Shown in pieces: positions 1 through 64,000 of a stretch of DNA of 64,000 nucleotides. Source of the DNA: Bacteroidales bacterium (GTDB lineage Bacteria; Bacteroidota; Bacteroidia; Bacteroidales; UBA932). Every line of letters begins with the position of its first letter. Position 1 is the stretch's first letter. Both the position numbers and the translations under genes were made by a program. The notes under the pieces are model-generated. The model was not told where the DNA came from and did no database searches. It saw only the letters and a program-made list of their open reading frames with translations. Location: NCBI GenBank assembly GCA_017557535.1, contig JAFYYM010000070.1, positions 146,836-210,835 of the forward strand, in the 5' to 3' direction.

Positions 1-127
1 CTGACATCTTTTCCACAACGATATTACCCGCAGGCAGGCGGTCATCAACGCGGACCTTCCTATTGGAAAAAGCTTGCGCCTGAAATGAGACAAGCGCAAG
101 CAGGACGATGGTGACTAATTTATTCAT
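1..127 (-). CDS. Secreted protein of unknown function, N-terminal fragment
   Basis: The reading frame starts with ATG at 127 and runs off the left edge of the window, so only about 42 residues are visible. They begin with two charged or polar residues and a hydrophobic stretch (LVTIVLLALVSF) ending in QAQA, which reads as a signal peptide with cleavage after AQA. The mature start (FSNRKVRVDD) is not enough to name a family. The start codon lies 10 bases downstream of the stop of the zinc dehydrogenase gene on the same strand, so it is probably the next gene of that operon. It is too short for the usual ORF length cutoff and was found by reading the strand directly. Confidence 0.6.
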   Translation of the reverse strand, partial: MNKLVTIVLLALVSFQAQAFSNRKVRVDDRLPAGNIVVEKMS

Positions 128-137
128 AACTCTTTAT

Positions 138-1412
138 TCATAACTCGTCGGCGTGGGACAGGAGGTACTCCTCCGCCTCAACGTTCCAGAGGCCGAAATG
201 CGCCTTGCAAAGACGGTCCAGTTCGGCATATACATGATTGGACTTCCCTTTCTCCTCAAACTCGGAAATCGCGGTCAGCGGCATCTCCACATGAGTGTAG
301 ATAAGCTTCTTGCCACCCTTGATCTCCGGAAGGTGGAGAGTCGTCTCAGGGACCACGTTCAAACCGCCGATATGGGTCACCAGACCGGCCGGATCCATAC
401 CCTTGCCCATCAGGTCGAGGGCTTCCTTCATGTCGTCGGTATTGCCTCCGCTGGTTCCCACGATGTGGGTAGAGGCATAATGGACGTTGTAGAAGTTGAG
501 CGGTGCCTTGAAGTCGGCGCGGCCCGGTCCGGAGAAGAAGTTCAGGCAGCCGTCCTGCCCAAGGATGTCGTCTCCCTGCTCGATCACGGCCGGGACAGGA
601 GCCATGACCACTACTTCGTCGTAGCCGGTACCTCCTGAGATCTCCCTGAGATACCCGGCCGGATTCTCCACCGTACCGGTATTGACATACCTGAGGTCTA
701 TCCCCCTCGATGCGGCGAATTCCTTGGTATAGAGGGTCGCGGCACGGTCAAGCCTGGCCTGGTCGATGTCGGTCACGACGAAAAGCGAAGGCCTGCGGTC
801 CTCACGGCGGAGGACATAGTTGATCATGGCGAGACCCATGGGACCTACTCCGGCCAGAAGCGCCATCTTGCCGCCGTCCTTTATCTCCATATGGTGGACA
901 TACGAACCGGGACGGGTGTGGTAGCAGGCGTGCATAGCCCCGATGACGCAGGAAAGAGGTTCGCTCAAAGACGCCGGATAGAATCCGGGGCCCTTGTAAG
1001 GCAGCAGGCAGCCCTGTTCCATCACCTCCGCAGGGATGATGATGTAGGTTGCGTCACCGCCGATGTACCTGTAGGAATATCCCGGAGCGGAAAGGACTCC
1101 GACCGGGCCGCCCTCATAGTTGAGGGCCGGCTGGATGGAGAACTTGTCCCCCGGCTTGAACTGGTCCTTCCACTTTGCTCCTACCTCCACGATTTCGCCG
1201 GCGAATTCGTGGCCGATGATGGTGGGGTGCTCCGCTATGTCGTCGGGAACCCTCTTGTGGTCCGTCCCCTGGTGCGACGACTTGTAGGACGACATACAGA
1301 TGCTGTCGCTGACGACCTTGGCGAGGATCTCGTCATCCTTCATCTGAGGAAGCTCGAACTCTTCAAGCCTCAGGTCTTCCTTGCCGTAAAGGCGTACCGC
1401 TTTTGTCTTCAT
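138..1412 (-). CDS. Zinc-dependent medium-chain dehydrogenase, L-sorbose-1-phosphate reductase (SorE)-like
   Basis: A protein of 424 residues of the medium-chain alcohol dehydrogenase superfamily. The start KTKAVRLYGKEDLRLE, the GHEFAGEIVEVG segment, NFFSGP, YNVHYA, VGTSGGNTDDM and the C-terminal YLLSHADEL closely match what I recall of SorE, the NADPH-dependent L-sorbose-1-phosphate reductase of enteric bacteria. As in SorE, the structural-zinc CxxCxxC lobe is absent, while the catalytic-zinc ligands (Cys of DSICMSS, His-Glu of GHEF) and a GVGPMGL nucleotide loop are present. The frame is open to a TTG at 1418, but ATG at 1412 matches the family start. It follows the E1 gene by about 10 bases in one operon. 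The substrate is not settled: any sugar or polyol phosphate is possible. Confidence 0.8.
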   Translation of the reverse strand: MKTKAVRLYGKEDLRLEEFELPQMKDDEILAKVVSDSICMSSYKSSHQGTDHKRVPDDIAEHPTIIGHEFAGEIVEVGAKWKDQFKPGDKFSIQPALNYEGGPVGVLSAPGYSYRYIGGDATYIIIPAEVMEQGCLLPYKGPGFYPASLSEPLSCVIGAMHACYHTRPGSYVHHMEIKDGGKMALLAGVGPMGLAMINYVLRREDRRPSLFVVTDIDQARLDRAATLYTKEFAASRGIDLRYVNTGTVENPAGYLREISGGTGYDEVVVMAPVPAVIEQGDDILGQDGCLNFFSGPGRADFKAPLNFYNVHYASTHIVGTSGGNTDDMKEALDLMGKGMDPAGLVTHIGGLNVVPETTLHLPEIKGGKKLIYTHVEMPLTAISEFEEKGKSNHVYAELDRLCKAHFGLWNVEAEEYLLSHADEL

Positions 1413-1422
1413 ATTCAATTAA

Positions 1423-3906
1423 TTAAATGCCTTTACGGGCGTGCAGACGCATCTGGGCGACGGTCTGGTTGCTCGTAGGAACATAGTCTTTAAGTGGAAC
1501 GATCTTCTCGTTGATCGCGTCAAGGAACCATGACGGCTGGGGGAAGAAAGCTTCCTCAAGCTCGTGGCAAGGAGTGATCCAGTTGCGGGAGCCAAGCACT
1601 ACGGGAGCGGCGTCGAGATAATCGAAGGCCATCTCGGTGATATTGGCCGCAAGGTCATTGAGATATGAGCCGCGTGCGCAAGCGTCACCGGCCACGATGA
1701 TCCGGCCGGTCTTCTTGACGGACTCGATCACCTTGTCGTAGTTGAACGGCACGAGGGAACGGGCGTCAATGACCTCTGCTTCCATGCCATACTTCTCCTT
1801 CAGGATATCGGCAGCCTCAAGAGCCCTGTACAGGGTGGCGCCGATCGTAAGGATAGTGATATCCTTTCCGGCGCGCTTGACATCAGGCTCACCGATAGGA
1901 ATCTCGTAATATCCCTCCGGAACACCGCCCTCGTGGAACTTCTCGCCAATACCGTAAAGACGCTGGCTCTCAAAGAATATGACCGGGTCGGTTCCCTGAA
2001 GGGCGGCGTTCATGAGACCCTTGGCATCGTAAGGAGTGACTGGGAAGCAGACCTTCAAGCCAGGGATGTGGGTGCAAAGACTTGTCCAATCCTGGCTGTG
2101 CTGAGCACCGTACTTGGAACCAACTGAGACTCTGACGACTACCGGCATCTTGAGGATATTGCCTGACATGGCCTGCCACTTCGGAAGCTGGTTGAATATC
2201 TCATCACCGCAGCATCCGAGGAAGTCGCAGTACATGATCTCAGGGATCACGCGGCCACCGCACATCGCATAACCGATAGCGGTACCGATGATAGCCGCCT
2301 CAGCGATCGGACTGTTGAACAGACGATGGTACGGAAGCGCCTCGGTCAGACCACGATAAACAGCGAAAGCGCCACCCCACTCACGGTTCTCCTCACCGTA
2401 AGCGACCAAGGAGGCGTCCTTGTAGAAACGGTCAACGATAGCCTCGAAAACTCCGTCCCTGAAGTTGTAGGACTTCATTGAGCTAACGGGCTTCCCATCC
2501 TTATCGAGCCAGAAACGCTCTTTGCCTTTTATCTGCTTAACCCTCGGGTTCTCTTCAAGCGGCATAAGCACATCCGGCTTGGCGTCGGAAAGGGAGTCAA
2601 CGCTCTGGTTGGAGAACATCATCTCACCCAAAAGCTCATCCTGCTTAACCAAATCCATGCGAGGAGAGACCTCCTCATCTATGGCGAGTTTATAGCATTC
2701 GAAGATGTTGGCGTTGACCTCGTCCCGGATAGCGTCAAGAACAGCCTGATCAGCGACACCAGCCTCGATAAGCTTCTTTCCGAAAGCGACAATGCAGTCT
2801 TCCTTCTCCCAGGCCTCAATCTCTTCCTTGGTGCGATAGGAACTCTGGTCGGACGGCGAATGGCCGCTGTAGCGGTAAGTCACGACATCCAGAAGAGCGG
2901 GTCCCTTCTTCTCGAGAAGGTATGCTTTCTTGCGGTAGAAGGCGTCTATGACAGCGAGGGGATTGTATCCGTCCACTCTCTCGGCGTCCATAGCGTCAGC
3001 CTTGAATCCTGCGCCCAGACGAGCCGGGAAGGTGTAACCCATTGTCTCACCCTTGGTCTGGCCACCCATCGCATACTGGTTGTCCATCACATTGAAGAGA
3101 ACCGGCAGGCCACCCTTCATATCACCCTCCCAAAGAGTGTTGAACTGGTCCATGGAAGCGAAAGTCATACCCTCGAGCACAGGGCCGCGGGCCATGGCGC
3201 CGTCTCCAAGGTTAGCGACGACAATACCCTTCTTCCTGTTGACTTTCTTATACAAGGCCGCACCGACAGCGATAGAACCGCTACCACCTACGATGGCGTT
3301 GTTCGGATAAATACCGAAAGGAGTGAAGAAGGTGTGCATCGAACCACCGAGTCCCTTATTGAAACCGGTGGTGCGGGCGAATATCTCTGCCATGGCTCCA
3401 TAGAGCAGGAAGCGGATTCCAAGCTCTTTGGTGTCAGTCCCGGAATATGCCTTCTTGGCGACATTCAATGTAGCGCCGCCCCAAAACTCCTCCATTACTT
3501 TCTTGAGCTCATCCTCTGGAAGGATCTGGATTGAGCGGAGTCCCTTGGCGAGAATCTCACCGTGGGAACGATGGCTTCCGAATATGAAGTCATTGGTGTC
3601 AAGGGCATAAGCCATACCCACGGCCGCTGCCTCCTGGCCTGCTGAGAGGTGTGCGGGGCCGGGATTGTTGTAAGCCACACCGTTGTACCCTCCGGTGGTC
3701 TTAACGAGGTTGAGCATGGTCTCGAACTCGCGGATATAGGACATGTCCCTGAATATCCTGAGAAGATCCTCTTTGGTGAAACGGCCGTCCTTGAGCTCTT
3801 CCTTGACGGTCTTGTTGTACTTCATCACCGGAATGGCCGGGAGTTTGAGCTCATGTTCCTGGGGACGCAGTGTGACTTCAGGATCGATATATAGCGCTTT
3901 TGGCAT
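1423..3906 (-). CDS. 2-oxoacid dehydrogenase E1 component, fused alpha and beta subunits
   Basis: An 827-residue thiamine-diphosphate enzyme that decarboxylates a 2-oxoacid and passes the acyl group to lipoyl-E2. The first half is an E1-alpha domain (SAGQEAAAVG, the GSHRSHGE segment, a GDGAMARG...N thiamine-binding motif, YRYSGHSPSD); the second half, from about residue 475, is an E1-beta transketolase-like domain (YGEENREWGGAF, FNSPIAEAAIIG, HSQDWTS). In many bacteria these are separate genes; fused forms are known for branched-chain and pyruvate-type E1 in Bacteroidetes. The gene sits 11 bases downstream of the E3 gene and 10 bases upstream of the SorE-like gene. Whether the substrate is pyruvate, a branched-chain oxoacid or acetoin cannot be decided from motifs. 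Confidence 0.88.
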   Translation of the reverse strand: MPKALYIDPEVTLRPQEHELKLPAIPVMKYNKTVKEELKDGRFTKEDLLRIFRDMSYIREFETMLNLVKTTGGYNGVAYNNPGPAHLSAGQEAAAVGMAYALDTNDFIFGSHRSHGEILAKGLRSIQILPEDELKKVMEEFWGGATLNVAKKAYSGTDTKELGIRFLLYGAMAEIFARTTGFNKGLGGSMHTFFTPFGIYPNNAIVGGSGSIAVGAALYKKVNRKKGIVVANLGDGAMARGPVLEGMTFASMDQFNTLWEGDMKGGLPVLFNVMDNQYAMGGQTKGETMGYTFPARLGAGFKADAMDAERVDGYNPLAVIDAFYRKKAYLLEKKGPALLDVVTYRYSGHSPSDQSSYRTKEEIEAWEKEDCIVAFGKKLIEAGVADQAVLDAIRDEVNANIFECYKLAIDEEVSPRMDLVKQDELLGEMMFSNQSVDSLSDAKPDVLMPLEENPRVKQIKGKERFWLDKDGKPVSSMKSYNFRDGVFEAIVDRFYKDASLVAYGEENREWGGAFAVYRGLTEALPYHRLFNSPIAEAAIIGTAIGYAMCGGRVIPEIMYCDFLGCCGDEIFNQLPKWQAMSGNILKMPVVVRVSVGSKYGAQHSQDWTSLCTHIPGLKVCFPVTPYDAKGLMNAALQGTDPVIFFESQRLYGIGEKFHEGGVPEGYYEIPIGEPDVKRAGKDITILTIGATLYRALEAADILKEKYGMEAEVIDARSLVPFNYDKVIESVKKTGRIIVAGDACARGSYLNDLAANITEMAFDYLDAAPVVLGSRNWITPCHELEEAFFPQPSWFLDAINEKIVPLKDYVPTSNQTVAQMRLHARKGI

Positions 3907-3917
3907 GGTTTGACTAA

Positions 3918-5294
3918 TTAGATTGTGAATGATGTTTCTTTAATGATTTCTGACACGGTCGGGTGCGGGAAAACAACCTCCTGAAGTTGCTCGAGAGTCA
4001 TCTCTGTCTCAATGGCGACGCAAGCGGCGCTTATGATCTCGGAGCATGGGTTACCAAGCATGTGGACGCCCAGTACCTCATGGTACTTCGCACCGACGAT
4101 CACCTTGCATATTCCCTCTCCCCTCTCATTCTCTGCGACGAAACGGCCCGCATAAGCCATGGGGAGTTTGACGACCTTGTAATCAATACCTTTCGCCTTG
4201 GCTTCAGCCTCAGTGAGTCCGACTCCGGCGACCTCAGGATTGGTGTATACCACTCCGGGGATGGCATTGTAGCGCATCCTGTCAGCTTTTCCGAGGATAT
4301 TATTGACAGCAACCTCCCCTTCACGTGACGCCGTGTGGGCAAGCATCGAGAATCCTGTCACATCTCCGGCGGCATAAACTCCGGGAACATTTGTCTTCAT
4401 CTTCTCATCCACCTTGATTCCGTAAGGCCTTCCGGCTGGATTGAGAGCGAGTTCCACTCCGATATTCTCAAGTCCGAATCCCTGGAGATTGGCCCTGCGG
4501 CCGACACTTACCAGAATCTTATCACCGCTTACCCGGCAAACCTGGCCTTCGGGGTTCTCATACACAACGGTATTGCCCTCTATCCCGGTCACCTTGCAGC
4601 GCAGGCAGAATTGTACGCCTTTCTTCTCATACTGCTTCTGGAGCATATCGCTGATCTCATCATCAAGAGGACCGAGAATCTTCGGAAGCATCTCAACCAC
4701 AGTGACTTTTGTGCCAAGTGTGCTGAAGAAAGCGGCGAACTCCATACCGATGACACCACCTCCGATCACCACCAGTTCCTCAGGACGCTCGGTCATGTCC
4801 AGGATCTCACGGTTAGTCACGATGACGTCTCCAGCCTCTTTCAATCCCGGGAACGGAGGGACGGCGGCCTCAGAGCCAGTGCAAATCAAAAGATTCTTGG
4901 TGGTGTAGACATTCCCGCCAGCCTCGATCTTGACACCCTCGCTGTCACGTCCCTGGATTGTGGCGTTCTCAGCCACGACCTCCACCTTGTTACCCTTCAT
5001 CGCGGCTTTCACACCTCCGACAAGCTTCTTGACAACCTTGTTCTTCCGGGCGACGATCTCATCATACTTGAACGAAGGATCGTTCACATAGACTCCGTAA
5101 TGGTCGCCAGTCATGGCGTAATTGTAAACCTTGGCACTGTACAGAAGGGTCTTGGTCGGAATACAGCCCTCATTTAGGCACACTCCACCAAGCGACTTCC
5201 TCTCGAAAAGAACCACCTTTAATCCGGCGGCTCCCGCCCTTTCGGCGGCCACATAACCACCGGGGCCGCCACCGATAATCGCTAAATCGTACAT
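3918..5294 (-). CDS. lpdA: Dihydrolipoyl dehydrogenase (E3)
   Basis: This 458-residue flavoprotein reoxidises dihydrolipoamide on E2 and reduces NAD+. It has the N-terminal FAD loop (GGGPGGYVAAERA), the redox disulfide CLNEGCIPTK, the NAD loop VIGGGVIGMEFA, the second FAD motif GVYAAGDVTG, and the C-terminal interface with the catalytic HPTVSE. The length is normal for the family. It lies between the E2 gene (28 bases upstream) and the E1 gene (11 bases downstream), so one transcript encodes the whole complex. Confidence 0.95.
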   Translation of the reverse strand: MYDLAIIGGGPGGYVAAERAGAAGLKVVLFERKSLGGVCLNEGCIPTKTLLYSAKVYNYAMTGDHYGVYVNDPSFKYDEIVARKNKVVKKLVGGVKAAMKGNKVEVVAENATIQGRDSEGVKIEAGGNVYTTKNLLICTGSEAAVPPFPGLKEAGDVIVTNREILDMTERPEELVVIGGGVIGMEFAAFFSTLGTKVTVVEMLPKILGPLDDEISDMLQKQYEKKGVQFCLRCKVTGIEGNTVVYENPEGQVCRVSGDKILVSVGRRANLQGFGLENIGVELALNPAGRPYGIKVDEKMKTNVPGVYAAGDVTGFSMLAHTASREGEVAVNNILGKADRMRYNAIPGVVYTNPEVAGVGLTEAEAKAKGIDYKVVKLPMAYAGRFVAENERGEGICKVIVGAKYHEVLGVHMLGNPCSEIISAACVAIETEMTLEQLQEVVFPHPTVSEIIKETSFTI

Positions 5295-5322
5295 ATCTGA
5301 ATTTGAATTATATCCTTATTCG

Positions 5323-6717
5323 TCAGAACTCGATGTCCAGAGTCTCAATCTCCGTCGCCACTTGTTTAAGGAAGCGGGTGGCCTCACCGCCGTCAAGAGC
5401 CCTGTGGTCATAGGTCAGCGAAAGGCCCAGGTAAGGCACAAACGCGAAGACTCCACCACCAAGGTCCTTAGGGCGAGGGACGATGGTGCCGACACCCAGA
5501 ATGCCACTCTGGGGAAGGTTGATAACAGGAGTAAACCATTCGACCCCGAAACCTCCCAGATTGGATACCGTGAAGGACGCCGCCTCAGAAGACAGCAAAT
5601 CAGGATTGATACTACCCTTACGGCAATCATCAGCCACCTGCTTGAGCGTCTTGCTCAATTCCGTTATCGAGAGATTCTCGGCGTGCTTGACGCAAGGGAC
5701 CATAAGTCCGCGCTCAGTGTCAACCGCACATCCGAGATTGACAGTGTTGAATATCCTCATGGAATCCCCAAGGCAGTGGGAATTGACTTTAGGGAATTTT
5801 TGAAGAGCCTTGATCACCGCGAAACACACGAAGTCATTGATGGTGACGTTGGCATCGATCTTCCCTTCCTCCAGAGCTTTCTTGGCTTTCTTCCGGAGAG
5901 CCTGGATCCTTCTCGCGTCAGCGCCGAGCATATGGGTGAGCTGGGCGGAGTTCTGCAGGGAATTGTACATGCTCTTGGCGATGAGCTTGCGCATATTGGA
6001 CATCTTCTCGACCTGGAACTCGGAGCCTTCTCCGGCGATGTCGGTGTGGGATGGCTTCCATGTCTTGAGGTCGCTTCCCTTCACCATCCCGGCGAGACCT
6101 GTCCCGCTCGCTGGCGCCTGCAGGGCGCCCTCTGCCATCATTGCCTTGGCAAGGCCTGATCTGGGTGATGCGGCCGCGGCTATCACATCCCGCTCTATTA
6201 CCCTGCCTCCAGGGCCGGAACCCGCGACTTGATTCGTGTCCACGCCTTTCTCTTCCGCCAGATGCTTTGCTCTTGGGGATACTCCGGACGGAGATGATGT
6301 CCCTCCGGGCACCACTGCCACCCTCGGCACGTTAAGAGGGGGGACCGGAGCTTCGCTCTGCGAAGCGAGCGGTGGGGTCGAGCGGAGCGAGACGGTGCCG
6401 GAGGGCGCGTAATCCCCGCCCGGAGCAGCCTGAGCAGCAGGTGCGTTGCCTCCGGGAGCGAACTCCTCGAAGGACTCACCTGGCTCGCCGATGACCATCA
6501 CGTTGGTAAGGCACGGAATCTCGTCATTATCATTGAAAAAGCAGGCCAGGACGGTTCCTTCAAACTTCGATTCCTCGTCAAATGAAGCCTTGTCGGTCTC
6601 ATAGCTGAAAAGGATGTCTCCAACGGCGACCTTGTCGCCCACTTTCTTCTTGAACTCAGTTACGATGCAGCTTTCTACAGATTGCCCCTGCTTGGGCATT
6701 ATCACTACTTGCGCCAT
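5323..6717 (-). CDS. Dihydrolipoamide acyltransferase (E2) of a 2-oxoacid dehydrogenase complex
   Basis: A 464-residue E2 core protein. In order it has an N-terminal lipoyl domain (lipoylated Lys in ETDKASFDE, near residue 44), a flexible linker, a peripheral subunit-binding domain (SPRAKHLAEEKG...GSGPGGRVIERDV, about 143-176), a second linker, and a C-terminal catalytic domain from about 230 ending with the DHRALDGGEATRFL motif (His and Asp catalytic). Residues about 105-139 of the first linker are encoded by a copy of the dispersed hairpin element (6301-6405), read antisense to its core; the linker tolerates this because it is disordered in the family. First gene of the operon E2-E3-E1-SorE-like. 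Confidence 0.92.
   Translation of the reverse strand: MAQVVIMPKQGQSVESCIVTEFKKKVGDKVAVGDILFSYETDKASFDEESKFEGTVLACFFNDNDEIPCLTNVMVIGEPGESFEEFAPGGNAPAAQAAPGGDYAPSGTVSLRSTPPLASQSEAPVPPLNVPRVAVVPGGTSSPSGVSPRAKHLAEEKGVDTNQVAGSGPGGRVIERDVIAAAASPRSGLAKAMMAEGALQAPASGTGLAGMVKGSDLKTWKPSHTDIAGEGSEFQVEKMSNMRKLIAKSMYNSLQNSAQLTHMLGADARRIQALRKKAKKALEEGKIDANVTINDFVCFAVIKALQKFPKVNSHCLGDSMRIFNTVNLGCAVDTERGLMVPCVKHAENLSITELSKTLKQVADDCRKGSINPDLLSSEAASFTVSNLGGFGVEWFTPVINLPQSGILGVGTIVPRPKDLGGGVFAFVPYLGLSLTYDHRALDGGEATRFLKQVATEIETLDIEF
6301..6405 (+). repeat. Dispersed hairpin element, copy A, inside the E2 gene
   Basis: The plus strand carries the invariant core (GCCACCCTCGGCAC, then TAAGAGGGGGGACCG, then GCGGTGGGG) found also at 8690, 62020 and 63926. 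Its outer arms CCCTCCGGGCACC (6301-6313) and GGTGCCGGAGGG (6394-6405) are complementary except for one bulged base, and differ in sequence from the arms of the other copies. Inside is a small hairpin GCTTCGC/GCGAAGC. The host gene is on the minus strand, so the element is translated antisense to its core, giving a Pro/Val/Ser-rich linker segment. Confidence 0.85.
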
Positions 6718-6754
6718 TAATTATGAATTTTATAAGGCCCATCAAAAGACCATA

Positions 6755-6762
6755 CAAAGTTA
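6755..6762 (-). promoter_or_regulatory. Putative -7 promoter element of the E2-E3-E1 operon
   Basis: Reads TAACTTTG on the minus strand, matching the Bacteroidetes -7 consensus TAnnTTTG, 38 bases from the E2 start codon. A clear -33 TTTG is not evident. The 130-base gap it lies in is a divergent promoter region shared with the transketolase genes. Confidence 0.55.
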
Positions 6763-6789
6763 AAATTTCCTGTTGAGATAAAAAAGGAT

Positions 6790-6797
6790 TATATTTG
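6790..6797 (+). promoter_or_regulatory. Putative -7 promoter element of the transketolase genes
   Basis: Reads TATATTTG (consensus TAnnTTTG), about 50 bases upstream of the ATG at 6848. Only a weak TTG (6773-6775) lies upstream at shorter than usual spacing, so the -33 element is uncertain. Confidence 0.5.
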
Positions 6798-6847
6798 TAT
6801 GCTTTACACAAAAAGCATTATTCAAACTAAAAATATCAAACACCAAA

Positions 6848-7693
6848 ATGCGATCAACAGAAGATCTGAAGAAGATTGCCTCTCAAGTCAGAAGAGACAT
6901 CATCAGGATGGTCGCCCTGGCCAAGTCCGGACATCCGGGCGGTTCCATGAGCAGCACCGATTTCATGACTGCACTCTATTTCGGAGTCATGGATCAGGAT
7001 CCAGCCACCTGGACCCGTGAGGGAGCTGGTCAGGACACTTTCATCCTCTCCGCCGGGCACCTCACCCCCATGTATTATTCAATCCTCTCAAGGGCCGGGT
7101 ATTTCCCGCTCTCTGAGTTGGCCAGTTTCCGCAAGTTCGGAACCCGTCTCCAGGGACATCCTTCCGTTAGGAAAGGACTTCCGGGAGTGTTCCAGGCTGC
7201 GGGATCACTGGGTCAGGGGCTTTCAGTGGCCGTCGGAATGGCTCTCGGCAAGAAATCCACCAAGGACAACCACAATGTGTACGTTCTCTGCGGTGACGGA
7301 GAGTCCGAGGAAGGCCAGATCTGGGAGGCCGCCATGTTCGCCGCCCATCACAAGGTTGACAACCTAATCGCAATGACGGATGTGAACGGACAGCAGATTG
7401 ACGGAACGACCGAGTCTGTAGCCGGTCTGGGAGACCTTGCCACGAAATGGCAGGCCTTCGGTTGGGAGACCATCTCCGCTGACGGACACGATATGGATAA
7501 GATTCTTGAGGCTTTCGCCAAGGCCAAGGAGCTGGTCGGCAAAGGAAAGCCTATCATGATCCTGTTCACCACCGAGATGGGACATGGCGTGGACTTCATG
7601 GCCGGTACCCACAAATGGCATGGGAGCGTACCTAACGACGATCAGTGCAAGGTCGCATTGGCCCAACTGCCGGAGACTTTGGGAGATTTCTAA
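6848..7693 (+). CDS. Transketolase, N-terminal (thiamine diphosphate-binding) subunit
   Basis: A 281-residue protein equal to the first third of full-length transketolase. It has the GHPGGSMSS segment, LSAGHLTPMYY, QGHPSV, GSLGQGLSVAVGMA and the thiamine-diphosphate motif GDGESEEGQIWEAAMFAAH followed by DVNGQQIDG. Transketolase moves two-carbon ketol units in the non-oxidative pentose phosphate pathway. The next gene, 12 bases downstream, supplies the pyrimidine-binding and C-terminal domains, so the two products must assemble. Split transketolases are a known arrangement in archaea and many bacteria. Confidence 0.92.
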   Translation: MRSTEDLKKIASQVRRDIIRMVALAKSGHPGGSMSSTDFMTALYFGVMDQDPATWTREGAGQDTFILSAGHLTPMYYSILSRAGYFPLSELASFRKFGTRLQGHPSVRKGLPGVFQAAGSLGQGLSVAVGMALGKKSTKDNHNVYVLCGDGESEEGQIWEAAMFAAHHKVDNLIAMTDVNGQQIDGTTESVAGLGDLATKWQAFGWETISADGHDMDKILEAFAKAKELVGKGKPIMILFTTEMGHGVDFMAGTHKWHGSVPNDDQCKVALAQLPETLGDF

Positions 7694-7705
7694 AATCAGA
7701 TTATC

Positions 7706-8656
7706 ATGAAAAAATATACAGATAGAGGAAAGAAAGACACCCGCAGCGGTTTCGGTGAAGGCCTTCTCCAGGCGGGCAAAGCGGATCCAAAGGTCGTGGC
7801 TCTGACCGCCGACCTCAAGGGATCCCTCAAAATGGACGCTTTCGCAGCCGAGTTCCCCGACAGGTATTTTGAGTGCGGTATCGCTGAGGCCAATATGATC
7901 GGAACCGCCGCCGGCATGGCCCTGACTGGGCTTGTCCCTTTCGCTGGCTCTTTCGCAGAGTTCGTCACCGGACGAGTGTATGACCAGATCAGGATGGAAG
8001 TCTGCTACGGTAAAGCCAATGTGAAGATAGCGTCCTCCCACGCCGGTATCACCCTGGGCGAAGACGGAGCGACCCATCAGACAATGGAGGACATCGCCCT
8101 TATGCGCGTCCTTCCCGACATGGTGGTCATCAACCCTTGCGACTGGACCCAGACAAAGAACGCGACCATTGCCGCAGCTAAGTATAACGGTCCTGTATAC
8201 CTTCGCTTCGGAAGGCCGAAAGTGGCTGATTTCATGCCCGATGAACCGTTCGAGATCGGCAAGGCATATGTGCTCAACGAAGGCAAGGACGTGACTATCG
8301 TTGCCACCGGGCATATGGTCTGGGAGGCTCTGAAAGCCGCTGAGACACTCGAGGGAGAGGGCATTTGCGCGGATGTCATTGACGTCGCCACCATCAAACC
8401 GCTTGACAAAGCCACTATCATCGCCTCCGCAATCAAGACTGGGGCAGTGGTAGTCGCGGAGGAGCACAACATGGCCGGTGGTCTTGGCGAACTCATAGCC
8501 GGAGTCCTGGCATTGACATCTCCCAAGCCGATCGAGTTCGTCAACGGAAAGGACACATTCGGTCAAAGCGGGACTCCTTCCGAGCTTTTGGCAGCCTATG
8601 GGATTGACGCCAACGGCATAGCCGACGCCGCTCGAAGAATCATCGAGCGCAAATAA
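7706..8656 (+). CDS. Transketolase, C-terminal subunit
   Basis: A 316-residue partner of the upstream transketolase subunit. It contains the pyrimidine-binding domain (FECGIAEANMIGTAAGMA with the catalytic Glu; SHAGITLGEDGATHQ) and the C-terminal transketolase domain (VATGHMVWEAL, VIDVATIKPLD, VVAEEHNMAGGLGE). It resembles the C-terminal part of DXS and transketolase, but the paired N-terminal subunit and the lack of DXS-specific length argue for transketolase. The gene ends nine bases before the large terminator at 8665. Confidence 0.92.
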   Translation: MKKYTDRGKKDTRSGFGEGLLQAGKADPKVVALTADLKGSLKMDAFAAEFPDRYFECGIAEANMIGTAAGMALTGLVPFAGSFAEFVTGRVYDQIRMEVCYGKANVKIASSHAGITLGEDGATHQTMEDIALMRVLPDMVVINPCDWTQTKNATIAAAKYNGPVYLRFGRPKVADFMPDEPFEIGKAYVLNEGKDVTIVATGHMVWEALKAAETLEGEGICADVIDVATIKPLDKATIIASAIKTGAVVVAEEHNMAGGLGELIAGVLALTSPKPIEFVNGKDTFGQSGTPSELLAAYGIDANGIADAARRIIERK

Positions 8657-8664
8657 AAGAAGAC

Positions 8665-8791
8665 AAAAAAGGCGTTCAGTCCCAGAACCACTGCCACCCT
8701 CGGCACGTTAAGAGGGGGGACCGGAGCGGCGCATCGCGACGCGAGCGGTGGGGCCGCGAAGCGGCGGTTCTGGGATTGAAGCGCCTTTTTT
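8665..8791 (+). terminator. Rho-independent terminator carrying a hairpin element in its loop
   Basis: The arms 8665-8689 and 8766-8791 are complementary over about 25 base pairs with one bulge and one G-U type mismatch (left arm reads AAAAAAGGCG then TTCAGTCCCAGAACC; the right arm ends GCGCCTTTTTT). This is a bidirectional terminator for the transketolase transcript. Its loop is not the usual few bases but 76 bases of the dispersed element (copy B). Confidence 0.85.
8690..8765 (+). repeat. Dispersed hairpin element, copy B, intergenic
   Basis: Carries the same core as copy A (ACTGCCACCCTCGGCAC through TAAGAGGGGGGACCGGAGC), then a variable GC-rich palindromic middle and GCGGTGGGGCCGCGAAGCGGC. 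It shares with copy A the ACCACT junction before the core and the CGGT junction after it, but the outer arms are those of the terminator. Confidence 0.85.
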
Positions 8792-8819
8792 GGATTATTA
8801 TAATTAACTAAACAAAACT

Positions 8820-9506
8820 ATGAGAATCAAAGAATTATGCGCGGACGAGCGTCCGCGGGAGAAAATGTTCTCCAAAGGGCCTGAGGCCCTCAGTAACGCC
8901 GAGCTTCTTGCCATACTCATCGGCTCGGGGACCAGGAAAGACAATGTCCTGGTCGTGGCCAACAAACTCCTTTCCGCCGCCCAAGGGCGGCTCTCCGGTA
9001 TCGCCTCCATGGATTCGCATGAGATCATGTCGATGGACGGGATTGGTTCAGGCCGGTACTCTTCCATCGCCGCCGCTTTCGAGCTTGGAAGAAGATGCTG
9101 CCTGGAAGATCCTGGTTTGGAGAAGATTCCGCTTTGCGAGCCAGGGATGGTGTTCAAAATCATGATTCCACACATGAAAGGACTTGACCACGAGGAGTTT
9201 TGGATATTATTCTTGACAAGAGCGAACTACTTGATCCACAAGGAGATGATTAGTTCAGGCGGTCTCTCCGCGACAGTGGTCGACCCGAGGCTCGTGGTAA
9301 AAAAGGCCCTGGACAAAAGAGCCTGCGGGATAATCATGGTGCACAACCACCCATCCGGCAATCCCATGCCCGGAAAAGAGGATCTCGATCAGACCGCGGG
9401 AATGAAGAAAGCCGCCGGGACTTTCGATATCGCCTTGCTCGATCATATTATCATCTGTGACGACCGCTACTTCAGCTTCGCTGACGATAGGATCTATTTG
9501 GCCTGA
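8820..9506 (+). CDS. radC: RadC/YeeS family JAB-domain protein
   Basis: 228 residues. The N-terminal part has a helix-hairpin-helix-like region (ALSNAELLAILIGSGT... MDGIGSG), and the C-terminal JAB/MPN domain carries the metal-binding HNHPSGNPMPGKEDLDQT signature (His, His, Asp), so a zinc-dependent isopeptidase or nuclease fold. The historical link of RadC with DNA repair is doubtful; the molecular function is not established. Length and motifs are standard, and it is a single gene between the element-loaded terminator and upp. Confidence 0.9.
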   Translation: MRIKELCADERPREKMFSKGPEALSNAELLAILIGSGTRKDNVLVVANKLLSAAQGRLSGIASMDSHEIMSMDGIGSGRYSSIAAAFELGRRCCLEDPGLEKIPLCEPGMVFKIMIPHMKGLDHEEFWILFLTRANYLIHKEMISSGGLSATVVDPRLVVKKALDKRACGIIMVHNHPSGNPMPGKEDLDQTAGMKKAAGTFDIALLDHIIICDDRYFSFADDRIYLA

Positions 9507-9529
9507 CAAGATACTACGAAGGCGAAAAA

Positions 9530-9561
9530 TTTGCGCAGGTTGAAATAAATCTTTAATTTTG
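9530..9561 (+). promoter_or_regulatory. Promoter of upp
   Basis: A full Bacteroidetes-type promoter: TTTG at 9530-9533, a 20-base spacer, and TAATTTTG at 9554-9561, with the ATG of upp 26 bases downstream. This is the best match to the two-part consensus in the window. Confidence 0.75.
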
Positions 9562-9587
9562 GTTTCAGTAACCATCCTCTCGAAACC

Positions 9588-10247
9588 ATGAAAGTAATCA
9601 ACCTGGGAGAGACCAATTCGGCTCTCGGCGACATCATCGCGCAGATACGTGACAGGAAAATCCAGAAAGACCGTCTCCGCTTCCGTTTCAACCTGGAGAG
9701 AATAGGGGCCATTTTCGCATATGAATTGAGCAAGATCCTGGAGTACTCTCAAAAGGAAGTCACCACACCCCTCGCCACGGCCATGGTCAACACCAGGGAC
9801 ACAAAAATCGTGGCCGCGACCATCCTGCGCGCGGGGCTCCCGCTTCACAAGGGTATCATGGACGTTTTTGACAACGCTGAAAGCGCATTCATTGCTGCTT
9901 ATAGGAAATATGACAAGGCCGATGAGTTCCATATCGCTATCGAGTATTGCACCTGCCCTTCCTTGACTGGAAAGGTCCTGATACTCGCTGACTCGATGAT
10001 AGCCTCTGGAGCCTCTATGGAAATAGCTTATGATAAACTCGTGGATGAGGGTGGCAAGCCCGCCTTCACCCACTTCATAAGCCCCGTCACAAGTGTATAT
10101 GCCGTGGAATACCTCCAGAAACGTCTTCCGGAGAACACTTGCCTGTGGACAGGAGCGATTGACGAGGAGTTGACGAGCCAGTCCTATATTATTCCCGGAA
10201 TCGGTGACGCCGGTGACCTGGCGTTCGGAGCTAAGGCGAATCTATAG
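9588..10247 (+). CDS. upp: Uracil phosphoribosyltransferase
   Basis: A 219-residue type I phosphoribosyltransferase that makes UMP from uracil and PRPP. Visible motifs: ATILRAGLPLHKG, the PRPP-binding loop VLILADSMIASGASM, and the uracil-binding tail IPGIGDAGDLAFG. It has its own promoter, and its last six bases overlap the convergent rpoN gene, so the two transcripts must run into each other. Confidence 0.93.
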   Translation: MKVINLGETNSALGDIIAQIRDRKIQKDRLRFRFNLERIGAIFAYELSKILEYSQKEVTTPLATAMVNTRDTKIVAATILRAGLPLHKGIMDVFDNAESAFIAAYRKYDKADEFHIAIEYCTCPSLTGKVLILADSMIASGASMEIAYDKLVDEGGKPAFTHFISPVTSVYAVEYLQKRLPENTCLWTGAIDEELTSQSYIIPGIGDAGDLAFGAKANL

Positions 10248-11654
10248 CTCCTTTCTGAGTCTTGCCTTAGGAATATCCAGTTGGTCGCGGTACTTGGCTA
10301 TGGTACGGCGGGCCACTTTATAGCCCTTCTTCCCCATCTCCGCGACCAGTTGGTCATCAGTTAAAGGCTTGCGTTTGTCCTCAGAATCGACGCAATCCTT
10401 CAGGGCTTTCTTGAGCTCCCGGGTTGAGACTTCCTCACCTTCCTGATTCTCAAGGCCTTCAGAGAAGAAATACTTGAGAGGGAAAATCCCGAAATGAGTC
10501 TCAATGTACTTGCTGTTGACCACACGCGATATCGTAGAGATGTCAAAACCGGTCTTTTCGGCTATATCCTTGAGTACCATTGGTTTAAGATGGGATTCAT
10601 CACCATCCATGAAGTACTCATGCTGATATTCCAAAATGGCCTCCATCGTGCTCTTCAAGGTGTTGTGACGCTGTTTCAGAGCCTCGACAAACCATTTCGC
10701 GGAATCCAGTTTCTGCTTCACGAAAGTAGCCGCCTCTTTGCGCTGGCGATCCGTAGACCCCTGGCTCTCGGCGAGAAGTTCAGCGTATTTTTTGTTCACC
10801 CGTATTTCCGGGATAGAGAACCGGGGCATCGAAAGCCTCATCTCCCCATCCTCAATATCGAGCACGAAATCCGGAACAATCTGTTGAGCCTGATCGTTGT
10901 ACGAGTCATCAATCTGGCCGCCGGGGGAAGGGTTCAGCTTGACTATCCTTGAGATAACAGCTTTCATCTCATCCTCGGAAAGACCCAGTTTCGAGATGAT
11001 CTTCTGGAAATGCTTGTTGGAGAACTCCTGGAAATAATCCCGGAGGATAGTCTCGGCCAATTGGACTTCCCTGGTCTGGTTTTGCGCCTTAAGCTGGAGA
11101 AGCAAGCACTCCCTCAGGTCCCTCGCGCCAACCCCCGCAGGCTCGAATTCCTGGATCAAGGAAAGCAAACGCTCCACCTCCTCAGGGCTAGATTCAATAT
11201 TGGCCCGGAAAGCCAGGTCATCAACTACGCTGTCGATATCCCTGCGAAGGTAACCCGCAGCGTCAAGACTACCTATGATGAAAGCCGCCACATCATGATC
11301 GTGCTTCGATAGGTTCCGAAATCCAAGCTGTTCCAGAAGGCTCTGGGTGAAGCTTTCCTTGACAGAGAAGGTGTTGTACTGCGGACGTTCATCCTTCCCG
11401 TAATTATTGACCCGTAACTTATATGAAGGGATGGGATCATCGGCGTCCATCTCGTCTATAGAGACATCCCTGGGCTCGTCGTCAGAGTCTTCCTTCTCAG
11501 GAGCGGGCGAATCATCCAAGACAGGATTGTCTTCCAATTCGGCCTTTACCCGCTGTTCCAGCTCCTGGATCGGCAGCTCAATCAGCTTAATGGTCTGGAT
11601 CTGAAGTGGGGAAAGCTTCTGAGTCTGCTTGAGTTCGAGTCCTTGCTTGAGCAT
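10242..11654 (-). CDS. rpoN: RNA polymerase sigma-54 factor
   Basis: 470 residues. Region I at the N terminus is Gln/Leu-rich (LKQGLELKQTQKLSPLQIQT) and contacts the activator; an acidic region II follows (about 50-75); the core-binding region and the HTH follow; and the C terminus carries the RpoN box ARRTIAKYRDQL. Sigma-54 recognises -24/-12 promoters and needs AAA+ activators, none of which lies in this window. The first gene to its left on the same strand (a SPOR protein) starts only a few bases away but is transcribed into rpoN, that is, LEA-SPOR-rpoN form one operon. Confidence 0.93.
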   Translation of the reverse strand: MLKQGLELKQTQKLSPLQIQTIKLIELPIQELEQRVKAELEDNPVLDDSPAPEKEDSDDEPRDVSIDEMDADDPIPSYKLRVNNYGKDERPQYNTFSVKESFTQSLLEQLGFRNLSKHDHDVAAFIIGSLDAAGYLRRDIDSVVDDLAFRANIESSPEEVERLLSLIQEFEPAGVGARDLRECLLLQLKAQNQTREVQLAETILRDYFQEFSNKHFQKIISKLGLSEDEMKAVISRIVKLNPSPGGQIDDSYNDQAQQIVPDFVLDIEDGEMRLSMPRFSIPEIRVNKKYAELLAESQGSTDRQRKEAATFVKQKLDSAKWFVEALKQRHNTLKSTMEAILEYQHEYFMDGDESHLKPMVLKDIAEKTGFDISTISRVVNSKYIETHFGIFPLKYFFSEGLENQEGEEVSTRELKKALKDCVDSEDKRKPLTDDQLVAEMGKKGYKVARRTIAKYRDQLDIPKARLRKEL

Positions 11655-11657
11655 AAC

Positions 11658-12146
11658 CTAAAAGATTGATCCCACCGGGGGATAATTGATGGTTTCCTTG
11701 ACGATGAAGGCGGAAGGAAAAGACCCTTTCACCTGCTGAAGGAGACGCATGGCCTCTGACTTCGTCCTGAAATCACCCACAGTGACCTTGAAGAAAGGAT
11801 TTGAATATGTTCTGTAAGCGGCTATACCCGGATACATCCCCTTGAAACGACCCATGGCAGCCTCGGATGCTCCCCTGGAATTCTGCTTATTGTCATTGAA
11901 TATTCTCACACGATAGCCTGATAGCCTCCTCGAAGAATTGGAGGATATCTGACGGTTCATCGAAGCGAGTATAGCTTGTGACTGATGAACAGTTACATTC
12001 GGAAGCAGATTGAAAATGCTTTTTCCTATGAGGGTCGAGTCCACGGCCGGAGCGAGGGTCACGTCCCTCGTTTCCTGAGCTCCCGCTCCTATAGACAACC
12101 CAAGGCTCAAGGCCATGGTGAATACTAAAACAAAAAACCTTCTCAT
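11658..12146 (-). CDS. Secreted SPOR-domain protein
   Basis: 162 residues. A signal peptide (FFVLVFTMALSLGLSIGAGAQ) is followed by a short spacer and a C-terminal SPOR domain from about residue 78 (GYRVRIFNDNKQ... YRTYSNPFFKVTVGDFRTK...AFIVKETI). SPOR domains bind denuded peptidoglycan strands, often at the division site. The start ATG overlaps the stop of the LEA-type gene upstream (ATGA), so translation is probably coupled; it is followed by rpoN. Confidence 0.82.
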   Translation of the reverse strand: MRRFFVLVFTMALSLGLSIGAGAQETRDVTLAPAVDSTLIGKSIFNLLPNVTVHQSQAILASMNRQISSNSSRRLSGYRVRIFNDNKQNSRGASEAAMGRFKGMYPGIAAYRTYSNPFFKVTVGDFRTKSEAMRLLQQVKGSFPSAFIVKETINYPPVGSIF

Positions 12147-12628
12147 TTCCCTTCTGCCATTTGTTTAAGATCCAGATCCTTGTACTTCAAAGTGGTGCCA
12201 GCGCCGCTCTTGAGTTTGACCTTCGCCTCCAAATCAGTGGTGAAGCCATCCAGGGAGTTGCCCTGGGCTATCTGCAAAGCCTTCTTGAGGCTCACTCCCT
12301 CACTCAATGTGGCGGAGCATGGCAGGTCATAGACCTTGCTGCATTTTTTGTCGACCTTGATGGTGTCAGCGGTATAAAAAGCGAAATCCTCGCCCTTGTA
12401 TTTAAGTATGCCGTTAAGGTCTGTAACCTTGAAAGCGAACGTGGGATTGTCAATACCCAAAGCGAGAACAGCGTTGATTGTGCGCAGGCCGCTGAAAGAG
12501 TATGACTCCACCCCCACGGATGTCACTTTGATATCCTTGACCTTCTCGATGCTCCCACACCCGCAAATCACGAGTGACAAGGCGGCCGCCAGAAGGACTA
12601 AAAAAATATGAGACAAGTGTTTCCTCAT
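12143..12628 (-). CDS. LEA type 2 family lipoprotein
   Basis: 161 residues from the ATG at 12628. A hydrophobic N terminus ends in a lipobox-like ICGC, predicting a lipid-anchored periplasmic or outer membrane protein. The mature part alternates polar and hydrophobic beta strands (VGVESYSFSGLRTINAVLALGIDNPTFAF split over two segments), typical of the LEA14/WHy beta-sandwich. An in-frame ATG at 12646 exists, but the -7 box at 12653-12660 would place the transcript start near 12646, which favours the inner start. Function unknown. Confidence 0.72.
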   Translation of the reverse strand: MRKHLSHIFLVLLAAALSLVICGCGSIEKVKDIKVTSVGVESYSFSGLRTINAVLALGIDNPTFAFKVTDLNGILKYKGEDFAFYTADTIKVDKKCSKVYDLPCSATLSEGVSLKKALQIAQGNSLDGFTTDLEAKVKLKSGAGTTLKYKDLDLKQMAEGK

Positions 12629-12652
12629 GTCCGGAATACTATTCACTTCCTA

Positions 12653-12660
12653 CAAATATA
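12653..12660 (-). promoter_or_regulatory. Putative -7 promoter element of the LEA-SPOR-rpoN operon
   Basis: TATATTTG on the minus strand, a full match to TAnnTTTG, 25 bases upstream of the chosen LEA start. It is divergent from the miaB promoter. Confidence 0.6.
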
Positions 12661-12690
12661 GGAAAAAATACTTATTAGCTGAAAATTCCA

Positions 12691-12698
12691 TATCTTTG
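12691..12698 (+). promoter_or_regulatory. Putative -7 promoter element of miaB
   Basis: TATCTTTG (consensus TAnnTTTG) 16 bases upstream of the miaB ATG, giving a very short leader. The -33 region reads TTAG rather than TTTG. Confidence 0.6.
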
Positions 12699-12714
12699 TA
12701 CATAGAGCATTGAC

Positions 12715-14037
12715 ATGAATAAGAAAATCTATATTGAGACATACGGCTGCCAGATGAACGTCGTTGACTCGGAGGTCATCTTCTCAATCATGAGGAAGGA
12801 AGGCTATGAGAGGACGACGGTCATGGAAGAGGCTGACATCATTCTCGCCAACACCTGCTCAGTGCGAGATAATGCCGAGCAGAGGATTTGGGGACGCATA
12901 GAGGTGTTCCGCAAGAGGAAAGAATCAAATCCGGGAGTGATAGTGGGAATAGTGGGATGTATGGCGGAGAGACTCAAGGAAGAGCTCACCAAGACAGGCA
13001 AAGTTGACCTTGTCGCCGGACCGGACACTTACAGGACGATTCCCGACATGATCAAGGAGATCGCTCCAGGCAACCCGGCCATCAACGTCCTTCTCTCCAG
13101 GGAGGAGACATACGCTGACATCATCCCTGTCAGGACAGACAAAAACGGTGTCTCGGCATTCATCTCCATCATGAGGGGATGCAACAATGTCTGCTCTTAT
13201 TGCGTGGTGCCTTACACCCGCGGCGCCGAAAGGAGCCGGGATCCGGAAACCATTCTCTCTGAGGCGAGAGAGGTTTTCTCGAGAGGTTACAAGGAGGTCA
13301 CTCTGCTTGGCCAGAATGTGGACTCCTACCTTTGGACAGACGGTCAGACGAAGGTGGACTTTCCTGATCTCCTTGAGTCGGTAGCTTTGATCGATCCTTC
13401 CTTGAGGGTCCGTTTCGCCACCAATCATCCTAAGGACATCAGTGACAAGCTTATCCAGACCATGGCTCGCCATGACAATATCTGCGACCATATTCACCTT
13501 CCCGTACAATCCGGCAGCGATAGAATGCTTGAGAAGATGAGAAGACGCTACACAAGGGAATGGTACTTGGATCGTGTCCGGAAGATAAGGGAAATCCTTC
13601 CGGGGTGCGGCATCACGACAGATGTGATAGCGGGCTTCTGCTCCGAGACTGAGGAGGATCACCAAGCCACCCTGTCGCTTTTCAAGGAGGTCGCCTTTGA
13701 TTACGCCTACATGTTCTGTTACTCGGAAAGGCCAGGCACCATAGCCGCCAGACACTACCCTGACGATATTCCCCAAGAGGTGAAGACCCGTAGGCTTAAC
13801 GAGATTATCGAGCTGCAGAACCAATTGAGCCTTGAGAGCAACCGTTCCGATATAGGAAAAACATTTGAGGTTCTCGTCGAGGGGCCTTCCAAAAGGAATC
13901 CAGACGAGCTTTGCGGACGTACCGGCAGTGACAAGATGTGCGTCTTCCCTGGTTCAGGCCACAAGGCCGGGGATTATGTCCACGTGAGAATAGCCGACTG
14001 CACCTCCGCCACCTTGCTCGGGACCATAGTTGAATAA
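12715..14037 (+). CDS. miaB: tRNA-2-methylthio-N6-dimethylallyladenosine synthase
   Basis: 440 residues, a radical-SAM methylthiotransferase acting on i6A37 of tRNAs reading UNN codons. Domains: N-terminal UPF0004 (ETYGCQMNVVDSE, NTCSVRDNAEQR, VGCMAER give the three Cys of the auxiliary cluster), the central radical-SAM domain with CNNVCSYCVVPYTRG (Cx3Cx2C), and a C-terminal TRAM domain from about residue 377. The motif CSVRDNAEQR favours MiaB over RimO or MtaB. Followed after 17 bases by glpK. Confidence 0.93.
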   Translation: MNKKIYIETYGCQMNVVDSEVIFSIMRKEGYERTTVMEEADIILANTCSVRDNAEQRIWGRIEVFRKRKESNPGVIVGIVGCMAERLKEELTKTGKVDLVAGPDTYRTIPDMIKEIAPGNPAINVLLSREETYADIIPVRTDKNGVSAFISIMRGCNNVCSYCVVPYTRGAERSRDPETILSEAREVFSRGYKEVTLLGQNVDSYLWTDGQTKVDFPDLLESVALIDPSLRVRFATNHPKDISDKLIQTMARHDNICDHIHLPVQSGSDRMLEKMRRRYTREWYLDRVRKIREILPGCGITTDVIAGFCSETEEDHQATLSLFKEVAFDYAYMFCYSERPGTIAARHYPDDIPQEVKTRRLNEIIELQNQLSLESNRSDIGKTFEVLVEGPSKRNPDELCGRTGSDKMCVFPGSGHKAGDYVHVRIADCTSATLLGTIVE

Positions 14038-14054
14038 CACTGAACTAATTTAAT

Positions 14055-15542
14055 ATGGAGAAGTACATACTCGCTTTGGATCAAGGGACGACCAGCTCCA
14101 GGGCAATAGTTTTCGACCATGCGGGAAATGCCGTATCGGTCGCTCAGAAAGAATTCACACAGTATTTCCCTAAACCCGGTTGGGTAGAGCACGATCCGAT
14201 GGAGATCTGGGCCAGCCAGGCCGGAGTAGCCACAGAGGCTATCTCGACCCTTGGACTGACCGGGACGGACATCGCGGCTATCGGCATCACCAACCAGAGG
14301 GAGACAACCATCGTCTGGGACGCCGAGACAGGAGAGCCTGTCCACAACGCCATAGTATGGCAAGACCGAAGAACCGCCGAGTTCTGCGACTCATTGAAAG
14401 ACAAGGGATTGACTGAAATGATCCGGGAGAAGACCGGGTTGATCATCGACGCTTATTTCAGCGGTACGAAGATCCGTTGGATCCTTGAGAACGTTCCGGG
14501 AGCCAGGGAGAAGGCAGAATCCGGAAAGCTTCGTTTCGGAACCGTGGATTCGTGGCTTGTCTGGAACCTGACCGCCGGAAAGGTACATGTTACAGATGTC
14601 AGCAATGCTTCCAGAACCATGCTGTTCAATATCCACACCCTTCAATGGGATCAGGAACTTCTTGACCTATTGGATATTCCCATATCCATGATGCCCGAGG
14701 TCCGCTCCTCAAGTGAGGTCTATGGTGAGACCGCCGGATATGGATTCGCGGAAGGAGTGCCGGTGGCCGGTATGGCAGGAGACCAGCAAGCAGCCCTATT
14801 CGGCCAGATGTGCACTGAGCCCGGGTCAGTCAAGAACACTTACGGCACCGGGTGCTTCATGCTGATGAACACAGGGACCCAACCCATAATGTCAAAGAAC
14901 AATCTCTTGACAACAATAGCGTGGAAGCTCGGTGACACCGTCAATTATGCCCTTGAGGGCAGCATATTCGTCGGCGGTTCAGTTGTCCAGTGGCTCAGGG
15001 ATGGACTAGGGATAATAAAAAGCTCAGCTGATGTGGAAGAGCTCGCCAAGTCAGTCCCTGACAACGGAGGTGTCTACTTCGTCCCGGCATTGACCGGCAT
15101 GGGAGCTCCTTGGTGGGACCAATACGCCAAAGGTGGCATACACGGCATAACCAGAGGAACCACGGCAGGGCACATTGCCCGCGCGGCATTGGAAGGAATA
15201 GCCTTCCAGACGATGGACATTGTGGGAGCCATGGAGAAGGATGCGGGAGTCAAGCTGTCTGAACTGAAAGTGGATGGTGGAGCGTCCAGGAACAACCTGC
15301 TTATGCAGTTTCAGGCCGACATCCTCGGAGCTGAAGTGATACGTCCCCAGGTCACCGAGACGACGGCCAAGGGAGCTTGTTACCTCGCCGGACTCGCTGT
15401 CGGATTCTGGAAGAGCGTAGGGGAAATCAAGAGCCAATGGCTCGCCGAGAAGGTCTTTTCCCCCGAGGCATCAGAAGAGAAAGTCAAAGCCTTGAAGGAG
15501 GGCTGGACTGACGCTATCAAAAGGACAATCAACAATCTTTAA
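14055..15542 (+). CDS. glpK: Glycerol kinase
   Basis: A 495-residue FGGY-family kinase that phosphorylates glycerol at position 3. Motifs: [17 protein letters not shown] at the N terminus (phosphate 1), [42 protein letters not shown], and [17 protein letters not shown] in the C-terminal lobe. The length is typical. It lies 11 bases upstream of the glycerol channel gene; no glycerol-3-phosphate dehydrogenase is in the window. Confidence 0.96.
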
Positions 15543-15553
15543 TATTCAGGGAT

Positions 15554-16291
15554 ATGGAAGTGACATTATGGACCAAATGTGTCTTCGAGTTCATCGGGAC
15601 GCTTGTGCTAGTGCTAATGGGTGACGGAGTATGCGCCGCCACTACCCTCGAAAGATCCAAGGCGAAAGGCGCCGGATGGATTGTCATAACCCTCGCGTGG
15701 GGCTTCGCCGTGATGGCCGGTGTGTTCATCGCCGGGCCATATTCAGGCGCCCATCTCAACCCGGCCGTATCTTTAGGGCTTGCCGTGGCGGGGACCTTCC
15801 CTTGGAAGGAGGTTCTCCCCTACTGCGTTGCCCAGATGCTCGGAGGTTTCTGCGGAGCCGGCCTTGTATATCTCTATTACAGAGATCATTATAAACTCTC
15901 AACAGATAATCCGGACGGCATCCTCGGCACCTTCTGCACAATGCCGGCGATCGAGCACAAGGCAGCCAATCTTTTCTGTGAGATCCTCGCGACCTGTGTG
16001 CTGATATTCCTGATCCTGGCTATAGGAACCAAAGAAAATACTCCGGCTCTTGGATTAGGCAGCATAGGAGCTTTCCCTGTGACAGCCATAATAATGTCTA
16101 TCGGCATGTCATTGGGCGGAACCACCGGTTACGCCCTGAATCCCGCTAGGGATCTCGGTCCCCGCTGCATTCATGCACTTATACCACTGGAGGGCAAGCG
16201 TGACAGCGGATGGGGCTACAGTTGGGTCCCAGTTGTTGGACCGATGATTGGATGCGTCATCGCCGCTGGCATTTACCTTCTCGTATACTAG
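15554..16291 (+). CDS. glpF: Glycerol uptake facilitator (aquaglyceroporin)
   Basis: A 245-residue MIP-family channel with six transmembrane segments and two NPA half-helices (SGAHLNPAVSLG near residue 65, GYALNPARDLGP near residue 195). The residue after the second NPA is Arg followed by Asp (NPARD), the pattern of glycerol-conducting members. It forms a pair with glpK: facilitated entry followed by trapping as glycerol 3-phosphate. Its end is 32 bases from the end of the convergent glutamine synthetase gene. Confidence 0.93.
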   Translation: MEVTLWTKCVFEFIGTLVLVLMGDGVCAATTLERSKAKGAGWIVITLAWGFAVMAGVFIAGPYSGAHLNPAVSLGLAVAGTFPWKEVLPYCVAQMLGGFCGAGLVYLYYRDHYKLSTDNPDGILGTFCTMPAIEHKAANLFCEILATCVLIFLILAIGTKENTPALGLGSIGAFPVTAIIMSIGMSLGGTTGYALNPARDLGPRCIHALIPLEGKRDSGWGYSWVPVVGPMIGCVIAAGIYLLVY

Positions 16292-16323
16292 CCTGATACC
16301 ATGCTTCAACTGGTCGGAACCGT

Positions 16324-18504
16324 CTAGCTGATAAAGAGTAATTCGCGGTATTTGGGAAGGGGCCAGGAGCGATTGTCCACCCTTTCTTCCAGCTTATCGA
16401 TCGGACGACGGAGATCATAAAGAGCTTCGGCTATCTTGTGGTAAGCCACAGCCCTCTCATAAAGATCCTCGATGGAGTTGGCCATCTTGCGGGCCTTCTT
16501 CATCACTTCCGCCTTAGCGCTTATCTCCTCAATATAACTGTTGATCTGATTGATAAGGCCAAGCTCCACTGAGCAGCCGGAAGTGTCACCGAAAACAGCC
16601 TGGCTCAGAGCGACTTCCTTGAGGAGTTTCCTCTTGTAGTCCAAAGCGGCGGGGATAATGTGGTTGATGGCCATCCTGACCATGACGCGGGATTCAATCT
16701 GCACTTTCTTTATGTACATCTCCCACTTAACCTCATTACGGGCCTCAAGCTCCTTTAAAGTGTAGACCCCGGTCTTACGGAACATCTCAACCGACTCCGG
16801 ACGAGTGAACACTTTAATCATCTCCGGGACGCTCGTCTCAGTGTCGAGTCCCCTCAAACGAGCCTCCTCAGCCCATTCTGGAGCATATCCGTTACCATCG
16901 AAACAGACGACATCGATGATGGAGGCTATGATCGGCTTCAACACATCCATGACAGCGATATTCAATGGCTTACCAGAAGCGAGCTCCTTATCCAGGCTCT
17001 CTTTGAACGCCAACAACTGCTCCGCTACAGCCGCATTAAGGGTCGTCATGGCACCGGCGCAATTAGCGGAGGATCCCACGGCACGAAACTCGAAACGGTT
17101 GCCGGTGAACGCGAAGGGTGAAGTCCTGTTTCGGTCAGTGTTGTCCACGAATATTTCCGGAATCTCCACAAGACCAACGTTTTTGCCTTTTTTCCCGGCA
17201 ATCTCGATAGGTGTGTCCGACGGGACTTCCAAGAGCTTGCGGAGGACTCCTGTCATGGTCCTTCCAAGGAAGGCGGAGATGATTGCGGGAGGAGCCTCAT
17301 TCCCGCCAAGCCGATGAGCGTTCGTGGCTGATGCTATTGAGGCTTTCATCAAGGCATTATGCTTCTGCACCGCCGCCAAGACATTGACGAAGAAGGTGAC
17401 AAACTGGAGATTGCCCATAGCGTCTTTTCCAGGAGCTAGAAGCATTGTCCCGGTATCGGTCCCGAGTGACCAGTTGTTGTGCTTTCCAGAACCGTTGACT
17501 CCCTCGAAGGGCTTCTCATGAAGAAGGACTACGAAACCATGCTTGCGGGCGATATAATTCATCAAGTTCATCAGAAGTTGGTTCTGGTCATTGGAAAGAT
17601 TAGCCTCACCGAATATCGGAGCCAACTCGAACTGATTGGGCGCCACCTCGTTGTGACGTGTCTTGATTGGAATCCCGAGCTTGTGGCCGGTGATCTCAAG
17701 ATCTCTCATGAATTCGGCCACCCTGGAAGGGATGGCGCCAAAATAGTGGTCATCAAGTTGCTGGTTCTTTGATGAGGCATGTCCCATCAAGGTCCGGCCA
17801 GTGATCATGAGATCCGGTCTCGCGGCGTAAAGAGACTCGTCCACAAGAAAATATTCCTGCTCCCAGCCAAGATAGGAATACACCCGACCGACAGATGGAT
17901 CGAACAGCTTGCAGATTGGCAGGGCGGCATCATTAAGAGCCTTTATCGCTTTTTTAAGAGGAGTCTTGTAATCCAGCGCCTCACCGGTGTAGGATATGAA
18001 AACCGTGGGAATACAAAGGGTATCTTGCATTATGAACACTGGAGAGGTGGGATCCCATGCGGTATACCCCCTGGCTTCGAAAGTGGCCCTGATGCCCCCG
18101 TTGGGGAAGGACGAGGCATCCGGTTCCTGCTGGGCAAGAGACTTCCCGTCGAACTTCTCTATCACTCCCCCTTTGCCGTCATACTCAATCAAGGAGTCGT
18201 GTTTCTCGGCCGTGCCTTCAGTCAGAGGCTGGAACCAGTGCGTGACATGGGTCACATGATGCTCCAATGCCCATTCCTTCATTCCTTCCGCCACCTTGTC
18301 AGCGGTCGCCCTGTCCAGCGGCTTGCCGTTGTCCATACAATCCAGTAATGCCGAGAAAGTGTCTTTGTCGAGATATCTCGCCATTTTCTCCCGGTTAAAC
18401 ACCAATTCACCAAAATACTCGGAAGGCTTTCCTTCAGGATACTCCGCCGGAACCGCCTTCTTTTCAAAGGATTCTTTGACGAGGTCAAATCTGTCTTTAC
18501 TCAT
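16324..18504 (-). CDS. glnN: Glutamine synthetase type III
   Basis: 726 residues, the length of the GSIII (GlnN) family of Bacteroides and relatives and much longer than GSI. Seen in order: FGELVFN at the N terminus, the ATP-grasp-like core with LGWEQEYFLVDESLY, KTRHNEVAPNQFELAP, KPFEGVNGSGKHNNWS (the GSIII form of the catalytic NGSGxH motif) and NRTSPFAFTGNRFEFRAVGS, then a C-terminal helical region. It makes glutamine from glutamate, ammonia and ATP as a dodecamer. A TAAATTTG -7 box lies just upstream. Confidence 0.95.
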   Translation of the reverse strand: MSKDRFDLVKESFEKKAVPAEYPEGKPSEYFGELVFNREKMARYLDKDTFSALLDCMDNGKPLDRATADKVAEGMKEWALEHHVTHVTHWFQPLTEGTAEKHDSLIEYDGKGGVIEKFDGKSLAQQEPDASSFPNGGIRATFEARGYTAWDPTSPVFIMQDTLCIPTVFISYTGEALDYKTPLKKAIKALNDAALPICKLFDPSVGRVYSYLGWEQEYFLVDESLYAARPDLMITGRTLMGHASSKNQQLDDHYFGAIPSRVAEFMRDLEITGHKLGIPIKTRHNEVAPNQFELAPIFGEANLSNDQNQLLMNLMNYIARKHGFVVLLHEKPFEGVNGSGKHNNWSLGTDTGTMLLAPGKDAMGNLQFVTFFVNVLAAVQKHNALMKASIASATNAHRLGGNEAPPAIISAFLGRTMTGVLRKLLEVPSDTPIEIAGKKGKNVGLVEIPEIFVDNTDRNRTSPFAFTGNRFEFRAVGSSANCAGAMTTLNAAVAEQLLAFKESLDKELASGKPLNIAVMDVLKPIIASIIDVVCFDGNGYAPEWAEEARLRGLDTETSVPEMIKVFTRPESVEMFRKTGVYTLKELEARNEVKWEMYIKKVQIESRVMVRMAINHIIPAALDYKRKLLKEVALSQAVFGDTSGCSVELGLINQINSYIEEISAKAEVMKKARKMANSIEDLYERAVAYHKIAEALYDLRRPIDKLEERVDNRSWPLPKYRELLFIS

Positions 18505-18541
18505 ACTCTTTGTCCGTTTTATACTTTTTGCTTAATTCTGA

Positions 18542-18549
18542 CAAATTTA
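18542..18549 (-). promoter_or_regulatory. Putative -7 promoter element of glnN
   Basis: TAAATTTG on the minus strand (consensus TAnnTTTG), 38 bases from the glnN ATG. No convincing -33 element was seen. Confidence 0.5.
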
Positions 18550-18574
18550 AATATATTTTCGCTATCTTACCATC

Positions 18575-20149
18575 ATGTTCATGTCAATTATTTCCACGTT
18601 GCTGGCGGTAGCTACCGTCACCGTTTACAATCCAAGGGTTCCGGTCATTGTTGACCGTGACTATAATGTCGTCTCTGAGATAGTGATCCCTAGCGAGAAC
18701 GCCCGCCATGTCTCCGGTGAGGTGGAGGTGTTCCTGGATGGCATTCCCTTGAAAGCGATCAAGGATGTCAGGCTCGTTTACATCGGCACCATCTCCCCGA
18801 TAATGTCCCGCACAAAGTCAAATGTGATGAAGTCCCACTACAATTATTGGGGAGCCGGTCAGGAAGATTGGTACGCTTCACGCTCAACTTTTATAGATAG
18901 CAAGGTCAAGCCGAAATCCAATACAGTCAAGCTCGCCTTCGACAGGCAGCTGGTCAAAGGTGACAACCATTTCTATGTGAGCCTGAACATCAATTCCGCC
19001 AAAGTGGATCTCTCCGACACTTTCACATGCAAGGTTTCCAGAATCTTGCTGGACGGTCGTGAGGCTTCTTTTACCGAGCAAGGACCCTCCCAGGAAAGAC
19101 GCTACGGGATAGCCCTTAGAAACCACGGTGATGACGGGGTGGACAGCTACCGTATTCCCGGACTCGCCAGGATGAAGAACGGCAAACTCATTGCCGTGTA
19201 CGACATCCGATGGAATACATACTACGACCTTCAGGCCGATATAGACATTGGTTTCCAGACCAGTTCTGACGGAGGAAGGACATGGAGCAAGATGGGTGTG
19301 GCCATGGACTTCGGTGAATATGGCGGACTACCAAAGGACCAGAACGGATGCGGAGATCCATGCGTGCTTGTTGATGACACTACAGGGGATATCTTTGTTT
19401 TCGCGATATGGGCACACGGTCTTGAAGGGAAAGCGTCCATTTTCTCATCAAAAGACGGTTTTGATCCCATCGATGTGGCACAGCTGGCAATGGTCAAAAG
19501 CACTGATGGCGGCAAGACCTGGTCCACGCCGGTCAGCATAACTCCGTCCGTGAAGAATCCTGCCAGTTCCACTTTGTTTCAGGGGCCCGGATGCGGGATA
19601 ACGATGTCCGACGGCACCCTGGTCGTCCCTATACAGGAATGGGACAAGGACAAGATCCCATCTGCGGGAATCATCTACAGCAAAGATCACGGAGAGACCT
19701 GGACAGTGTCCAACATGGCGGTTGACCATGTGTGCGAGGATCAGGTCGTTGAGGTCAGCCCCGGGGTTTTGATGCTGAATATGAGAAACTTTGGCTCCGA
19801 CAACCGGACACGTAAGGTCTACGTGAGCTCCGACCTGGGCAAGACTTGGACTCCCCACGCCTCCAACGATGTCCTGATCGAGCCAGTATGCCAGGCCAGT
19901 GTCCTGAAGGCCGGGAACACACTCCTTTTCGCCAACCCCGCATCGACAAAAACCAGGAATATGTTCACTATCAAAGCCAGCGACGATCTCGGAAAGTCCT
20001 GGCCACACGCTCTCCTACTTGACGAGGAAGGAGGCTGGGGATATTCCTGCATGGCGATGATAGACGATGAGACTGTGGGCATCCTATACGAAGGAAGCCA
20101 GTCCCAACTCGTTTTCCAGGCCATCAAACTGACCGATATCAAGCGTTAA
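18575..20149 (+). CDS. Exo-alpha-sialidase (GH33 type)
   Basis: 524 residues. A short hydrophobic N terminus suggests export. Residues up to about 165 form the beta-sandwich domain found at the N terminus of Bacteroides sialidases; the rest is a six-bladed propeller with the catalytic arginine motif YRIPGLARMKNGKLIAVYDIR (split here: YRIPG, Arg of DIR) and five Asp boxes (SSDGGRTW, STDGGKTW, SKDHGETW, SSDLGKTW, SDDLGKSW). It cleaves terminal sialic acid from glycoconjugates. No sialic acid transport or catabolism genes are adjacent. It is transcribed divergently from glnN. Confidence 0.9.
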   Translation: MFMSIISTLLAVATVTVYNPRVPVIVDRDYNVVSEIVIPSENARHVSGEVEVFLDGIPLKAIKDVRLVYIGTISPIMSRTKSNVMKSHYNYWGAGQEDWYASRSTFIDSKVKPKSNTVKLAFDRQLVKGDNHFYVSLNINSAKVDLSDTFTCKVSRILLDGREASFTEQGPSQERRYGIALRNHGDDGVDSYRIPGLARMKNGKLIAVYDIRWNTYYDLQADIDIGFQTSSDGGRTWSKMGVAMDFGEYGGLPKDQNGCGDPCVLVDDTTGDIFVFAIWAHGLEGKASIFSSKDGFDPIDVAQLAMVKSTDGGKTWSTPVSITPSVKNPASSTLFQGPGCGITMSDGTLVVPIQEWDKDKIPSAGIIYSKDHGETWTVSNMAVDHVCEDQVVEVSPGVLMLNMRNFGSDNRTRKVYVSSDLGKTWTPHASNDVLIEPVCQASVLKAGNTLLFANPASTKTRNMFTIKASDDLGKSWPHALLLDEEGGWGYSCMAMIDDETVGILYEGSQSQLVFQAIKLTDIKR

Positions 20150-20171
20150 GAATCTTCTTTCCAAGACGCCC

Positions 20172-20207
20172 TTAAGGGGCCTCTGGTTTATGCCGGGGGC
20201 CCCTTAA
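20172..20207 (+). terminator. Hairpin between the sialidase gene and mraZ
   Basis: TTAAGGGGCC (20172-20181) pairs perfectly with GGCCCCTTAA (20198-20207), with further CTGG/CCGG pairing possible in the loop. It is placed as a terminator of the sialidase gene, but it lacks a following U-tract, so the role is uncertain. Confidence 0.5.
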
Positions 20208-20215
20208 AGTATGCG

Positions 20216-20263
20216 GTGGAAAAATATGTGGAAAAAAATGTAAGACGGTGGAAGAAAGTGGAA
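20216..20263 (+). promoter_or_regulatory. Probable MraZ operator array
   Basis: GTGGAA occurs at 20216, 20228, 20248 and 20258, with a degenerate ATGTAA at 20238, so four of the five boxes fall on an exact 10-base period directly upstream of the mraZ promoter. MraZ of other bacteria represses its own operon by binding TGG-containing repeats with about one helical turn of spacing. Confidence 0.7.
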
Positions 20264-20272
20264 AATTATTCT

Positions 20273-20280
20273 TATCTTTG
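20273..20280 (+). promoter_or_regulatory. Putative -7 promoter element of the dcw cluster
   Basis: TATCTTTG, 28 bases upstream of the mraZ ATG. The last GTGGAA box ends nine bases before it, so MraZ bound there would block polymerase. The -33 position is occupied by the box at 20248 rather than TTTG. Confidence 0.65.
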
Positions 20281-20307
20281 TGGTCAGCGTGAAAGGCTAA
20301 GAAAGAT

Positions 20308-20760
20308 ATGATCACATTCATCGGCGAATACACTTCGAAGATTGATGACAAGGGAAGGGTTGTCTTTCCCTCGCCATTCAAATCTTTGATGGATCCCGAA
20401 GGTGACATGAGGTTTGTTGTGAAGAAAGACATCTTCGCCCCTTGCCTCGAGATGTACACCTTCGAGGAGTGGGAACGCCAGTCTGAACAGGTCAAATCCA
20501 AGTTGAACATATTTAATCGAGCCCACGCCGCTTTCTGGAGAGAGTACATGCGAGGCCGCGCCGTGGTCGAACCCGACCCCAAGCTCGGACGCGTCTCAAT
20601 CCCCAAGAAGCTTCTGGAGTCAATTGGTGTAACGAAAGAGGTAGTCTTCTCGGGCAACGATTACAAGATAGAGATCTGGGCCAAGGAAAAGTATGAGGCC
20701 AGTGAGATCTCCAATGAAGAATTCTTGAATATCGCCGGACAGCTATCCCAGGAGAGATAG
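20308..20760 (+). CDS. mraZ: Transcriptional regulator MraZ
   Basis: 150 residues with two SpoVT/AbrB-like repeats, the first starting FIGEYTSKIDDKGRVVFPSPF and the second GRAVVEPDPKLGRVSIPKKL (each with the DxKGR or DxxGR signature of MraZ). MraZ is the first gene of division clusters across bacteria and represses the cluster by binding upstream repeats. Here a matching repeat array lies 45-92 bases upstream. rsmH follows after 11 bases. Confidence 0.94.
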   Translation: MITFIGEYTSKIDDKGRVVFPSPFKSLMDPEGDMRFVVKKDIFAPCLEMYTFEEWERQSEQVKSKLNIFNRAHAAFWREYMRGRAVVEPDPKLGRVSIPKKLLESIGVTKEVVFSGNDYKIEIWAKEKYEASEISNEEFLNIAGQLSQER

Positions 20761-20771
20761 GAGGGCGGTAT

Positions 20772-21722
20772 ATGTCAACTTATCATACTCCGGTGCTTTT
20801 GGACGAGACTCTCTCGCTCCTTGTCACCAATCCATCAGGAATATACGCAGACGTCACATTCGGAGGCGGTGGTCACACCGCCGGAATCCTTTCACGCTTA
20901 AATGAAGACGGTCACGTCATCGCCTTCGATCGTGACGCTGACGCTTTGGAGAACGCTTTGGAAGACAAGCGTCTCACTTTGGTCAGGGGAGATTTCCGCT
21001 TCATCCGGAACTTTGTCCTTCAGATAGCCAACGACCGGGAAGACCTCCAAGGAAGGCTGGACGAAGGACTGGACGGGATTCTAGCCGACCTCGGCGTGTC
21101 ATCCCACCAGTTTGACACCGCGGAGAGAGGCTTCTCGTTCCGTTATGACGCTCCTCTGGACATGAGGATGAACAGAGAGGGCGGTTTGACCGCGGCGGAT
21201 GTCATCAATGACTATCCCAAAGAGGATCTGGAGAGAATATTCAAAATATATGGTGAAGTGGATAACGCTGGAAGGATCGCGTCACTTGTCACTTCCGCCA
21301 GATCATCCTCCAGGATAGAAACCACCGGAGACTTCGACAAGGCTATCGCTCCAGCTGTGCCTTCATTCGCGGAGCACAAATATCTGGCGAAGGTGTACCA
21401 GGCCCTTAGAATTGAGGTCAACCATGAGATGAGGTCTCTCGAGAAGTTTCTACAGGGCGCCGCCGAGTCACTGAGAGTGGGAGGTGTCCTGGCAGTGATC
21501 ACTTACCACTCCCTTGAGGACCGGATGGTAAAGAATTTCATCAAGGCCGGGAACACGGATGGAAAAGAGATTAAAGACATGTTCGGAGCCATCAAGGCCC
21601 CGCTTGAGGCGGTGGTCAGGAAGCCGGTGACCCCGACGGAAAACGAGATAGCGACTAACACCCGGGCCAGGAGCGCCAAACTGCGCGTGGCCAGGAAAGT
21701 CGCCGTGAAAGAGGGAAGATAA
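20772..21722 (+). CDS. rsmH: 16S rRNA (cytosine-1402-N4)-methyltransferase
   Basis: 316 residues. Start HTPVLLDETLSLL, SAM-binding loop DVTFGGGGHTAGIL, acidic ADLGVSSHQFD, and DMRMNREGGLTAADVIN are diagnostic of RsmH (MraW). It methylates C1402 in the ribosomal P site. Its stop is one base from the ftsL start, as in most division clusters. Confidence 0.95.
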   Translation: MSTYHTPVLLDETLSLLVTNPSGIYADVTFGGGGHTAGILSRLNEDGHVIAFDRDADALENALEDKRLTLVRGDFRFIRNFVLQIANDREDLQGRLDEGLDGILADLGVSSHQFDTAERGFSFRYDAPLDMRMNREGGLTAADVINDYPKEDLERIFKIYGEVDNAGRIASLVTSARSSSRIETTGDFDKAIAPAVPSFAEHKYLAKVYQALRIEVNHEMRSLEKFLQGAAESLRVGGVLAVITYHSLEDRMVKNFIKAGNTDGKEIKDMFGAIKAPLEAVVRKPVTPTENEIATNTRARSAKLRVARKVAVKEGR

Positions 21723-21723
21723 T

Positions 21724-22086
21724 ATGCTTGGAGAGAAGAAACAGAGGAAATGGAAGCTGGCCGACATCGGCCTGTGGCTCAAGAACGCCTTCCTTGCCAC
21801 AATCAAGGGAGAGTTCCTTCTGAGGCTCCATGTCAACAAATACTTCATCCACATAATCTACACCTTCTTCTTGTTCTGGGTGAGCATCTGGCTGAGCCTC
21901 AAGATCGAGAAGACACTCACAAAGGTCGAGGAGAACCGCAAGGCTCTCCAGGACATTGAGATATATCATGCCCAGAAGACGGTCGAGCTTGCCGGCATGG
22001 GCAGGATGAGCAAGATAGAAGACATGCTGCGGGATAAAGGATCGGAGTTGACGATACCACAGAAGCCCGCCGACAGGATAAAATAA
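21724..22086 (+). CDS. ftsL: FtsL-like cell division protein
   Basis: 120 residues with a basic cytoplasmic N terminus, one transmembrane segment (about 45-60: IHIIYTFFLFWVSIWLSL) and a periplasmic coiled-coil-like stretch (KIEKTLTKVEENRKALQDIE). The sequence is poorly conserved, so the identification rests on topology and on position between rsmH and ftsI, where ftsL lies in nearly all such clusters. It would join FtsQ and the FtsW-FtsI synthase. Confidence 0.8.
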   Translation: MLGEKKQRKWKLADIGLWLKNAFLATIKGEFLLRLHVNKYFIHIIYTFFLFWVSIWLSLKIEKTLTKVEENRKALQDIEIYHAQKTVELAGMGRMSKIEDMLRDKGSELTIPQKPADRIK

Positions 22087-22092
22087 CACAGG

Positions 22093-24204
22093 ATGGCGAC
22101 ACAGAGTCAGAATTCAACAAAGAGAGAGAGGGACAGGATCGGAATGATCTTGTACTATCTCTATGCCGCCTTCCTGATCCTCTCGGTCATCCTCGTCGGA
22201 AGAATCGCCTACATCCAGTGGTTCTGGAAACCGGACAAGAGCATCGAGAAGTATTTCCGTCCCGCCAGTGTCAAATCCGTGATTGATCCAGAGCGTGGAG
22301 CTATCATTGGAAGTGACGGCAAGTTGCTCGCGATGTCCACTCCACTATACGAGCTGTTCATGGATTGCACCGTCCGTAAAGACTATTTCGAGAGCAAGGG
22401 AAAGGAAGGGAAGAAGATGGAATCCGAGTGGCAGGACAAAGCGAGACTGTTCGCCAAAGGCCTGGAAGCTGAGATGGGAGGAGATGGAGAAAACTACTGG
22501 AAACTGATACAGAAAGGACGCAAGGAAGGAGCGAGATATCTCAGACTGGGACATCCCGTGGACAGGGAGACTTTGCTGCGCCTCCAGAAACTTCCTTTGA
22601 TGGAAGAAGGACAGTACAAGAGCGGTATCATCGTCAGGAAGAAGGACTCCAGGCAATACCCCTACGGTAAGCTTGCGATGAGGACCATCGGATATGTCAA
22701 AGATAACAGCAACTCCAACGGCAACAACCACATAGGTCTCGAAGGCAAATATGACTACGTCCTCCACGGCAAGGAGGGTGAGATGTGGCTGAGGCCAACC
22801 GACAACAAGGAGAGGATACAGAACTACGACAGCCTTTACGTCAAACCGGAGGATGGCCTGGACGTCAGGACCACTTTGGACATCACCATGCAGGACATCG
22901 TGGACAAGGCATTGAGGAGGCAGATCGAGGACAACAAGGCTATTGAGATGGGCTGCGCCATCATAATGGATGTCAAAACCGGGGCGATACGCTCTATGGT
23001 CAATCTCATGAGAGACTCCACGGACTGGAGCCTCAACGAGACCTTCAACATGGCTATCGGACTTAACTCGGAGCCCGGATCTGTGTTCAAGGCGACCACG
23101 CTCATGACGGCCCTCGAGGATGGAGTGATAAAATCTCTAGACGACAGGATCCCGACCAATAACGGCATCCTGCCCGGGTATCCACCGGATGACCATGTAA
23201 GAGGAATGAAGGACATATCCATCCTGCACGGATTCGAGATCTCCTCAAACTATGTCTTCAGGTATCTCGCCGTGAAGAATTACGCTGACAATCCCAAGAA
23301 GTTCCTCGACAAGCTCTATCTCTACAAATTGGGACAGGCTTTCGATTTCGACCTTGACGGTCTCCGCGAGCCTGAGATCCCCAACCCGGAATCTCCCATG
23401 TGGAGCGCCACTGATCTGGGTTCCGTGGCGATGGGATATGCCATCAAGGAGACACCTCTCCACATCCTCACTTTCTATAACGCCGTGGCCAACAAAGGCA
23501 AGATGATGAAACCTTACCTCGTTGAGAGCATTGAGCGCGACGGTGTGGTGAAAACAAAGAAAGGCCCCGCGGTTCTGAACGCCTCCATTTGTTCTAAAGC
23601 GACCGCAGACACTCTTCTGAGGGCCATGAAAGCTGTGACATCAGATGGCGGAACCGCGGCACTGAGGCTTAAAGGCGCCAAGATGACTGTGGCCGGAAAG
23701 ACAGGAACCTCAAGGCAGGTGCTCTCAGGAGAGGAAATCAAGAAATATGGCATGAGCTCACCATATGTGACCAGGGACGGCAGCTACCACAACCTCGCCA
23801 CCTTCGTGGGCTTCTTCCCTGCCGACGAGCCTAAGTACAGCGCTATCATCTGCCTTAAATCATACCTGATCAGGGGAAGCGTTTATGGAGGAGTTCTTCC
23901 CGCCGCGGCGATGAGAGAAATCGTCGACGCCATCTATGCGTTAGATCCATCTATGGGTAAGGAATTGACCCCCAAGGGAACGGTTCCGAGAATGGCGGTC
24001 GAGACTTCGATGCCTTCATTCACGGATCCGAAAGAGCCTGTGATTCCTGACGTTAATGGCCTGGGACTCAAGGACGCCATATTCATGATAGAAAACAGCG
24101 GACTCAAATGTGTTTATTCCGGGACAGGCCATGTGACCTCGCAGGTACCCAAAGCGGGTCAGAAAGCGGCTCCGGGTTCGACAGTCACAATAGGATTGAA
24201 ATGA
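22093..24204 (+). CDS. ftsI: Division-specific peptidoglycan transpeptidase (PBP3/FtsI) with a PASTA domain
   Basis: 703 residues. One N-terminal transmembrane segment (about 18-42), a dimerisation domain, then the transpeptidase domain with the active-site serine in PGSVFKATT (SxxK), SSN in FEISSNYVF, and KTGTS, all intact. The C-terminal 60 residues (VIPDVNGLGLKDAIFMIENS...TVTIG) form one PASTA domain, as in Bacteroidetes and SpoVD-type PBPs. It is the septal crosslinking enzyme partnered with FtsW. Its stop overlaps the murE start (ATGA). Confidence 0.93.
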   Translation: MATQSQNSTKRERDRIGMILYYLYAAFLILSVILVGRIAYIQWFWKPDKSIEKYFRPASVKSVIDPERGAIIGSDGKLLAMSTPLYELFMDCTVRKDYFESKGKEGKKMESEWQDKARLFAKGLEAEMGGDGENYWKLIQKGRKEGARYLRLGHPVDRETLLRLQKLPLMEEGQYKSGIIVRKKDSRQYPYGKLAMRTIGYVKDNSNSNGNNHIGLEGKYDYVLHGKEGEMWLRPTDNKERIQNYDSLYVKPEDGLDVRTTLDITMQDIVDKALRRQIEDNKAIEMGCAIIMDVKTGAIRSMVNLMRDSTDWSLNETFNMAIGLNSEPGSVFKATTLMTALEDGVIKSLDDRIPTNNGILPGYPPDDHVRGMKDISILHGFEISSNYVFRYLAVKNYADNPKKFLDKLYLYKLGQAFDFDLDGLREPEIPNPESPMWSATDLGSVAMGYAIKETPLHILTFYNAVANKGKMMKPYLVESIERDGVVKTKKGPAVLNASICSKATADTLLRAMKAVTSDGGTAALRLKGAKMTVAGKTGTSRQVLSGEEIKKYGMSSPYVTRDGSYHNLATFVGFFPADEPKYSAIICLKSYLIRGSVYGGVLPAAAMREIVDAIYALDPSMGKELTPKGTVPRMAVETSMPSFTDPKEPVIPDVNGLGLKDAIFMIENSGLKCVYSGTGHVTSQVPKAGQKAAPGSTVTIGLK

Positions 24205-25670
24205 GACTTGAGAGTATCATAAAGGATTGCGGTTTGATCGAAGTCAAGGGAAGACTTGACATCGACATCAAAGACGTGTGCGATGATTCCAGAAAAGTGT
24301 CGGCGGGCTCATTGTTCATCGCCGTTAAAGGACATGGCACAGATGGCCACGCATACATCGGGAAAGCTCTTGAGAACGGAGCCGTAGCCATAGTCTTCGA
24401 GGACGGTGACTTCCCTGTTAGCGGTGACGGAATAACCTTTGTCAAAGTCTCATCTTCCCGCCACGCTCTGGCCATTATAGCCGCGAACTACTATGACAAC
24501 CCGTCCAAGAAGCTATCCTTGGTAGGAATCACCGGAACCAACGGCAAGACGACCACTGTCACGCTCCTGTACCACTTGTTCATGGAGCAAGGCTACAATT
24601 GCGGTTTGCTCTCCACGATAGCCAATTATGTCGGGACAAGGCGCTTCGAGACCGCCAATACGACAGCTGACCCGCTAGTCATCAACTCCCTGATGGCGGA
24701 GATGGTGGACGCCGGATGCGAATACTGCTTCATGGAGGTCAGCTCGATTGGCGTGGAACAGGAAAGGGTTGCCGGGCTGGATTTCAAGGTGGGTATATTC
24801 TCCAACCTCACCCACGACCATCTGGATTACCATGGCACATTCGCCGAGTACCTCCGTTGCAAGAAACTCTTTTTCGATAATCTCGGCCCCGAGGCGACAG
24901 CGATAATCAATGTTGACGACAAACATGGGGAGGTCATGGTCCAGAATACCAAGGCGAAAGTGGTGACTTTCTCATGCAGGAGCATCGCCGACCACACTTG
25001 CAGGGTTCTCGAGGAGAGTTTCGAGGGCATGCTCCTGAAGATTGACGGACGGGAGACATGGACAAAGCTTGTGGGGAAACACAACGCCAGTAATATCCTA
25101 GCCATCTACAGCGCCGCCATGGCGCTCGGTGCTGATCCGGAAGAGACTCTGGTGGCGATCAGCAAGCTTGAGCCAGCACCGGGAAGACTGGAAGTTATGA
25201 GAGGGCCCAGGAATATCTCTGTCGTGATAGACTATGCCCACACCCCTGACGCATTGGACAATGTCCTTAAGACCCTCAGGGAAATCGACAAGGGCAAGGA
25301 ACTCGTCTGCCTGTTCGGTTGCGGAGGCGACCGCGACAGGACAAAGAGACCAGAGATGGCCAAAGTGGCGGAAGGATATTCGGACAGGATCATCGTTACC
25401 TCTGACAACTCCCGCACCGAGAGGACGGAAGACATCCTTGAGGAGATTAAAACCGGATTCGGCCTTGAAGGACTATCCAAGGCAATATTCATCCCGGACA
25501 GGAAGGAGGCGATACGCGCCGCCATCATGTTCGCTTCCGAAGGAGCGATAGTGCTGCTCGCTGGCAAGGGACACGAGACATATCAGATCATCGGGACGGA
25601 AAAACGTCATTTTGACGAGAGGGAAATTGTCTCAGAGGTTTTTAAGCAAATGGAAACAATTGAAAAATAA
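24201..25670 (+). CDS. murE: UDP-N-acetylmuramoyl-tripeptide synthetase
   Basis: 489 residues from the ATG at 24201; the frame is open to 24108 within ftsI, but the ATGA overlap and the family start MRLESII decide the start. The N-terminal UDP-MurNAc domain (DSRKVSAGSLFIAVKG), the ATP loop GITGTNGKTTTV near residue 108, the central Mur ligase domain, and a C-terminal domain with a DNSRTE motif near residue 400 are visible. The equivalent motif in diaminopimelate-adding MurE is DNPR; here Ser replaces Pro, but the diaminopimelate-contacting Arg is kept, so meso-diaminopimelate is the likely substrate. Confidence 0.93.
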   Translation: MRLESIIKDCGLIEVKGRLDIDIKDVCDDSRKVSAGSLFIAVKGHGTDGHAYIGKALENGAVAIVFEDGDFPVSGDGITFVKVSSSRHALAIIAANYYDNPSKKLSLVGITGTNGKTTTVTLLYHLFMEQGYNCGLLSTIANYVGTRRFETANTTADPLVINSLMAEMVDAGCEYCFMEVSSIGVEQERVAGLDFKVGIFSNLTHDHLDYHGTFAEYLRCKKLFFDNLGPEATAIINVDDKHGEVMVQNTKAKVVTFSCRSIADHTCRVLEESFEGMLLKIDGRETWTKLVGKHNASNILAIYSAAMALGADPEETLVAISKLEPAPGRLEVMRGPRNISVVIDYAHTPDALDNVLKTLREIDKGKELVCLFGCGGDRDRTKRPEMAKVAEGYSDRIIVTSDNSRTERTEDILEEIKTGFGLEGLSKAIFIPDRKEAIRAAIMFASEGAIVLLAGKGHETYQIIGTEKRHFDEREIVSEVFKQMETIEK

Positions 25671-25679
25671 GCAATTACT

Positions 25680-26990
25680 ATGATATACCACCTTTTCCAA
25701 TATCTCGAGAGGTTCGACATCCCCGGACAGGGACTTTTCAAATACCTGTCTTTCAGGGCGATGTTGACAAGTGTGGCCGCCATATTGATCGCTGTCTTCA
25801 TCGGCCGCAGGATCATATCATGGCTCCAACGCAAACAGATTGGCGAGACGATCAGGGATCTTGGACTTGAGGGACAGATGCAGAAAAAGGGCACCCCTAC
25901 TATGGGTGGTATCATCATCATCATTTCCATCGTTGTCCCTGTCCTGTTGTTCTGCGACTTGTCCAACGTGTATCTCCAGCTCCTGCTCTTCACCACCCTC
26001 TGGTGTGGCGCTCTCGGTTTCGCTGATGACTATATCAAAGTATTCAAACACAATAAAGAGGGGTTGCACCCGAAAGTCAAGCTTCTGGCGCAGCTAATCC
26101 TCGGACTTGTGATCGGAATGACAGTCTGGCTCAGCAACGACATAGTGATCAGGGAGAAAGTGCCCGTGAGAGCAGGTGTGGACAATGTCGTGGAAAGAGG
26201 AGACAGGACCGCCCTCGACGTGGACTCGGAGGCACTCGTGGCTGAGGATTCGGGTTGGAAGATGGAGAATGTGGTCAAGAGCACAAAGACCACGATTCCT
26301 TTCGTAAAGGACAACGAATTCGACTACAAGTGGCTCTCCCCCTTCAAAGGCAGGTGGGGATGGTATTGCAAATGGGCCATTTACGTGCTAATGATCGTGA
26401 TCGTCATCACCGCATGTTCCAACGGCACCAACCTGACAGACGGGATGGATGGCCTCGCCGCAGGGACGAGCGCCATTGTGGGAGTGGTCCTTGGTGTACT
26501 CGCTTGGGTTGGCGGCAACTTAGTCAACTCCGACTACTTGAACATCATGTACATCCCCGGGAGCGGTGAGATAGCTATCTTCATGTCAGCCTTCGTCGGC
26601 GCCCTGATGGGATTCCTGTGGTTCAACTCCTACCCTGCCCAAGTGTTCATGGGCGACACAGGGAGCCTCACCATAGGAGGTATCATTGGAGTCAGCGCCG
26701 TGCTTATGCGCAAGGAGCTTCTCCTTCCCATCCTTTGCGGGATATTCCTTGTGGAGTCTCTCTCGGTCATCATGCAAAGGTATTACTTCAAGTACACTAA
26801 AAAGAAATATGGTGAGGGACACAGGATATTCAAGATGACTCCGCTCCATCACCACTACCAGAAAGAGGGCATTCCGGCCTTGATCCAAAAGCCGGTGCGC
26901 GCCATTCCGGAGGCTAAGATTGTAGCCAGGTTCTGGCTGATCGGGATCATCCTGGCGGTCGCGACCCTCGCTTTGCTGAAAGTCAGATAA
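25680..26990 (+). CDS. mraY: Phospho-N-acetylmuramoyl-pentapeptide-transferase
   Basis: A 436-residue polytopic membrane enzyme that transfers phospho-MurNAc-pentapeptide to undecaprenyl phosphate to make lipid I. The catalytic acidic motifs GFADDYIKVF (near 118) and NLTDGMDGLA (near 250) and the HHHYQKEG cytoplasmic His motif are present. It is about 70 residues longer than E. coli MraY because of an insertion of charged residues around 160-225, a feature of Bacteroidetes MraY proteins. Confidence 0.95.
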   Translation: MIYHLFQYLERFDIPGQGLFKYLSFRAMLTSVAAILIAVFIGRRIISWLQRKQIGETIRDLGLEGQMQKKGTPTMGGIIIIISIVVPVLLFCDLSNVYLQLLLFTTLWCGALGFADDYIKVFKHNKEGLHPKVKLLAQLILGLVIGMTVWLSNDIVIREKVPVRAGVDNVVERGDRTALDVDSEALVAEDSGWKMENVVKSTKTTIPFVKDNEFDYKWLSPFKGRWGWYCKWAIYVLMIVIVITACSNGTNLTDGMDGLAAGTSAIVGVVLGVLAWVGGNLVNSDYLNIMYIPGSGEIAIFMSAFVGALMGFLWFNSYPAQVFMGDTGSLTIGGIIGVSAVLMRKELLLPILCGIFLVESLSVIMQRYYFKYTKKKYGEGHRIFKMTPLHHHYQKEGIPALIQKPVRAIPEAKIVARFWLIGIILAVATLALLKVR

Positions 26991-27010
26991 TAAAGAAGAA
27001 TAAAAGATAT

Positions 27011-28351
27011 ATGAGCAGGATTGTAGTTTTGGGAGGAGGCGAGAGCGGTGTCGGAGCCGCTGTACTCGCGAAAGTTAAAGGATTCGATGTGTTTCTCTCG
27101 GATAACGGGGAGATCGCCGGGCATTATGCCGACGACCTGCGGAAGTGGGACATCCCCTTTGAGCAGGGTGGCCATACAGAGGATCTTATCCTCAATGCCG
27201 ACGAGGTGATCAAGAGCCCCGGAATACCCAGCACTGTTCCGATGATCCAGAAACTGGAGGCGCAAGGCACCCCTATAGTCTCGGAAATAGAGTTCGCCGG
27301 GAGGTACGACACCGCCAAGAAGATATGTATTACCGGAAGTAACGGAAAGACAACCACCACGTCCCTTATCTATTACCTCCTCCAGAATGCCGGACTTAAC
27401 GTTGGCCTGGGAGGCAATATCGGGAAGAGCTACGCCTATCAGGTGGCGACCGAGCATTTTGATTATTATGTCCTGGAAATCAGCAGTTTCCAACTAGATA
27501 ACTGCTATGAGTTCCATCCCGACATCGCCATAATCACGAATATCACGCCCGACCATCTCGACAGATATGGCTACCAGTTGGAGAACTATGTGAAAGCCAA
27601 ATTCAGGATCACCCGGAACCTCAGCCCGGAGGACTGCTTTATCTTCGACTCCGACGACGAGATCACTATTGATCATCTCAACAAGATTATTCTCTCCGCC
27701 AAGCGCCTACCCTTCACTCAGAAGACGGAGGTCGAACAGGGAGCGTTCCTGAAAGATGACAAGATTGTCGTCAGATATGAGGAAGAGGAATGTGACATAT
27801 TCCTCAAGGAACTAGCTCTCGGCGGTAAGCACAACATTTACAACTCAATGGCTGCCGCTCTCGCGGCGAAAGCCTCAGGAATTGACAATAAGACCATCCG
27901 GGAGTCTCTCGCCACCTTCCAACCTGTGGAACATAGGCTTGAACCGGTCTTGAGCATCAAGGACGTGCTTTACATCAATGACTCCAAAGCCACGAATGTT
28001 GACGCCGCATGGTATGCTCTTGAGTGCCAAAGCAAGCCCGTGGTCTGGATAGTCGGAGGCAAGGACAAAGGCAATGATTACGAGGTGCTTAAACCGCTGG
28101 TCAGAGACAAGGTCAAAGCTATTGTCTGCCTTGGAGTGGACAACACTAAGATCAAGGACGCTTTCGGCGACATCGTCGGAGCCGGTAGGCTTGTAGAGAC
28201 ACGCTCCGCCGCCGATGCGGTCAAGGAAGCCAGCAAGTTCGCCGAGGCTGGAGACGTTGTGCTCCTGAGCCCCTGCTGCGCGAGTTTTGACTTGTTCACC
28301 AGCTACGAAGACAGGGGAAGGAAGTTCAAAGAGGCTGTCAGAATGCTTTAG
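27011..28351 (+). CDS. murD: UDP-N-acetylmuramoyl-L-alanine--D-glutamate ligase
   Basis: 446 residues. An N-terminal Rossmann domain (VVLGGGESGVGAAVLA), the ATP loop ITGSNGKTTTTSLIYYLL, NITPDHLDRYG, and C-terminal INDSKATNVDAAWYAL and VWIVGGKDKGNDY are typical MurD signatures. It adds D-glutamate to UDP-MurNAc-L-Ala in the cytoplasm. It sits between mraY and ftsW in the usual order. Confidence 0.95.
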   Translation: MSRIVVLGGGESGVGAAVLAKVKGFDVFLSDNGEIAGHYADDLRKWDIPFEQGGHTEDLILNADEVIKSPGIPSTVPMIQKLEAQGTPIVSEIEFAGRYDTAKKICITGSNGKTTTTSLIYYLLQNAGLNVGLGGNIGKSYAYQVATEHFDYYVLEISSFQLDNCYEFHPDIAIITNITPDHLDRYGYQLENYVKAKFRITRNLSPEDCFIFDSDDEITIDHLNKIILSAKRLPFTQKTEVEQGAFLKDDKIVVRYEEEECDIFLKELALGGKHNIYNSMAAALAAKASGIDNKTIRESLATFQPVEHRLEPVLSIKDVLYINDSKATNVDAAWYALECQSKPVVWIVGGKDKGNDYEVLKPLVRDKVKAIVCLGVDNTKIKDAFGDIVGAGRLVETRSAADAVKEASKFAEAGDVVLLSPCCASFDLFTSYEDRGRKFKEAVRML

Positions 28352-28362
28352 GATAAAGGAAT

Positions 28363-29802
28363 ATGGCTGAAGAGAAGAGAAAAACCACTTTCTGGAACTT
28401 CTTCGATAACCTCGAGGGAGATAAGGTCGTGTGGATGATCGCCCTGATGTTGATGCTGATCTCCATCGTGGCCATCTTCTCCTCAACTTCCCAGCTGGCC
28501 ATATCCCAGAACACTTCCAGGATGGCCATAGTCACAGAGCAGATCAAGATTTCCCTCCTGGGACTGGTGTTCATAATCATATGCTACAACATCAGGAGCA
28601 TCGGATTCTTCAGGATATTCTCACAACTGGGTTACCTGGTCTCAATCTTCTTCCTGCTGATACTCGCGACTCACAAATCCGTGGGTCCCATAAAGCCTAT
28701 AATTGTCAACAGCGCTTGGAGAATCGTCCAGATCGGAGGATTCCAGCTCCATGTTTTCGAGGTCGTCAAAGTGGCGATGGTGATGTACCTGGCATGGGCA
28801 GTAAACGCTTACAGGAACGACAAATTCATGATAGCCAATCTTTTGGCAAAGAAATACTCGTTCTGGGGGAAGCCTATGGTGAAGAAAATAACTTACATTT
28901 ATATACCTATCTTCACCGTTTGCCTCGGTATCATGGTCGGAAGTCTTTCCAGTACCCTGTTCATAGGAGGCATCATGTTCATCACGATCCTGATTGGAGG
29001 AATCAGTGTCAAAGAGCTTGTGATACCAGGTCTTATCGCCGTCGGGTTGCTTTTAGGCTGTGTGGGAATAAACGCGGCTTCAAACAAACCGAGTGACCAG
29101 AAACCATTCCCTCACCTTGAGTCCGCCATCAACAGGTTGTCTACTGACAGCACAGAAAAGCGCATGGAGGCTATCCGCACGGCACCTCGCAACAGCAGCG
29201 AGTTCCAGGAAGCACTTGACAAGCTCAAGCAGCCTTTCAGCGCCAAGATAGCTATCCATGAAGGTGGACTGATCGGTAAGGGCCCCGGCAGGAGCACCCA
29301 GAGGTATGTGGTCCCAATCATGTTCGAGGACTACATGTTCAGCTTCATTGTCGAGGAATACGGATTGCTTGGAGGTATACTGGTTATCATACTATATATC
29401 AGTTTACTCGCCAGAGGATCAATAATCGCCCGCAACTGTGACAACCACTTCGCCAAGACCGCGGTAGCCGGACTGGTTATCCTGATCACCGGCCAGGCTA
29501 TGATGCATATCATGATTAACTGTGACATGGGTCCCTTGACCGGACAGACATTACCTCTGGTCAGTCATGGAAACTCATCGTTCCTGATGTTCAGCATCGC
29601 TTTCGGTATCATCTTGTCTATCAGCAAGATGGCCAGAAGAAAGATCGCCAGGGAGGCAGCCAAAGCCGCCCCTCTGGTGGAACATGAGGAGATAAACGAG
29701 ATAGAGAGCGGCTTGAATGACTTGGATGCCCTTGAGTCAGAGATTCCGATTCACGACAACGACATTCCCGATTACGGAATAGATGACCACAACAACGAAT
29801 AG
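28363..29802 (+). CDS. ftsW: Septal peptidoglycan glycosyltransferase FtsW
   Basis: A 479-residue SEDS-family membrane protein with about ten hydrophobic segments. A characteristic EEYGLLGGILVI segment (around 328) and QTLPLVSHGNSSFLMFSIAFG (split across 388-408) mark the SEDS core, and HEGGLIGKGPG lies in the large extracytoplasmic loop. The tail after about 430 is a hydrophilic, acidic extension. Position between murD and murG supports FtsW rather than RodA. Confidence 0.92.
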   Translation: MAEEKRKTTFWNFFDNLEGDKVVWMIALMLMLISIVAIFSSTSQLAISQNTSRMAIVTEQIKISLLGLVFIIICYNIRSIGFFRIFSQLGYLVSIFFLLILATHKSVGPIKPIIVNSAWRIVQIGGFQLHVFEVVKVAMVMYLAWAVNAYRNDKFMIANLLAKKYSFWGKPMVKKITYIYIPIFTVCLGIMVGSLSSTLFIGGIMFITILIGGISVKELVIPGLIAVGLLLGCVGINAASNKPSDQKPFPHLESAINRLSTDSTEKRMEAIRTAPRNSSEFQEALDKLKQPFSAKIAIHEGGLIGKGPGRSTQRYVVPIMFEDYMFSFIVEEYGLLGGILVIILYISLLARGSIIARNCDNHFAKTAVAGLVILITGQAMMHIMINCDMGPLTGQTLPLVSHGNSSFLMFSIAFGIILSISKMARRKIAREAAKAAPLVEHEEINEIESGLNDLDALESEIPIHDNDIPDYGIDDHNNE

Positions 29803-29814
29803 GAGGAAACCGTA

Positions 29815-30954
29815 ATGAACGAACCTTTGAGAGTGATAATAAGTGGAGGTGGTACCGGAGGACATATTTTTCCGGCGGTCTCCATCGCGAACAAGCTTAA
29901 GGAAATCAATCCCCAAACGGAGATCCTTTTCGTCGGAGCCAAAGGCAAGATGGAAATGGAGAAGGTGCCTGCTGCTGGATACAAGATAGTTGGGCTGCCC
30001 ATAACGGGACTCCAGAGGCAATTGACTATGAAAAACATCCTGAATGACATCAGCGTGCCTTTCAGGGTACTGTCCAGCATACGCAAAGCACGCCATCTGA
30101 TTAAAGAATTCAAGCCCCAAGTCGCTATAGGTGTGGGGGGATATGCAAGCGCTCCCCTTCTTATGGCCGCCACGAGAATGGGAATCCCCTCTTTGATCCA
30201 GGAGCAGAACGGTTTCGCCGGTCTCACCAACAAGAAACTCGGAGACAAGGTCCAGAGTATATGTGTCGCCTACGAGGGGATGGAGCGTTTCTTCCCCAAG
30301 GACAAGATAGTCATGACCGGGAACCCGATCAGGAGCGTGTTTGTGCCATGCACTTCGGAGATGAAAGAGGCCGGAGTCAAGGAATACGGTCTGGATCCGG
30401 CTAAAAAGCACATATTCATTGTTGGAGGTAGTCTCGGAAGCGCCAAGTTCAATGCCTGTGTCCGTAATTGGATAAGTGAGGGTTGCCCTGGTGCGGAGGG
30501 AGTCGATGTTCTCTGGCAATGCGGCAAATATTATAAACCGGAGGTGGACAAATTCATGGAGGAGGAGCAGAGGAAGAATCCCGATTTGGCCTCAAAGGTC
30601 AAATATTCCGACTTCATCGGAAGAATGGATCTCGCCTACGCCGCGGCGGATGTCGTGATCTCAAGGTCCGGCGCCAGCAGCGTATCAGAGCTTTGCGCGG
30701 CTCATAAGGCGGTGATATTCGTACCTTCTCCCAATGTGGCCGAGGATCACCAGACCCACAATGCCATGGCCTTGGTTCGGAAAGATGCCGCGATGATAGT
30801 CAAGGATGCCGATGCTGTGGAAAAGATGATCCCCACGGCTCTCGAGCTCCTGAAAGATACTGAGAAGATAAAGACTCTTGAAGATAACGCCGGTAAAATG
30901 GCGCTGCCAGATGCGGCGACTAAGATAGCCGAGGAAGTCTACAAGCTTATTTAA
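29815..30954 (+). CDS. murG: UDP-N-acetylglucosamine--undecaprenyl-PP-MurNAc-pentapeptide GlcNAc transferase
   Basis: A 379-residue GT28 glycosyltransferase that makes lipid II on the inner face of the membrane. Motifs: GGGTGGHIFPAVSIA at the N terminus, GVGGYASAPLLMAA, IQEQNGFAGLTNK, VVGGSLGSAKFN type loop (written here IVGGSLGSAKFN), SRSGASSVSELCA and PSPNVAEDHQTHNA. Preceded by a recognisable GGAGG ribosome binding site (29802-29807), one of few in the cluster. Confidence 0.95.
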   Translation: MNEPLRVIISGGGTGGHIFPAVSIANKLKEINPQTEILFVGAKGKMEMEKVPAAGYKIVGLPITGLQRQLTMKNILNDISVPFRVLSSIRKARHLIKEFKPQVAIGVGGYASAPLLMAATRMGIPSLIQEQNGFAGLTNKKLGDKVQSICVAYEGMERFFPKDKIVMTGNPIRSVFVPCTSEMKEAGVKEYGLDPAKKHIFIVGGSLGSAKFNACVRNWISEGCPGAEGVDVLWQCGKYYKPEVDKFMEEEQRKNPDLASKVKYSDFIGRMDLAYAAADVVISRSGASSVSELCAAHKAVIFVPSPNVAEDHQTHNAMALVRKDAAMIVKDADAVEKMIPTALELLKDTEKIKTLEDNAGKMALPDAATKIAEEVYKLI

Positions 30955-30960
30955 GAGATT

Positions 30961-32325
30961 ATGTCAGATTATTCAAAGATATATTTCATCGGGATAGGCG
31001 GCATCGGCATGAGCGCCATAGCCAGGTACTACAAAATCAAAGGCTACCCTGTCGCCGGATACGACCGTACTCCTTCAGATCTCACACACCAGTTGGAGGA
31101 AGAAGGAATACACGTCCATTATACCGATGACCCGGATTATATCCCTAAAGATGTAGCTTCCACACTCGTGGTATACACACCCGCGGTGCCAGATGATCTC
31201 GGGGAGATGGTATACGTCAAGGAGCACGGATACACCTTGGTGAAACGGTCCAGGATGCTCGGCGAGCTGTCTTCCGGGCAGACATGCCTCGCGGTTGCCG
31301 GCACACATGGAAAAACCACCACCAGCACCCTTCTGGCGCATATTATCACGGAATCCGGCTCTGGATGCTCCGCTTTCCTCGGAGGTATTTCAAAGAATTA
31401 CGGGACTAACCTCCTGGTTAGCCAGACACCCGTTTTCGTGGCTGAAGCTGACGAATATGACCGCTCATTCCTGCAACTTCATCCGGCTGTCGCCGTGATC
31501 ACGGCGATGGACGCTGACCATCTCGATATATACGGGACTCACGAGGAATACTGCAAAGCTTTCAAGGCTTTCGCTTCTCAGGTATCCCGCTGCGTCATCA
31601 TTAAGAAGGGCCTGGATATCACCCCTAATGACACTGGCGCCAAGATAATGACATACAGCTACAATGACACCTCCGCTGATTTTCATGCGGTGGATGCGAA
31701 ACCTGATGAACTCGGTCACTATATATTTGACCTGGTCTATCCGGGAGGTGTCATCAAAGATGTCAGATGCGGTGTGCCCGGGTGGGTCAATGTGGAGAAC
31801 AGTGTCGCCGCCGCGGCTGTGTGCCTGACTCAGGGGATTCCCGCCGAATGCGTCAAGGCGTCAATCGGAACTTTCGCGGGAGTGATGAGAAGGCTGGATG
31901 TCCATGTGGCCAGTCCCTCCCTCACGTACATTGACGACTATGCCCACCACCCCAGAGAGCTCGCAAGCGCGATTTCCTCCATTAGGATGATGTACCCCGG
32001 CAGAAAGCTTACTGCGGTCTTCCAGCCGCACCTGTTCACTCGGACAAGAGACTTCGCCGGAGAGTTCGCGGAGGCTCTCAGCGCCGTGGACAAACTCATA
32101 TTACTGGACATATACCCGGCCAGGGAGGAACCCATCCCTGGAGTGACTTCAGAGATTATCTATAAGAAGGTCACCGCTCCTGAGAAGGTTATGCTGAAGA
32201 AAGAGGAGCTGATGGATTATTTGGCGAAAGAGCCTGTGGATGTTCTCGCCACCTTTGGGGCCGGCAACATAGACAGATTTATCGAGCCCATCACAAAGGC
32301 GCTTGAAGAAAGACTTGGGAAATGA
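30961..32325 (+). CDS. murC: UDP-N-acetylmuramate--L-alanine ligase
   Basis: 454 residues. IYFIGIGGIGMSAIARYY at the N terminus, the ATP loop VAGTHGKTTTSTLLA, EADEYDRSFLQL and DDYAHHPRELASAI are diagnostic. It adds the first amino acid to UDP-MurNAc. The stop overlaps the ftsQ start by four bases (ATGA). Confidence 0.96.
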   Translation: MSDYSKIYFIGIGGIGMSAIARYYKIKGYPVAGYDRTPSDLTHQLEEEGIHVHYTDDPDYIPKDVASTLVVYTPAVPDDLGEMVYVKEHGYTLVKRSRMLGELSSGQTCLAVAGTHGKTTTSTLLAHIITESGSGCSAFLGGISKNYGTNLLVSQTPVFVAEADEYDRSFLQLHPAVAVITAMDADHLDIYGTHEEYCKAFKAFASQVSRCVIIKKGLDITPNDTGAKIMTYSYNDTSADFHAVDAKPDELGHYIFDLVYPGGVIKDVRCGVPGWVNVENSVAAAAVCLTQGIPAECVKASIGTFAGVMRRLDVHVASPSLTYIDDYAHHPRELASAISSIRMMYPGRKLTAVFQPHLFTRTRDFAGEFAEALSAVDKLILLDIYPAREEPIPGVTSEIIYKKVTAPEKVMLKKEELMDYLAKEPVDVLATFGAGNIDRFIEPITKALEERLGK

Positions 32326-33098
32326 AGAAAGGACTTAAGATAGTCATCATTGTCTCGGCAGCCTGCCTGCTCGGCCTCGCCATCCTGGCGATATTCGGGA
32401 TGAACGGGGAGAGGAAGCGCCAGCTTACCTGCGGCGGAGTCAACGTGGTGTTCGCCGACGGCTACAATTTCGTGACATCGGAGGACATCGAAGGCTATCT
32501 TTCCCAAGAATATGGAGCATATATAGGGCAACGTCTGGACAGTGTCGACCTGGCCAAAGTCGAGAGGATACTAGACAACAAAAGCGCCATTTTGAAGACC
32601 GAGGCTTACACCACCCCGGACGGAATGTTGAACGTGAAGGTGTTCCAGAGGGAGCCGGTAATAAGGTTCCAGAAAGGTGGAAACGGATTCTATGCCGACG
32701 AGAAAGGCTTCCTGTTCCCGCTCCAGAGCAACTACACCTCTCAGGTCCCGATCATAGACGGCGACGTGCCCCTGACATTCGAGAGCGGGTACAAAGGCGA
32801 GCCGGTGACCCAAAAAGAGAAAGATTGGCTTAGGGATATCATCTCTCTAACCAACTACATGAAGAATTCCAAGACATGGTCTGAGAATATCAGCCAGATC
32901 TCAGTGAGACCTGGTGGAGACCTGGTGATGATCCCGAGGCAGGGAAAAGAGACATTCATCTTCGGGCATCCGGACGGTTTTGAGGAGAAGTTCTCCAAGA
33001 TGGAGAAATACTACACCACGATTCTCCCGGAGAAGGGGGAAGGCTATTACTCTACGGTCAATTTGAAATATAACGGTCAGATAATCTGCAGGAAATAA
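32322..33098 (+). CDS. ftsQ: Cell division protein FtsQ
   Basis: 258 residues with one N-terminal transmembrane segment (IVIIVSAACLLGLAILAIFG), a POTRA-like region (FVTSEDIEGYL... LAKVERILDNKSAIL...TPDGMLNVKVFQREPV) and a beta-rich C-terminal domain. The POTRA start and the place between murC and ftsA identify it as FtsQ (DivIB), the scaffold for FtsL and FtsB. Confidence 0.87.
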   Translation: MKKGLKIVIIVSAACLLGLAILAIFGMNGERKRQLTCGGVNVVFADGYNFVTSEDIEGYLSQEYGAYIGQRLDSVDLAKVERILDNKSAILKTEAYTTPDGMLNVKVFQREPVIRFQKGGNGFYADEKGFLFPLQSNYTSQVPIIDGDVPLTFESGYKGEPVTQKEKDWLRDIISLTNYMKNSKTWSENISQISVRPGGDLVMIPRQGKETFIFGHPDGFEEKFSKMEKYYTTILPEKGEGYYSTVNLKYNGQIICRK

Positions 33099-33105
33099 TA
33101 TCAAT

Positions 33106-34695
33106 ATGGAAGAAAGACACATAGCGTCAGTCGACCTGGGCACATCGAAACTGGCAGTCTGCGTCGCCAGGATCATGGGCCAGGATGTACAGGTGATTTA
33201 TTACAGGGAAACACCCTCGCAAGGAATCCGGTACAGTTACGTCAACAATCCCGGAAAGGTGGAGGGTGTCCTCAGGGAAGCTCTCACACAGGCACAACAG
33301 GAGCTTAAGATCAAGATCCAGCAAGTGATCGTTGGTCTGCCCAGATACTATGTCCGCCAGGAAAGCGCCTCCGCCAGCATGGTGAGGACCGATGCCGACT
33401 CACAGATAGAAGAAAGTGAGGTCAAGACCCTGAAGTCCATGGCTCTGGAGGAATATCCTCTCAGTGACTCCAAAAACGAGGTGATTTACGGGGCCGTGGC
33501 ACAGTCCTTCTCGACCGAAGACAGCCTCAACGAGTTGGAGAATGAGATCGTGGGCATGACCGCGGAGAAGCTTGAGGGAAATTTCAAGGTTTTCATTGGA
33601 AGCAGGAGACACTCGATTAATATCGATAACGTCTTCAACAGCATGGGCATAGCCATCGCCAAGAAGTATTTCACACCCGGGATCACCGCCAGGGCCGTCT
33701 TGAAAGAGGAGCAGATGGAAAACGGTGTCGCCTTGATAGACATCGGTGCCGGAGTCAGCTCCGTGACCATATTCAAAGGAAAGATCATGAGATACTATGC
33801 CGCTATACCGTTCGGCGGCAACAGCATCACGAGGGACATCAAGACCGAGTGCAATTTCTCGTTTGATCTGGCCGAGAACATCAAGAGAGCCTATGGGGCT
33901 TGCATGCCCAGCAAGCTCTCGGCTATGGGAGAGAAATCCATCCAGATAGTGGACGAGAATGACGAGCCAACCGCCCAAGTGACTGTCAAATACATCTCGG
34001 AGATCATCTCCGCCAGGATGAAAGAGATTATAGAGGCTCTCCTTTATCACATACAGGCCAGCGGATATGCCAGTGAGGATCTCCTCAGGGCAGGAGTTGT
34101 CGTGACTGGAGGTGGTGCGGAGATCGTGAATTGCGCCAATTACATAAAAGACCTGTCAGGTTATTCCGTCAAGATCGGCTATCCAAGAAGATTCTTCTCC
34201 TGCGAAGGCTGCCCGGAAGCGGGTGAGGCATCGGCTGCCACATCAATGGGCATGATCATGGCCGCCAAGGGAGACAAGATGCTGAATTGCGTCAATGAGG
34301 CACCAGCCCGGAGGTATTGGACTGCCCCGAAACCATCTGGAATCAATTCCCGCCTTGCCGTAGCTGAGAACCAGCCTGCAGAGGTGCCCGAGACTGATGT
34401 AACGGTCAATGAGCCTGCCGAGGCGCCTTCAGAGACAGCAGTCGTCACGGAACCTGCGATTGAGGAAGCTGTCATCGCGGCACAGGACGAAGGAGGCTCC
34501 ACAGTGTTCGACGAACCCACAGAAGAAGAGCTGAAGGAATACGAAAAGCGTAAGGGAGAAAAAGGAAACAAGCCTCCGAAACCGCCTAGAAAGCCCAGGA
34601 CCAGGCCGACGTTCACTTGGTTCAAGCATATTCAGAGCACCATAAGCAAGGCCGCCGGGGACATTTTCGATGACATGGAAAACGAGGATATTTAA
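33106..34695 (+). CDS. ftsA: Cell division protein FtsA
   Basis: A 529-residue actin-family protein that anchors FtsZ to the membrane. It has the phosphate-1 motif ASVDLGTSKLAVCVA, the SHS2/1C domain, phosphate-2 VALIDIGAGVSSVTIF, and the adenosine motif GVVVTGGGAEIVN. It is about 110 residues longer than E. coli FtsA because of a Pro/Glu-rich linker (about 420-490) and a basic Pro-Lys segment; the last helix (FTWFKHIQSTISKAAG) is likely the membrane-targeting amphipathic helix. Long linkers of this kind occur in Bacteroidetes FtsA. Confidence 0.93.
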   Translation: MEERHIASVDLGTSKLAVCVARIMGQDVQVIYYRETPSQGIRYSYVNNPGKVEGVLREALTQAQQELKIKIQQVIVGLPRYYVRQESASASMVRTDADSQIEESEVKTLKSMALEEYPLSDSKNEVIYGAVAQSFSTEDSLNELENEIVGMTAEKLEGNFKVFIGSRRHSINIDNVFNSMGIAIAKKYFTPGITARAVLKEEQMENGVALIDIGAGVSSVTIFKGKIMRYYAAIPFGGNSITRDIKTECNFSFDLAENIKRAYGACMPSKLSAMGEKSIQIVDENDEPTAQVTVKYISEIISARMKEIIEALLYHIQASGYASEDLLRAGVVVTGGGAEIVNCANYIKDLSGYSVKIGYPRRFFSCEGCPEAGEASAATSMGMIMAAKGDKMLNCVNEAPARRYWTAPKPSGINSRLAVAENQPAEVPETDVTVNEPAEAPSETAVVTEPAIEEAVIAAQDEGGSTVFDEPTEEELKEYEKRKGEKGNKPPKPPRKPRTRPTFTWFKHIQSTISKAAGDIFDDMENEDI

Positions 34696-34699
34696 AAAG

Positions 34700-35983
34700 A
34701 TGAGACCAATGGGAGAGTTTGACAATTTCGATATAGCCGAGTCCAGTGACTGGACTCCGATTCAGTCCATGATCAAAGTCATCGGCGTAGGCGGCGGAGG
34801 ATGCAACGCTGTCAACTACATGTTCCGGGAAAATGTGGAGGGTTGCAGCTTTATAGTCTGCAACACCGACCGCCAGGCCCTCGAGGAGAGCCCCGTGCCG
34901 GTCAAGATCCACATCGGACGCAACGCTCTCGGAGCCGGGACTGACCCTGTGAAGGGACGCAATGCGGCCCTTGAGGCAGAGGAACAAATTGAGAAAGTGG
35001 TACTTAACGATGGTACCCAGATGCTCTTCATTACAGCCGGAATGGGTGGTGGAACCGGAACCGGGGCCGCCCCCCAGATAGCGAAGATGGCCAAGGACAA
35101 GGGCATCCTCACAGTAGCCGTAGTCACAATACCCTTCGAGAACGAGGGGGACATGGCCCTCTCCAGGGCCATCGACGGCATACATGAGCTCGTCAAAAAT
35201 GTCGACAGCCTGCTGATTATCAACAACGAGAAGCTGTATGATTTCTTCGGTGGGCTCCTTATTCATGACGCGTTCCCGAAAGCGGATGAGGTACTCGCCA
35301 CAGCCGTGAGGGGTATCACTGAGATCATCTCCAAGCCCGGCTACATCAATGTGGACTTTGAGGACATCAAGACCATGATGAAGAACAGTGGAATGGCTTT
35401 GATGGGGGCTGGAATAGGATCAGGAGAGAATCGTATCGAGGAAGCCGTTCAAGGCGCCCTCCACTCCCCTCTCCTGAACGATTTCGATCTCACGACCGCG
35501 AAGAACCTGCTCATCAACATCACTTGCGGAAAGAATGAGAAGGGATTGACGATGGACGACCTGAAGGAAATCAATGCCAAAATCGCCGACTACACCGGCA
35601 ATGTCAACAAGTTCAAGACCGGACTCGTGTGGGAGACTGATCCGGAGATAGGTGACAAGGTCAAGATTACGGCTATCGCTACCGGCTTTAAAGTCAATGA
35701 CTTATCCAAGATTACCAAAACCGATCTCGGCAACCTTATAATCATAGGCAAAGACTTCAAGTTCGAGAGGCGTAACATGGTTGGAGCGGAGGATGTCAAC
35801 ATATCGGATCTCCCTTCTGGGATGAATATGATAGGTTACAATGCCGCCGATAATGTCAAGCGATATCACTTTGACATAGACCGCAAGCCGGCGCTTGTGG
35901 TAGCGCCTGGAGAAAGCATCGGGGAACTCGAGAGTGTCCCGGCTATTAAAAGAATGGTCCGGCAGGAGAAAGAGAACAATTAA
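34700..35983 (+). CDS. ftsZ: Cell division GTPase FtsZ
   Basis: 427 residues from the ATG at 34700; an in-frame upstream start at 34670 lies inside ftsA and is less likely. GTP-binding motifs: VGGGGCNAVNYM, the tubulin signature GGGTGTGAAP near residue 115, NVDSLLIINNEKL, and the T7 loop NVDFEDIKTMM. The globular part ends near 325 and is followed by a divergent linker and a C-terminal VPAIKRMVRQ peptide that corresponds to the FtsA-binding tail. It is the last gene of the division cluster. Confidence 0.95.
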   Translation: MRPMGEFDNFDIAESSDWTPIQSMIKVIGVGGGGCNAVNYMFRENVEGCSFIVCNTDRQALEESPVPVKIHIGRNALGAGTDPVKGRNAALEAEEQIEKVVLNDGTQMLFITAGMGGGTGTGAAPQIAKMAKDKGILTVAVVTIPFENEGDMALSRAIDGIHELVKNVDSLLIINNEKLYDFFGGLLIHDAFPKADEVLATAVRGITEIISKPGYINVDFEDIKTMMKNSGMALMGAGIGSGENRIEEAVQGALHSPLLNDFDLTTAKNLLINITCGKNEKGLTMDDLKEINAKIADYTGNVNKFKTGLVWETDPEIGDKVKITAIATGFKVNDLSKITKTDLGNLIIIGKDFKFERRNMVGAEDVNISDLPSGMNMIGYNAADNVKRYHFDIDRKPALVVAPGESIGELESVPAIKRMVRQEKENN

Positions 35984-35995
35984 CAAGCCACTAAA

Positions 35996-37633
35996 ATGGA
36001 AAGAAGGACTAGAGTACGGTTCGCGCCAAGCCCCACAGGTCCGCTGCACATGGGCGGAGTCAGGACAGCGCTATATAATTACTTATATGCCAAACAAAAC
36101 GGTGGAGACTTCATCATAAGGATCGAAGACACAGACTCGAACAGGTTTGTCCCGGGAGCCGAGGAATATATCATCGAAGCGTTGACTTGGTGCGGGATAA
36201 TCCCGGACGAGGGTGTCGACTCTAATGGAATGGTTGTCGAAACACCTTCCGAGAGGCATCCACACGCTCCTTACAGGCAGAGCCAGCGCAAACCGATATA
36301 CCGTAAATATGCCGAGCAACTCATAGAAAACGGTTATGCTTACTACGCTTTCGACTCGGCCGAGGAATTGGCGGAGGCAAGGGCGAAAGCAGAGGCATCT
36401 AAGGATACCTTCATCTACAACCAGGTTTCTAGGATGTCCATGCGAAACTCCCTCACCCTCCCCAAAGAAGAGGTGGACAGGCTCCTGGAAGAGACAACTG
36501 ACTGGACGATACGGTTCAAGATGCCTTCCGACACTGTCGTCAAGATGGACGACCTTATCCGAGGCCATATTGAGGTCAACACAGACACTTTGGATGACAA
36601 GGTCCTTTGGAAAAGAGCGGACGAGCTTCCGACATATCACCTCGCGAACATCGTCGATGACCATCTGATGGAGATATCCGAGGTCATCCGAGGAGAGGAG
36701 TGGCTTCCTTCCCTGCCTTTGCATTATATGCTTTACAAAGCTTTCGGATGGGAAGAAACGATGCCGCGCTTCGCTCATTTATCGCTTCTTTTGAAACCAA
36801 TAGGCAACGGCAAACTCAGCAAGAGAGACGGTGATAAGATGGGCTTCCCGGTGTTCCCGCTCCTCTGGACAAACTCGGAGGGAGAGACTTCAAGAGGCTA
36901 CCGCGAGGACGGATATTTCCCGGAGGCTTTCGTGAATATGCTCGCCATGTTGGGATGGAATCCTGGAGACGACCGCGAGATGTTCACAATGGATGAGCTC
37001 GTGGAGGCTTTCTCCCTAGATAAAGTCCAGAAAGCGGGGGCGAAATTCAACCCTGAGAAAGCGAAGTGGTACAATAGGGAGTATCTGCGGCTGAAAACTG
37101 ACGATGAGCTCGCCGACCTGTTGGTTCCCACACTCGAGGAGCATGGTATCAATGTCGTGGACTGCCCCAAGTGCGCCCTGACGGCCGGAGCCGAGTTCAA
37201 TGTGGCCGGCGGGGATCTTCAGAAGCATATATTCACGAGAGACTACGTCAAGAGCGTTGTATCCTTCACCAAGGAGCGCGCCACCTTTGTGGCTGATTTC
37301 TGGGATATCGCCTCATACCTTTTCACTGCCCCCAAGGAGTACATCCAGAAGGATGTGGACAAGTTCTGGAAGCCGGAGAATGTCGCCTTGGTCATGAAGG
37401 TCGGGGACTTGATCAAAGCCTTTGATGGGGATTGGACCGTCGAGGGTGTCGGGACCGCTATTGAGGAATATATAAAATCCAATGAGTGGCCGATTGGTAA
37501 GGTAATGAACGCCTTCCGCCTCGCCCTTGCCGGTAGCGCCAGTGGTCTCGGCATAGCTGACATAGTCTACCGCATTGGCAAGAAAGAGACCCGTGCCCGA
37601 CTGGAAAGCGCCGTCTCCGCTCTTGGAAATTGA
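35996..37633 (+). CDS. gltX: Glutamyl-tRNA synthetase
   Basis: A 545-residue class I synthetase. The signature RFAPSPTGPLHMGGVRTAL has HMGG in place of HIGH, as is common in GltX, and KLSKRDGDKMGF is the KMSKS loop. The C-terminal anticodon-binding domain is alpha-helical (from about 360). Length is slightly above the usual 470-510, in line with Bacteroidetes GltX. No glutamine-tRNA synthetase is in the window, so discrimination cannot be judged. Confidence 0.94.
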   Translation: MERRTRVRFAPSPTGPLHMGGVRTALYNYLYAKQNGGDFIIRIEDTDSNRFVPGAEEYIIEALTWCGIIPDEGVDSNGMVVETPSERHPHAPYRQSQRKPIYRKYAEQLIENGYAYYAFDSAEELAEARAKAEASKDTFIYNQVSRMSMRNSLTLPKEEVDRLLEETTDWTIRFKMPSDTVVKMDDLIRGHIEVNTDTLDDKVLWKRADELPTYHLANIVDDHLMEISEVIRGEEWLPSLPLHYMLYKAFGWEETMPRFAHLSLLLKPIGNGKLSKRDGDKMGFPVFPLLWTNSEGETSRGYREDGYFPEAFVNMLAMLGWNPGDDREMFTMDELVEAFSLDKVQKAGAKFNPEKAKWYNREYLRLKTDDELADLLVPTLEEHGINVVDCPKCALTAGAEFNVAGGDLQKHIFTRDYVKSVVSFTKERATFVADFWDIASYLFTAPKEYIQKDVDKFWKPENVALVMKVGDLIKAFDGDWTVEGVGTAIEEYIKSNEWPIGKVMNAFRLALAGSASGLGIADIVYRIGKKETRARLESAVSALGN

Positions 37634-38418
37634 TCTTCCCGAGTAACATACGACTGATAGCGAGCGACCTTGACGGTACCTTGCTGCACCCTCTTGGCAC
37701 TCAGGCCTTGAAGGAAGGGACCTGTGACCTTATCCGCCGCTGGATTGACAAGGGAGGGCTTTTCGTCGCTGCCAGCGGACGGCAATATGCCAATCTCCGC
37801 CTCATTTTCGAGCCCATAAAGGATGACATCCTGTACATCTGCGAGAACGGTTGTCTGGTGATAAAAGATGGGAATATTCTTCTGGAAGCCGCTTTGGAAA
37901 GGGATCTGGCGGAGAAATTGTCCTTGGATATTCTTGAGAATGGGGATGGGGAATTACTCATCAGCACGGCATGGACCCAATTCGTGATCCCGAAAAACGA
38001 ACGGTTCTTTTATCACATGAGAGACACTGTGAGGGTTAATGTCGAAAAGATATCTGAGTTTTCAGAAGTCAAGGATCCTATTCTTAAGGTGTCCATGTTC
38101 AAAGAGGGCGGTCTTACGGATGTCTCGCCATGGAGAGAACGCTACGACGCCGTCTGCACTGTCCAGACAAGTGGTTATGACTGGCTTGACATGACTCCTA
38201 AGAGCGTCAACAAGGCCACCGCGATGGAAGTTTTGCTGAACCATATCGGAATCAACCCGTCTGAATGCATGGCTTTAGGAGACAATGAGAACGACGCTCC
38301 CCTTCTGGCCATGGTCGGATACCCCATCGCCATGAGTGACGCCACTCCCGACATACTGAATATGTTTCCTAATACAACGGGATCAGTCGAAGATATCCTG
38401 ATAGAGCTGGTCAAGTGA
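37630..38418 (+). CDS. HAD-superfamily hydrolase, Cof type
   Basis: A 262-residue HAD phosphatase of the Cof/YbiV subfamily (IIB cap). Motif I is ASDLDGTLL near residue 12, motif II SGRQYANL, motif III the Lys of VNKATAMEVLL, and motif IV GDNENDAPLL. The only usable start is TTG at 37630, overlapping the gltX stop (TTGA), which suggests coupling to gltX translation. Substrates are probably sugar phosphates or similar small phosphoesters. The last 36 bases overlap a convergent short gene. Confidence 0.87.
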   Translation: MIFPSNIRLIASDLDGTLLHPLGTQALKEGTCDLIRRWIDKGGLFVAASGRQYANLRLIFEPIKDDILYICENGCLVIKDGNILLEAALERDLAEKLSLDILENGDGELLISTAWTQFVIPKNERFFYHMRDTVRVNVEKISEFSEVKDPILKVSMFKEGGLTDVSPWRERYDAVCTVQTSGYDWLDMTPKSVNKATAMEVLLNHIGINPSECMALGDNENDAPLLAMVGYPIAMSDATPDILNMFPNTTGSVEDILIELVK

Positions 38419-38748
38419 AACCGTCTCTTTCTTGAGCCGGTTCCGGGCGGAATGCTTCGCGGCTTTGCGGAGACGCCTGAGGCGGGAACTCCGCTCTTCC
38501 GCCACACCGAAACGATTCCGGAAATCTTTCACGGTCAACTTTCCCCTCAGGTCACGTCTAAGTCCAGATGCTCTCTTTCCTGACGGATGCCTGGACAGAT
38601 CCACCTTTGCCTTAGTCAAGCCACTATCAAACTGATTCAAAGACGAAAGAACAGTGACGGAACTCTCCTCGGCAAGCTGCTCTCTAACTTGACGGATCGC
38701 CCTAATCCTTTGCTCGAACGATTTCCTGGTATGATAAGTCTTACTCAC
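38383..38748 (-). CDS. Small, very basic protein of unknown function
   Basis: 121 residues from a GTG at 38748 that overlaps the stop of the SGNH hydrolase gene (GTGA), the sort of overlap seen in coupled genes. The sequence is rich in Arg, Lys and Ser (RASGLRRDLRGKLTV, RSSRLRRLRKAAKHSARN), has no membrane segment or signal peptide, and shows no family I recognise. Nucleic acid binding would fit the charge but is a guess. It overlaps the convergent HAD gene by 36 bases. It could be a chance frame, but its position argues for a gene. Confidence 0.5.
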   Translation of the reverse strand: MSKTYHTRKSFEQRIRAIRQVREQLAEESSVTVLSSLNQFDSGLTKAKVDLSRHPSGKRASGLRRDLRGKLTVKDFRNRFGVAEERSSRLRRLRKAAKHSARNRLKKETVSLDQLYQDIFD

Positions 38749-39854
38749 TTTTTCCGAAGCGCCTTCTTTATGGTCGGAAGAACATATTCAGTGTAACGGA
38801 CCATTCCAAGGTCGGTGAAATGAACTCCATCCACAGTCGCCTCGCCGTCAAGGCCAAGCATCTTGTCGCCTTTGATGTAATATATCTTCTTCTCCCCCGC
38901 CTTCTTAAGCTTCTCGTAAACCGCTCTCATAGAGGCGTTTCTGGCAGCGATATCGGCCGCAGCTACCTTATCGAACACAGCGTGGGGATAGTTTGGATTC
39001 TCAATAAACAGAACCGGCACATCCGGATGGGCATCTCGAATAATCCTGAAGAATTTCTCCTCACGCTCATCGATCAGCGATGCTGAGCAATTCGGCACAT
39101 TGTCCAAGACAAAGAGTGAGGGGTTATCCACCGAGGCCATCAGCTCAGCGATCTCGTAGTCCAGGCGGGCGTTGCCGCTAAACCCGAGGTTAACGACTTC
39201 CCTATCAAGTTCCCTGGAGATTATATTCGTGAAAGCCATTCCTGGCCGGTTTGCGCAGCCACCCTGAAGGATGCTGGTACCATACATCACAATAGGAGAA
39301 CCTTTGCGAGGGCTGTCAAGAGCCGGCTGGTCAATAACCGAATCTTCCTCAACCCCAATCTCAAGTTTCTTCACGCCCTCATAAAGTGACAGATACACAA
39401 TGAATTCCCTCATCTGACGATCCATCCCTGAGACCACAACCTGGTCGTTGAGAGTGTCCTTCTGTGGCCTGGCGCTCCTGGCGAACCTCCAATGGCCATC
39501 GACCGGGTCCTGGGTGTAAAGGTCAAGACCTCGGGTACCCGTGTCGGTCATGTGGTTCATAGTATGAAGCCCGAACGACACCCATCGCAACTTGATAGAT
39601 GGAGAGTCCGAGCGGAACCTCACAGAGATCCCGGCAGAGTGATGTGCCAGATCCCAAACCGACTGACGGATAACACCTTCCAAAGATGCGGGAAGCCGCT
39701 CGTAAGTGGCGGAGGTGTTCTCTATCGCCTTCCCGTAAATCGGGAAAGTTGAAGCGTCGGTGTAGTAATACTCCTTACCTCCCTGAGCATAAACCAATGA
39801 AAGGGAAAAGAGTGAAAAAAGCAGTAAGGCCTGAATCTTTAGAATGCTCTTCAT
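38745..39854 (-). CDS. Secreted SGNH/GDSL-family hydrolase
   Basis: 369 residues from the ATG at 39854; the frame is open for 15 more residues, but the signal peptide (SILKIQALLLFSLFSLSLVYAQ) fits the inner start. An N-terminal beta-sandwich domain (about 25-185) precedes a flavodoxin-like SGNH domain with MYGTSILQGGCA (block I with the nucleophile Ser), NLGFSGNARLD (block II/III Gly and Asn), and DGVHFTDLG near the C terminus (catalytic Asp and His). Enzymes with this layout remove acetyl or other acyl groups from glycans. It is the third gene of the locus 44740-38383. Confidence 0.83.
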   Translation of the reverse strand: MKSILKIQALLLFSLFSLSLVYAQGGKEYYYTDASTFPIYGKAIENTSATYERLPASLEGVIRQSVWDLAHHSAGISVRFRSDSPSIKLRWVSFGLHTMNHMTDTGTRGLDLYTQDPVDGHWRFARSARPQKDTLNDQVVVSGMDRQMREFIVYLSLYEGVKKLEIGVEEDSVIDQPALDSPRKGSPIVMYGTSILQGGCANRPGMAFTNIISRELDREVVNLGFSGNARLDYEIAELMASVDNPSLFVLDNVPNCSASLIDEREEKFFRIIRDAHPDVPVLFIENPNYPHAVFDKVAAADIAARNASMRAVYEKLKKAGEKKIYYIKGDKMLGLDGEATVDGVHFTDLGMVRYTEYVLPTIKKALRKK

Positions 39855-39876
39855 GATAATCAGCGAAATGATTATC
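39855..39876 (-). repeat. Short inverted repeat at the SGNH hydrolase start
   Basis: GATAATC (39855-39861) and GATTATC (39870-39876) are perfectly complementary with an 8-base spacer and abut the ATG at 39854. It could be an operator or a leader hairpin. Confidence 0.4.
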
Positions 39877-39877
39877 A

Positions 39878-39885
39878 CAAAAATA
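39878..39885 (-). promoter_or_regulatory. Putative internal -7 promoter element before the SGNH hydrolase gene
   Basis: TATTTTTG on the minus strand fits TAnnTTTG and lies 23 bases from the chosen ATG in the 67-base gap after the GH-like gene. No -33 TTTG is at the right distance, so it is a weak call. Confidence 0.4.
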
Positions 39886-39921
39886 GCGAAAAAAGACAAG
39901 GAATAATTGTCTCTTTTCAGA

Positions 39922-42459
39922 TTATTCTACCACAAACAAATAACCCTTACCTTGAGGAATCCTCAGATCCTTGAGTGATGGATTGTCCTTCTCCTCCTGG
40001 AATTCGGTGACGGCCGGCTGGTAAATCTTCACCTTCGCAGGATCTAGACCGAGTCTTGCCCAGTCGATGTTTATGTCACATGTGACGTCCGAGTCACCCC
40101 AGCATGCGACCGCTATAATAGCGCTGCTCTCACCCTTATAAAGGGATGCCTTGACCATGTCACTATCGGTGGAGACGGGGCAGCGCTCGTCCCAGTAGCC
40201 GAGCAGTTCCTTGGAAGCGATGTCATACTTATCCCAGAATGTCCAGATATAATCAGGATGATTACCACTCCATCCCGCTCGGTTCGTCATACCGTAAACC
40301 ATTCCCCTCCAGCGGTTTCCACCACCCTGAAGCATCTGCCCGGGAAGGCCGAAAGGAATAGAGGAGACCTCAATGAGCCAATGGTCCGGCATCCGGTTGT
40401 AGTCACGACCCTCACCGATCCATGTAAGATCAATATAAGGGAGCAGGTCCATATAGATATTGATACAATTCGCATATCCCGCGGGTGCACAGAAATGATT
40501 CCAGGTGTGCATATCAATGCGGCCAGCGGTACGGTACCGGTCAATCAGGCGCCTAGCGCGACGTACAGTGACCCGGTCAAGGGCGGAGTCATCGATATAC
40601 ACCCCGTCTATCTCCATATTACGTAGCATCCAATCAAGACCGCCGATATAGAAGTTGTTCAGACGGCTGTCAGGAGTGGTGATGACGGACAGGTCAACTT
40701 CTCCTTTGAAGAGGCCACCATGGATGACGTTATACCAAGCGGGGATATAGTTCTCCTTCATGTTTGTCTTGAGCCATTCCGAAGGACCATTCCGATTGAT
40801 AACTGTGCGACATTCATTACCGGGACCAGGGAAGAGTACCTCGCCCTGGAGTGAGTTGAACGCCCAGAATTCGGGGATGTTTTTCGTGAGCTCGCGGGTG
40901 GTGTAGTAAACCTTCAGCCTTTGTCCATGCTCATGAGCGTCATTGATGACCATTTTGAGCGTGTCCACGCACTCGTCAAGATAAGGATAGTTGATGAAAG
41001 GATAGTGGGGTGCAGCGTGATGGATGTTCACAATATTCGCCCCAAGCTCTCTGGCCTGGACGAGTTTGTCGAACTCGTCCGGAATACCTCCGTGGAAATA
41101 TCGGTCACCGTACTTGACGCCCCTGTCAACAAGCTTGAAGGGAGTGAGAAGCAGCTCGAAGTTGAAATGAAGTTCATCACCCTTAGCCATTCGTCTCTCA
41201 CCTGAGAAAGCCTTGACAGAGGCTCCATCGCCGCTCGAGCAGATGTCAACCCCTCCCTTGCCGCCATTGCTCCAAGAGACAGGCTCCACGATACGGCCGA
41301 ACTCATAATAGACGTTGACGAGAGGTTTCCTGTAATTCTCATCCTTGAGCATAAGGCGTATACCACCGTCAACATTACCGATCCATAGCATATCCTGGTG
41401 CTTGGTGACATCCCATTTCCAATGGTAATCATCCTTTGGACGGATGCCACCCTCCAGGCCAAGCCCCATGGTGTATACTGAACTGTTGGAACTGACGGGA
41501 ATGACAAGGCTGATATCCTTCACTTCAATCCCCTTGCGGGCCATGACGGTGACATCATAATTCACCCAGCCGTCGAACTCCGCGACCGCCTTGTAGGTGA
41601 TAGTCAGCTGCTTCGACTTGTTGGCGCCGGTCCATGAGATAGCGGTCTCGCTATCATTGAATACGGGGTTCCCGCTCCTAAGTTCCAGCTCGCTACCATC
41701 CGCTAGAGTGACTTTAAATGACATGGGAGCCGAGAGGACATCGATGCCATCATCGTTGAAAGTCTCGACTGACTTGTTGAAATACGACTTGAAACCAGCT
41801 GGGAAACCATTATCACCGATAATCAGGTCGCGACCGAGAAGCTTGATCACATTGCCTTCCCGCTTAAGTGGGTCAAATCCCTTGGTGACAGTATTCTCCT
41901 GGCCGAGGGTGCTGTTGAGCCAGCTCATCCTGCTGAGGTTCTTGCCGGTGGAGCAGCCTTTCTCCTCAACATCACCATCGCCCACAGTGATGGTTACGGG
42001 AAGCTTGACCTTGCCCTGCGAACTGCGGACAATGACCTTTCCATTATATATACCTGGTTTGACACCAGTGAGGTCAACACCTATCCAGAGTGGCTGAAGC
42101 TTACCCTCGGCGATATCGACCTTCTTGGTGAAGGGTTCCCCGTAGCTGTTGACTCCACCACAGTTGAAGCAGGTCATCACCTCTTTTCCAAAGCCTCCGA
42201 CACCAGCGGCCTTGAAAGGCTTGAACACGACCTTGACATCAGTGAGTGTCTGGTATGCCTTGACACCTATCTGGAATGTGAAATACTCACCAGTTGTCGC
42301 CTCGAGTACTTCCGCCTTGGTGGACCAGGTGGCGATAGAGTCAACCACTTTGATAGGATTATCACGGCTCTCGACCACAGCGTCGAAAGCGTGGTTGCCG
42401 GCTTGAAGTGTCAAGGCGGCAAACAGGGCTAATGCGATTGTGAACAATGACTTATTCAT
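39922..42459 (-). CDS. Secreted glycoside hydrolase-like protein (GH123-related, DUF6067 type)
   Basis: 845 residues with a signal peptide (KSLFTIALALFAALTLQAG). An N-terminal beta-rich part (about 20-430) contains NSTLGQENTVTKGFDPLKREG, which I recall from Bacteroidetes proteins annotated as glycoside hydrolase domain or DUF6067. The following (beta/alpha)-barrel has acidic candidates in YFHGGIPDEFDKLV and DGVYIDDSALDRV, then RIDMHTWNHF, and a C-terminal beta domain. The last-mentioned DD pair is the most likely catalytic site. It overlaps the upstream gene by eight bases. Family placement is from memory; the substrate is unknown. Confidence 0.7.
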   Translation of the reverse strand: MNKSLFTIALALFAALTLQAGNHAFDAVVESRDNPIKVVDSIATWSTKAEVLEATTGEYFTFQIGVKAYQTLTDVKVVFKPFKAAGVGGFGKEVMTCFNCGGVNSYGEPFTKKVDIAEGKLQPLWIGVDLTGVKPGIYNGKVIVRSSQGKVKLPVTITVGDGDVEEKGCSTGKNLSRMSWLNSTLGQENTVTKGFDPLKREGNVIKLLGRDLIIGDNGFPAGFKSYFNKSVETFNDDGIDVLSAPMSFKVTLADGSELELRSGNPVFNDSETAISWTGANKSKQLTITYKAVAEFDGWVNYDVTVMARKGIEVKDISLVIPVSSNSSVYTMGLGLEGGIRPKDDYHWKWDVTKHQDMLWIGNVDGGIRLMLKDENYRKPLVNVYYEFGRIVEPVSWSNGGKGGVDICSSGDGASVKAFSGERRMAKGDELHFNFELLLTPFKLVDRGVKYGDRYFHGGIPDEFDKLVQARELGANIVNIHHAAPHYPFINYPYLDECVDTLKMVINDAHEHGQRLKVYYTTRELTKNIPEFWAFNSLQGEVLFPGPGNECRTVINRNGPSEWLKTNMKENYIPAWYNVIHGGLFKGEVDLSVITTPDSRLNNFYIGGLDWMLRNMEIDGVYIDDSALDRVTVRRARRLIDRYRTAGRIDMHTWNHFCAPAGYANCINIYMDLLPYIDLTWIGEGRDYNRMPDHWLIEVSSIPFGLPGQMLQGGGNRWRGMVYGMTNRAGWSGNHPDYIWTFWDKYDIASKELLGYWDERCPVSTDSDMVKASLYKGESSAIIAVACWGDSDVTCDINIDWARLGLDPAKVKIYQPAVTEFQEEKDNPSLKDLRIPQGKGYLFVVE

Positions 42460-44740
42460 ATTTTACAGGAAGTGTCACGGTGACGGTCCCGCCGCTGGGG
42501 ACGTGGACCTTGGGCCAAGTGTAAAAGGCGTTCCAGCCTAGGGGGTTCTTTTGGGCATATTCGGAAGTCTCCGCCAGGACGGAGATATCTCCATCACGGT
42601 AGGTCGGGTTGGATATCTCAAGGGTGACACTCGAGGCGTCGCTGCTGACGATCTTAGCTTTGACGTGGTCGAAGACAGTGATCTCACCCTTGTCTGGTTG
42701 GACATAGATGCCGGGATTCTCGGTTGTATGGAAGAGAGTGGTATTTTCCCACGCTATGTTGGTGTCATCCTGAGGGATATTGCCGATACCGCTCTCCCCT
42801 TCCCAGTCTCCTATATTCACACGCTCTGTCACATAGCCGTATCCACCATCGCTCTGGATGCGATTGCCCTCAGTGTTCACGTACTGCACGATATTGTGAG
42901 ACATATCCCTATCGAGGTCGAGGTAGCGCCTGTCGCCGGTGCGACGATAGAGTTTAAGAAGGAAATCGCCCGAAAGCACATAGATACCTGGGCCGCTATG
43001 CTCATTCTGAACGCTCGCCCAGACGGAGCCGGCAGACTGGACGCCATGCTGGCCAAAGATGGACTGTTCAGGGAACTTATAATCGTAAGAAACAACCCAA
43101 GTGGAGAAATATGCCGCCGCGTCACAGGCTCGTTTCAGCCATTTCTCGTCACGGGTGATTTCGTAAAGGGCTGTGAAGGACTCCGCCAGCTCTCCTGAAG
43201 ACTCGCTGTCCGGGGCCTGGAGGATCTCCGCTGGACCGCCTCCCACATAGCCCTTGGCAAGGTGGTTCTCGTAATAATAGTCACCCGCCTTCTCAGCTAG
43301 AGCGAGGTACGAGGGCTCATTGTAATATCTTGACGCATATGCGAGAGCTCCCATCGCGAGAGCTCCTGCTGATGAATTAGGGGTGTACATGTCTCCTGTG
43401 CAGGCATAAACCATCTGCCCGAACTCACCATAACGGTTGAATAGGGTCACAAGAGCATCGCAGGCCTTACGCATGGATGCCTCCCATGAAGGTTTGATCA
43501 TGTCCGAGCGGCCCTGGAGACGAAGCATGTCAAAGCATTGGAGCGAGAAATAAATGGTCATCGCCGTTCGACGGATCATTGACACGTCCCGGTTGCCCTG
43601 CTCACAGGTAGCGAAATCGTCCCCATAGAACACACCCTTCATCATGATTCCGTTGAAGAGTCCGGACTCACGCTGCATGTATTCAATGGAGTCAAAGGTG
43701 CGACCTATGCGGCGCAGAATCTCATCATAATCAGGATGCGGGTTGGCCAGTTGCATGAGAGTGAGTGCGGGAGGTCCGTTCCAAGCGAGTTGGAGATGGC
43801 CGAAACGGTTGTCCTGCAAGGGTTTGTTGCTGTCGTATCCGAAGTTCTTGTCCTCGTACCACTTATTCTTGAAATGATGGGCGAATATGGTAGAGCGTAT
43901 GCTGCTGAAAGGCTCCAGATTTCTGACTCCGTTCTGGCCGGAGAGGTCTTTACGGATAGTCAGGAACTTGTCAAAATAGGCCTGAAGGGCTTCGCATGTG
44001 AAATCATACACCCGGAATCGCATCTTTATGGAATCGCCAGCCTTTAAGGCCACGCCTTTGTCGTCACTCGGGTGGTCAGCATTGCACATGACATATTGAT
44101 GCTCACGCACTCCGGGAGCTGACAACCGTATTGTCAAACGACCTTCGGAAGGATATTCATTTATGAAAAACGCCTCATTTCCAAGGATTATGTCCTGCTC
44201 TGTGAGGATAAATAGACCCTTCTTCGCCTCCTTATCATAGAAACCGGCGAGAGGTGTGGACAAACTATTTGTCTTGAAATCGACATAAGAGTCGCTTCCG
44301 TCATTGGACAGATGAGGGATGTTGGTCGTTGTGATCGGCATGTCCAATGGACGATCCTCCGGATTGTAGATGAAGGGAGCGTAGCCTATAGGAAGGATCC
44401 TGAAACGGTTGCCACCATACAGGTAGCATGGAGCGAAAACGTAGTTCCCAGAGCTCCAGTCGTCAAATGAAAACAGAACAGCGGCACCTCCGGAGGCCAT
44501 TTTACCTTCCCTCATCGTGAAAGTCAGGGAGTAGTCAGTGGCCTCGCCAGAGACCCTGGTTTTCTCGACTTTGACATCCCACTGACCTGCCTCTTCCGCA
44601 GAGAGACTTCCGCCATCGAAAACGAATGTCTTAGCCACCTTGTTGCCATCATACGACAGGATCTGTAGCTCGAACGGCAGGCTCCGGCATCCCGTGGAAA
44701 GCAACGCTAATACTAATAATAAAACCGATTGTTTCTTCAT
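42452..44740 (-). CDS. Lipoprotein with a six-hairpin (alpha/alpha) glycosidase-like domain
   Basis: 762 residues. The N terminus has a lipoprotein signal (SVLLLVLALLSTGC), so it is anchored in the outer or inner membrane. Residues about 25-265 are beta-sandwich-like. From about 290 a helical repeat region follows with alternating hairpins (PALTLMQLANPHPDYDEIL, SAGALAMGALAYASRYYNEP, LAESFTALYEITRDEKWLKR, LSGDFLLKLYRRTGDRRYLD), the look of an (alpha/alpha)6 barrel as in many glycoside hydrolases and polysaccharide lyases. A C-terminal beta domain ends at KYE. I do not recognise the family. It opens the operon. Confidence 0.7.
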   Translation of the reverse strand: MKKQSVLLLVLALLSTGCRSLPFELQILSYDGNKVAKTFVFDGGSLSAEEAGQWDVKVEKTRVSGEATDYSLTFTMREGKMASGGAAVLFSFDDWSSGNYVFAPCYLYGGNRFRILPIGYAPFIYNPEDRPLDMPITTTNIPHLSNDGSDSYVDFKTNSLSTPLAGFYDKEAKKGLFILTEQDIILGNEAFFINEYPSEGRLTIRLSAPGVREHQYVMCNADHPSDDKGVALKAGDSIKMRFRVYDFTCEALQAYFDKFLTIRKDLSGQNGVRNLEPFSSIRSTIFAHHFKNKWYEDKNFGYDSNKPLQDNRFGHLQLAWNGPPALTLMQLANPHPDYDEILRRIGRTFDSIEYMQRESGLFNGIMMKGVFYGDDFATCEQGNRDVSMIRRTAMTIYFSLQCFDMLRLQGRSDMIKPSWEASMRKACDALVTLFNRYGEFGQMVYACTGDMYTPNSSAGALAMGALAYASRYYNEPSYLALAEKAGDYYYENHLAKGYVGGGPAEILQAPDSESSGELAESFTALYEITRDEKWLKRACDAAAYFSTWVVSYDYKFPEQSIFGQHGVQSAGSVWASVQNEHSGPGIYVLSGDFLLKLYRRTGDRRYLDLDRDMSHNIVQYVNTEGNRIQSDGGYGYVTERVNIGDWEGESGIGNIPQDDTNIAWENTTLFHTTENPGIYVQPDKGEITVFDHVKAKIVSSDASSVTLEISNPTYRDGDISVLAETSEYAQKNPLGWNAFYTWPKVHVPSGGTVTVTLPVKYE

Positions 44741-44756
44741 TTATCAGTAATCGTAC

Positions 44757-44788
44757 AAAAATGGGTGGACTGTTTATCCACCCATTTT
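44757..44788. terminator. Bidirectional terminator
   Basis: ATGGGTGGA (44761-44769) and TCCACCCAT (44777-44785) form a perfect stem with a 7-base loop, flanked by A-runs on the left and T-runs on the right. It would end the minus-strand transcript of the OMP-like gene (and so the Rnf operon) before the glycan locus begins. Confidence 0.85.
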
Positions 44789-44804
44789 CTAAAAAGCATT
44801 GATT

Positions 44805-45278
44805 CTAAAACATGTACCTCACTCCAAGACCAAGGGTGAAAAGCCCGTTCCTGCGGATCTTGCCGTCTCCGAACATCAGACGTGGACGGAGGCTCAATGA
44901 GAACTGGAGCGGGAAGTCAAATATGTACTCGAGCCCCACATTGCCAAGGAGACCCGCATAGACGACATTCTCGTGCTCGGGGTTATCCCATACGGCGACG
45001 CTGGCTCCAGGTCCCACATAGAAACCCCATTGTCCCTCTGCGGTCCAATCCGGATGGGCTATCATGAAATTGTAAACACCATCAAGGTGGAAAGCGTTAG
45101 TGTTGAAAACGTCATCCATGCCAAGCTCGAACTCCAGGAAATCATTTTCCCCGGCATAGTTCTCATAGCTCACATCAACTCCGTAATTACCGACACGCAG
45201 ACCTACAGCTCTGGGCTGGGCGACAGCCGCAAAGGAAAAAAGCAACACTGCGGCTAATGCCAAAACAAACCTTTTCAT
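44805..45278 (-). CDS. Small outer membrane beta-barrel-like protein
   Basis: 157 residues. A signal peptide (FVLALAAVLLFSFAAVAQ) is followed by alternating amphipathic strands (AVGLRVGNYGVDVSYENY, WGFYVGPGASVAVW, VVYAGLLGNVGLEYIF, FSLSLRPRLMFG) and a C-terminal aromatic residue (LGVRYMF), the pattern of small outer membrane barrels. Its start lies two bases after the rnfA stop, so it is transcribed with the Rnf genes, though a functional link is not obvious. It is followed by a clear terminator. Confidence 0.75.
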   Translation of the reverse strand: MKRFVLALAAVLLFSFAAVAQPRAVGLRVGNYGVDVSYENYAGENDFLEFELGMDDVFNTNAFHLDGVYNFMIAHPDWTAEGQWGFYVGPGASVAVWDNPEHENVVYAGLLGNVGLEYIFDFPLQFSLSLRPRLMFGDGKIRRNGLFTLGLGVRYMF

Positions 45279-45280
45279 AG

Positions 45281-45883
45281 CTAGACCATTCCAGAGAATC
45301 CCATGAACGCCATCGCCAGAATACCGCAGGTTACCAAAGCGATAGGAACGCCCTTGAACTGTTTCGGGATGTCGTTGAGCTCAAGATGCTCACGCATGCC
45401 GGCGAAAAGGATCAAAGCCATTCCGTAGCCGATAGCCGTCGCGAAAGCGTAGACAACCGATTGCCCGAGGTTGAGCATATGTGCTGGACCGCCACCGAAA
45501 GTGAACTCCTTGGTCACGACATTAAGAGCCACACCGAGGACGGCGCAGTTGGTGGTGATCAGCGGGAGGAATATTCCAAGGGCCTGATAGAGAGAAGGGC
45601 TGATCTTTTTCAGCACGATCTCGACCATCTGTACCAAGGAAGCGATGACTAGAATGAAAGCGATCGTCTGTAGGAATTCCAAGCCGAAAGCGACCAGCAA
45701 ATACTTGTTGATCAAGTAGGTGACAAGAGTGGCCAGGGTGATTACGAAGACCACAGCCCCGGACATTCCGGTCGCAGTCGAGACCTTACTGGAGACACCA
45801 ATAAACGGACATGTGCCCAGGAACTGGGCCAGCATTATGTTATTGACGAATATCGCCGAGATGATTATGAGAAAAAATTCCAT
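45281..45883 (-). CDS. rnfA: Rnf electron transport complex subunit A
   Basis: A 200-residue integral membrane protein with six hydrophobic segments. VNNIMLAQFLGTCPFIGVS and PLITTNCAVLGVALN (with the Cys residues that hold the intramembrane cluster) are the RnfA/NqrE signatures. RnfA and RnfE are related and have inverted topologies in the complex, which couples ferredoxin oxidation by NAD+ to ion export. Confidence 0.93.
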   Translation of the reverse strand: MEFFLIIISAIFVNNIMLAQFLGTCPFIGVSSKVSTATGMSGAVVFVITLATLVTYLINKYLLVAFGLEFLQTIAFILVIASLVQMVEIVLKKISPSLYQALGIFLPLITTNCAVLGVALNVVTKEFTFGGGPAHMLNLGQSVVYAFATAIGYGMALILFAGMREHLELNDIPKQFKGVPIALVTCGILAMAFMGFSGMV

Positions 45884-45886
45884 GGC

Positions 45887-46477
45887 CTAACTCTTTTTTG
45901 CGATTTTGTTGAAAAGGACCATCAGGTAACCCAGGGCGATAAACGCTCCGGGAGCCATGACAAAAACGAGGATACCGTCACCGGAAATGAACTTCCATCC
46001 GAAAGCGGATCCACTTCCGAGAATCTCCCTGACAAGGCCGAGAACGGTGAGGCTCATAGTGAAGCCGAATCCTATTCCCAGGCCATCAAGGGCGGAGTCC
46101 ACGATTCCGTTCTTGCTTGCGAAGGCCTCAGCGCGACCGAGGACGATGCAGTTGACGACGATCAGCGGGATGAATAGCCCCAGAGTCTTGTACATGTCAG
46201 GTGTATAGGCCTGCATGGCGAACTGGAGAATCGTGACGAAGGTGGCGATAACAACTATGTAGACAGGGATATGAACCTTGTCCGGAACCACAGGCGCGAT
46301 TGCCGAGATCACGATGTTGGAAAGCACGAGGACGAACAATGTCGCGAGACCCATGCTCATACCATTTATGGCTGAGGTTGTGGTCGCCAAAGTGGGGCAC
46401 AATCCAAGGAGCAGGACGAAGGTCGGATTCTCCTTGAAGAAGCCTTTGGTGAATATGCCTAATTTTCTCTTGCTCAT
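45887..46477 (-). CDS. rnfE: Rnf electron transport complex subunit E
   Basis: 196 residues, six membrane segments, related to RnfA. FKENPTFVLLLGLCPTLATT and PLIVVNCIVLGRAEAFASKN are typical of RnfE/NqrD; the two Cys flanked by these motifs match the cluster ligands. It lies between rnfG and rnfA with three-base gaps. Confidence 0.93.
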   Translation of the reverse strand: MSKRKLGIFTKGFFKENPTFVLLLGLCPTLATTTSAINGMSMGLATLFVLVLSNIVISAIAPVVPDKVHIPVYIVVIATFVTILQFAMQAYTPDMYKTLGLFIPLIVVNCIVLGRAEAFASKNGIVDSALDGLGIGFGFTMSLTVLGLVREILGSGSAFGWKFISGDGILVFVMAPGAFIALGYLMVLFNKIAKKS

Positions 46478-46480
46478 AGC

Positions 46481-47044
46481 CTATTCTCCTTTAATGGTCT
46501 TGAAGGCCTCCACAGCGTTCTTCACAGCCAAAGTGTAAGCCCTGGAGGTGATTGTGGAAGCGGTGATCGCATCGACATCCCCGCCATCCTTCTTGACGGA
46601 CAGGATCTTGGAGGAAGGGTCGAAGCCTTTGAACTGTGAGTAAAAATGCTCGTCCGTGTTACACTTCGCACCGAGCCCAGGGGTCTCGGTGTGGGACAAG
46701 ACTGAGGTGTTATAGACCGCTCCGTCAGGGGTGATTCCGACCATCAAGGTCAGAGGGCCTCCGAAACCAACGGTTGTAGACTTGACGGCGTAAGCCTTGA
46801 CCTCTCCGCCGGAAGTGCTGACGTAGTATTCAGAAGGTTGTCCACCGACCTCAACAGGCTTTGCCTCAGATAGTTCCCCACCTTCGGGAAGAACCGCTCC
46901 GATCGAGGCTTTCAGGATGTCGGCATTGGCCTTGGCAATCGGCTCGGCAGTCAGGACATACATCCCGCCCAGCAGGGCTGAACAAACGAGACATACAGCT
47001 GTGAGGCACAAGGCCATATTGATGAGATTTGATTTTGCTGCCAT
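46481..47044 (-). CDS. rnfG: Rnf electron transport complex subunit G (FMN-binding)
   Basis: 187 residues with one N-terminal transmembrane segment (about 8-30) and a periplasmic FMN-binding domain. The covalent flavin is attached to a Thr in the ITASTITSRA motif near residue 168, and HTETPGLGAKC is the conserved upstream segment of the FMN-binding domain. It carries electrons on the outer side of the membrane. Confidence 0.91.
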   Translation of the reverse strand: MAAKSNLINMALCLTAVCLVCSALLGGMYVLTAEPIAKANADILKASIGAVLPEGGELSEAKPVEVGGQPSEYYVSTSGGEVKAYAVKSTTVGFGGPLTLMVGITPDGAVYNTSVLSHTETPGLGAKCNTDEHFYSQFKGFDPSSKILSVKKDGGDVDAITASTITSRAYTLAVKNAVEAFKTIKGE

Positions 47045-47047
47045 ATT

Positions 47048-48031
47048 CTAAGCCCTCCCGTATTTTTTCTGATGGAACCAGTTGTTGAGAAGCGGAACCG
47101 TGGAATTCATAATGAGGATAGCGAAGCTCACACCCTCTGGGTAAGAACCGAAGTACCTGATCATCAATGTGATGAAACCGATACCTACACCGAAGATGAT
47201 TCCACCCTTGGTAGTCATGGGGCTAGTCACATAGTCGGTAGCCATGAAGCAGGAACCGAGGAGGAGACCACCGGTGAGGAGGTTGAACAGAGGGTCTGTG
47301 AACTGGGCGGGATTGGCTAGCCAGAAAACGCACGATACGGCTGCCACGGTACCAAGGATTGACAGGGTGATCCAAGGCTTGATGACCTTTCGGACCACCA
47401 GGTAGATGAAGCCGACAAGGATCGCGATGGCGCAAGCCTCTCCGGCGGATCCGCCTATATTAGCGAAAAGCATCTGTGAATATGTGTACCCATGGCTTGC
47501 CATCAGGTCAGGCACTGAGGCGCCTTGCATCAAGCCTTCCTTTATAGCTCCCAGAGGAGTCGCCCCGGAGACGGCGTCAACACCGAAAAGTCCCTGAGGA
47601 ATCTCCCAATGGGTCATATAGGTCGGGAAAGAGATCAGCAAGAACACACGTCCCACAAGAGCCGGATTAAAAATGTTCTGTCCCAAACCTCCGAAAGTCA
47701 TCTTGGCAACCCCGATAGCGACCAAGGCGCCGATGAACACCACCCACCATGGAGTAGTGGAGGGGAGGTTGAGAGCGAGAAGAATACCTGTCACGGCCGC
47801 GGACCAGTCTCCCAACGTGGAGACCTTCTTCAGGCAAAATCTCGTGATGAAATATTCTATCGCCATGCAGGAGAGCACGCTCACGGCCAGCACAAACAGC
47901 TCCTTCCAGCCGTAGAACACGACTGAAACCACCACAGCGGGAAGCAGGGCGATCACGACATCCCGCATCAAGACCTTTGTGGTGGTCTTAGAATGCAGAT
48001 GCGGATTAGGTGAAACCAATATTTTGTCCAT
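47048..48031 (-). CDS. rnfD: Rnf electron transport complex subunit D (FMN-binding)
   Basis: A 327-residue polytopic membrane protein of the NqrB/RnfD family. LVSPNPHLHSKTTT at the N terminus, GLGQNIFNPALVGRVFLL, and the flavinylation motif AVSGATPLGAIK (Thr near residue 177) are present. Confidence 0.93.
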   Translation of the reverse strand: MDKILVSPNPHLHSKTTTKVLMRDVVIALLPAVVVSVVFYGWKELFVLAVSVLSCMAIEYFITRFCLKKVSTLGDWSAAVTGILLALNLPSTTPWWVVFIGALVAIGVAKMTFGGLGQNIFNPALVGRVFLLISFPTYMTHWEIPQGLFGVDAVSGATPLGAIKEGLMQGASVPDLMASHGYTYSQMLFANIGGSAGEACAIAILVGFIYLVVRKVIKPWITLSILGTVAAVSCVFWLANPAQFTDPLFNLLTGGLLLGSCFMATDYVTSPMTTKGGIIFGVGIGFITLMIRYFGSYPEGVSFAILIMNSTVPLLNNWFHQKKYGRA

Positions 48032-48034
48032 ACG

Positions 48035-49432
48035 TTATTCTGTTTTAGCTTTAGCGGCCTCGGCGGCTGCCTTGGCGGCCGCCGCGCGGGCTCTCATTAT
48101 TCCCATGACTTGGCCTCTAGCCTGACTGATCACATCCAGAAGAGGGATTCCCGCAGGGCAGGAATACAGGCAGCAGCCACACATTATGCAATCCTGGACA
48201 GCGTTGGCTTCCAGGGCGTCAGTATCCCCGGCTTTGGCGAGGCGGTTGAGAAGGAAGGGTTCCAGACCCATCGGGCAGGCGTCGGCGCATTTGCCGCAAC
48301 GGATACAACTGCTTTCAGGCATCCTCTTGGTCTGCTCACGGGTGAGGAACAGGAGACCTCCCGTGCCTTTCATCGTAGCGGCATCAAGGTTGGCGATAGA
48401 CTTACCCATCATGGGACCACCACTGATGACTTTAGCGGCAGTTTCAGGGACACCTCCCAAGAAATCGATAACATAGTTGAGTGGAGTTCCGACTCTGACT
48501 ATCAGATTGGCCTGCTTAGGGAAGCACTCCCCGGTCACAGTGACAGAGTTGTCGATAAGGGGCTTGTTCTTCTGGACAGCTTCGTAGACGGCCAGCGCGG
48601 TGCACACATTGTCGACAACCGCTCCCACATCGATAGGCAGTCCACCGGACTTGACCTGACGATGCATCACGGCGTCAATCAACTGTTTCTCACCACCTTC
48701 CGGATATTTTTTCATAAGGGACAAGACCTCGATGCCCGAATACTCGGGACCTTTTGCCTTCAAGGACTCAACCACTTTGGTGATATGGTCTATAGCCTCA
48801 GGCTTGTTATCCTCTATAGCGATAGTGGCCTTGTCGACCCCGAGGGCTTTCTTGATGATAGCGGTTCCGACAACCACTTGCTCACCTTTCTCAAGCAATG
48901 TTCGGAAGTCGGATGTGAGGTAAGGCTCACACTCGCAACCGTTGATTATCAACATCTCACATTTCTTTCCCGGAGGCGGGCTGAGTTTTACGTGTGTCGG
49001 GAAAGTGGCTCCTCCCAGACCAACGACACCACCAAGCTTGATCTTTTCGATTATTGCTTTAGGGTCTTCGGGAATATCCGTCACAAGAGTGTCGGTGCGA
49101 TCTATATTCTCCATCCACTCGTCACCTTCAACCGCGATCTCAACCACCATCTGGTTATTGCCGGAGAGATCCTTACGAGGTCCTATCGACTTTACGGTTC
49201 CGGATACGGAAGAATGAATATATGCCGACATGAAAGCGCCGGGCTCAGCGATCACCTGACCGACTTTCACCTTATCCCCAACTTCCACGACAGGCTTTGC
49301 CGGAGCGCCGATATGCTGGGAAAGGGCTATATATACTGTCGGAGGAATCGGGAGATACTCCAACTTGCAGTCTCTCGATATCTTGGAGTCGGCGGGATGG
49401 ACACCGCCTATTGAGAATGTTCTTCTAGCCAT
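48035..49432 (-). CDS. rnfC: Rnf electron transport complex subunit C
   Basis: 465 residues from the ATG at 49432, which is preceded by a strong GGAGG site and overlaps the rnfB stop; the open frame to 49465 is not needed. A GGVGLGGATFPTHVKL flavin/NADH loop, the SLBB region, and two Cx2Cx2Cx3C ferredoxin motifs (CIRCGKCADACP, CIMCGCCLYSCP) are visible. It is the NADH-interacting peripheral subunit. The tail after about 440 is a short Ala/Lys-rich helix. Confidence 0.93.
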   Translation of the reverse strand: MARRTFSIGGVHPADSKISRDCKLEYLPIPPTVYIALSQHIGAPAKPVVEVGDKVKVGQVIAEPGAFMSAYIHSSVSGTVKSIGPRKDLSGNNQMVVEIAVEGDEWMENIDRTDTLVTDIPEDPKAIIEKIKLGGVVGLGGATFPTHVKLSPPPGKKCEMLIINGCECEPYLTSDFRTLLEKGEQVVVGTAIIKKALGVDKATIAIEDNKPEAIDHITKVVESLKAKGPEYSGIEVLSLMKKYPEGGEKQLIDAVMHRQVKSGGLPIDVGAVVDNVCTALAVYEAVQKNKPLIDNSVTVTGECFPKQANLIVRVGTPLNYVIDFLGGVPETAAKVISGGPMMGKSIANLDAATMKGTGGLLFLTREQTKRMPESSCIRCGKCADACPMGLEPFLLNRLAKAGDTDALEANAVQDCIMCGCCLYSCPAGIPLLDVISQARGQVMGIMRARAAAAKAAAEAAKAKTE

Positions 49433-50405
49433 TGCTTTCCTCCTTTTTAATGTCTTTGACGTCATTGACGGCCTGAGCAGTCACCTCTTTAGCGGCCTTT
49501 GCGGCCTCAGCGGCCGCGGCGGCAGCCTCCCTGGCTTTCTTTTGACGTTCCTGAACCCTCACCTTGATGGCATCCTTGTCTATCGGTTTCGGGAAATTGA
49601 CCCCATGAATCGCTCCGGTGGGACACATTGCCTCGCACTCACGGCAAAGCTTGCACTTCTCAAAGTCGATATAAGCGACGTTATTCTCAAGTGTGATGGC
49701 ATCGTGGGTACAAGTCTTCTGGCAGATTCCGCAGCCGATACAAGCATTTGCGCAAGCCTTTTTGACGGAAGGTCCTTTGTCCTTATTAACGCAGGAGACA
49801 TATTCCCTCATTCCGCGGGGACCCTTCTTACGAAGCTCGATGATCGCCTTGGGGCAAGCCTTCACGCAGGAACCACAAGCGGTGCACTTCTCCTCATCCT
49901 CCACCGGAAGTCCGGTGACAGGATCCATGGAGAGAGCCCCGAACTTACATACGGCAACACAGTCACCGCATCCAAGACAGCCGAAAGAGCAACCGGTATC
50001 CCCCGAGTACAAGGAAGCCTTGACTTTGCATGACAGGGATCCGTCATACTCATTGACCTTGGGTCTGGCCTCGCATGTGCCGTTGCAGCGGATCACAGCC
50101 ACCATGGGCGCCTTTTCCTTAACCTCGTAGCCGAGAATCTCAGCCACTTTCTTCATCGTCTCATTGCCACCGACAGGACAATAGTGGTTGTCCAGATTGG
50201 GAGCTTTCACCGCTGAATCGGCGAATGCGTGGCAACCAGCGAAACCGCAGCCACCGCAATTAGCTCCAGGCATGGCCTTTTCAACCAGCTCAATGCGAGG
50301 ATCCTCAACGACCTTGAAGCGCTGCGCGACAAGATAGAGGGTCAACGCGAGCAGCAGGCCGAGACCCGAGATGATCGCGATGGTCCAAATAATTGTTGTT
50401 GTCAT
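49425..50405 (-). CDS. rnfB: Rnf electron transport complex subunit B (ferredoxin-like)
   Basis: 326 residues. An N-terminal membrane anchor (IIWTIAIISGLGLLLALTLYL) is followed by the CGGCGFAGCHAFAD four-Cys domain and several ferredoxin motifs (CLGCGDCVAVCK, CTACGSCVKACP, CIGCGICQKTCT, CKLCRECEAMCP), so it can hold at least five [4Fe-4S] clusters. The C-terminal 45 residues are an Ala/Lys-rich segment like that of RnfC. RnfB takes electrons from soluble ferredoxin. First of the six rnf genes. Confidence 0.94.
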   Translation of the reverse strand: MTTTIIWTIAIISGLGLLLALTLYLVAQRFKVVEDPRIELVEKAMPGANCGGCGFAGCHAFADSAVKAPNLDNHYCPVGGNETMKKVAEILGYEVKEKAPMVAVIRCNGTCEARPKVNEYDGSLSCKVKASLYSGDTGCSFGCLGCGDCVAVCKFGALSMDPVTGLPVEDEEKCTACGSCVKACPKAIIELRKKGPRGMREYVSCVNKDKGPSVKKACANACIGCGICQKTCTHDAITLENNVAYIDFEKCKLCRECEAMCPTGAIHGVNFPKPIDKDAIKVRVQERQKKAREAAAAAAEAAKAAKEVTAQAVNDVKDIKKEESNG

Positions 50406-50420
50406 AAATATTTATGTGAT

Positions 50421-50837
50421 TTATCTTCTCCTGATATAAAACTCGTATCCCTCGGCGAGATGATCCCGACAAAGGAACAAAACCAGATAGTACACGACGA
50501 CACCAAGGATGGATAATCCACCGGTGGCGAGCTCGCCGAATCCAATCTTAGGCAAAGATAATATTAAAATCAGTAATATCAGCGCGGGAATCACATATGA
50601 GAAGAGAACAGCCTTCAAGCCAGCCTTCTTGGCGAGGCAAACCTCCACCTCCTGGCCGATCTCATAATCGCCTCTCCCCCAAACAGGGACATCAACTAAT
50701 TTCTTCTTGGATCCAGAGATTCCGCAAAGCCCTGCGGCATGACAAGAGGCGCAGGCAGACTCGGAGATTATCTCCACGCTGACGGACCCTTTGTCCACAG
50801 CCACAATCTTACCTTTATGGGAAACAGCGTCAGCCAT
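50421..50837 (-). CDS. rseC: SoxR-reducing system / RseC family membrane protein
   Basis: 138 residues. The cytosolic part has four Cys in SACASCHAAGLCG, the RseC/MucC signature, and two membrane segments follow (about 78-95 and 104-122). RseC is linked to Rnf-type complexes in other bacteria (SoxR reduction in E. coli) and often lies next to rnfB, as here. The start shares bases with the stop of the upstream gene (TAATG). Confidence 0.87.
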   Translation of the reverse strand: MADAVSHKGKIVAVDKGSVSVEIISESACASCHAAGLCGISGSKKKLVDVPVWGRGDYEIGQEVEVCLAKKAGLKAVLFSYVIPALILLILILSLPKIGFGELATGGLSILGVVVYYLVLFLCRDHLAEGYEFYIRRR

Positions 50838-51676
50838 TACTGGACCACGCTTGAGAACTCATGCTTCAATCCGTCAGCGCTGTACAGGCGTCCGCGGACC
50901 TGGCCTATCTTCAGAGGGGCGACGAAATAGATCGGAATCCTGTTGCCATCATCGGTGAACCAGGCGTAAAGGCTGCTTTCACCGTCGAAGGCCTCGCCCT
51001 TCGGCATCTCGAAGCCGAATTTATGACACCTGATAGTCCCCTTTCCGGGAATCTTCTTATTCTCGACTCCGAAATAGCGGAAATATATGTTCCGGATATG
51101 ATGGTCGATAGCGTATGTCATAGGATACCTCCCACCTGCGCTCAGTTTTTTTAGATCCATATTACGGATGAGAAATAACATCGTGGCGATGTCATAGGTA
51201 CACTCGTCCATGGGCAACTCGACAGTGAACTCACCTTTGCGGGAATTGTTGATCTGGGCGTTGATATGGTCAGAGGCGTAGGTATAAAGGTTTGTGCACC
51301 AATAACCTCCCTCACGGCAATCCCTTATGAATTTCACAGGCTTGAAGCCATCCGTTGTGAACCAGCAATCGAAATCCTCCTTGAGTTTAAAGACAGACTC
51401 ATATATTTTCTGGGTCTTGCCCTTCAAGGAACCGTGATAGCAATTCTGGCCATTGAGAACAGTCTCATCCAGCCTCAATGTTGCCTGGGCCACGTCGGCG
51501 TTGATCAAGCCGAACTTGTAGTGGATTGTGAAAACCAGTTTCTCACCACCTTTGAACGCGAGTTGATCCTTGGTCAGGTTGACAGGAAGGCACTTCTTAT
51601 TATCAGCGGCGCCAAGAGTGACACAGGCGACAAGAAGAGCCGCCAGAACCGTGATTGAAAGTCTTGTGAGTCTCAT
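50837..51676 (-). CDS. DUF3108-family periplasmic protein
   Basis: 279 residues with a signal peptide (LSITVLAALLVACVTLGAAD). The fold looks like a beta-rich domain (GEKLVFTIHYKFGLINADVAQATL, MDECTYDIATMLFLIRNMDL, YAWFTDDGNRIPIYF) seen in proteins annotated DUF3108 in Bacteroidetes. Function unknown; a role in envelope maintenance would fit its place. Start and stop overlap with both neighbours. Confidence 0.78.
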   Translation of the reverse strand: MRLTRLSITVLAALLVACVTLGAADNKKCLPVNLTKDQLAFKGGEKLVFTIHYKFGLINADVAQATLRLDETVLNGQNCYHGSLKGKTQKIYESVFKLKEDFDCWFTTDGFKPVKFIRDCREGGYWCTNLYTYASDHINAQINNSRKGEFTVELPMDECTYDIATMLFLIRNMDLKKLSAGGRYPMTYAIDHHIRNIYFRYFGVENKKIPGKGTIRCHKFGFEMPKGEAFDGESSLYAWFTDDGNRIPIYFVAPLKIGQVRGRLYSADGLKHEFSSVVQ

Positions 51677-53151
51677 CAGAAATCAGGGTTTTGATCGAAC
51701 TCACTGTTCATTGCAGATTCCGTGCCCATCGACTCAGCCTGAGCTGTGAGGGAGTCACCAGGCTCCACAAAACGCACCTGCTCGGACTTGAACAACATGT
51801 CTATGTCGCAAACCTCACCATTACGATGCTTGGCTATAATGATCTGGGTGGTCTCCTTCCCGTCCGGAGTCTCGCCCAAGCCCACATAGTCCGGGCGGTG
51901 GATGAATATGACCATGTCGGCGTCCTGCTCAATCGAACCAGACTCACGAAGGTCGGAAAGCTGGGGTTTTCCGGTGCCACCTGTCCTCTGGACAGCGTTC
52001 CTGGAAAGCTGGGACAGGGCTATTATGGGAACATTCAACTCTTTCGCCGTGGCCTTGAGAGTCCTGGATATGGCGGCGACTTCCTGCTCACGCAGTCCCC
52101 GGAGTTCCACAGGTCCCTGCATGAGCTGCAGGTAGTCCACTATCACCAGACGCACGTCCTTCGACTTCACAAGTCTCTTGACCTTGGTCCTGAACTCCAT
52201 CAAGGGGATACTCGGTGTGTCATCAATATACAATGGAGCCTTTGATAAAGCGGCCAGCCTGGTCTCAAGCTGCTGCCAATCCCAAGGATCCAGTTTAGCT
52301 CCACCTTTCAGTTTATCAGCCGGCAGGCCTGACTCGGTCGTCATGAGCCTCATCACAAGCTGGAGGGCAGACATCTCGAGGGAGAATACAGCCACAGGCA
52401 TGTTGTGATCGACCGCGGCGTTCCTGGCAAGGTTAAGGGCGAAGGCTGTCTTTCCGACAGAGGGCCTCGCAGCCAAGATGATAAGGTCTGATTTCTGCCA
52501 GCCCCGCGTGATCCTGTCCAAAGACGGGAAACCTGAAGGCACACCACTTAAACCACTGATGTTCTGGTTCTTCTCGATCTCGCGCATAGCATCGTTGATG
52601 ATCGAGCCGACCTCCTGGACATCTTTTTTAAGGTTATTCTGGATCGCGTTATAGACCTTGGTCTGAGCCTCATCTATCAGCTGGTCAACCTTGACAGAAT
52701 CGTCATAAGAGTCTCTCAAGATCTCATAAGAGGCGGTAATCAGATCTCTCTGGATGCTTTTCTGCTTGAGTATCTTCACATAATACTCAATGTGCGCGGC
52801 CGCACCGACTTTCTCAGAAAGGCCAGCCAACACCACAGGCCCACCGACGGCCTCGAGATTGCCCTTTTCACGCAATTTGGCGCTTACAGTCACGATATCC
52901 ACCGAGGTATGCTCGTTCACAAGCTCGGACATTGCCTCGTATATCATCCTGTGACGGGGAGCATAGAAGCATGAGGGAGACAGCTCCTCAAGCGCCATAT
53001 CGACGGACGAGGGCTCAATCAGCATAGCTCCGAGGACAGCCTCTTCGACTTCAAGGGCTTGAGGCGGTTTGTTCCCCATCTCAAGCCCTATAGTGTCCAG
53101 GTTGACTGCCTGGGCCTTTCTCCTTGATGGTTTTCCAGGCTGGTCAGGCAT
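51676..53151 (-). CDS. dnaB: Replicative DNA helicase
   Basis: 491 residues from the ATG at 53151; a longer frame to 53205 would overlap the next gene and adds no conserved residues. An N-terminal DnaB domain (KPPQALEVEEAVLGAMLIEP), the RecA-like ATPase core with Walker A ARPSVGKTAFALNLA, Walker B LVIVDYLQLM, and DLRESGSIEQDADMVIFI are intact. There is no intein or other insert. It lies in the same run of genes as Rnf, an order that may be a lineage trait. Confidence 0.95.
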   Translation of the reverse strand: MPDQPGKPSRRKAQAVNLDTIGLEMGNKPPQALEVEEAVLGAMLIEPSSVDMALEELSPSCFYAPRHRMIYEAMSELVNEHTSVDIVTVSAKLREKGNLEAVGGPVVLAGLSEKVGAAAHIEYYVKILKQKSIQRDLITASYEILRDSYDDSVKVDQLIDEAQTKVYNAIQNNLKKDVQEVGSIINDAMREIEKNQNISGLSGVPSGFPSLDRITRGWQKSDLIILAARPSVGKTAFALNLARNAAVDHNMPVAVFSLEMSALQLVMRLMTTESGLPADKLKGGAKLDPWDWQQLETRLAALSKAPLYIDDTPSIPLMEFRTKVKRLVKSKDVRLVIVDYLQLMQGPVELRGLREQEVAAISRTLKATAKELNVPIIALSQLSRNAVQRTGGTGKPQLSDLRESGSIEQDADMVIFIHRPDYVGLGETPDGKETTQIIIAKHRNGEVCDIDMLFKSEQVRFVEPGDSLTAQAESMGTESAMNSEFDQNPDF

Positions 53152-53161
53152 AACTTTTAGT

Positions 53162-53974
53162 CTATTCGAAATCCGGATTGACGATGATCCTGCCGCAATG
53201 CTCACAGATGATCAGCTTCTTGTTCGAGGCTATCTCGACAAGACGCTGGGGAGTGATAGTGTTGAAGCAACCTCCGCAGGAGTCACCATTATATACAGAG
53301 ACTACTGCGAGATGGTTGTGTACGCTCGCGCGGATACGGTCGTAAGCGCTCATTGTCCTGGGATCGATCTTGGCGGCGCACTCCTCCCTCTTGGCTTTAA
53401 GGGCCTCCTCCTCTTTCGAGGTGGACTCCACGATCGTGGCGAGCTCTTCTTTCTTAGCTTTGAGATCCTCGCTTCTCACGGAAATATAATCTTTGAGACT
53501 CTCCTGCTCCTCCTTCCTCTCCATGATGGCAGTCCTGGTGTCGTTGATGGTCTTCTGGGCAATTTGGCGCAGAAGTCCTTGATTCTCAATCTCTTTGTTG
53601 ATAGAATCATATTCACGGCTATTGGAAATGTCATCGAGCTGTTTCTGATACCTCTCGATCTGGAGATCGCAGTCGATAATATTCTGCTTGTTCTCGGCGA
53701 TAGTCTGGTTGTAAGCGTCGATCACAGCGGCACCCTGCGCGAGGCGGGCCTTAAGGTCAGCCACCTCACCCTCAAGAGCCTCGACCTCAGAAGGAAGCTC
53801 ACCACGAAGCTGCACGATCTTGTCGATAGCGGAGTCTGCCTCCTGAAGCGCATAGAGAGTCTTGAGTTTCTCCTCGACGCTGATCTCGGAGTCGGCGAAA
53901 TTCTTCTGCAGGGAAACGAAGGTCTCCCTCTGGTCTATAGGTGTCTCGACTTTCTTGATTTTCTTGGTTGCCAT
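53162..53974 (-). CDS. Coiled-coil protein with a C4-type zinc ribbon
   Basis: 270 residues. The middle is a long coiled coil (heptad-rich KTLYALQEADSAIDKIVQL, LKARLAQGAAVIDAYNQTI and more), and the C terminus has two CxxC pairs (CGGCFNTI and CEHCGRI) that form a zinc ribbon of the zf-RING_7 type. Homologues in many bacteria are next to nif3-like genes, as here. The role is unknown; a nucleic acid or RNA polymerase-related function has been proposed for relatives. Confidence 0.85.
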   Translation of the reverse strand: MATKKIKKVETPIDQRETFVSLQKNFADSEISVEEKLKTLYALQEADSAIDKIVQLRGELPSEVEALEGEVADLKARLAQGAAVIDAYNQTIAENKQNIIDCDLQIERYQKQLDDISNSREYDSINKEIENQGLLRQIAQKTINDTRTAIMERKEEQESLKDYISVRSEDLKAKKEELATIVESTSKEEEALKAKREECAAKIDPRTMSAYDRIRASVHNHLAVVSVYNGDSCGGCFNTITPQRLVEIASNKKLIICEHCGRIIVNPDFE

Positions 53975-53992
53975 AGTAGCTTTGAAATCTGA

Positions 53993-54772
53993 CTAATAAT
54001 AAAAAACCGGATTGCTCGCCCCTAGCTTCTCGCTGGTACGGACTGCAAAGGTAGGAAATTTTTTCCTTAACAGAGAAAATAAAACATGGCAAATTTCCAC
54101 TTCCCCTTCGAAATGGCCTATATCAATGACCATAAATCCTTTAGGAGTGAAGAAATGGTGGTAGGATATGTCTCCGCAGAGATAGGCTTGAGCTCCAGCT
54201 TCCATGGCCTTCCCGATCAGCGAGGATCCGGAACCTCCACACATCGCCACCCTACTCACAGGAACATCAACCGGTCGCGAGCAGCGGGCCACGGGCACAC
54301 CCAGGCGGTTTTTGACGTATTCTATAAATGTCTCCACCTCCATCGGCTCTGGGAGGTCTCCGACAGCACCCAGGCCGACACCCTCAGCTTCCTCGTCCAG
54401 AACGGTGATATTTATAAGGCCAAGACGCCTCGCCATAGTGCCGCTGACGCCTTCCAAAACCTTATCCGCAGTCGTGTGGGCGGCATATATGGCTATTCCC
54501 GATGAAACGGCTTTAATCACAGCCATGCCCGTCGGATCATCCGGTGAAATCCTCTTCAATCCTCCGAAGATCAATGGGTGATGAGTGACTATCATATCCA
54601 TGCCGGCTGCGGCAGCCTCGTCAACCAGCTCGGGAGTGCAATCAAAACCGATCAATACTCCATGGACCTCCTGCTCCGGAGACCCGACCAGCAACCCGCT
54701 GTTATCCCAGCTCTCCTGAATCGAAAGAGGAGCGAAATCCTCTATGGCCGAGGTTATATCCTTGACCCTCAT
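53993..54772 (-). CDS. Nif3-like dinuclear metal center protein
   Basis: 259 residues, the short form of the NIF3/YqfO family. Metal-binding segments THHPLIFGG (near residue 62), AHTTAD (near 98) and DIGHFEGE (near 222) are intact. The family forms hexameric toroids and has GTP cyclohydrolase-related or unresolved activity. It overlaps the MerR gene by four bases (ATGA) and precedes the zinc-ribbon protein gene. Confidence 0.88.
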   Translation of the reverse strand: MRVKDITSAIEDFAPLSIQESWDNSGLLVGSPEQEVHGVLIGFDCTPELVDEAAAAGMDMIVTHHPLIFGGLKRISPDDPTGMAVIKAVSSGIAIYAAHTTADKVLEGVSGTMARRLGLINITVLDEEAEGVGLGAVGDLPEPMEVETFIEYVKNRLGVPVARCSRPVDVPVSRVAMCGGSGSSLIGKAMEAGAQAYLCGDISYHHFFTPKGFMVIDIGHFEGEVEICHVLFSLLRKKFPTFAVRTSEKLGASNPVFYY

Positions 54773-55086
54773 AACGACTTCTTGACAGCGATCAACTGAC
54801 TCCGGATCTCCTTCAGGCTATCCAAGGCCTTGACCCTTCCCTCAATCTTCTTTCTCTCCGCCGCCATTTTCTTGGACGCACCCTCGAGAGTGAGTCCTTG
54901 CTCCTTGACAAGAAGATGTATCTGCTTGAGGCATTCCAAGTCCTCAGTGGTGTAAAGCCGGTTGCCCTTGGCGTTTCTCTTAGGCTTTATGTACTTCGGA
55001 AAAGAATTGGACCAGAAGCGCACCAGAGATGTACTCTCCCCCAGAAGATCCGAGACCTCTCCGATAGTGTAATATAATTTCTCCAT
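54769..55086 (-). CDS. MerR-family transcriptional regulator
   Basis: 105 residues: a winged-helix MerR domain (YYTIGEVSDLLGESTSLVRFWSN... GNRLYTTEDLECLKQIHLLV) followed by a short helix, without a ligand-binding domain or Cys residues for metal sensing. Short MerR proteins of this kind are widespread in Bacteroidetes, with unknown targets. It overlaps the nif3-like gene downstream. Confidence 0.85.
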   Translation of the reverse strand: MEKLYYTIGEVSDLLGESTSLVRFWSNSFPKYIKPKRNAKGNRLYTTEDLECLKQIHLLVKEQGLTLEGASKKMAAERKKIEGRVKALDSLKEIRSQLIAVKKSL

Positions 55087-55099
55087 ATCTGTTTTAATA

Positions 55100-56059
55100 T
55101 TAGTCCATTGACTGACCGGTATTGGATGACATGAACAACATCCCTATATAATCCTCCGGGGTGACTGAAGCGAACATGAAGTTAAGCGGATCAAGACGAG
55201 CCGAGTCCTTCAGGACCTCATAGTGGAGATGCGGAGCAAAAGAGTTGCCCGACATTCCCACCTGACCTATCTGCTTGCCTCTGGACACCTTCTGTCCTTT
55301 GCTGACCCTGGTGTTCTCCAGATGCGCATACCTGGTGACATAGCCGTTGCCATGATCTATGGCCACGACATTGCCCAGACCTTTGGAAGAATGGTCAACA
55401 TATCTCACGACTCCGTCCGCGGCGGCATAGACCGGCTCACCCTGCTGCGAGATCAAATCGAGTCCCCAATGATCAGAGGGAACCTTGTAGAAAGGATTGA
55501 TCCTTTTGCCGACGGTAGCGCCTGTCCTAGCATATGAGAAATTCCCCAAAGGGTTTGACAGCGGTGGGAGAGACTTAACTCCCCCGCTGTCAAGAGCGGC
55601 CATCACCCTCAGGAAATTAGACTCCACGCGTGTGGAAGCTTTCTCCAACAAGTCAAGTTTTTCCCCGACAGACTCTATGATATCCTCATCGTCCACTGAG
55701 TCTATGGCGGAAAGGAGTCCTCCGGTATATATCCCACCCAGTTCAGGGGAATCCGAGTTGAAAAGCTGGCGATATATCTCGCTATCCTTTTCTTTCAAGC
55801 CGTCCAACACATCCCCGAGAAGACTCTCTTTCTGAACCATCTCCCCATATGTCCGCTCGTACATCTGGATCTCACGCTTGAGTTTCCTCTCGGAATCAGT
55901 GTTCACGACAAGGGAGAACACAACATAATAGACCACGGCGAGAGAGGCTGTGACAAGGAAATACTTCACACCCTTCCAGAAAATATACCACACCGAACGG
56001 GTTACCTTACGGAACTCCATCCGGGTCTTGTCAAACACGTATCTCTCTTTGTCTGCCAT
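55100..56059 (-). CDS. Membrane-anchored M23 metallopeptidase (first of two in tandem)
   Basis: 319 residues. A transmembrane anchor (about 33-52), a coiled-coil periplasmic stalk (EIQMYERTYGEMVQKE...), then a LytM/M23 domain from about 195 with zinc ligands in HWGLDL (HxxxD) and the catalytic HLHYE (HxH) near residue 285. All key residues are intact, so it should hydrolyse peptide crosslinks in peptidoglycan. Seven bases separate it from the paralogous gene upstream. Confidence 0.9.
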   Translation of the reverse strand: MADKERYVFDKTRMEFRKVTRSVWYIFWKGVKYFLVTASLAVVYYVVFSLVVNTDSERKLKREIQMYERTYGEMVQKESLLGDVLDGLKEKDSEIYRQLFNSDSPELGGIYTGGLLSAIDSVDDEDIIESVGEKLDLLEKASTRVESNFLRVMAALDSGGVKSLPPLSNPLGNFSYARTGATVGKRINPFYKVPSDHWGLDLISQQGEPVYAAADGVVRYVDHSSKGLGNVVAIDHGNGYVTRYAHLENTRVSKGQKVSRGKQIGQVGMSGNSFAPHLHYEVLKDSARLDPLNFMFASVTPEDYIGMLFMSSNTGQSMD

Positions 56060-56065
56060 AGAAGC

Positions 56066-57070
56066 TTACCTGAGACTAACGCTGAATGAGCGCCTTTGTG
56101 GGGTGTCGTCTTTATCAGCGTTGCGGCTCTCCACCATGGCAATATACTCTTGCTTGGACATCGAGAGATCAAAGTAATTAATAGGATTGACCCTTTCGCC
56201 CTTGTAGAAAACCTCATAATGGAGATGAGGCCCGCTGGCCCTTCCGGACTGCCCGCTCTCCCCTATCTTGTCACCGCGCTTGACCTTCATTCCCTCAATC
56301 ACGGTGATGGTGTTCAGATGGGCGTACCGGGTCTTGTAGCCGAAGCCATGATCAATGTCCACACAGTTGCCGTAACCGAAGAAATCAAATGCCACAGTCT
56401 CAACCACACCGTCTCCGGTGGCGAACACCGGATTACCCGGTTTCATAGCCAAGTCCACACCAGTATGTAGCTTAGAGCTTCCCGTGAACGGGTCTGTCCT
56501 GTATCCGAACGGGCTGGTGAGAGTGTATTTTGACGGATCGGGGATTATCGGGGGCACAGCGGGAATGCAGGACACCATGTCACCGGCCTTCTTAGAGACA
56601 TCAGCCACCTCGTCAAAAGACTTACTTTGGACATATGTCATCCTGGTGATGCGGTCCAATCTCAAAATCGTGTTCTTCAATGTGTTTGAAGACTCGAGTC
56701 CATCCAGGTAAGAGTAACGGTCGACACCTCCGATCCCAGCGGTCCTCACAGACATAGGAATCTCGTTCATTCCATAAATCGACCTGTATATGTCGTCATC
56801 CCTTATCCTCAACTCATCAAGGTTACTCTCGTAACGGTCAAGCCTCGAGTTCATGAGTGAGATCCTTGCGTCCCAACGCGCCTTTTCAGCCTTGAGTAAA
56901 GCGGTTTTGGGGAGATCCATCCCTAACACGGACGTGAACACCCACAGATAAAGCACCGACAGCGCCAAGCTGCCGGCCAAAAGAAGGAGCCACTTCAAAA
57001 GCTTTGATCTTAAGGATACTTCCTTGATCTCGTAAAGGAGTGTCTCCGAGTTGAGAACATATTTTCTCAT
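56066..57070 (-). CDS. Membrane-anchored M23 metallopeptidase (second of two in tandem)
   Basis: 334 residues and a close paralogue of the downstream M23 gene in layout: transmembrane anchor (about 26-50), coiled-coil stalk, and M23 domain with HTGVDL and HLHYEV intact. The stalk has a region (MSVRTAGIGGVDRYSYLDG) not obvious in the other copy. Both genes together look like a duplication with retained activity. The first gene of the long minus-strand run, transcribed divergently from alaS. Confidence 0.9.
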   Translation of the reverse strand: MRKYVLNSETLLYEIKEVSLRSKLLKWLLLLAGSLALSVLYLWVFTSVLGMDLPKTALLKAEKARWDARISLMNSRLDRYESNLDELRIRDDDIYRSIYGMNEIPMSVRTAGIGGVDRYSYLDGLESSNTLKNTILRLDRITRMTYVQSKSFDEVADVSKKAGDMVSCIPAVPPIIPDPSKYTLTSPFGYRTDPFTGSSKLHTGVDLAMKPGNPVFATGDGVVETVAFDFFGYGNCVDIDHGFGYKTRYAHLNTITVIEGMKVKRGDKIGESGQSGRASGPHLHYEVFYKGERVNPINYFDLSMSKQEYIAMVESRNADKDDTPQRRSFSVSLR

Positions 57071-57115
57071 AGCCGCGAATATACCTTTTTTTGCTATAAA
57101 TCGCTAAAATTGTTA

Positions 57116-57123
57116 TAATTTTG
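57116..57123 (+). promoter_or_regulatory. Putative -7 promoter element of alaS
   Basis: TAATTTTG fits TAnnTTTG, 32 bases upstream of the chosen alaS ATG. A TTTG at 57090-57093 lies 22 bases upstream, slightly beyond the usual spacing of 19-21. Confidence 0.6.
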
Positions 57124-57155
57124 CCATTTCCGTGCCAAACAATAACGGATTAGAG

Positions 57156-59774
57156 ATGAACACAGCTAAAGAGATAAGACAGAGGTTCCTGGATTTCTTT
57201 GAGTCCAAGGGACATACAGTGGTTCCGTCGGCCCCGATGGTCATCAAGAATGACCCTACCCTCATGTTCACCAATGCTGGAATGAACCAGTTCAAGGACA
57301 TTTTCCTGGGCAACTCGGCACCTAAGACCAAGAGGGCGACAGACTCTCAGAAATGCCTCCGTGTCAGCGGTAAGCACAACGACCTCGAAGCGGTGGGTCA
57401 TGACGGACGCCACCACACGATGTTCGAGATGCTGGGCAACTGGAGTTTCGGAGACTACTTCAAGGAAGAGGCGATAGCTTGGGCCTGGGAACTTCTCACC
57501 GAAGTTTACAAGATAGATAAGTCAAAGCTTTACGCGACCGTCTTCGAAGGTTCAGCGGATGACGGGACAGGACTCGACGTGGAAGCTCTCGAGGCTTGGA
57601 AGAAGCATCTGCCGGAGGACCATATCATATTAGGCAACAAGCATGACAATTTCTGGGAAATGGGTGACACCGGCCCCTGCGGTCCCTCGAGCGAGATCCA
57701 TATCGACCTCAGGACTGACGAGGAGATCGCCAAGGTCCCGGGAAAGGATATGGTCAACACCGACAATGACCAGGTGATTGAGATCTGGAACCTGGTGTTC
57801 ATGCAATACAACCGAAAGGCGGACGGATCCCTGGAGCCACTCCCTGCCAAGAATATCGACACCGGAATGGGCTTCGAGAGGCTATGCATGGTGCTGCAAG
57901 GCAAGACCAGCAACTACGACACCGACGTCTTCTCCGGCATGATCCACAAGATCGAGGAGCTCTCCGGGCATGGATATCATGAGAGTTCAAAGACCGAGGT
58001 CGCCATGAGGGTGATCGCGGACCACATCAGGGCAATCGCCTTCTCCATCGCGGACGGGCAGCTACCCTCCAATGTGAAGGCCGGATATGTCATCAGGAGG
58101 ATTCTCCGTAGGGCGGTCCGGTACGGATACACTTTCCTTGGATTCGAGGAACCGTTCCTGTGCTCTCTTGTTCCTCAGCTGATTCAGGACATGGGCGAGG
58201 CATATCCAGAGCTTGAGAAACAGCGCAAACTGATCGAGAGCGTCATTCGGGAGGAGGAGCTTTCTTTCCTTCGCACTCTGGACAGGGGCATCAGGATGAT
58301 GGATGACTACATGGCGAAGAACGCCGGTACCAAGACCATTCCCGGAGTCGACGCTTTCATTCTATACGACACTTACGGTTTCCCGATAGACCTTACCGGA
58401 TTGATCGCCGCCGAGAACGGCTACACGGTCGACATGGAAGGATTCAACACCGAACTCCAGAAACAAAAGGAGAGGGCGCGCAACGCCACTGCCAATGAAT
58501 TCGGAGACTGGACAGTCTTTTCTGACGGAGAGGAGGAGGTATTCCTTGGATATGACAACCTCGAGCTCGAAGGAGTCAGACTCCTTAAGCACCGCACTGT
58601 CAAGCAAAAGAACAAGACCATGATCCAGTTGGTCTTCGACCGCACTCCTTTCTATGCCGAGATGGGAGGACAGGTCGGTGACACTGGAGTCGCCGTCTCC
58701 GCTTCGGGGGAAGAGATCCGTATCCTCAACACTGTCAAGGAAAACAACCTGACAGTCCACATAGCTGAGAGCCTGCCCGAGAATCTCGAAGGAAGCTTCA
58801 CCCTAAAGGTAGATGGTGTCCGACGCCTGAAGATAGCCGCCAACCACACAGCGACTCACCTGCTGGACAACGCTTTGAGAACAGTGCTCGGAACCCATGT
58901 CGAGCAGAAGGGATCATTTGTCGGTCCGGACTATTTCCGCTTCGACTTCTCCCATTTTTCCAAAGTCACGGACGAGGAAATCCGCAAGGTTGAGCATATT
59001 GTCAACTCAATGATACGCAACGACTTCCATCTTGAGGAAAAGAGGGATGCCACTATGGAAGAGGCCCTCGGAATGGGAGCGATAGCCCTTTTCGGCGAGA
59101 AATACGGAGACCGGGTCAGGGTCGTCAAGTTCGGTCCTTCTGTCGAGCTTTGCGGAGGAACTCACGCATCATCAACCGGCAGGATTGGTTTCTTCAAGAT
59201 AGTGTCCGAATCAGCGATCGCCGCAGGTGTACGCAGGATTGAGGCATTGACCGGTGAAGCGGCAGAGAACCTTCTTGACACGGTCGCCGACACTCTCAAG
59301 GGTATAAGGGAGATGTTCAATAATGTCCCCGACGTGACTGCCGCCGTGACAAAAATGCTCACAGAGAACACTGACGCTCGTAAACGTCTGGAGAAATACG
59401 CCAAGGAGAAAGCGGCCTCATTCGCCAAGAAACTCTCTGATAACTCCAAGGTCGTCAATGGTATAAATATTGCGACTTTCAACCGCGACGTTGACCCCGC
59501 CATGTTCCGCGAGTCAGCTGCCATATTGCAGAAAGAAGTGAATAACTTCGCTCTTGCCGCCGCATATATCCATGACGGCAAGCCACAGCTTCTGCTGATG
59601 TACTCCGCTGACCTTGTGGCGGCCGGGCACAATGCGGCCACAGATATCAAGGAGGCCGCCAAGTTCATCCAAGGTGGAGGTGGAGGGCAGCCCTTCCTCG
59701 CCACAGCGGGCGGACGTAATACCGAGGGACTTAAGGATGCCCTTGATAAGATGGTGGAGATCGTCTCCAGATAA
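57156..59774 (+). CDS. alaS: Alanyl-tRNA synthetase
   Basis: 872 residues from the ATG at 57156 (a GTG at 57132 is open in frame but lies only nine bases past the -7 box). Class II core ([59 protein letters not shown]), the editing domain with [13 protein letters not shown] and [10 protein letters not shown] zinc site, and a C-terminal domain with [14 protein letters not shown] are all present. It charges tRNA-Ala and clears mischarged Ser and Gly. Followed without gap by the lptF/G-fmt fusion. Confidence 0.95.
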
Positions 59775-62333
59775 ATGAAAAGGATCGACAAGTTCATACT
59801 GACCTCTTTTATAGGACCATTTTTCATGATCCTTCTTGTCGTCATCTTTATTTTGATGATGCAGACCCTCTGGGTCTATATAGACGAGCTGGTCGGTAAG
59901 GGCTTGGACTTCAAGATTATAGCCGAATTCCTCTTCTGGGGAAGCTGTACAATTCTCCCCTTAGCCCTGCCTCTCGCCACATTGCTGGCGTCAATGATGA
60001 CCATAGGCAATATGGGCGAGAACAATGAGCTCATAGCCCTGAAGGCTGCCGGAGTGTCAGTGTCCAGGGTAATGGCTCCAGTCATGATAGCTTCCGTATT
60101 CATCAGCATCGGAACCTATTTCGCCATAAATGAGCTGGTTCCTGTAGCCTACAACCAAATCTACACGCTGAGGGACGACATCAAACGCACAAAGAACGAG
60201 ATCAAGATCCCGGACGGTGTTTTTTACGATGGCGTCGAAGGCTATGTTCTCCGTGTTGAGAGCACTGACTCGAAAGGTATAATGAACGGGGTCATGCTTT
60301 ATGACCATCACGGCAAGGGCAACACCCGCCTCACTATCGCCGATTCCGCCGAGATCAGGATGTCAAAAGACAAGTCATACTTGACTATCAAGATGTATGA
60401 CGGCACCAACTATCAGGAGACCAACGAGAAAGAAGGCAGGAAAGAGACACACCAGCTTCAGAAGATCAATTTCGCCAAACAGGAGATGGTTGTCACCCTG
60501 GAAAACTATGCTTTCCAGAAATCGGACAGCGCGCGCTTCGGCGACCAGGTCAGGACTCTTCCTTTATGGAGACTGAAAGAGGAAAAAATCCGTTTGGAGG
60601 ATGAGAGGGACAGTGTCAAGTCACTTCAGATATTGGCCACGGCCGCATCCTACCTATTCACCTTAAGGACCCAACTGGACACGACCGCCTCGGGTATATC
60701 AAAGAATTTCGAGGACGAGAGCTTCCTGAGCTTCGATAGTGACGAAGCCACCTCACAGGCGATTTACAGGGCCGGTACAACCGCCAGACAGCTCCAAAGC
60801 AATATAGAGAGCTATGAGTTCGGCGCTTTTGACTACACGGTGAAGCTCCGCTGGACTTTCCTGGAATTACTGAGACGTTTCGGCCAAGCTATAGCCTGTT
60901 TCATAATGTTTTTCATCGGAGCCCCTCTGGGCGCGTTGATCAGGAAAGGCGGGCTTGGCGTCTCAGCTATCGTAGCAATCCTGTTCTTTGTCCTCTATTA
61001 TATTGTGGACATCACCGGAGTGAAACTGGCAAGGGACGGAAGCGTCAGCGCCTGGACAGGAGCGTTTGTATCCTCCGTCGTGATGTTGGCTATAGGAATA
61101 TATCTGACATCAAAGGCGATACACGACACCGACATGTCCAATTTCGATGCCGTGAAGAACTGGTGGAGAAAGCTCAAGAGCACAATCTCTGGATTCTTCA
61201 AGAAGACCAGAATCGTTTATATGGGCACTCCCGAGTTCGCTGTCGCGCCTTTGAAAGAGCTTCTTGACAAGAAATATCGTGTCGTGGCTGTCGTGACAGT
61301 GGCTGACAAACCCAGCGGCCGCGGCCAAAAGGTAAATGAGAGCGCCGTGAAGCAATTCGCTATGGAGCGTGGTATCCCTGTGCTCCAGCCTGTCAAGCTC
61401 AAAGATCCGGAGTTCCTTTCCCAACTCAAGTCTTACAAGGCTGACATGTTTATCGTGGTCGCTTTCAGGATGCTTCCCGAAGAGATTTGGAGCATGCCGA
61501 AGCTGGGCACTTTCAACCTTCACGCCTCATTGCTTCCGCAATATCGTGGAGCCGCACCTATCAACTGGGCCGTGATCAATGGAGAGAGCAGGACTGGAGC
61601 GACGACCTTCATGATAGACAAACAGATAGACACAGGTGGAATCATCCTTCGCCAGGACATCCTTATAGGTAAGGATGACACAGCCGGTGATATCCATGAT
61701 AAGCTTATGGAAATCGGTGCCGATATGGTTGTACAAACCGCTCAGGGATTGATTGAGAAGAATGTGGAGACTAGGGTGCAAAGGAGCTTCATCCAAGGCT
61801 CCGAAGTCCTGAAACCCGCCCCGAAACTCACCCGTGAGCTTTGCCATATCGACTGGAACGATTCCTCCAAGCAGATCCACAACCTCATCCGTGGTCTGAG
61901 CCCCTACCCTGCCGCCTTCACGGAGCTCGTCAAAGAAGGCTCCGCCCCCGTCCAGCTCAAGATCTTCTCCGCCGAGCCCGTTGCCTCCGGAGCGGAGGGT
62001 ATGGTGAGTGAAGACCATGACACCCTCGGCACTGTAAGAGGGGGGACCGGAGCGAAGCGCAGCGTAGCGAGAGGTGGGGCCAAGCGAAGCGAGGCGTCTG
62101 AACCACCATACCCTCCGCTCCGGACAGACCATGGCAAGGTTCTAAGTGACGGGAAGACTTATCTGTGGATAACGACCGCTGATGGGGCAATATCGCTGAA
62201 AGAAGTGCAGTTGGCCGGCAAGAAGAGAATGGGCATCGAAGCATTCCTCCTCGGCTTCCGCGATCCCGAGACCTATTCCACCACCCCCGGCACCTCAAAA
62301 GCCGAGATTTCCAAGACAAAACCCGCCCAATGA
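59775..62333 (+). CDS. LptF/LptG-family permease fused to methionyl-tRNA formyltransferase
   Basis: One open frame of 852 residues with two unrelated halves. Residues 1 to about 470 are a YjgP/YjgQ-type permease of the lipopolysaccharide export ABC transporter: three N-terminal membrane segments, a periplasmic beta-jellyroll (about 125-280), and three C-terminal membrane segments. From about 476 (TRIVYMGTPEFAVAPL) a complete Fmt follows: ADKPSGRGQK, FNLHASLLPQYRGAAPINWA with catalytic Asn and His, and DTGGII with the Asp. No ATG, GTG or TTG lies suitably at the junction, so Fmt has no obvious start of its own. Residues about 738-784 are encoded by hairpin element copy C, in a loop of the C-terminal domain. 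Confidence 0.88.
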   Translation: MKRIDKFILTSFIGPFFMILLVVIFILMMQTLWVYIDELVGKGLDFKIIAEFLFWGSCTILPLALPLATLLASMMTIGNMGENNELIALKAAGVSVSRVMAPVMIASVFISIGTYFAINELVPVAYNQIYTLRDDIKRTKNEIKIPDGVFYDGVEGYVLRVESTDSKGIMNGVMLYDHHGKGNTRLTIADSAEIRMSKDKSYLTIKMYDGTNYQETNEKEGRKETHQLQKINFAKQEMVVTLENYAFQKSDSARFGDQVRTLPLWRLKEEKIRLEDERDSVKSLQILATAASYLFTLRTQLDTTASGISKNFEDESFLSFDSDEATSQAIYRAGTTARQLQSNIESYEFGAFDYTVKLRWTFLELLRRFGQAIACFIMFFIGAPLGALIRKGGLGVSAIVAILFFVLYYIVDITGVKLARDGSVSAWTGAFVSSVVMLAIGIYLTSKAIHDTDMSNFDAVKNWWRKLKSTISGFFKKTRIVYMGTPEFAVAPLKELLDKKYRVVAVVTVADKPSGRGQKVNESAVKQFAMERGIPVLQPVKLKDPEFLSQLKSYKADMFIVVAFRMLPEEIWSMPKLGTFNLHASLLPQYRGAAPINWAVINGESRTGATTFMIDKQIDTGGIILRQDILIGKDDTAGDIHDKLMEIGADMVVQTAQGLIEKNVETRVQRSFIQGSEVLKPAPKLTRELCHIDWNDSSKQIHNLIRGLSPYPAAFTELVKEGSAPVQLKIFSAEPVASGAEGMVSEDHDTLGTVRGGTGAKRSVARGGAKRSEASEPPYPPLRTDHGKVLSDGKTYLWITTADGAISLKEVQLAGKKRMGIEAFLLGFRDPETYSTTPGTSKAEISKTKPAQ
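61986..62124 (+). repeat. Dispersed hairpin element, copy C, inside the fmt half of the fusion
   Basis: The left arm 61986-62005 and right arm 62105-62124 are complementary at all 20 positions and differ from the arms of copies A and B. Between them are the core CACCCTCGGCACTGTAAGAG, GGGGGGACCGGAGC, then GGTGGGGCC and an AGCGAAGCGAGGC tail. The plus strand is the coding strand, so here the core is read in sense. The encoded segment is Gly/Ala/Arg/Ser/Glu-rich (TVRGGTGAKRSVARGG) and absent from Fmt proteins I know. Confidence 0.88.
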
Positions 62334-63013
62334 GCGTAGCGGTCATCATAGGTGGCGGAGATTTCCCGAAGAAGGAATATCCAAGAGAACTGATCCGCAG
62401 GGCGGATGTCTTGGTCTGTTGCGATGGCAATGCCCTCAAGGCGTTCCTACGCCACCGGAAGAGCATATTTGGAGACAACACTAGGGAGCCTGATGCTGTG
62501 GTAGGTGATATGGACTCTTTGAGCCCGACGCTCGCTAAAATATATTCAAAGCGACTGGTTCGGATAGAGGAGCAGGATGACAACGATCAGACCAAGGCTT
62601 TCCATTTCATTCTCAACAACTTCCCAGAGGTGGATACAATTCATTTCCTGGCCGCTACCGGGAAGCGGGAGGATCATACAATCGGCAACCTGGGGCTATT
62701 GATGGAATATGCCCGCTCCCTATCGACTTCTTATCCCGAGCGCGGCGAAGGATATATATCCATCGATATGGTCTCTGACTACTCCACAGCCTTCGCCGTC
62801 ACTGACAGCTGTGAGCTCTATTTGGGGAAAGGGCGCCGAATCTCCCTCTTCAGCCCTGACAACAGCCTTACAATAACTTCTAAAGGGCTCAAATGGCAGA
62901 CTTCAGGAGTCGTTTTCAATAACTGGTGGCCAGCCACTCTCAACCAGACCACCGAGGACGTAGTCCAGCTGGAGTTTTCTCATAAATCATTAGTACTCAT
63001 CATCACCGATTAG
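62330..63013 (+). CDS. Thiamine pyrophosphokinase
   Basis: 227 residues. VVGDMDSLSP near residue 61, the acidic EEQDDNDQTKAF near 85, and LAATGKREDHTIGNLGLL near 110 are the catalytic and thiamine-binding motifs of the TPK family; a beta-sandwich C-terminal domain follows. It makes thiamine pyrophosphate from thiamine and ATP. The ATG overlaps the fusion gene stop (ATGA), which puts it in the alaS operon. Confidence 0.9.
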   Translation: MSVAVIIGGGDFPKKEYPRELIRRADVLVCCDGNALKAFLRHRKSIFGDNTREPDAVVGDMDSLSPTLAKIYSKRLVRIEEQDDNDQTKAFHFILNNFPEVDTIHFLAATGKREDHTIGNLGLLMEYARSLSTSYPERGEGYISIDMVSDYSTAFAVTDSCELYLGKGRRISLFSPDNSLTITSKGLKWQTSGVVFNNWWPATLNQTTEDVVQLEFSHKSLVLIITD

Positions 63014-63024
63014 CTATTTTTGAT

Positions 63025-63032
63025 TATATTTG
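63025..63032 (+). promoter_or_regulatory. Putative -7 promoter element of the polyferredoxin gene
   Basis: TATATTTG fits TAnnTTTG, 29 bases upstream of the ATG at 63062. It overlaps the left half of a perfect inverted repeat (63026-63050). Confidence 0.6.
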
Positions 63033-63050
63033 TCCAGAACGAACAAATAT
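63026..63050 (+). promoter_or_regulatory. Inverted repeat overlapping the polyferredoxin promoter
   Basis: ATATTTGT (63026-63033) and ACAAATAT (63043-63050) are perfect inverted copies with a 9-base spacer, covering the -7 box and the expected start of transcription. This is where a dimeric repressor would bind; a leader hairpin is the alternative. Confidence 0.5.
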
Positions 63051-63061
63051 CTATCTAAAAG

Positions 63062-64000
63062 ATGCTTAAGAAAATAAGAGTCATTCTGGCGACTCTGTGC
63101 CTTGTGGCTGTCACATTGCTATTCCTGGACTTCTCCGGGACCCTGCACCATTGGCTCGGCTGGCTCGCCATAATCCAGTTCCTTCCAGCAGTCTTGGCCC
63201 TGAACCTGGTGGTTATCATCGCCCTGCTTCTGGTGACCATCCTTTTCGGAAGGATCTACTGCTCGGTGATCTGCCCTCTTGGCGTGTTCCAAGACGGTGT
63301 CGCCAACCTCAGCCGCAAGGGAAAGAAGGGAAAGTATTCATATTCAAAAGAGATGAAATGGCTCCGTTATGGAGTTTGGGTGGTTTTCGTGGTCGCATTG
63401 ATCGCTGGAGTCAACGCTCTCGTCGCCCTCCTCGCACCGTACAGCGCTTGGGGAAGAATAGTCCAGAACCTTCTGGCTCCCGTGTGGCAGTGGGGCAACA
63501 ACTTATTCGCGTCGATCGCCGAGAAGCATGAGAGCTATTCCTTCTACACCAAGGAAGTCTGGCTGAAGAGCCTTCCTACATTCCTTGTGGCAGTCGTCAC
63601 CCTCGTGGCTATAGTCATACTGTCCTGGAAGAACGGCAGGACCTATTGCAACACGATCTGCCCTGTGGGAACAACCCTTAGTTTCTTCTCCCGTTTCGCG
63701 ATGTTCCGTCCGGTCATCGATGCTTCCAAGTGCAAGAGCTGCCATCTATGCGAGCACAAGTGCAAGGCGGCGTGCATAGACATTGACGGTGGAAAGAAGA
63801 TTGACTACAGCCGCTGCGTGGATTGCTTCAACTGCATCGACAACTGCAAATTTGACGCTCTCCATTACCGCTTCGCCTGGGGCAAGATTGCTCCGTCGGA
63901 TGGCACTCCGGCCAGGGCGAACCATGCCACCCTCGGCACTGTAAGAGGGGGGACCGTGAGCGAAGCGAACGGTGGGGCCGAGCAAAGCGAGGCGGTCGAG
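63062..64000 (+). CDS. NapH/NosR-like polyferredoxin membrane protein, C-terminally truncated by the window
   Basis: 313 residues are visible, open to the right edge. Four to five membrane segments alternate with YCSVICPLG and YCNTICPVG (the two CxxxCP motifs of NapH-type proteins), then two ferredoxin motifs CKSCHLCEHKC and CVDCFNCIDNC near residues 224-260. Such proteins move electrons through the membrane to periplasmic or cytosolic oxidoreductases. The last 27 residues come from hairpin element copy D, so the gene is interrupted or extended by it. It does not belong to the Rnf set. Confidence 0.85.
   Translation, partial: MLKKIRVILATLCLVAVTLLFLDFSGTLHHWLGWLAIIQFLPAVLALNLVVIIALLLVTILFGRIYCSVICPLGVFQDGVANLSRKGKKGKYSYSKEMKWLRYGVWVVFVVALIAGVNALVALLAPYSAWGRIVQNLLAPVWQWGNNLFASIAEKHESYSFYTKEVWLKSLPTFLVAVVTLVAIVILSWKNGRTYCNTICPVGTTLSFFSRFAMFRPVIDASKCKSCHLCEHKCKAACIDIDGGKKIDYSRCVDCFNCIDNCKFDALHYRFAWGKIAPSDGTPARANHATLGTVRGGTVSEANGGAEQSEAVE
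63921..64000 (+). repeat. Dispersed hairpin element, copy D, partial at the window edge
   Basis: Core GCCACCCTCGGCACTGTAAG, then AGGGGGGACCG, a short GAGCGAAGCGAAC middle, GGTGGGGCC and the GAGCAAAGCGAGGCGGT tail. The left flank (GGGCGAACCATG) would be the left arm, but the right arm lies outside the window. It is closest to copy C and is also read in sense within the polyferredoxin gene. Confidence 0.8.

Follow-up and report, generated by a model that had tools for sequence, protein, structure and literature searches.

An apparently genus-restricted family of hairpin elements in gut Bacteroidales, with a conserved core and complementary arms of almost free sequence

Families of Rickettsia palindromic elements (RPEs) have arms that are conserved in sequence. 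RPEs are described as palindromes roughly 150 bp in length that are scattered in frame through unrelated genes, and in-frame fusions of MITEs are described in the same source (PMC10969869). The REP/RAYT and CGTC repeats are likewise small dispersed palindromes, some of them intragenic (PMC3733652), and the Bacteroidales carry invertons, segments bounded by inverted repeats that occur in both orientations (PMC11892184). Finally, template switching is reported to homogenise the arms of inverted repeats and to invert their spacers (PMC8604942), and to create and maintain hairpins (PMC8794818).

The elements described here were recognized in a window of 64,000 nucleotides of Bacteroidales DNA, the whole stretch that was analysed. 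Re-reading of the window confirmed that it holds four hairpin copies with strings common to all, and that the three complete ones have locus-specific complementary arms; the arms pair as proposed but extend further than originally listed. Copy 1 (6284-6424, + strand; core 6320-6347, arms about 6284-6313 and 6393-6424) lies in frame in, and antisense to, a 2-oxoacid dehydrogenase E2 gene (5323-6717, - strand), between the lipoyl and E3-binding domains. Its arms pair imperfectly across about 30 nt; in genome G497 (L411) the arms of this copy match each other better, and in G496 (L420) the copy is inverted. Copy 2 (8665-8791, + strand; core 8696-8723, arms about 8665-8689 and 8765-8791) is intergenic, with a transketolase-type gene (7706-8656) on one side and a RadC-type gene (8820-9506) on the other, and its stem continues leftwards into an A-run and rightwards into a T-run. 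The orthologous site is nearly identical in G497 (L405), holds an inverted copy with a variant core and different arms in G496 (L400), and is empty in RUI220 (L244). Copy 3 (61986-62124, + strand; core 62022-62049), which has perfect 21-bp outer arms, lies in frame and sense inside the part of an ORF (59775-62333) that encodes the Fmt C-terminal domain. This site is filled in other species in either orientation, lacks the right arm in G496 (L406) and is empty in G071 (L054). Copy 4 (63893-64000, + strand; core 63929-63956, left arm about 63893-63922) is in frame in a 4Fe-4S-type protein gene and is incomplete because the window ends where contig G000:C49 ends; G041 (L080) has a full orthologous copy, and G102 (L308, with Fer4 domains) has none.

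A search of the window's genome with the 28-nt core, allowing up to 3 mismatches, gave 21 matches (reversed control, none), which bears out the expectation of a dispersed, mobile-element-like family. The family is present in 24 of the 101 genomes of the genus, the window's own included, and in an order-wide sample of 393 genomes it was found in that genome and in 0 of the 392 others; on these searches, it appears to be restricted to one genus and dispersed within it. Its carriers are rumen and other herbivore-gut Bacteroidales, and the elements often lie within genes. A covariance model (E 0.01, about 33 candidates scored per genome) gives candidate matches in 73 of the 101 genus genomes, weaker families included, with 32 in G000. 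A search for phage carriage with one exact pattern returned no viral contigs. Rfam, run on 6201-8900 (copies 1 and 2 only), gave no match at gathering score and two sub-threshold matches, at E 0.46 (outside the copies) and E 3.5.

Most of the elements are about 125-145 bp long and non-coding, and consist of a conserved, structured core flanked by an outer closing stem of free sequence. The core hairpin has the form NNTGCC-ACCCTC-GGCANNN; its loop is complementary to the GAGGG that follows, and two further hairpins come next. Compensatory changes are clear in one core hairpin: among 60 copies, columns 40-58 read AT in 25, CG in 25, GC in 4 and TA in 4, and columns 41-57 read CG in 33, AT in 16 and GC in 9, while 484 of 516 cells in the covarying pairs of 258 copies are Watson-Crick. 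Two of five covariation measures exceed shuffles weakly, being equalled in 7 and 68 of 500 shuffles. Pairing of the loop with GAGGG is present in 99% of cells and hardly varies, so that covariation is no test of a pseudoknot; the two hairpins involved could also be alternatives to one another.

The original observation that pairing is kept while sequence is not also stands. Arm pairing scores (124 of 129 elements scored) have a median of 38 and a minimum of 15, against 15 for swapped partners (95% at 21; the maximum of 72 arises because some copies have arms in common). Of 231 elements, 215 were scorable and 196 well paired; across these 196, the paired fraction is 0.82-0.97 for positions 18-32 nt out from the core, compared with 0.34 at 37 nt, and sequence information at 18-32 nt is at most 0.52 bit per position. 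The outer end of pairing has a median of 36-36.5 nt from the core in all four inner-arm classes (219 elements). The arms have a typical length and almost no fixed sequence; the cut-off at 36 nt is suggestive of some measuring step, for which we know of no match among palindromic repeats. Some inner arms, of the CCAGTCTGGATGGCGAGACC type, are common to non-orthologous copies. Direct target repeats show no excess over shuffled partners among 219 elements (k = 4, 6, 8 and 10), and direct target-site duplication is rejected on this sample.

How closely do the described systems match? The RPEs, named at the outset as a precedent, are an apt comparison in that both kinds of element reside in frame within protein genes. 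Here an open frame runs 150 bp past both sides of 142 of the 221 copies, with frame 0 in 72 of 78 sense copies and frame 2 in 55 of 64 antisense copies. Mirrored stretches of sequence appear to be tolerable within conserved genes such as fmt and rsmF. The arm-conserved RPEs differ from these elements, whose arms have almost no common sequence, end at a typical distance, and enclose a core found in both orientations at orthologous sites. The REP/RAYT and CGTC repeats have 5-13 bp stems and a GTAG or CGTC tag, in contrast to the free-sequence stems of about 30 bp seen here; a scan of the left arm end in 241 copies revealed no conserved tag (GTAG or its complement in 11, CGTC in 39). MITEs are similarly small, non-coding and dispersed, but these elements have neither a conserved terminal inverted repeat nor a direct target duplication. 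The invertons share the occurrence of a segment in both orientations, which for these elements is known from comparison between species and not within one population; the arms here differ from site to site, so there is no single invertase site. Short inverted repeats altered by template switching resemble the elements in pattern only, with homogenised arms and an inverted spacer; those repeats are unrelated single sites, whereas here one conserved core is dispersed across many genomes.

The origin of the arms can be approached at sites that are filled in one genome and empty in another. In 22 comparisons covering 19 elements, arm scores in the empty site were set against a control, from which, for TrmB and MetH, another empty version of that site was excluded; sixteen further core-less sites, which were remnants, held other insertions or lacked a right flank, did not enter the comparison. 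Each element was represented by a single flank in the concatenated-flank searches (11 of G089, 18 of G041 and 21 of G000). One arm exceeds the control in the empty site for 7 of the 19 elements, one of which resembles core excision. The clearest cases are TrmB (31 and 14, control maximum 11), Fmt of G032 (24, maximum 10) and MetH (15 in two empty sites, maximum 9); a 4Fe-4S gene (12, maximum 9) and RsmF (10, maximum 9, a margin of one point) are further examples. At a few loci one arm matches host sequence of an empty relative and the other is an inverted copy of the first. Neither arm is found in the empty site for 12 of the 19 elements, and a host-copy origin of all arms is therefore rejected; a minority of the elements show host copying, and the arms may mostly come with the insert.

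At orthologous sites in related species the core lies in either orientation, nearly equally often. All four cores had been noted to run the same way, and this holds within the window but not beyond it: core matches on the contigs of the window's genome are 12 forward and 9 reverse, and an inverted pair is present in 29 of 50 orthologous site clusters (154 same-orientation pairs, 138 inverted). Arms are kept, above the 99th background percentile, in 39 of 139 inverted pairs; because the other 100 do not keep them, tolerant sites may instead have received insertions more than once.

We lean, a little beyond even chances, towards a structured mobile element, confined to the genus, in which template switching rebuilds the arms and flips the core. 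Some enzyme would insert the element, and the inserted hairpin would then prime polymerase template switching, which could copy one arm, or adjoining host DNA, into the other. Such copying would leave the arms complementary despite drift and would let the core flip between them. The elements with neither arm in the empty site stand against this explanation. Template switching alone accounts neither for the 36-nt limit nor for dispersal. The spacer inversions published in PMC8604942 changed 2-5 bp, far below the roughly 70-80 bp involved here. If the template-switching explanation is true, the family offers a natural setting in which to study template switching driven by hairpins: in its hundreds of copies the core stays constant while the arms evolve freely, so that one could count directly how often arms are homogenised, cores flip and genes are remodelled by palindromes lying in frame. 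A bolder and rather doubtful variant is a snap-back at insertion, in which the structured hairpin core would copy about 30 nt of flanking host DNA, so that the target would be duplicated in inverted form to a fixed total length; part of the captured arm would later be carried to new sites. This would be a new mode of mobility.

Among the rivals, repeated independent insertion of a MITE-like unit at a few tolerant sites (linkers and intergenic gaps), with donor-derived arms that then drift, survives best, as a possible but less probable account. It fits the empty sites that show neither arm, the differing arms and orientations at identical sites in different genomes, the inner arms shared by non-orthologous copies, and one copy that apparently lies in what is left of an earlier copy of opposite orientation (L008 compared with L126). 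However, it does not predict arms kept across inverted pairs, nor the lack of direct target repeats, and the arms offer no common terminal sequence for transposase binding.

Somewhat less probable still, and on balance unlikely, is selection on a folded form of the element, as RNA or as single-stranded DNA, with compensatory point mutations keeping arms and core paired. Covariation in the core and closing stem is consistent with it, as are the arm mismatches read on the element's own strand, which favour G-U over A-C (113 vs 64, p=0.0003). On the transcribed strand of copies within genes, however, the bias is reversed (GU 41, AC 65), which disfavours folding of the host mRNA as what keeps the pairing. 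Genic copies are read both ways (78 sense, 64 antisense), 3 of the 516 cells in covarying core pairs are G-U, and a pairing constraint leaves the opposite core orientation between kept arms unexplained.

The idea first suggested, that the element inserts into the loop of palindromes already present, terminators for instance, is very improbable: copy 2 does lie within a terminator-like stem followed by six T, the e16 empty sites have an imperfect 7-8 bp inverted repeat (arm scores within control), and e20/L402 has both arms without the core, which reads as an excision footprint, but both arms exceed the control in 0 of 22 comparisons, and palindromes of about 30 bp in conserved genes are implausible as an ancestral state.

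The search for a mobilising enzyme found none among the families tried, Y1_Tnp and RVT_1. REP/RAYT repeats flank a Y1 transposase gene, and a linked gene of this type had been expected here; instead, PF01797 occurs in 22 of the 24 genomes that carry the element and in 56 of the 77 others, and a core-like sequence was seen at one Y1 locus, about 1 kb off, among 39 that were read (30 of 54 matches from nine genomes with the element, plus 9 from other genomes). Y1 linkage is rejected as far as these 39 loci go. A reverse transcriptase as mobiliser is also rejected, with RVT_1 in 7 of the 24 carriers and 25 of the 77 other genomes, and RVT_1 genes of similar length in genomes without the strict core; one reverse transcriptase gene, of 400 aa, lies 3.8 kb away from the L010/L086 site and is present also in G089.

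Within the window itself, a 15-mer with up to 3 mismatches has 5 matches against a chance mean of 2.27, which is weak evidence, since 8 of 100 shuffles reach 5. In folding, copy 1 is equalled by 3 of 200 shuffles on the + strand and by 9 on the - strand, and copies 2 and 3 by none on either strand.

The original prediction described four copies of a hairpin element in the window; the strings said to be common to them are present in all four, and the complementary arms claimed for the three complete copies are supported by folding of the + strand, which was matched by 3, 0 and 0 of 200 shuffles. The window spans 146836-210835 of contig G000:C49, and the fourth copy is cut by the end of that contig. 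The core, ACCCTCGGCAC-NN-TAAGAGGGGGGACCG, occurs at 21 places in the 3.38 Mb genome with up to three mismatches (reversed control, 0), so that further copies do exist beyond the window. It is present in 24 of the 101 genomes sampled from the genus, which we guess to be Cryptobacteroides (own genome included; up to 21 copies per genome), and the own genome was the sole match in an order-wide sample of 393, in which the genus had two other representatives and the family three. A scan of named genomes found at least 116 stretches with the element; among the matches listed, all titles are Bacteroidales, Bacteroidia or Prevotellaceae, and the sources, where given, are mostly ruminants or other herbivores. 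One exact pattern searched in viral contigs had 0 matches. A covariance model, for which about 33 candidates per genome were scored, matched 73 of the 101 genomes at E 0.01, and these matches point to a probable wider family of related elements. At window position 64000 and in G062:C11, G062:C68 and G048:C87 the contig ends within or next to an element; copy numbers in metagenome-assembled genomes may therefore be underestimates.

Paired changes in the core define a hairpin, NNTGCC/GGCANNN. In 60 copies, columns 40-58 read AT 25, CG 25, GC 4 and TA 4, and columns 41-57 read CG 33, AT 16 and GC 9; across 258 copies, Watson-Crick pairs fill 484 of 516 cells and G-U pairs 3. Over the whole proposed structure, 97.3% of cells are paired, versus 28-51% when it is slid. 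Of 500 shuffles, 0 matched the covariation score, 7 the count of doubly changed pairs and 68 that of further pair types. Complementarity links the loop, CCCTC, to the GAGGG that comes next; this pairing would form a pseudoknot, which stays a candidate because the positions are nearly invariant. Variant cores, with AAGAGGGAGGGGCC replacing AAGAGGGGGGACCG, were seen at loci L033:1659, L149, L246, L400 and L073 and in the flanks of L083 and L104.

Distinct elements were collected in stages (129, 231 and 258, orthologous copies counted in). In 124 of the 129, true arm pairs have a median score of 38 and a minimum of 15; swapped partners score 15 (95%, 21; maximum, 72). Sufficient flank was available for 215 of the 231. 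In the 196 that were well paired, the paired fraction is 0.82-0.97 at a distance of 18-32 nt from the core, against 0.34 at 37 nt; sequence information over 18-32 nt does not exceed 0.52 bit per position. Among 219 well-paired elements of the 258, the median outer end of each of the four inner-arm classes (n=182, 15, 14 and 8) falls at 36-36.5 nt, and 143 end at 31-38 nt. Two of the classes have a conserved inner arm of TGGCGAGACC type, and their interquartile range is 36-37; it widens to 33-42 in the large remaining class and to 36-46 in the smallest. The medians and the low sequence information argue that total arm length is typical of the element and arm sequence is not.

The core is also found in either orientation at the same site. 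Orthologous filled sites gave 154 pairs in the same orientation and 138 in opposite orientation, pairs inside one cluster being non-independent, and an inverted pair is present in 29 of 50 site clusters. Between genomes G089 and G101, the Fmt and E2 sites are opposite at 94-99% flank identity, and the arms differ too. With the 99th percentile of background as the threshold, arms were kept in 39 of 139 inverted pairs, such as the pair L010 and L086, and in 82 of the 154 with the same orientation. For these 39, the best reading is that the core inverted while its arms were kept; in the remaining 100, the core could have inverted and the arms drifted, or the insertions could be new. Passages in the literature describe polymerase template switching that homogenises inverted-repeat arms and inverts spacers (PMC8604942) and that creates hairpins (PMC8794818). 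Such switching would explain paired arm drift and core flipping at once; dispersal and the 36-nt limit lie outside what it accounts for.

Of the 221 copies flanked by 500 bp on either side, 142 lie inside an open frame (78 sense, 64 antisense), mostly in one frame per orientation (72 of 78 and 55 of 64). In the window, copies lie antisense in E2, sense in Fmt, and also in the gene of a 4Fe-4S-type protein; other hosts include RsmB/F-type, PF02390 (which we take to be TrmB), TrmO, GH3, MetH-type and class III aminotransferase. Folding of the host mRNA is an unlikely cause of arm pairing, because the transcribed strand of genic copies has no G-U preference (G-U 41 vs A-C 65); on the element strand G-U exceeds A-C (113 vs 64, p=0.0003), all counts taking one copy per distinct arm, uncorrected for kinship. 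At 59775-62333 of the window, LptF/LptG and formyltransferase (Fmt-type) domains share one open frame. The Fmt regions of G027 (L077) and G073 (L069) carry unrelated long-armed hairpins with other cores, and from these two loci several hairpin families may behave like this element.

Insertion into the loop of an existing palindrome, one of the two readings originally proposed, was not supported at empty sites. One flank each of 11 G089, 18 G041 and 21 G000 copies was searched in close relatives (42 and 29 sites examined); with an all-against-all comparison and Fmt, this gave 22 clean-looking comparisons for 19 elements. Sixteen core-less sites among the 42 and 29 were excluded as remnants, other insertions or sites without the right flank, and the control was the same arms scored against empty sites of other elements. 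Both arms exceeded control in 0 of 19 elements, neither in 12, and a single arm scored above the control maximum in 7: TrmB (31 in G103 and 14 in G102; control maximum 11), Fmt of G032 (24; 10), MetH (15 in both empties; 9), a 4Fe-4S gene (12; 9), RsmF (10; 9), an element within the remains of an older element (12; 10) and element e20 at L402 (12; 11). The other arm of e20 is also weakly present in its empty site (9, within control), and this site reads as core excision. The empty TrmB sequence runs on without a break, and next to the core the filled gene carries an inverted copy of some 30 nt of that sequence; in RsmF an ungapped nine-residue linker is common to several outgroups and empty G101. 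One MetH arm is the host stretch GGACC[A/T]CCAATAGCC. The sequence GGACCACCAATA recurs: another copy, 1 kb away, has it as inner arm, as does the G041 MetH copy, and the Fmt copy contains a shorter stretch resembling it. These recurrences suggest that captured host arms may travel with the element. At L108 and L270 the flanks are about 98% identical and the stretch directly left of the element diverges far more, which resembles the outcome of local recombination or error-prone repair.

The element acts like an intragenic palindromic repeat, and departs from the REP/RAYT, MITE and inverton classes in features that were tested; titles, abstract starts and passages of open-access full text yielded no paper recognisably describing it. 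A second dispersed repeat, about 70 bp long (GGGCAGCCGTCCGAGCCCGGCC...TGAGTACGGCCTAAGCCCGG) and seen at about 1882-1950 of the query in the G000 flank search, has dozens of complete or partial occurrences in genomes G496 and G497. A similar 400-aa reverse transcriptase gene adjoins a small conserved gene in G000:C83, G041:C6 and G089:C12.
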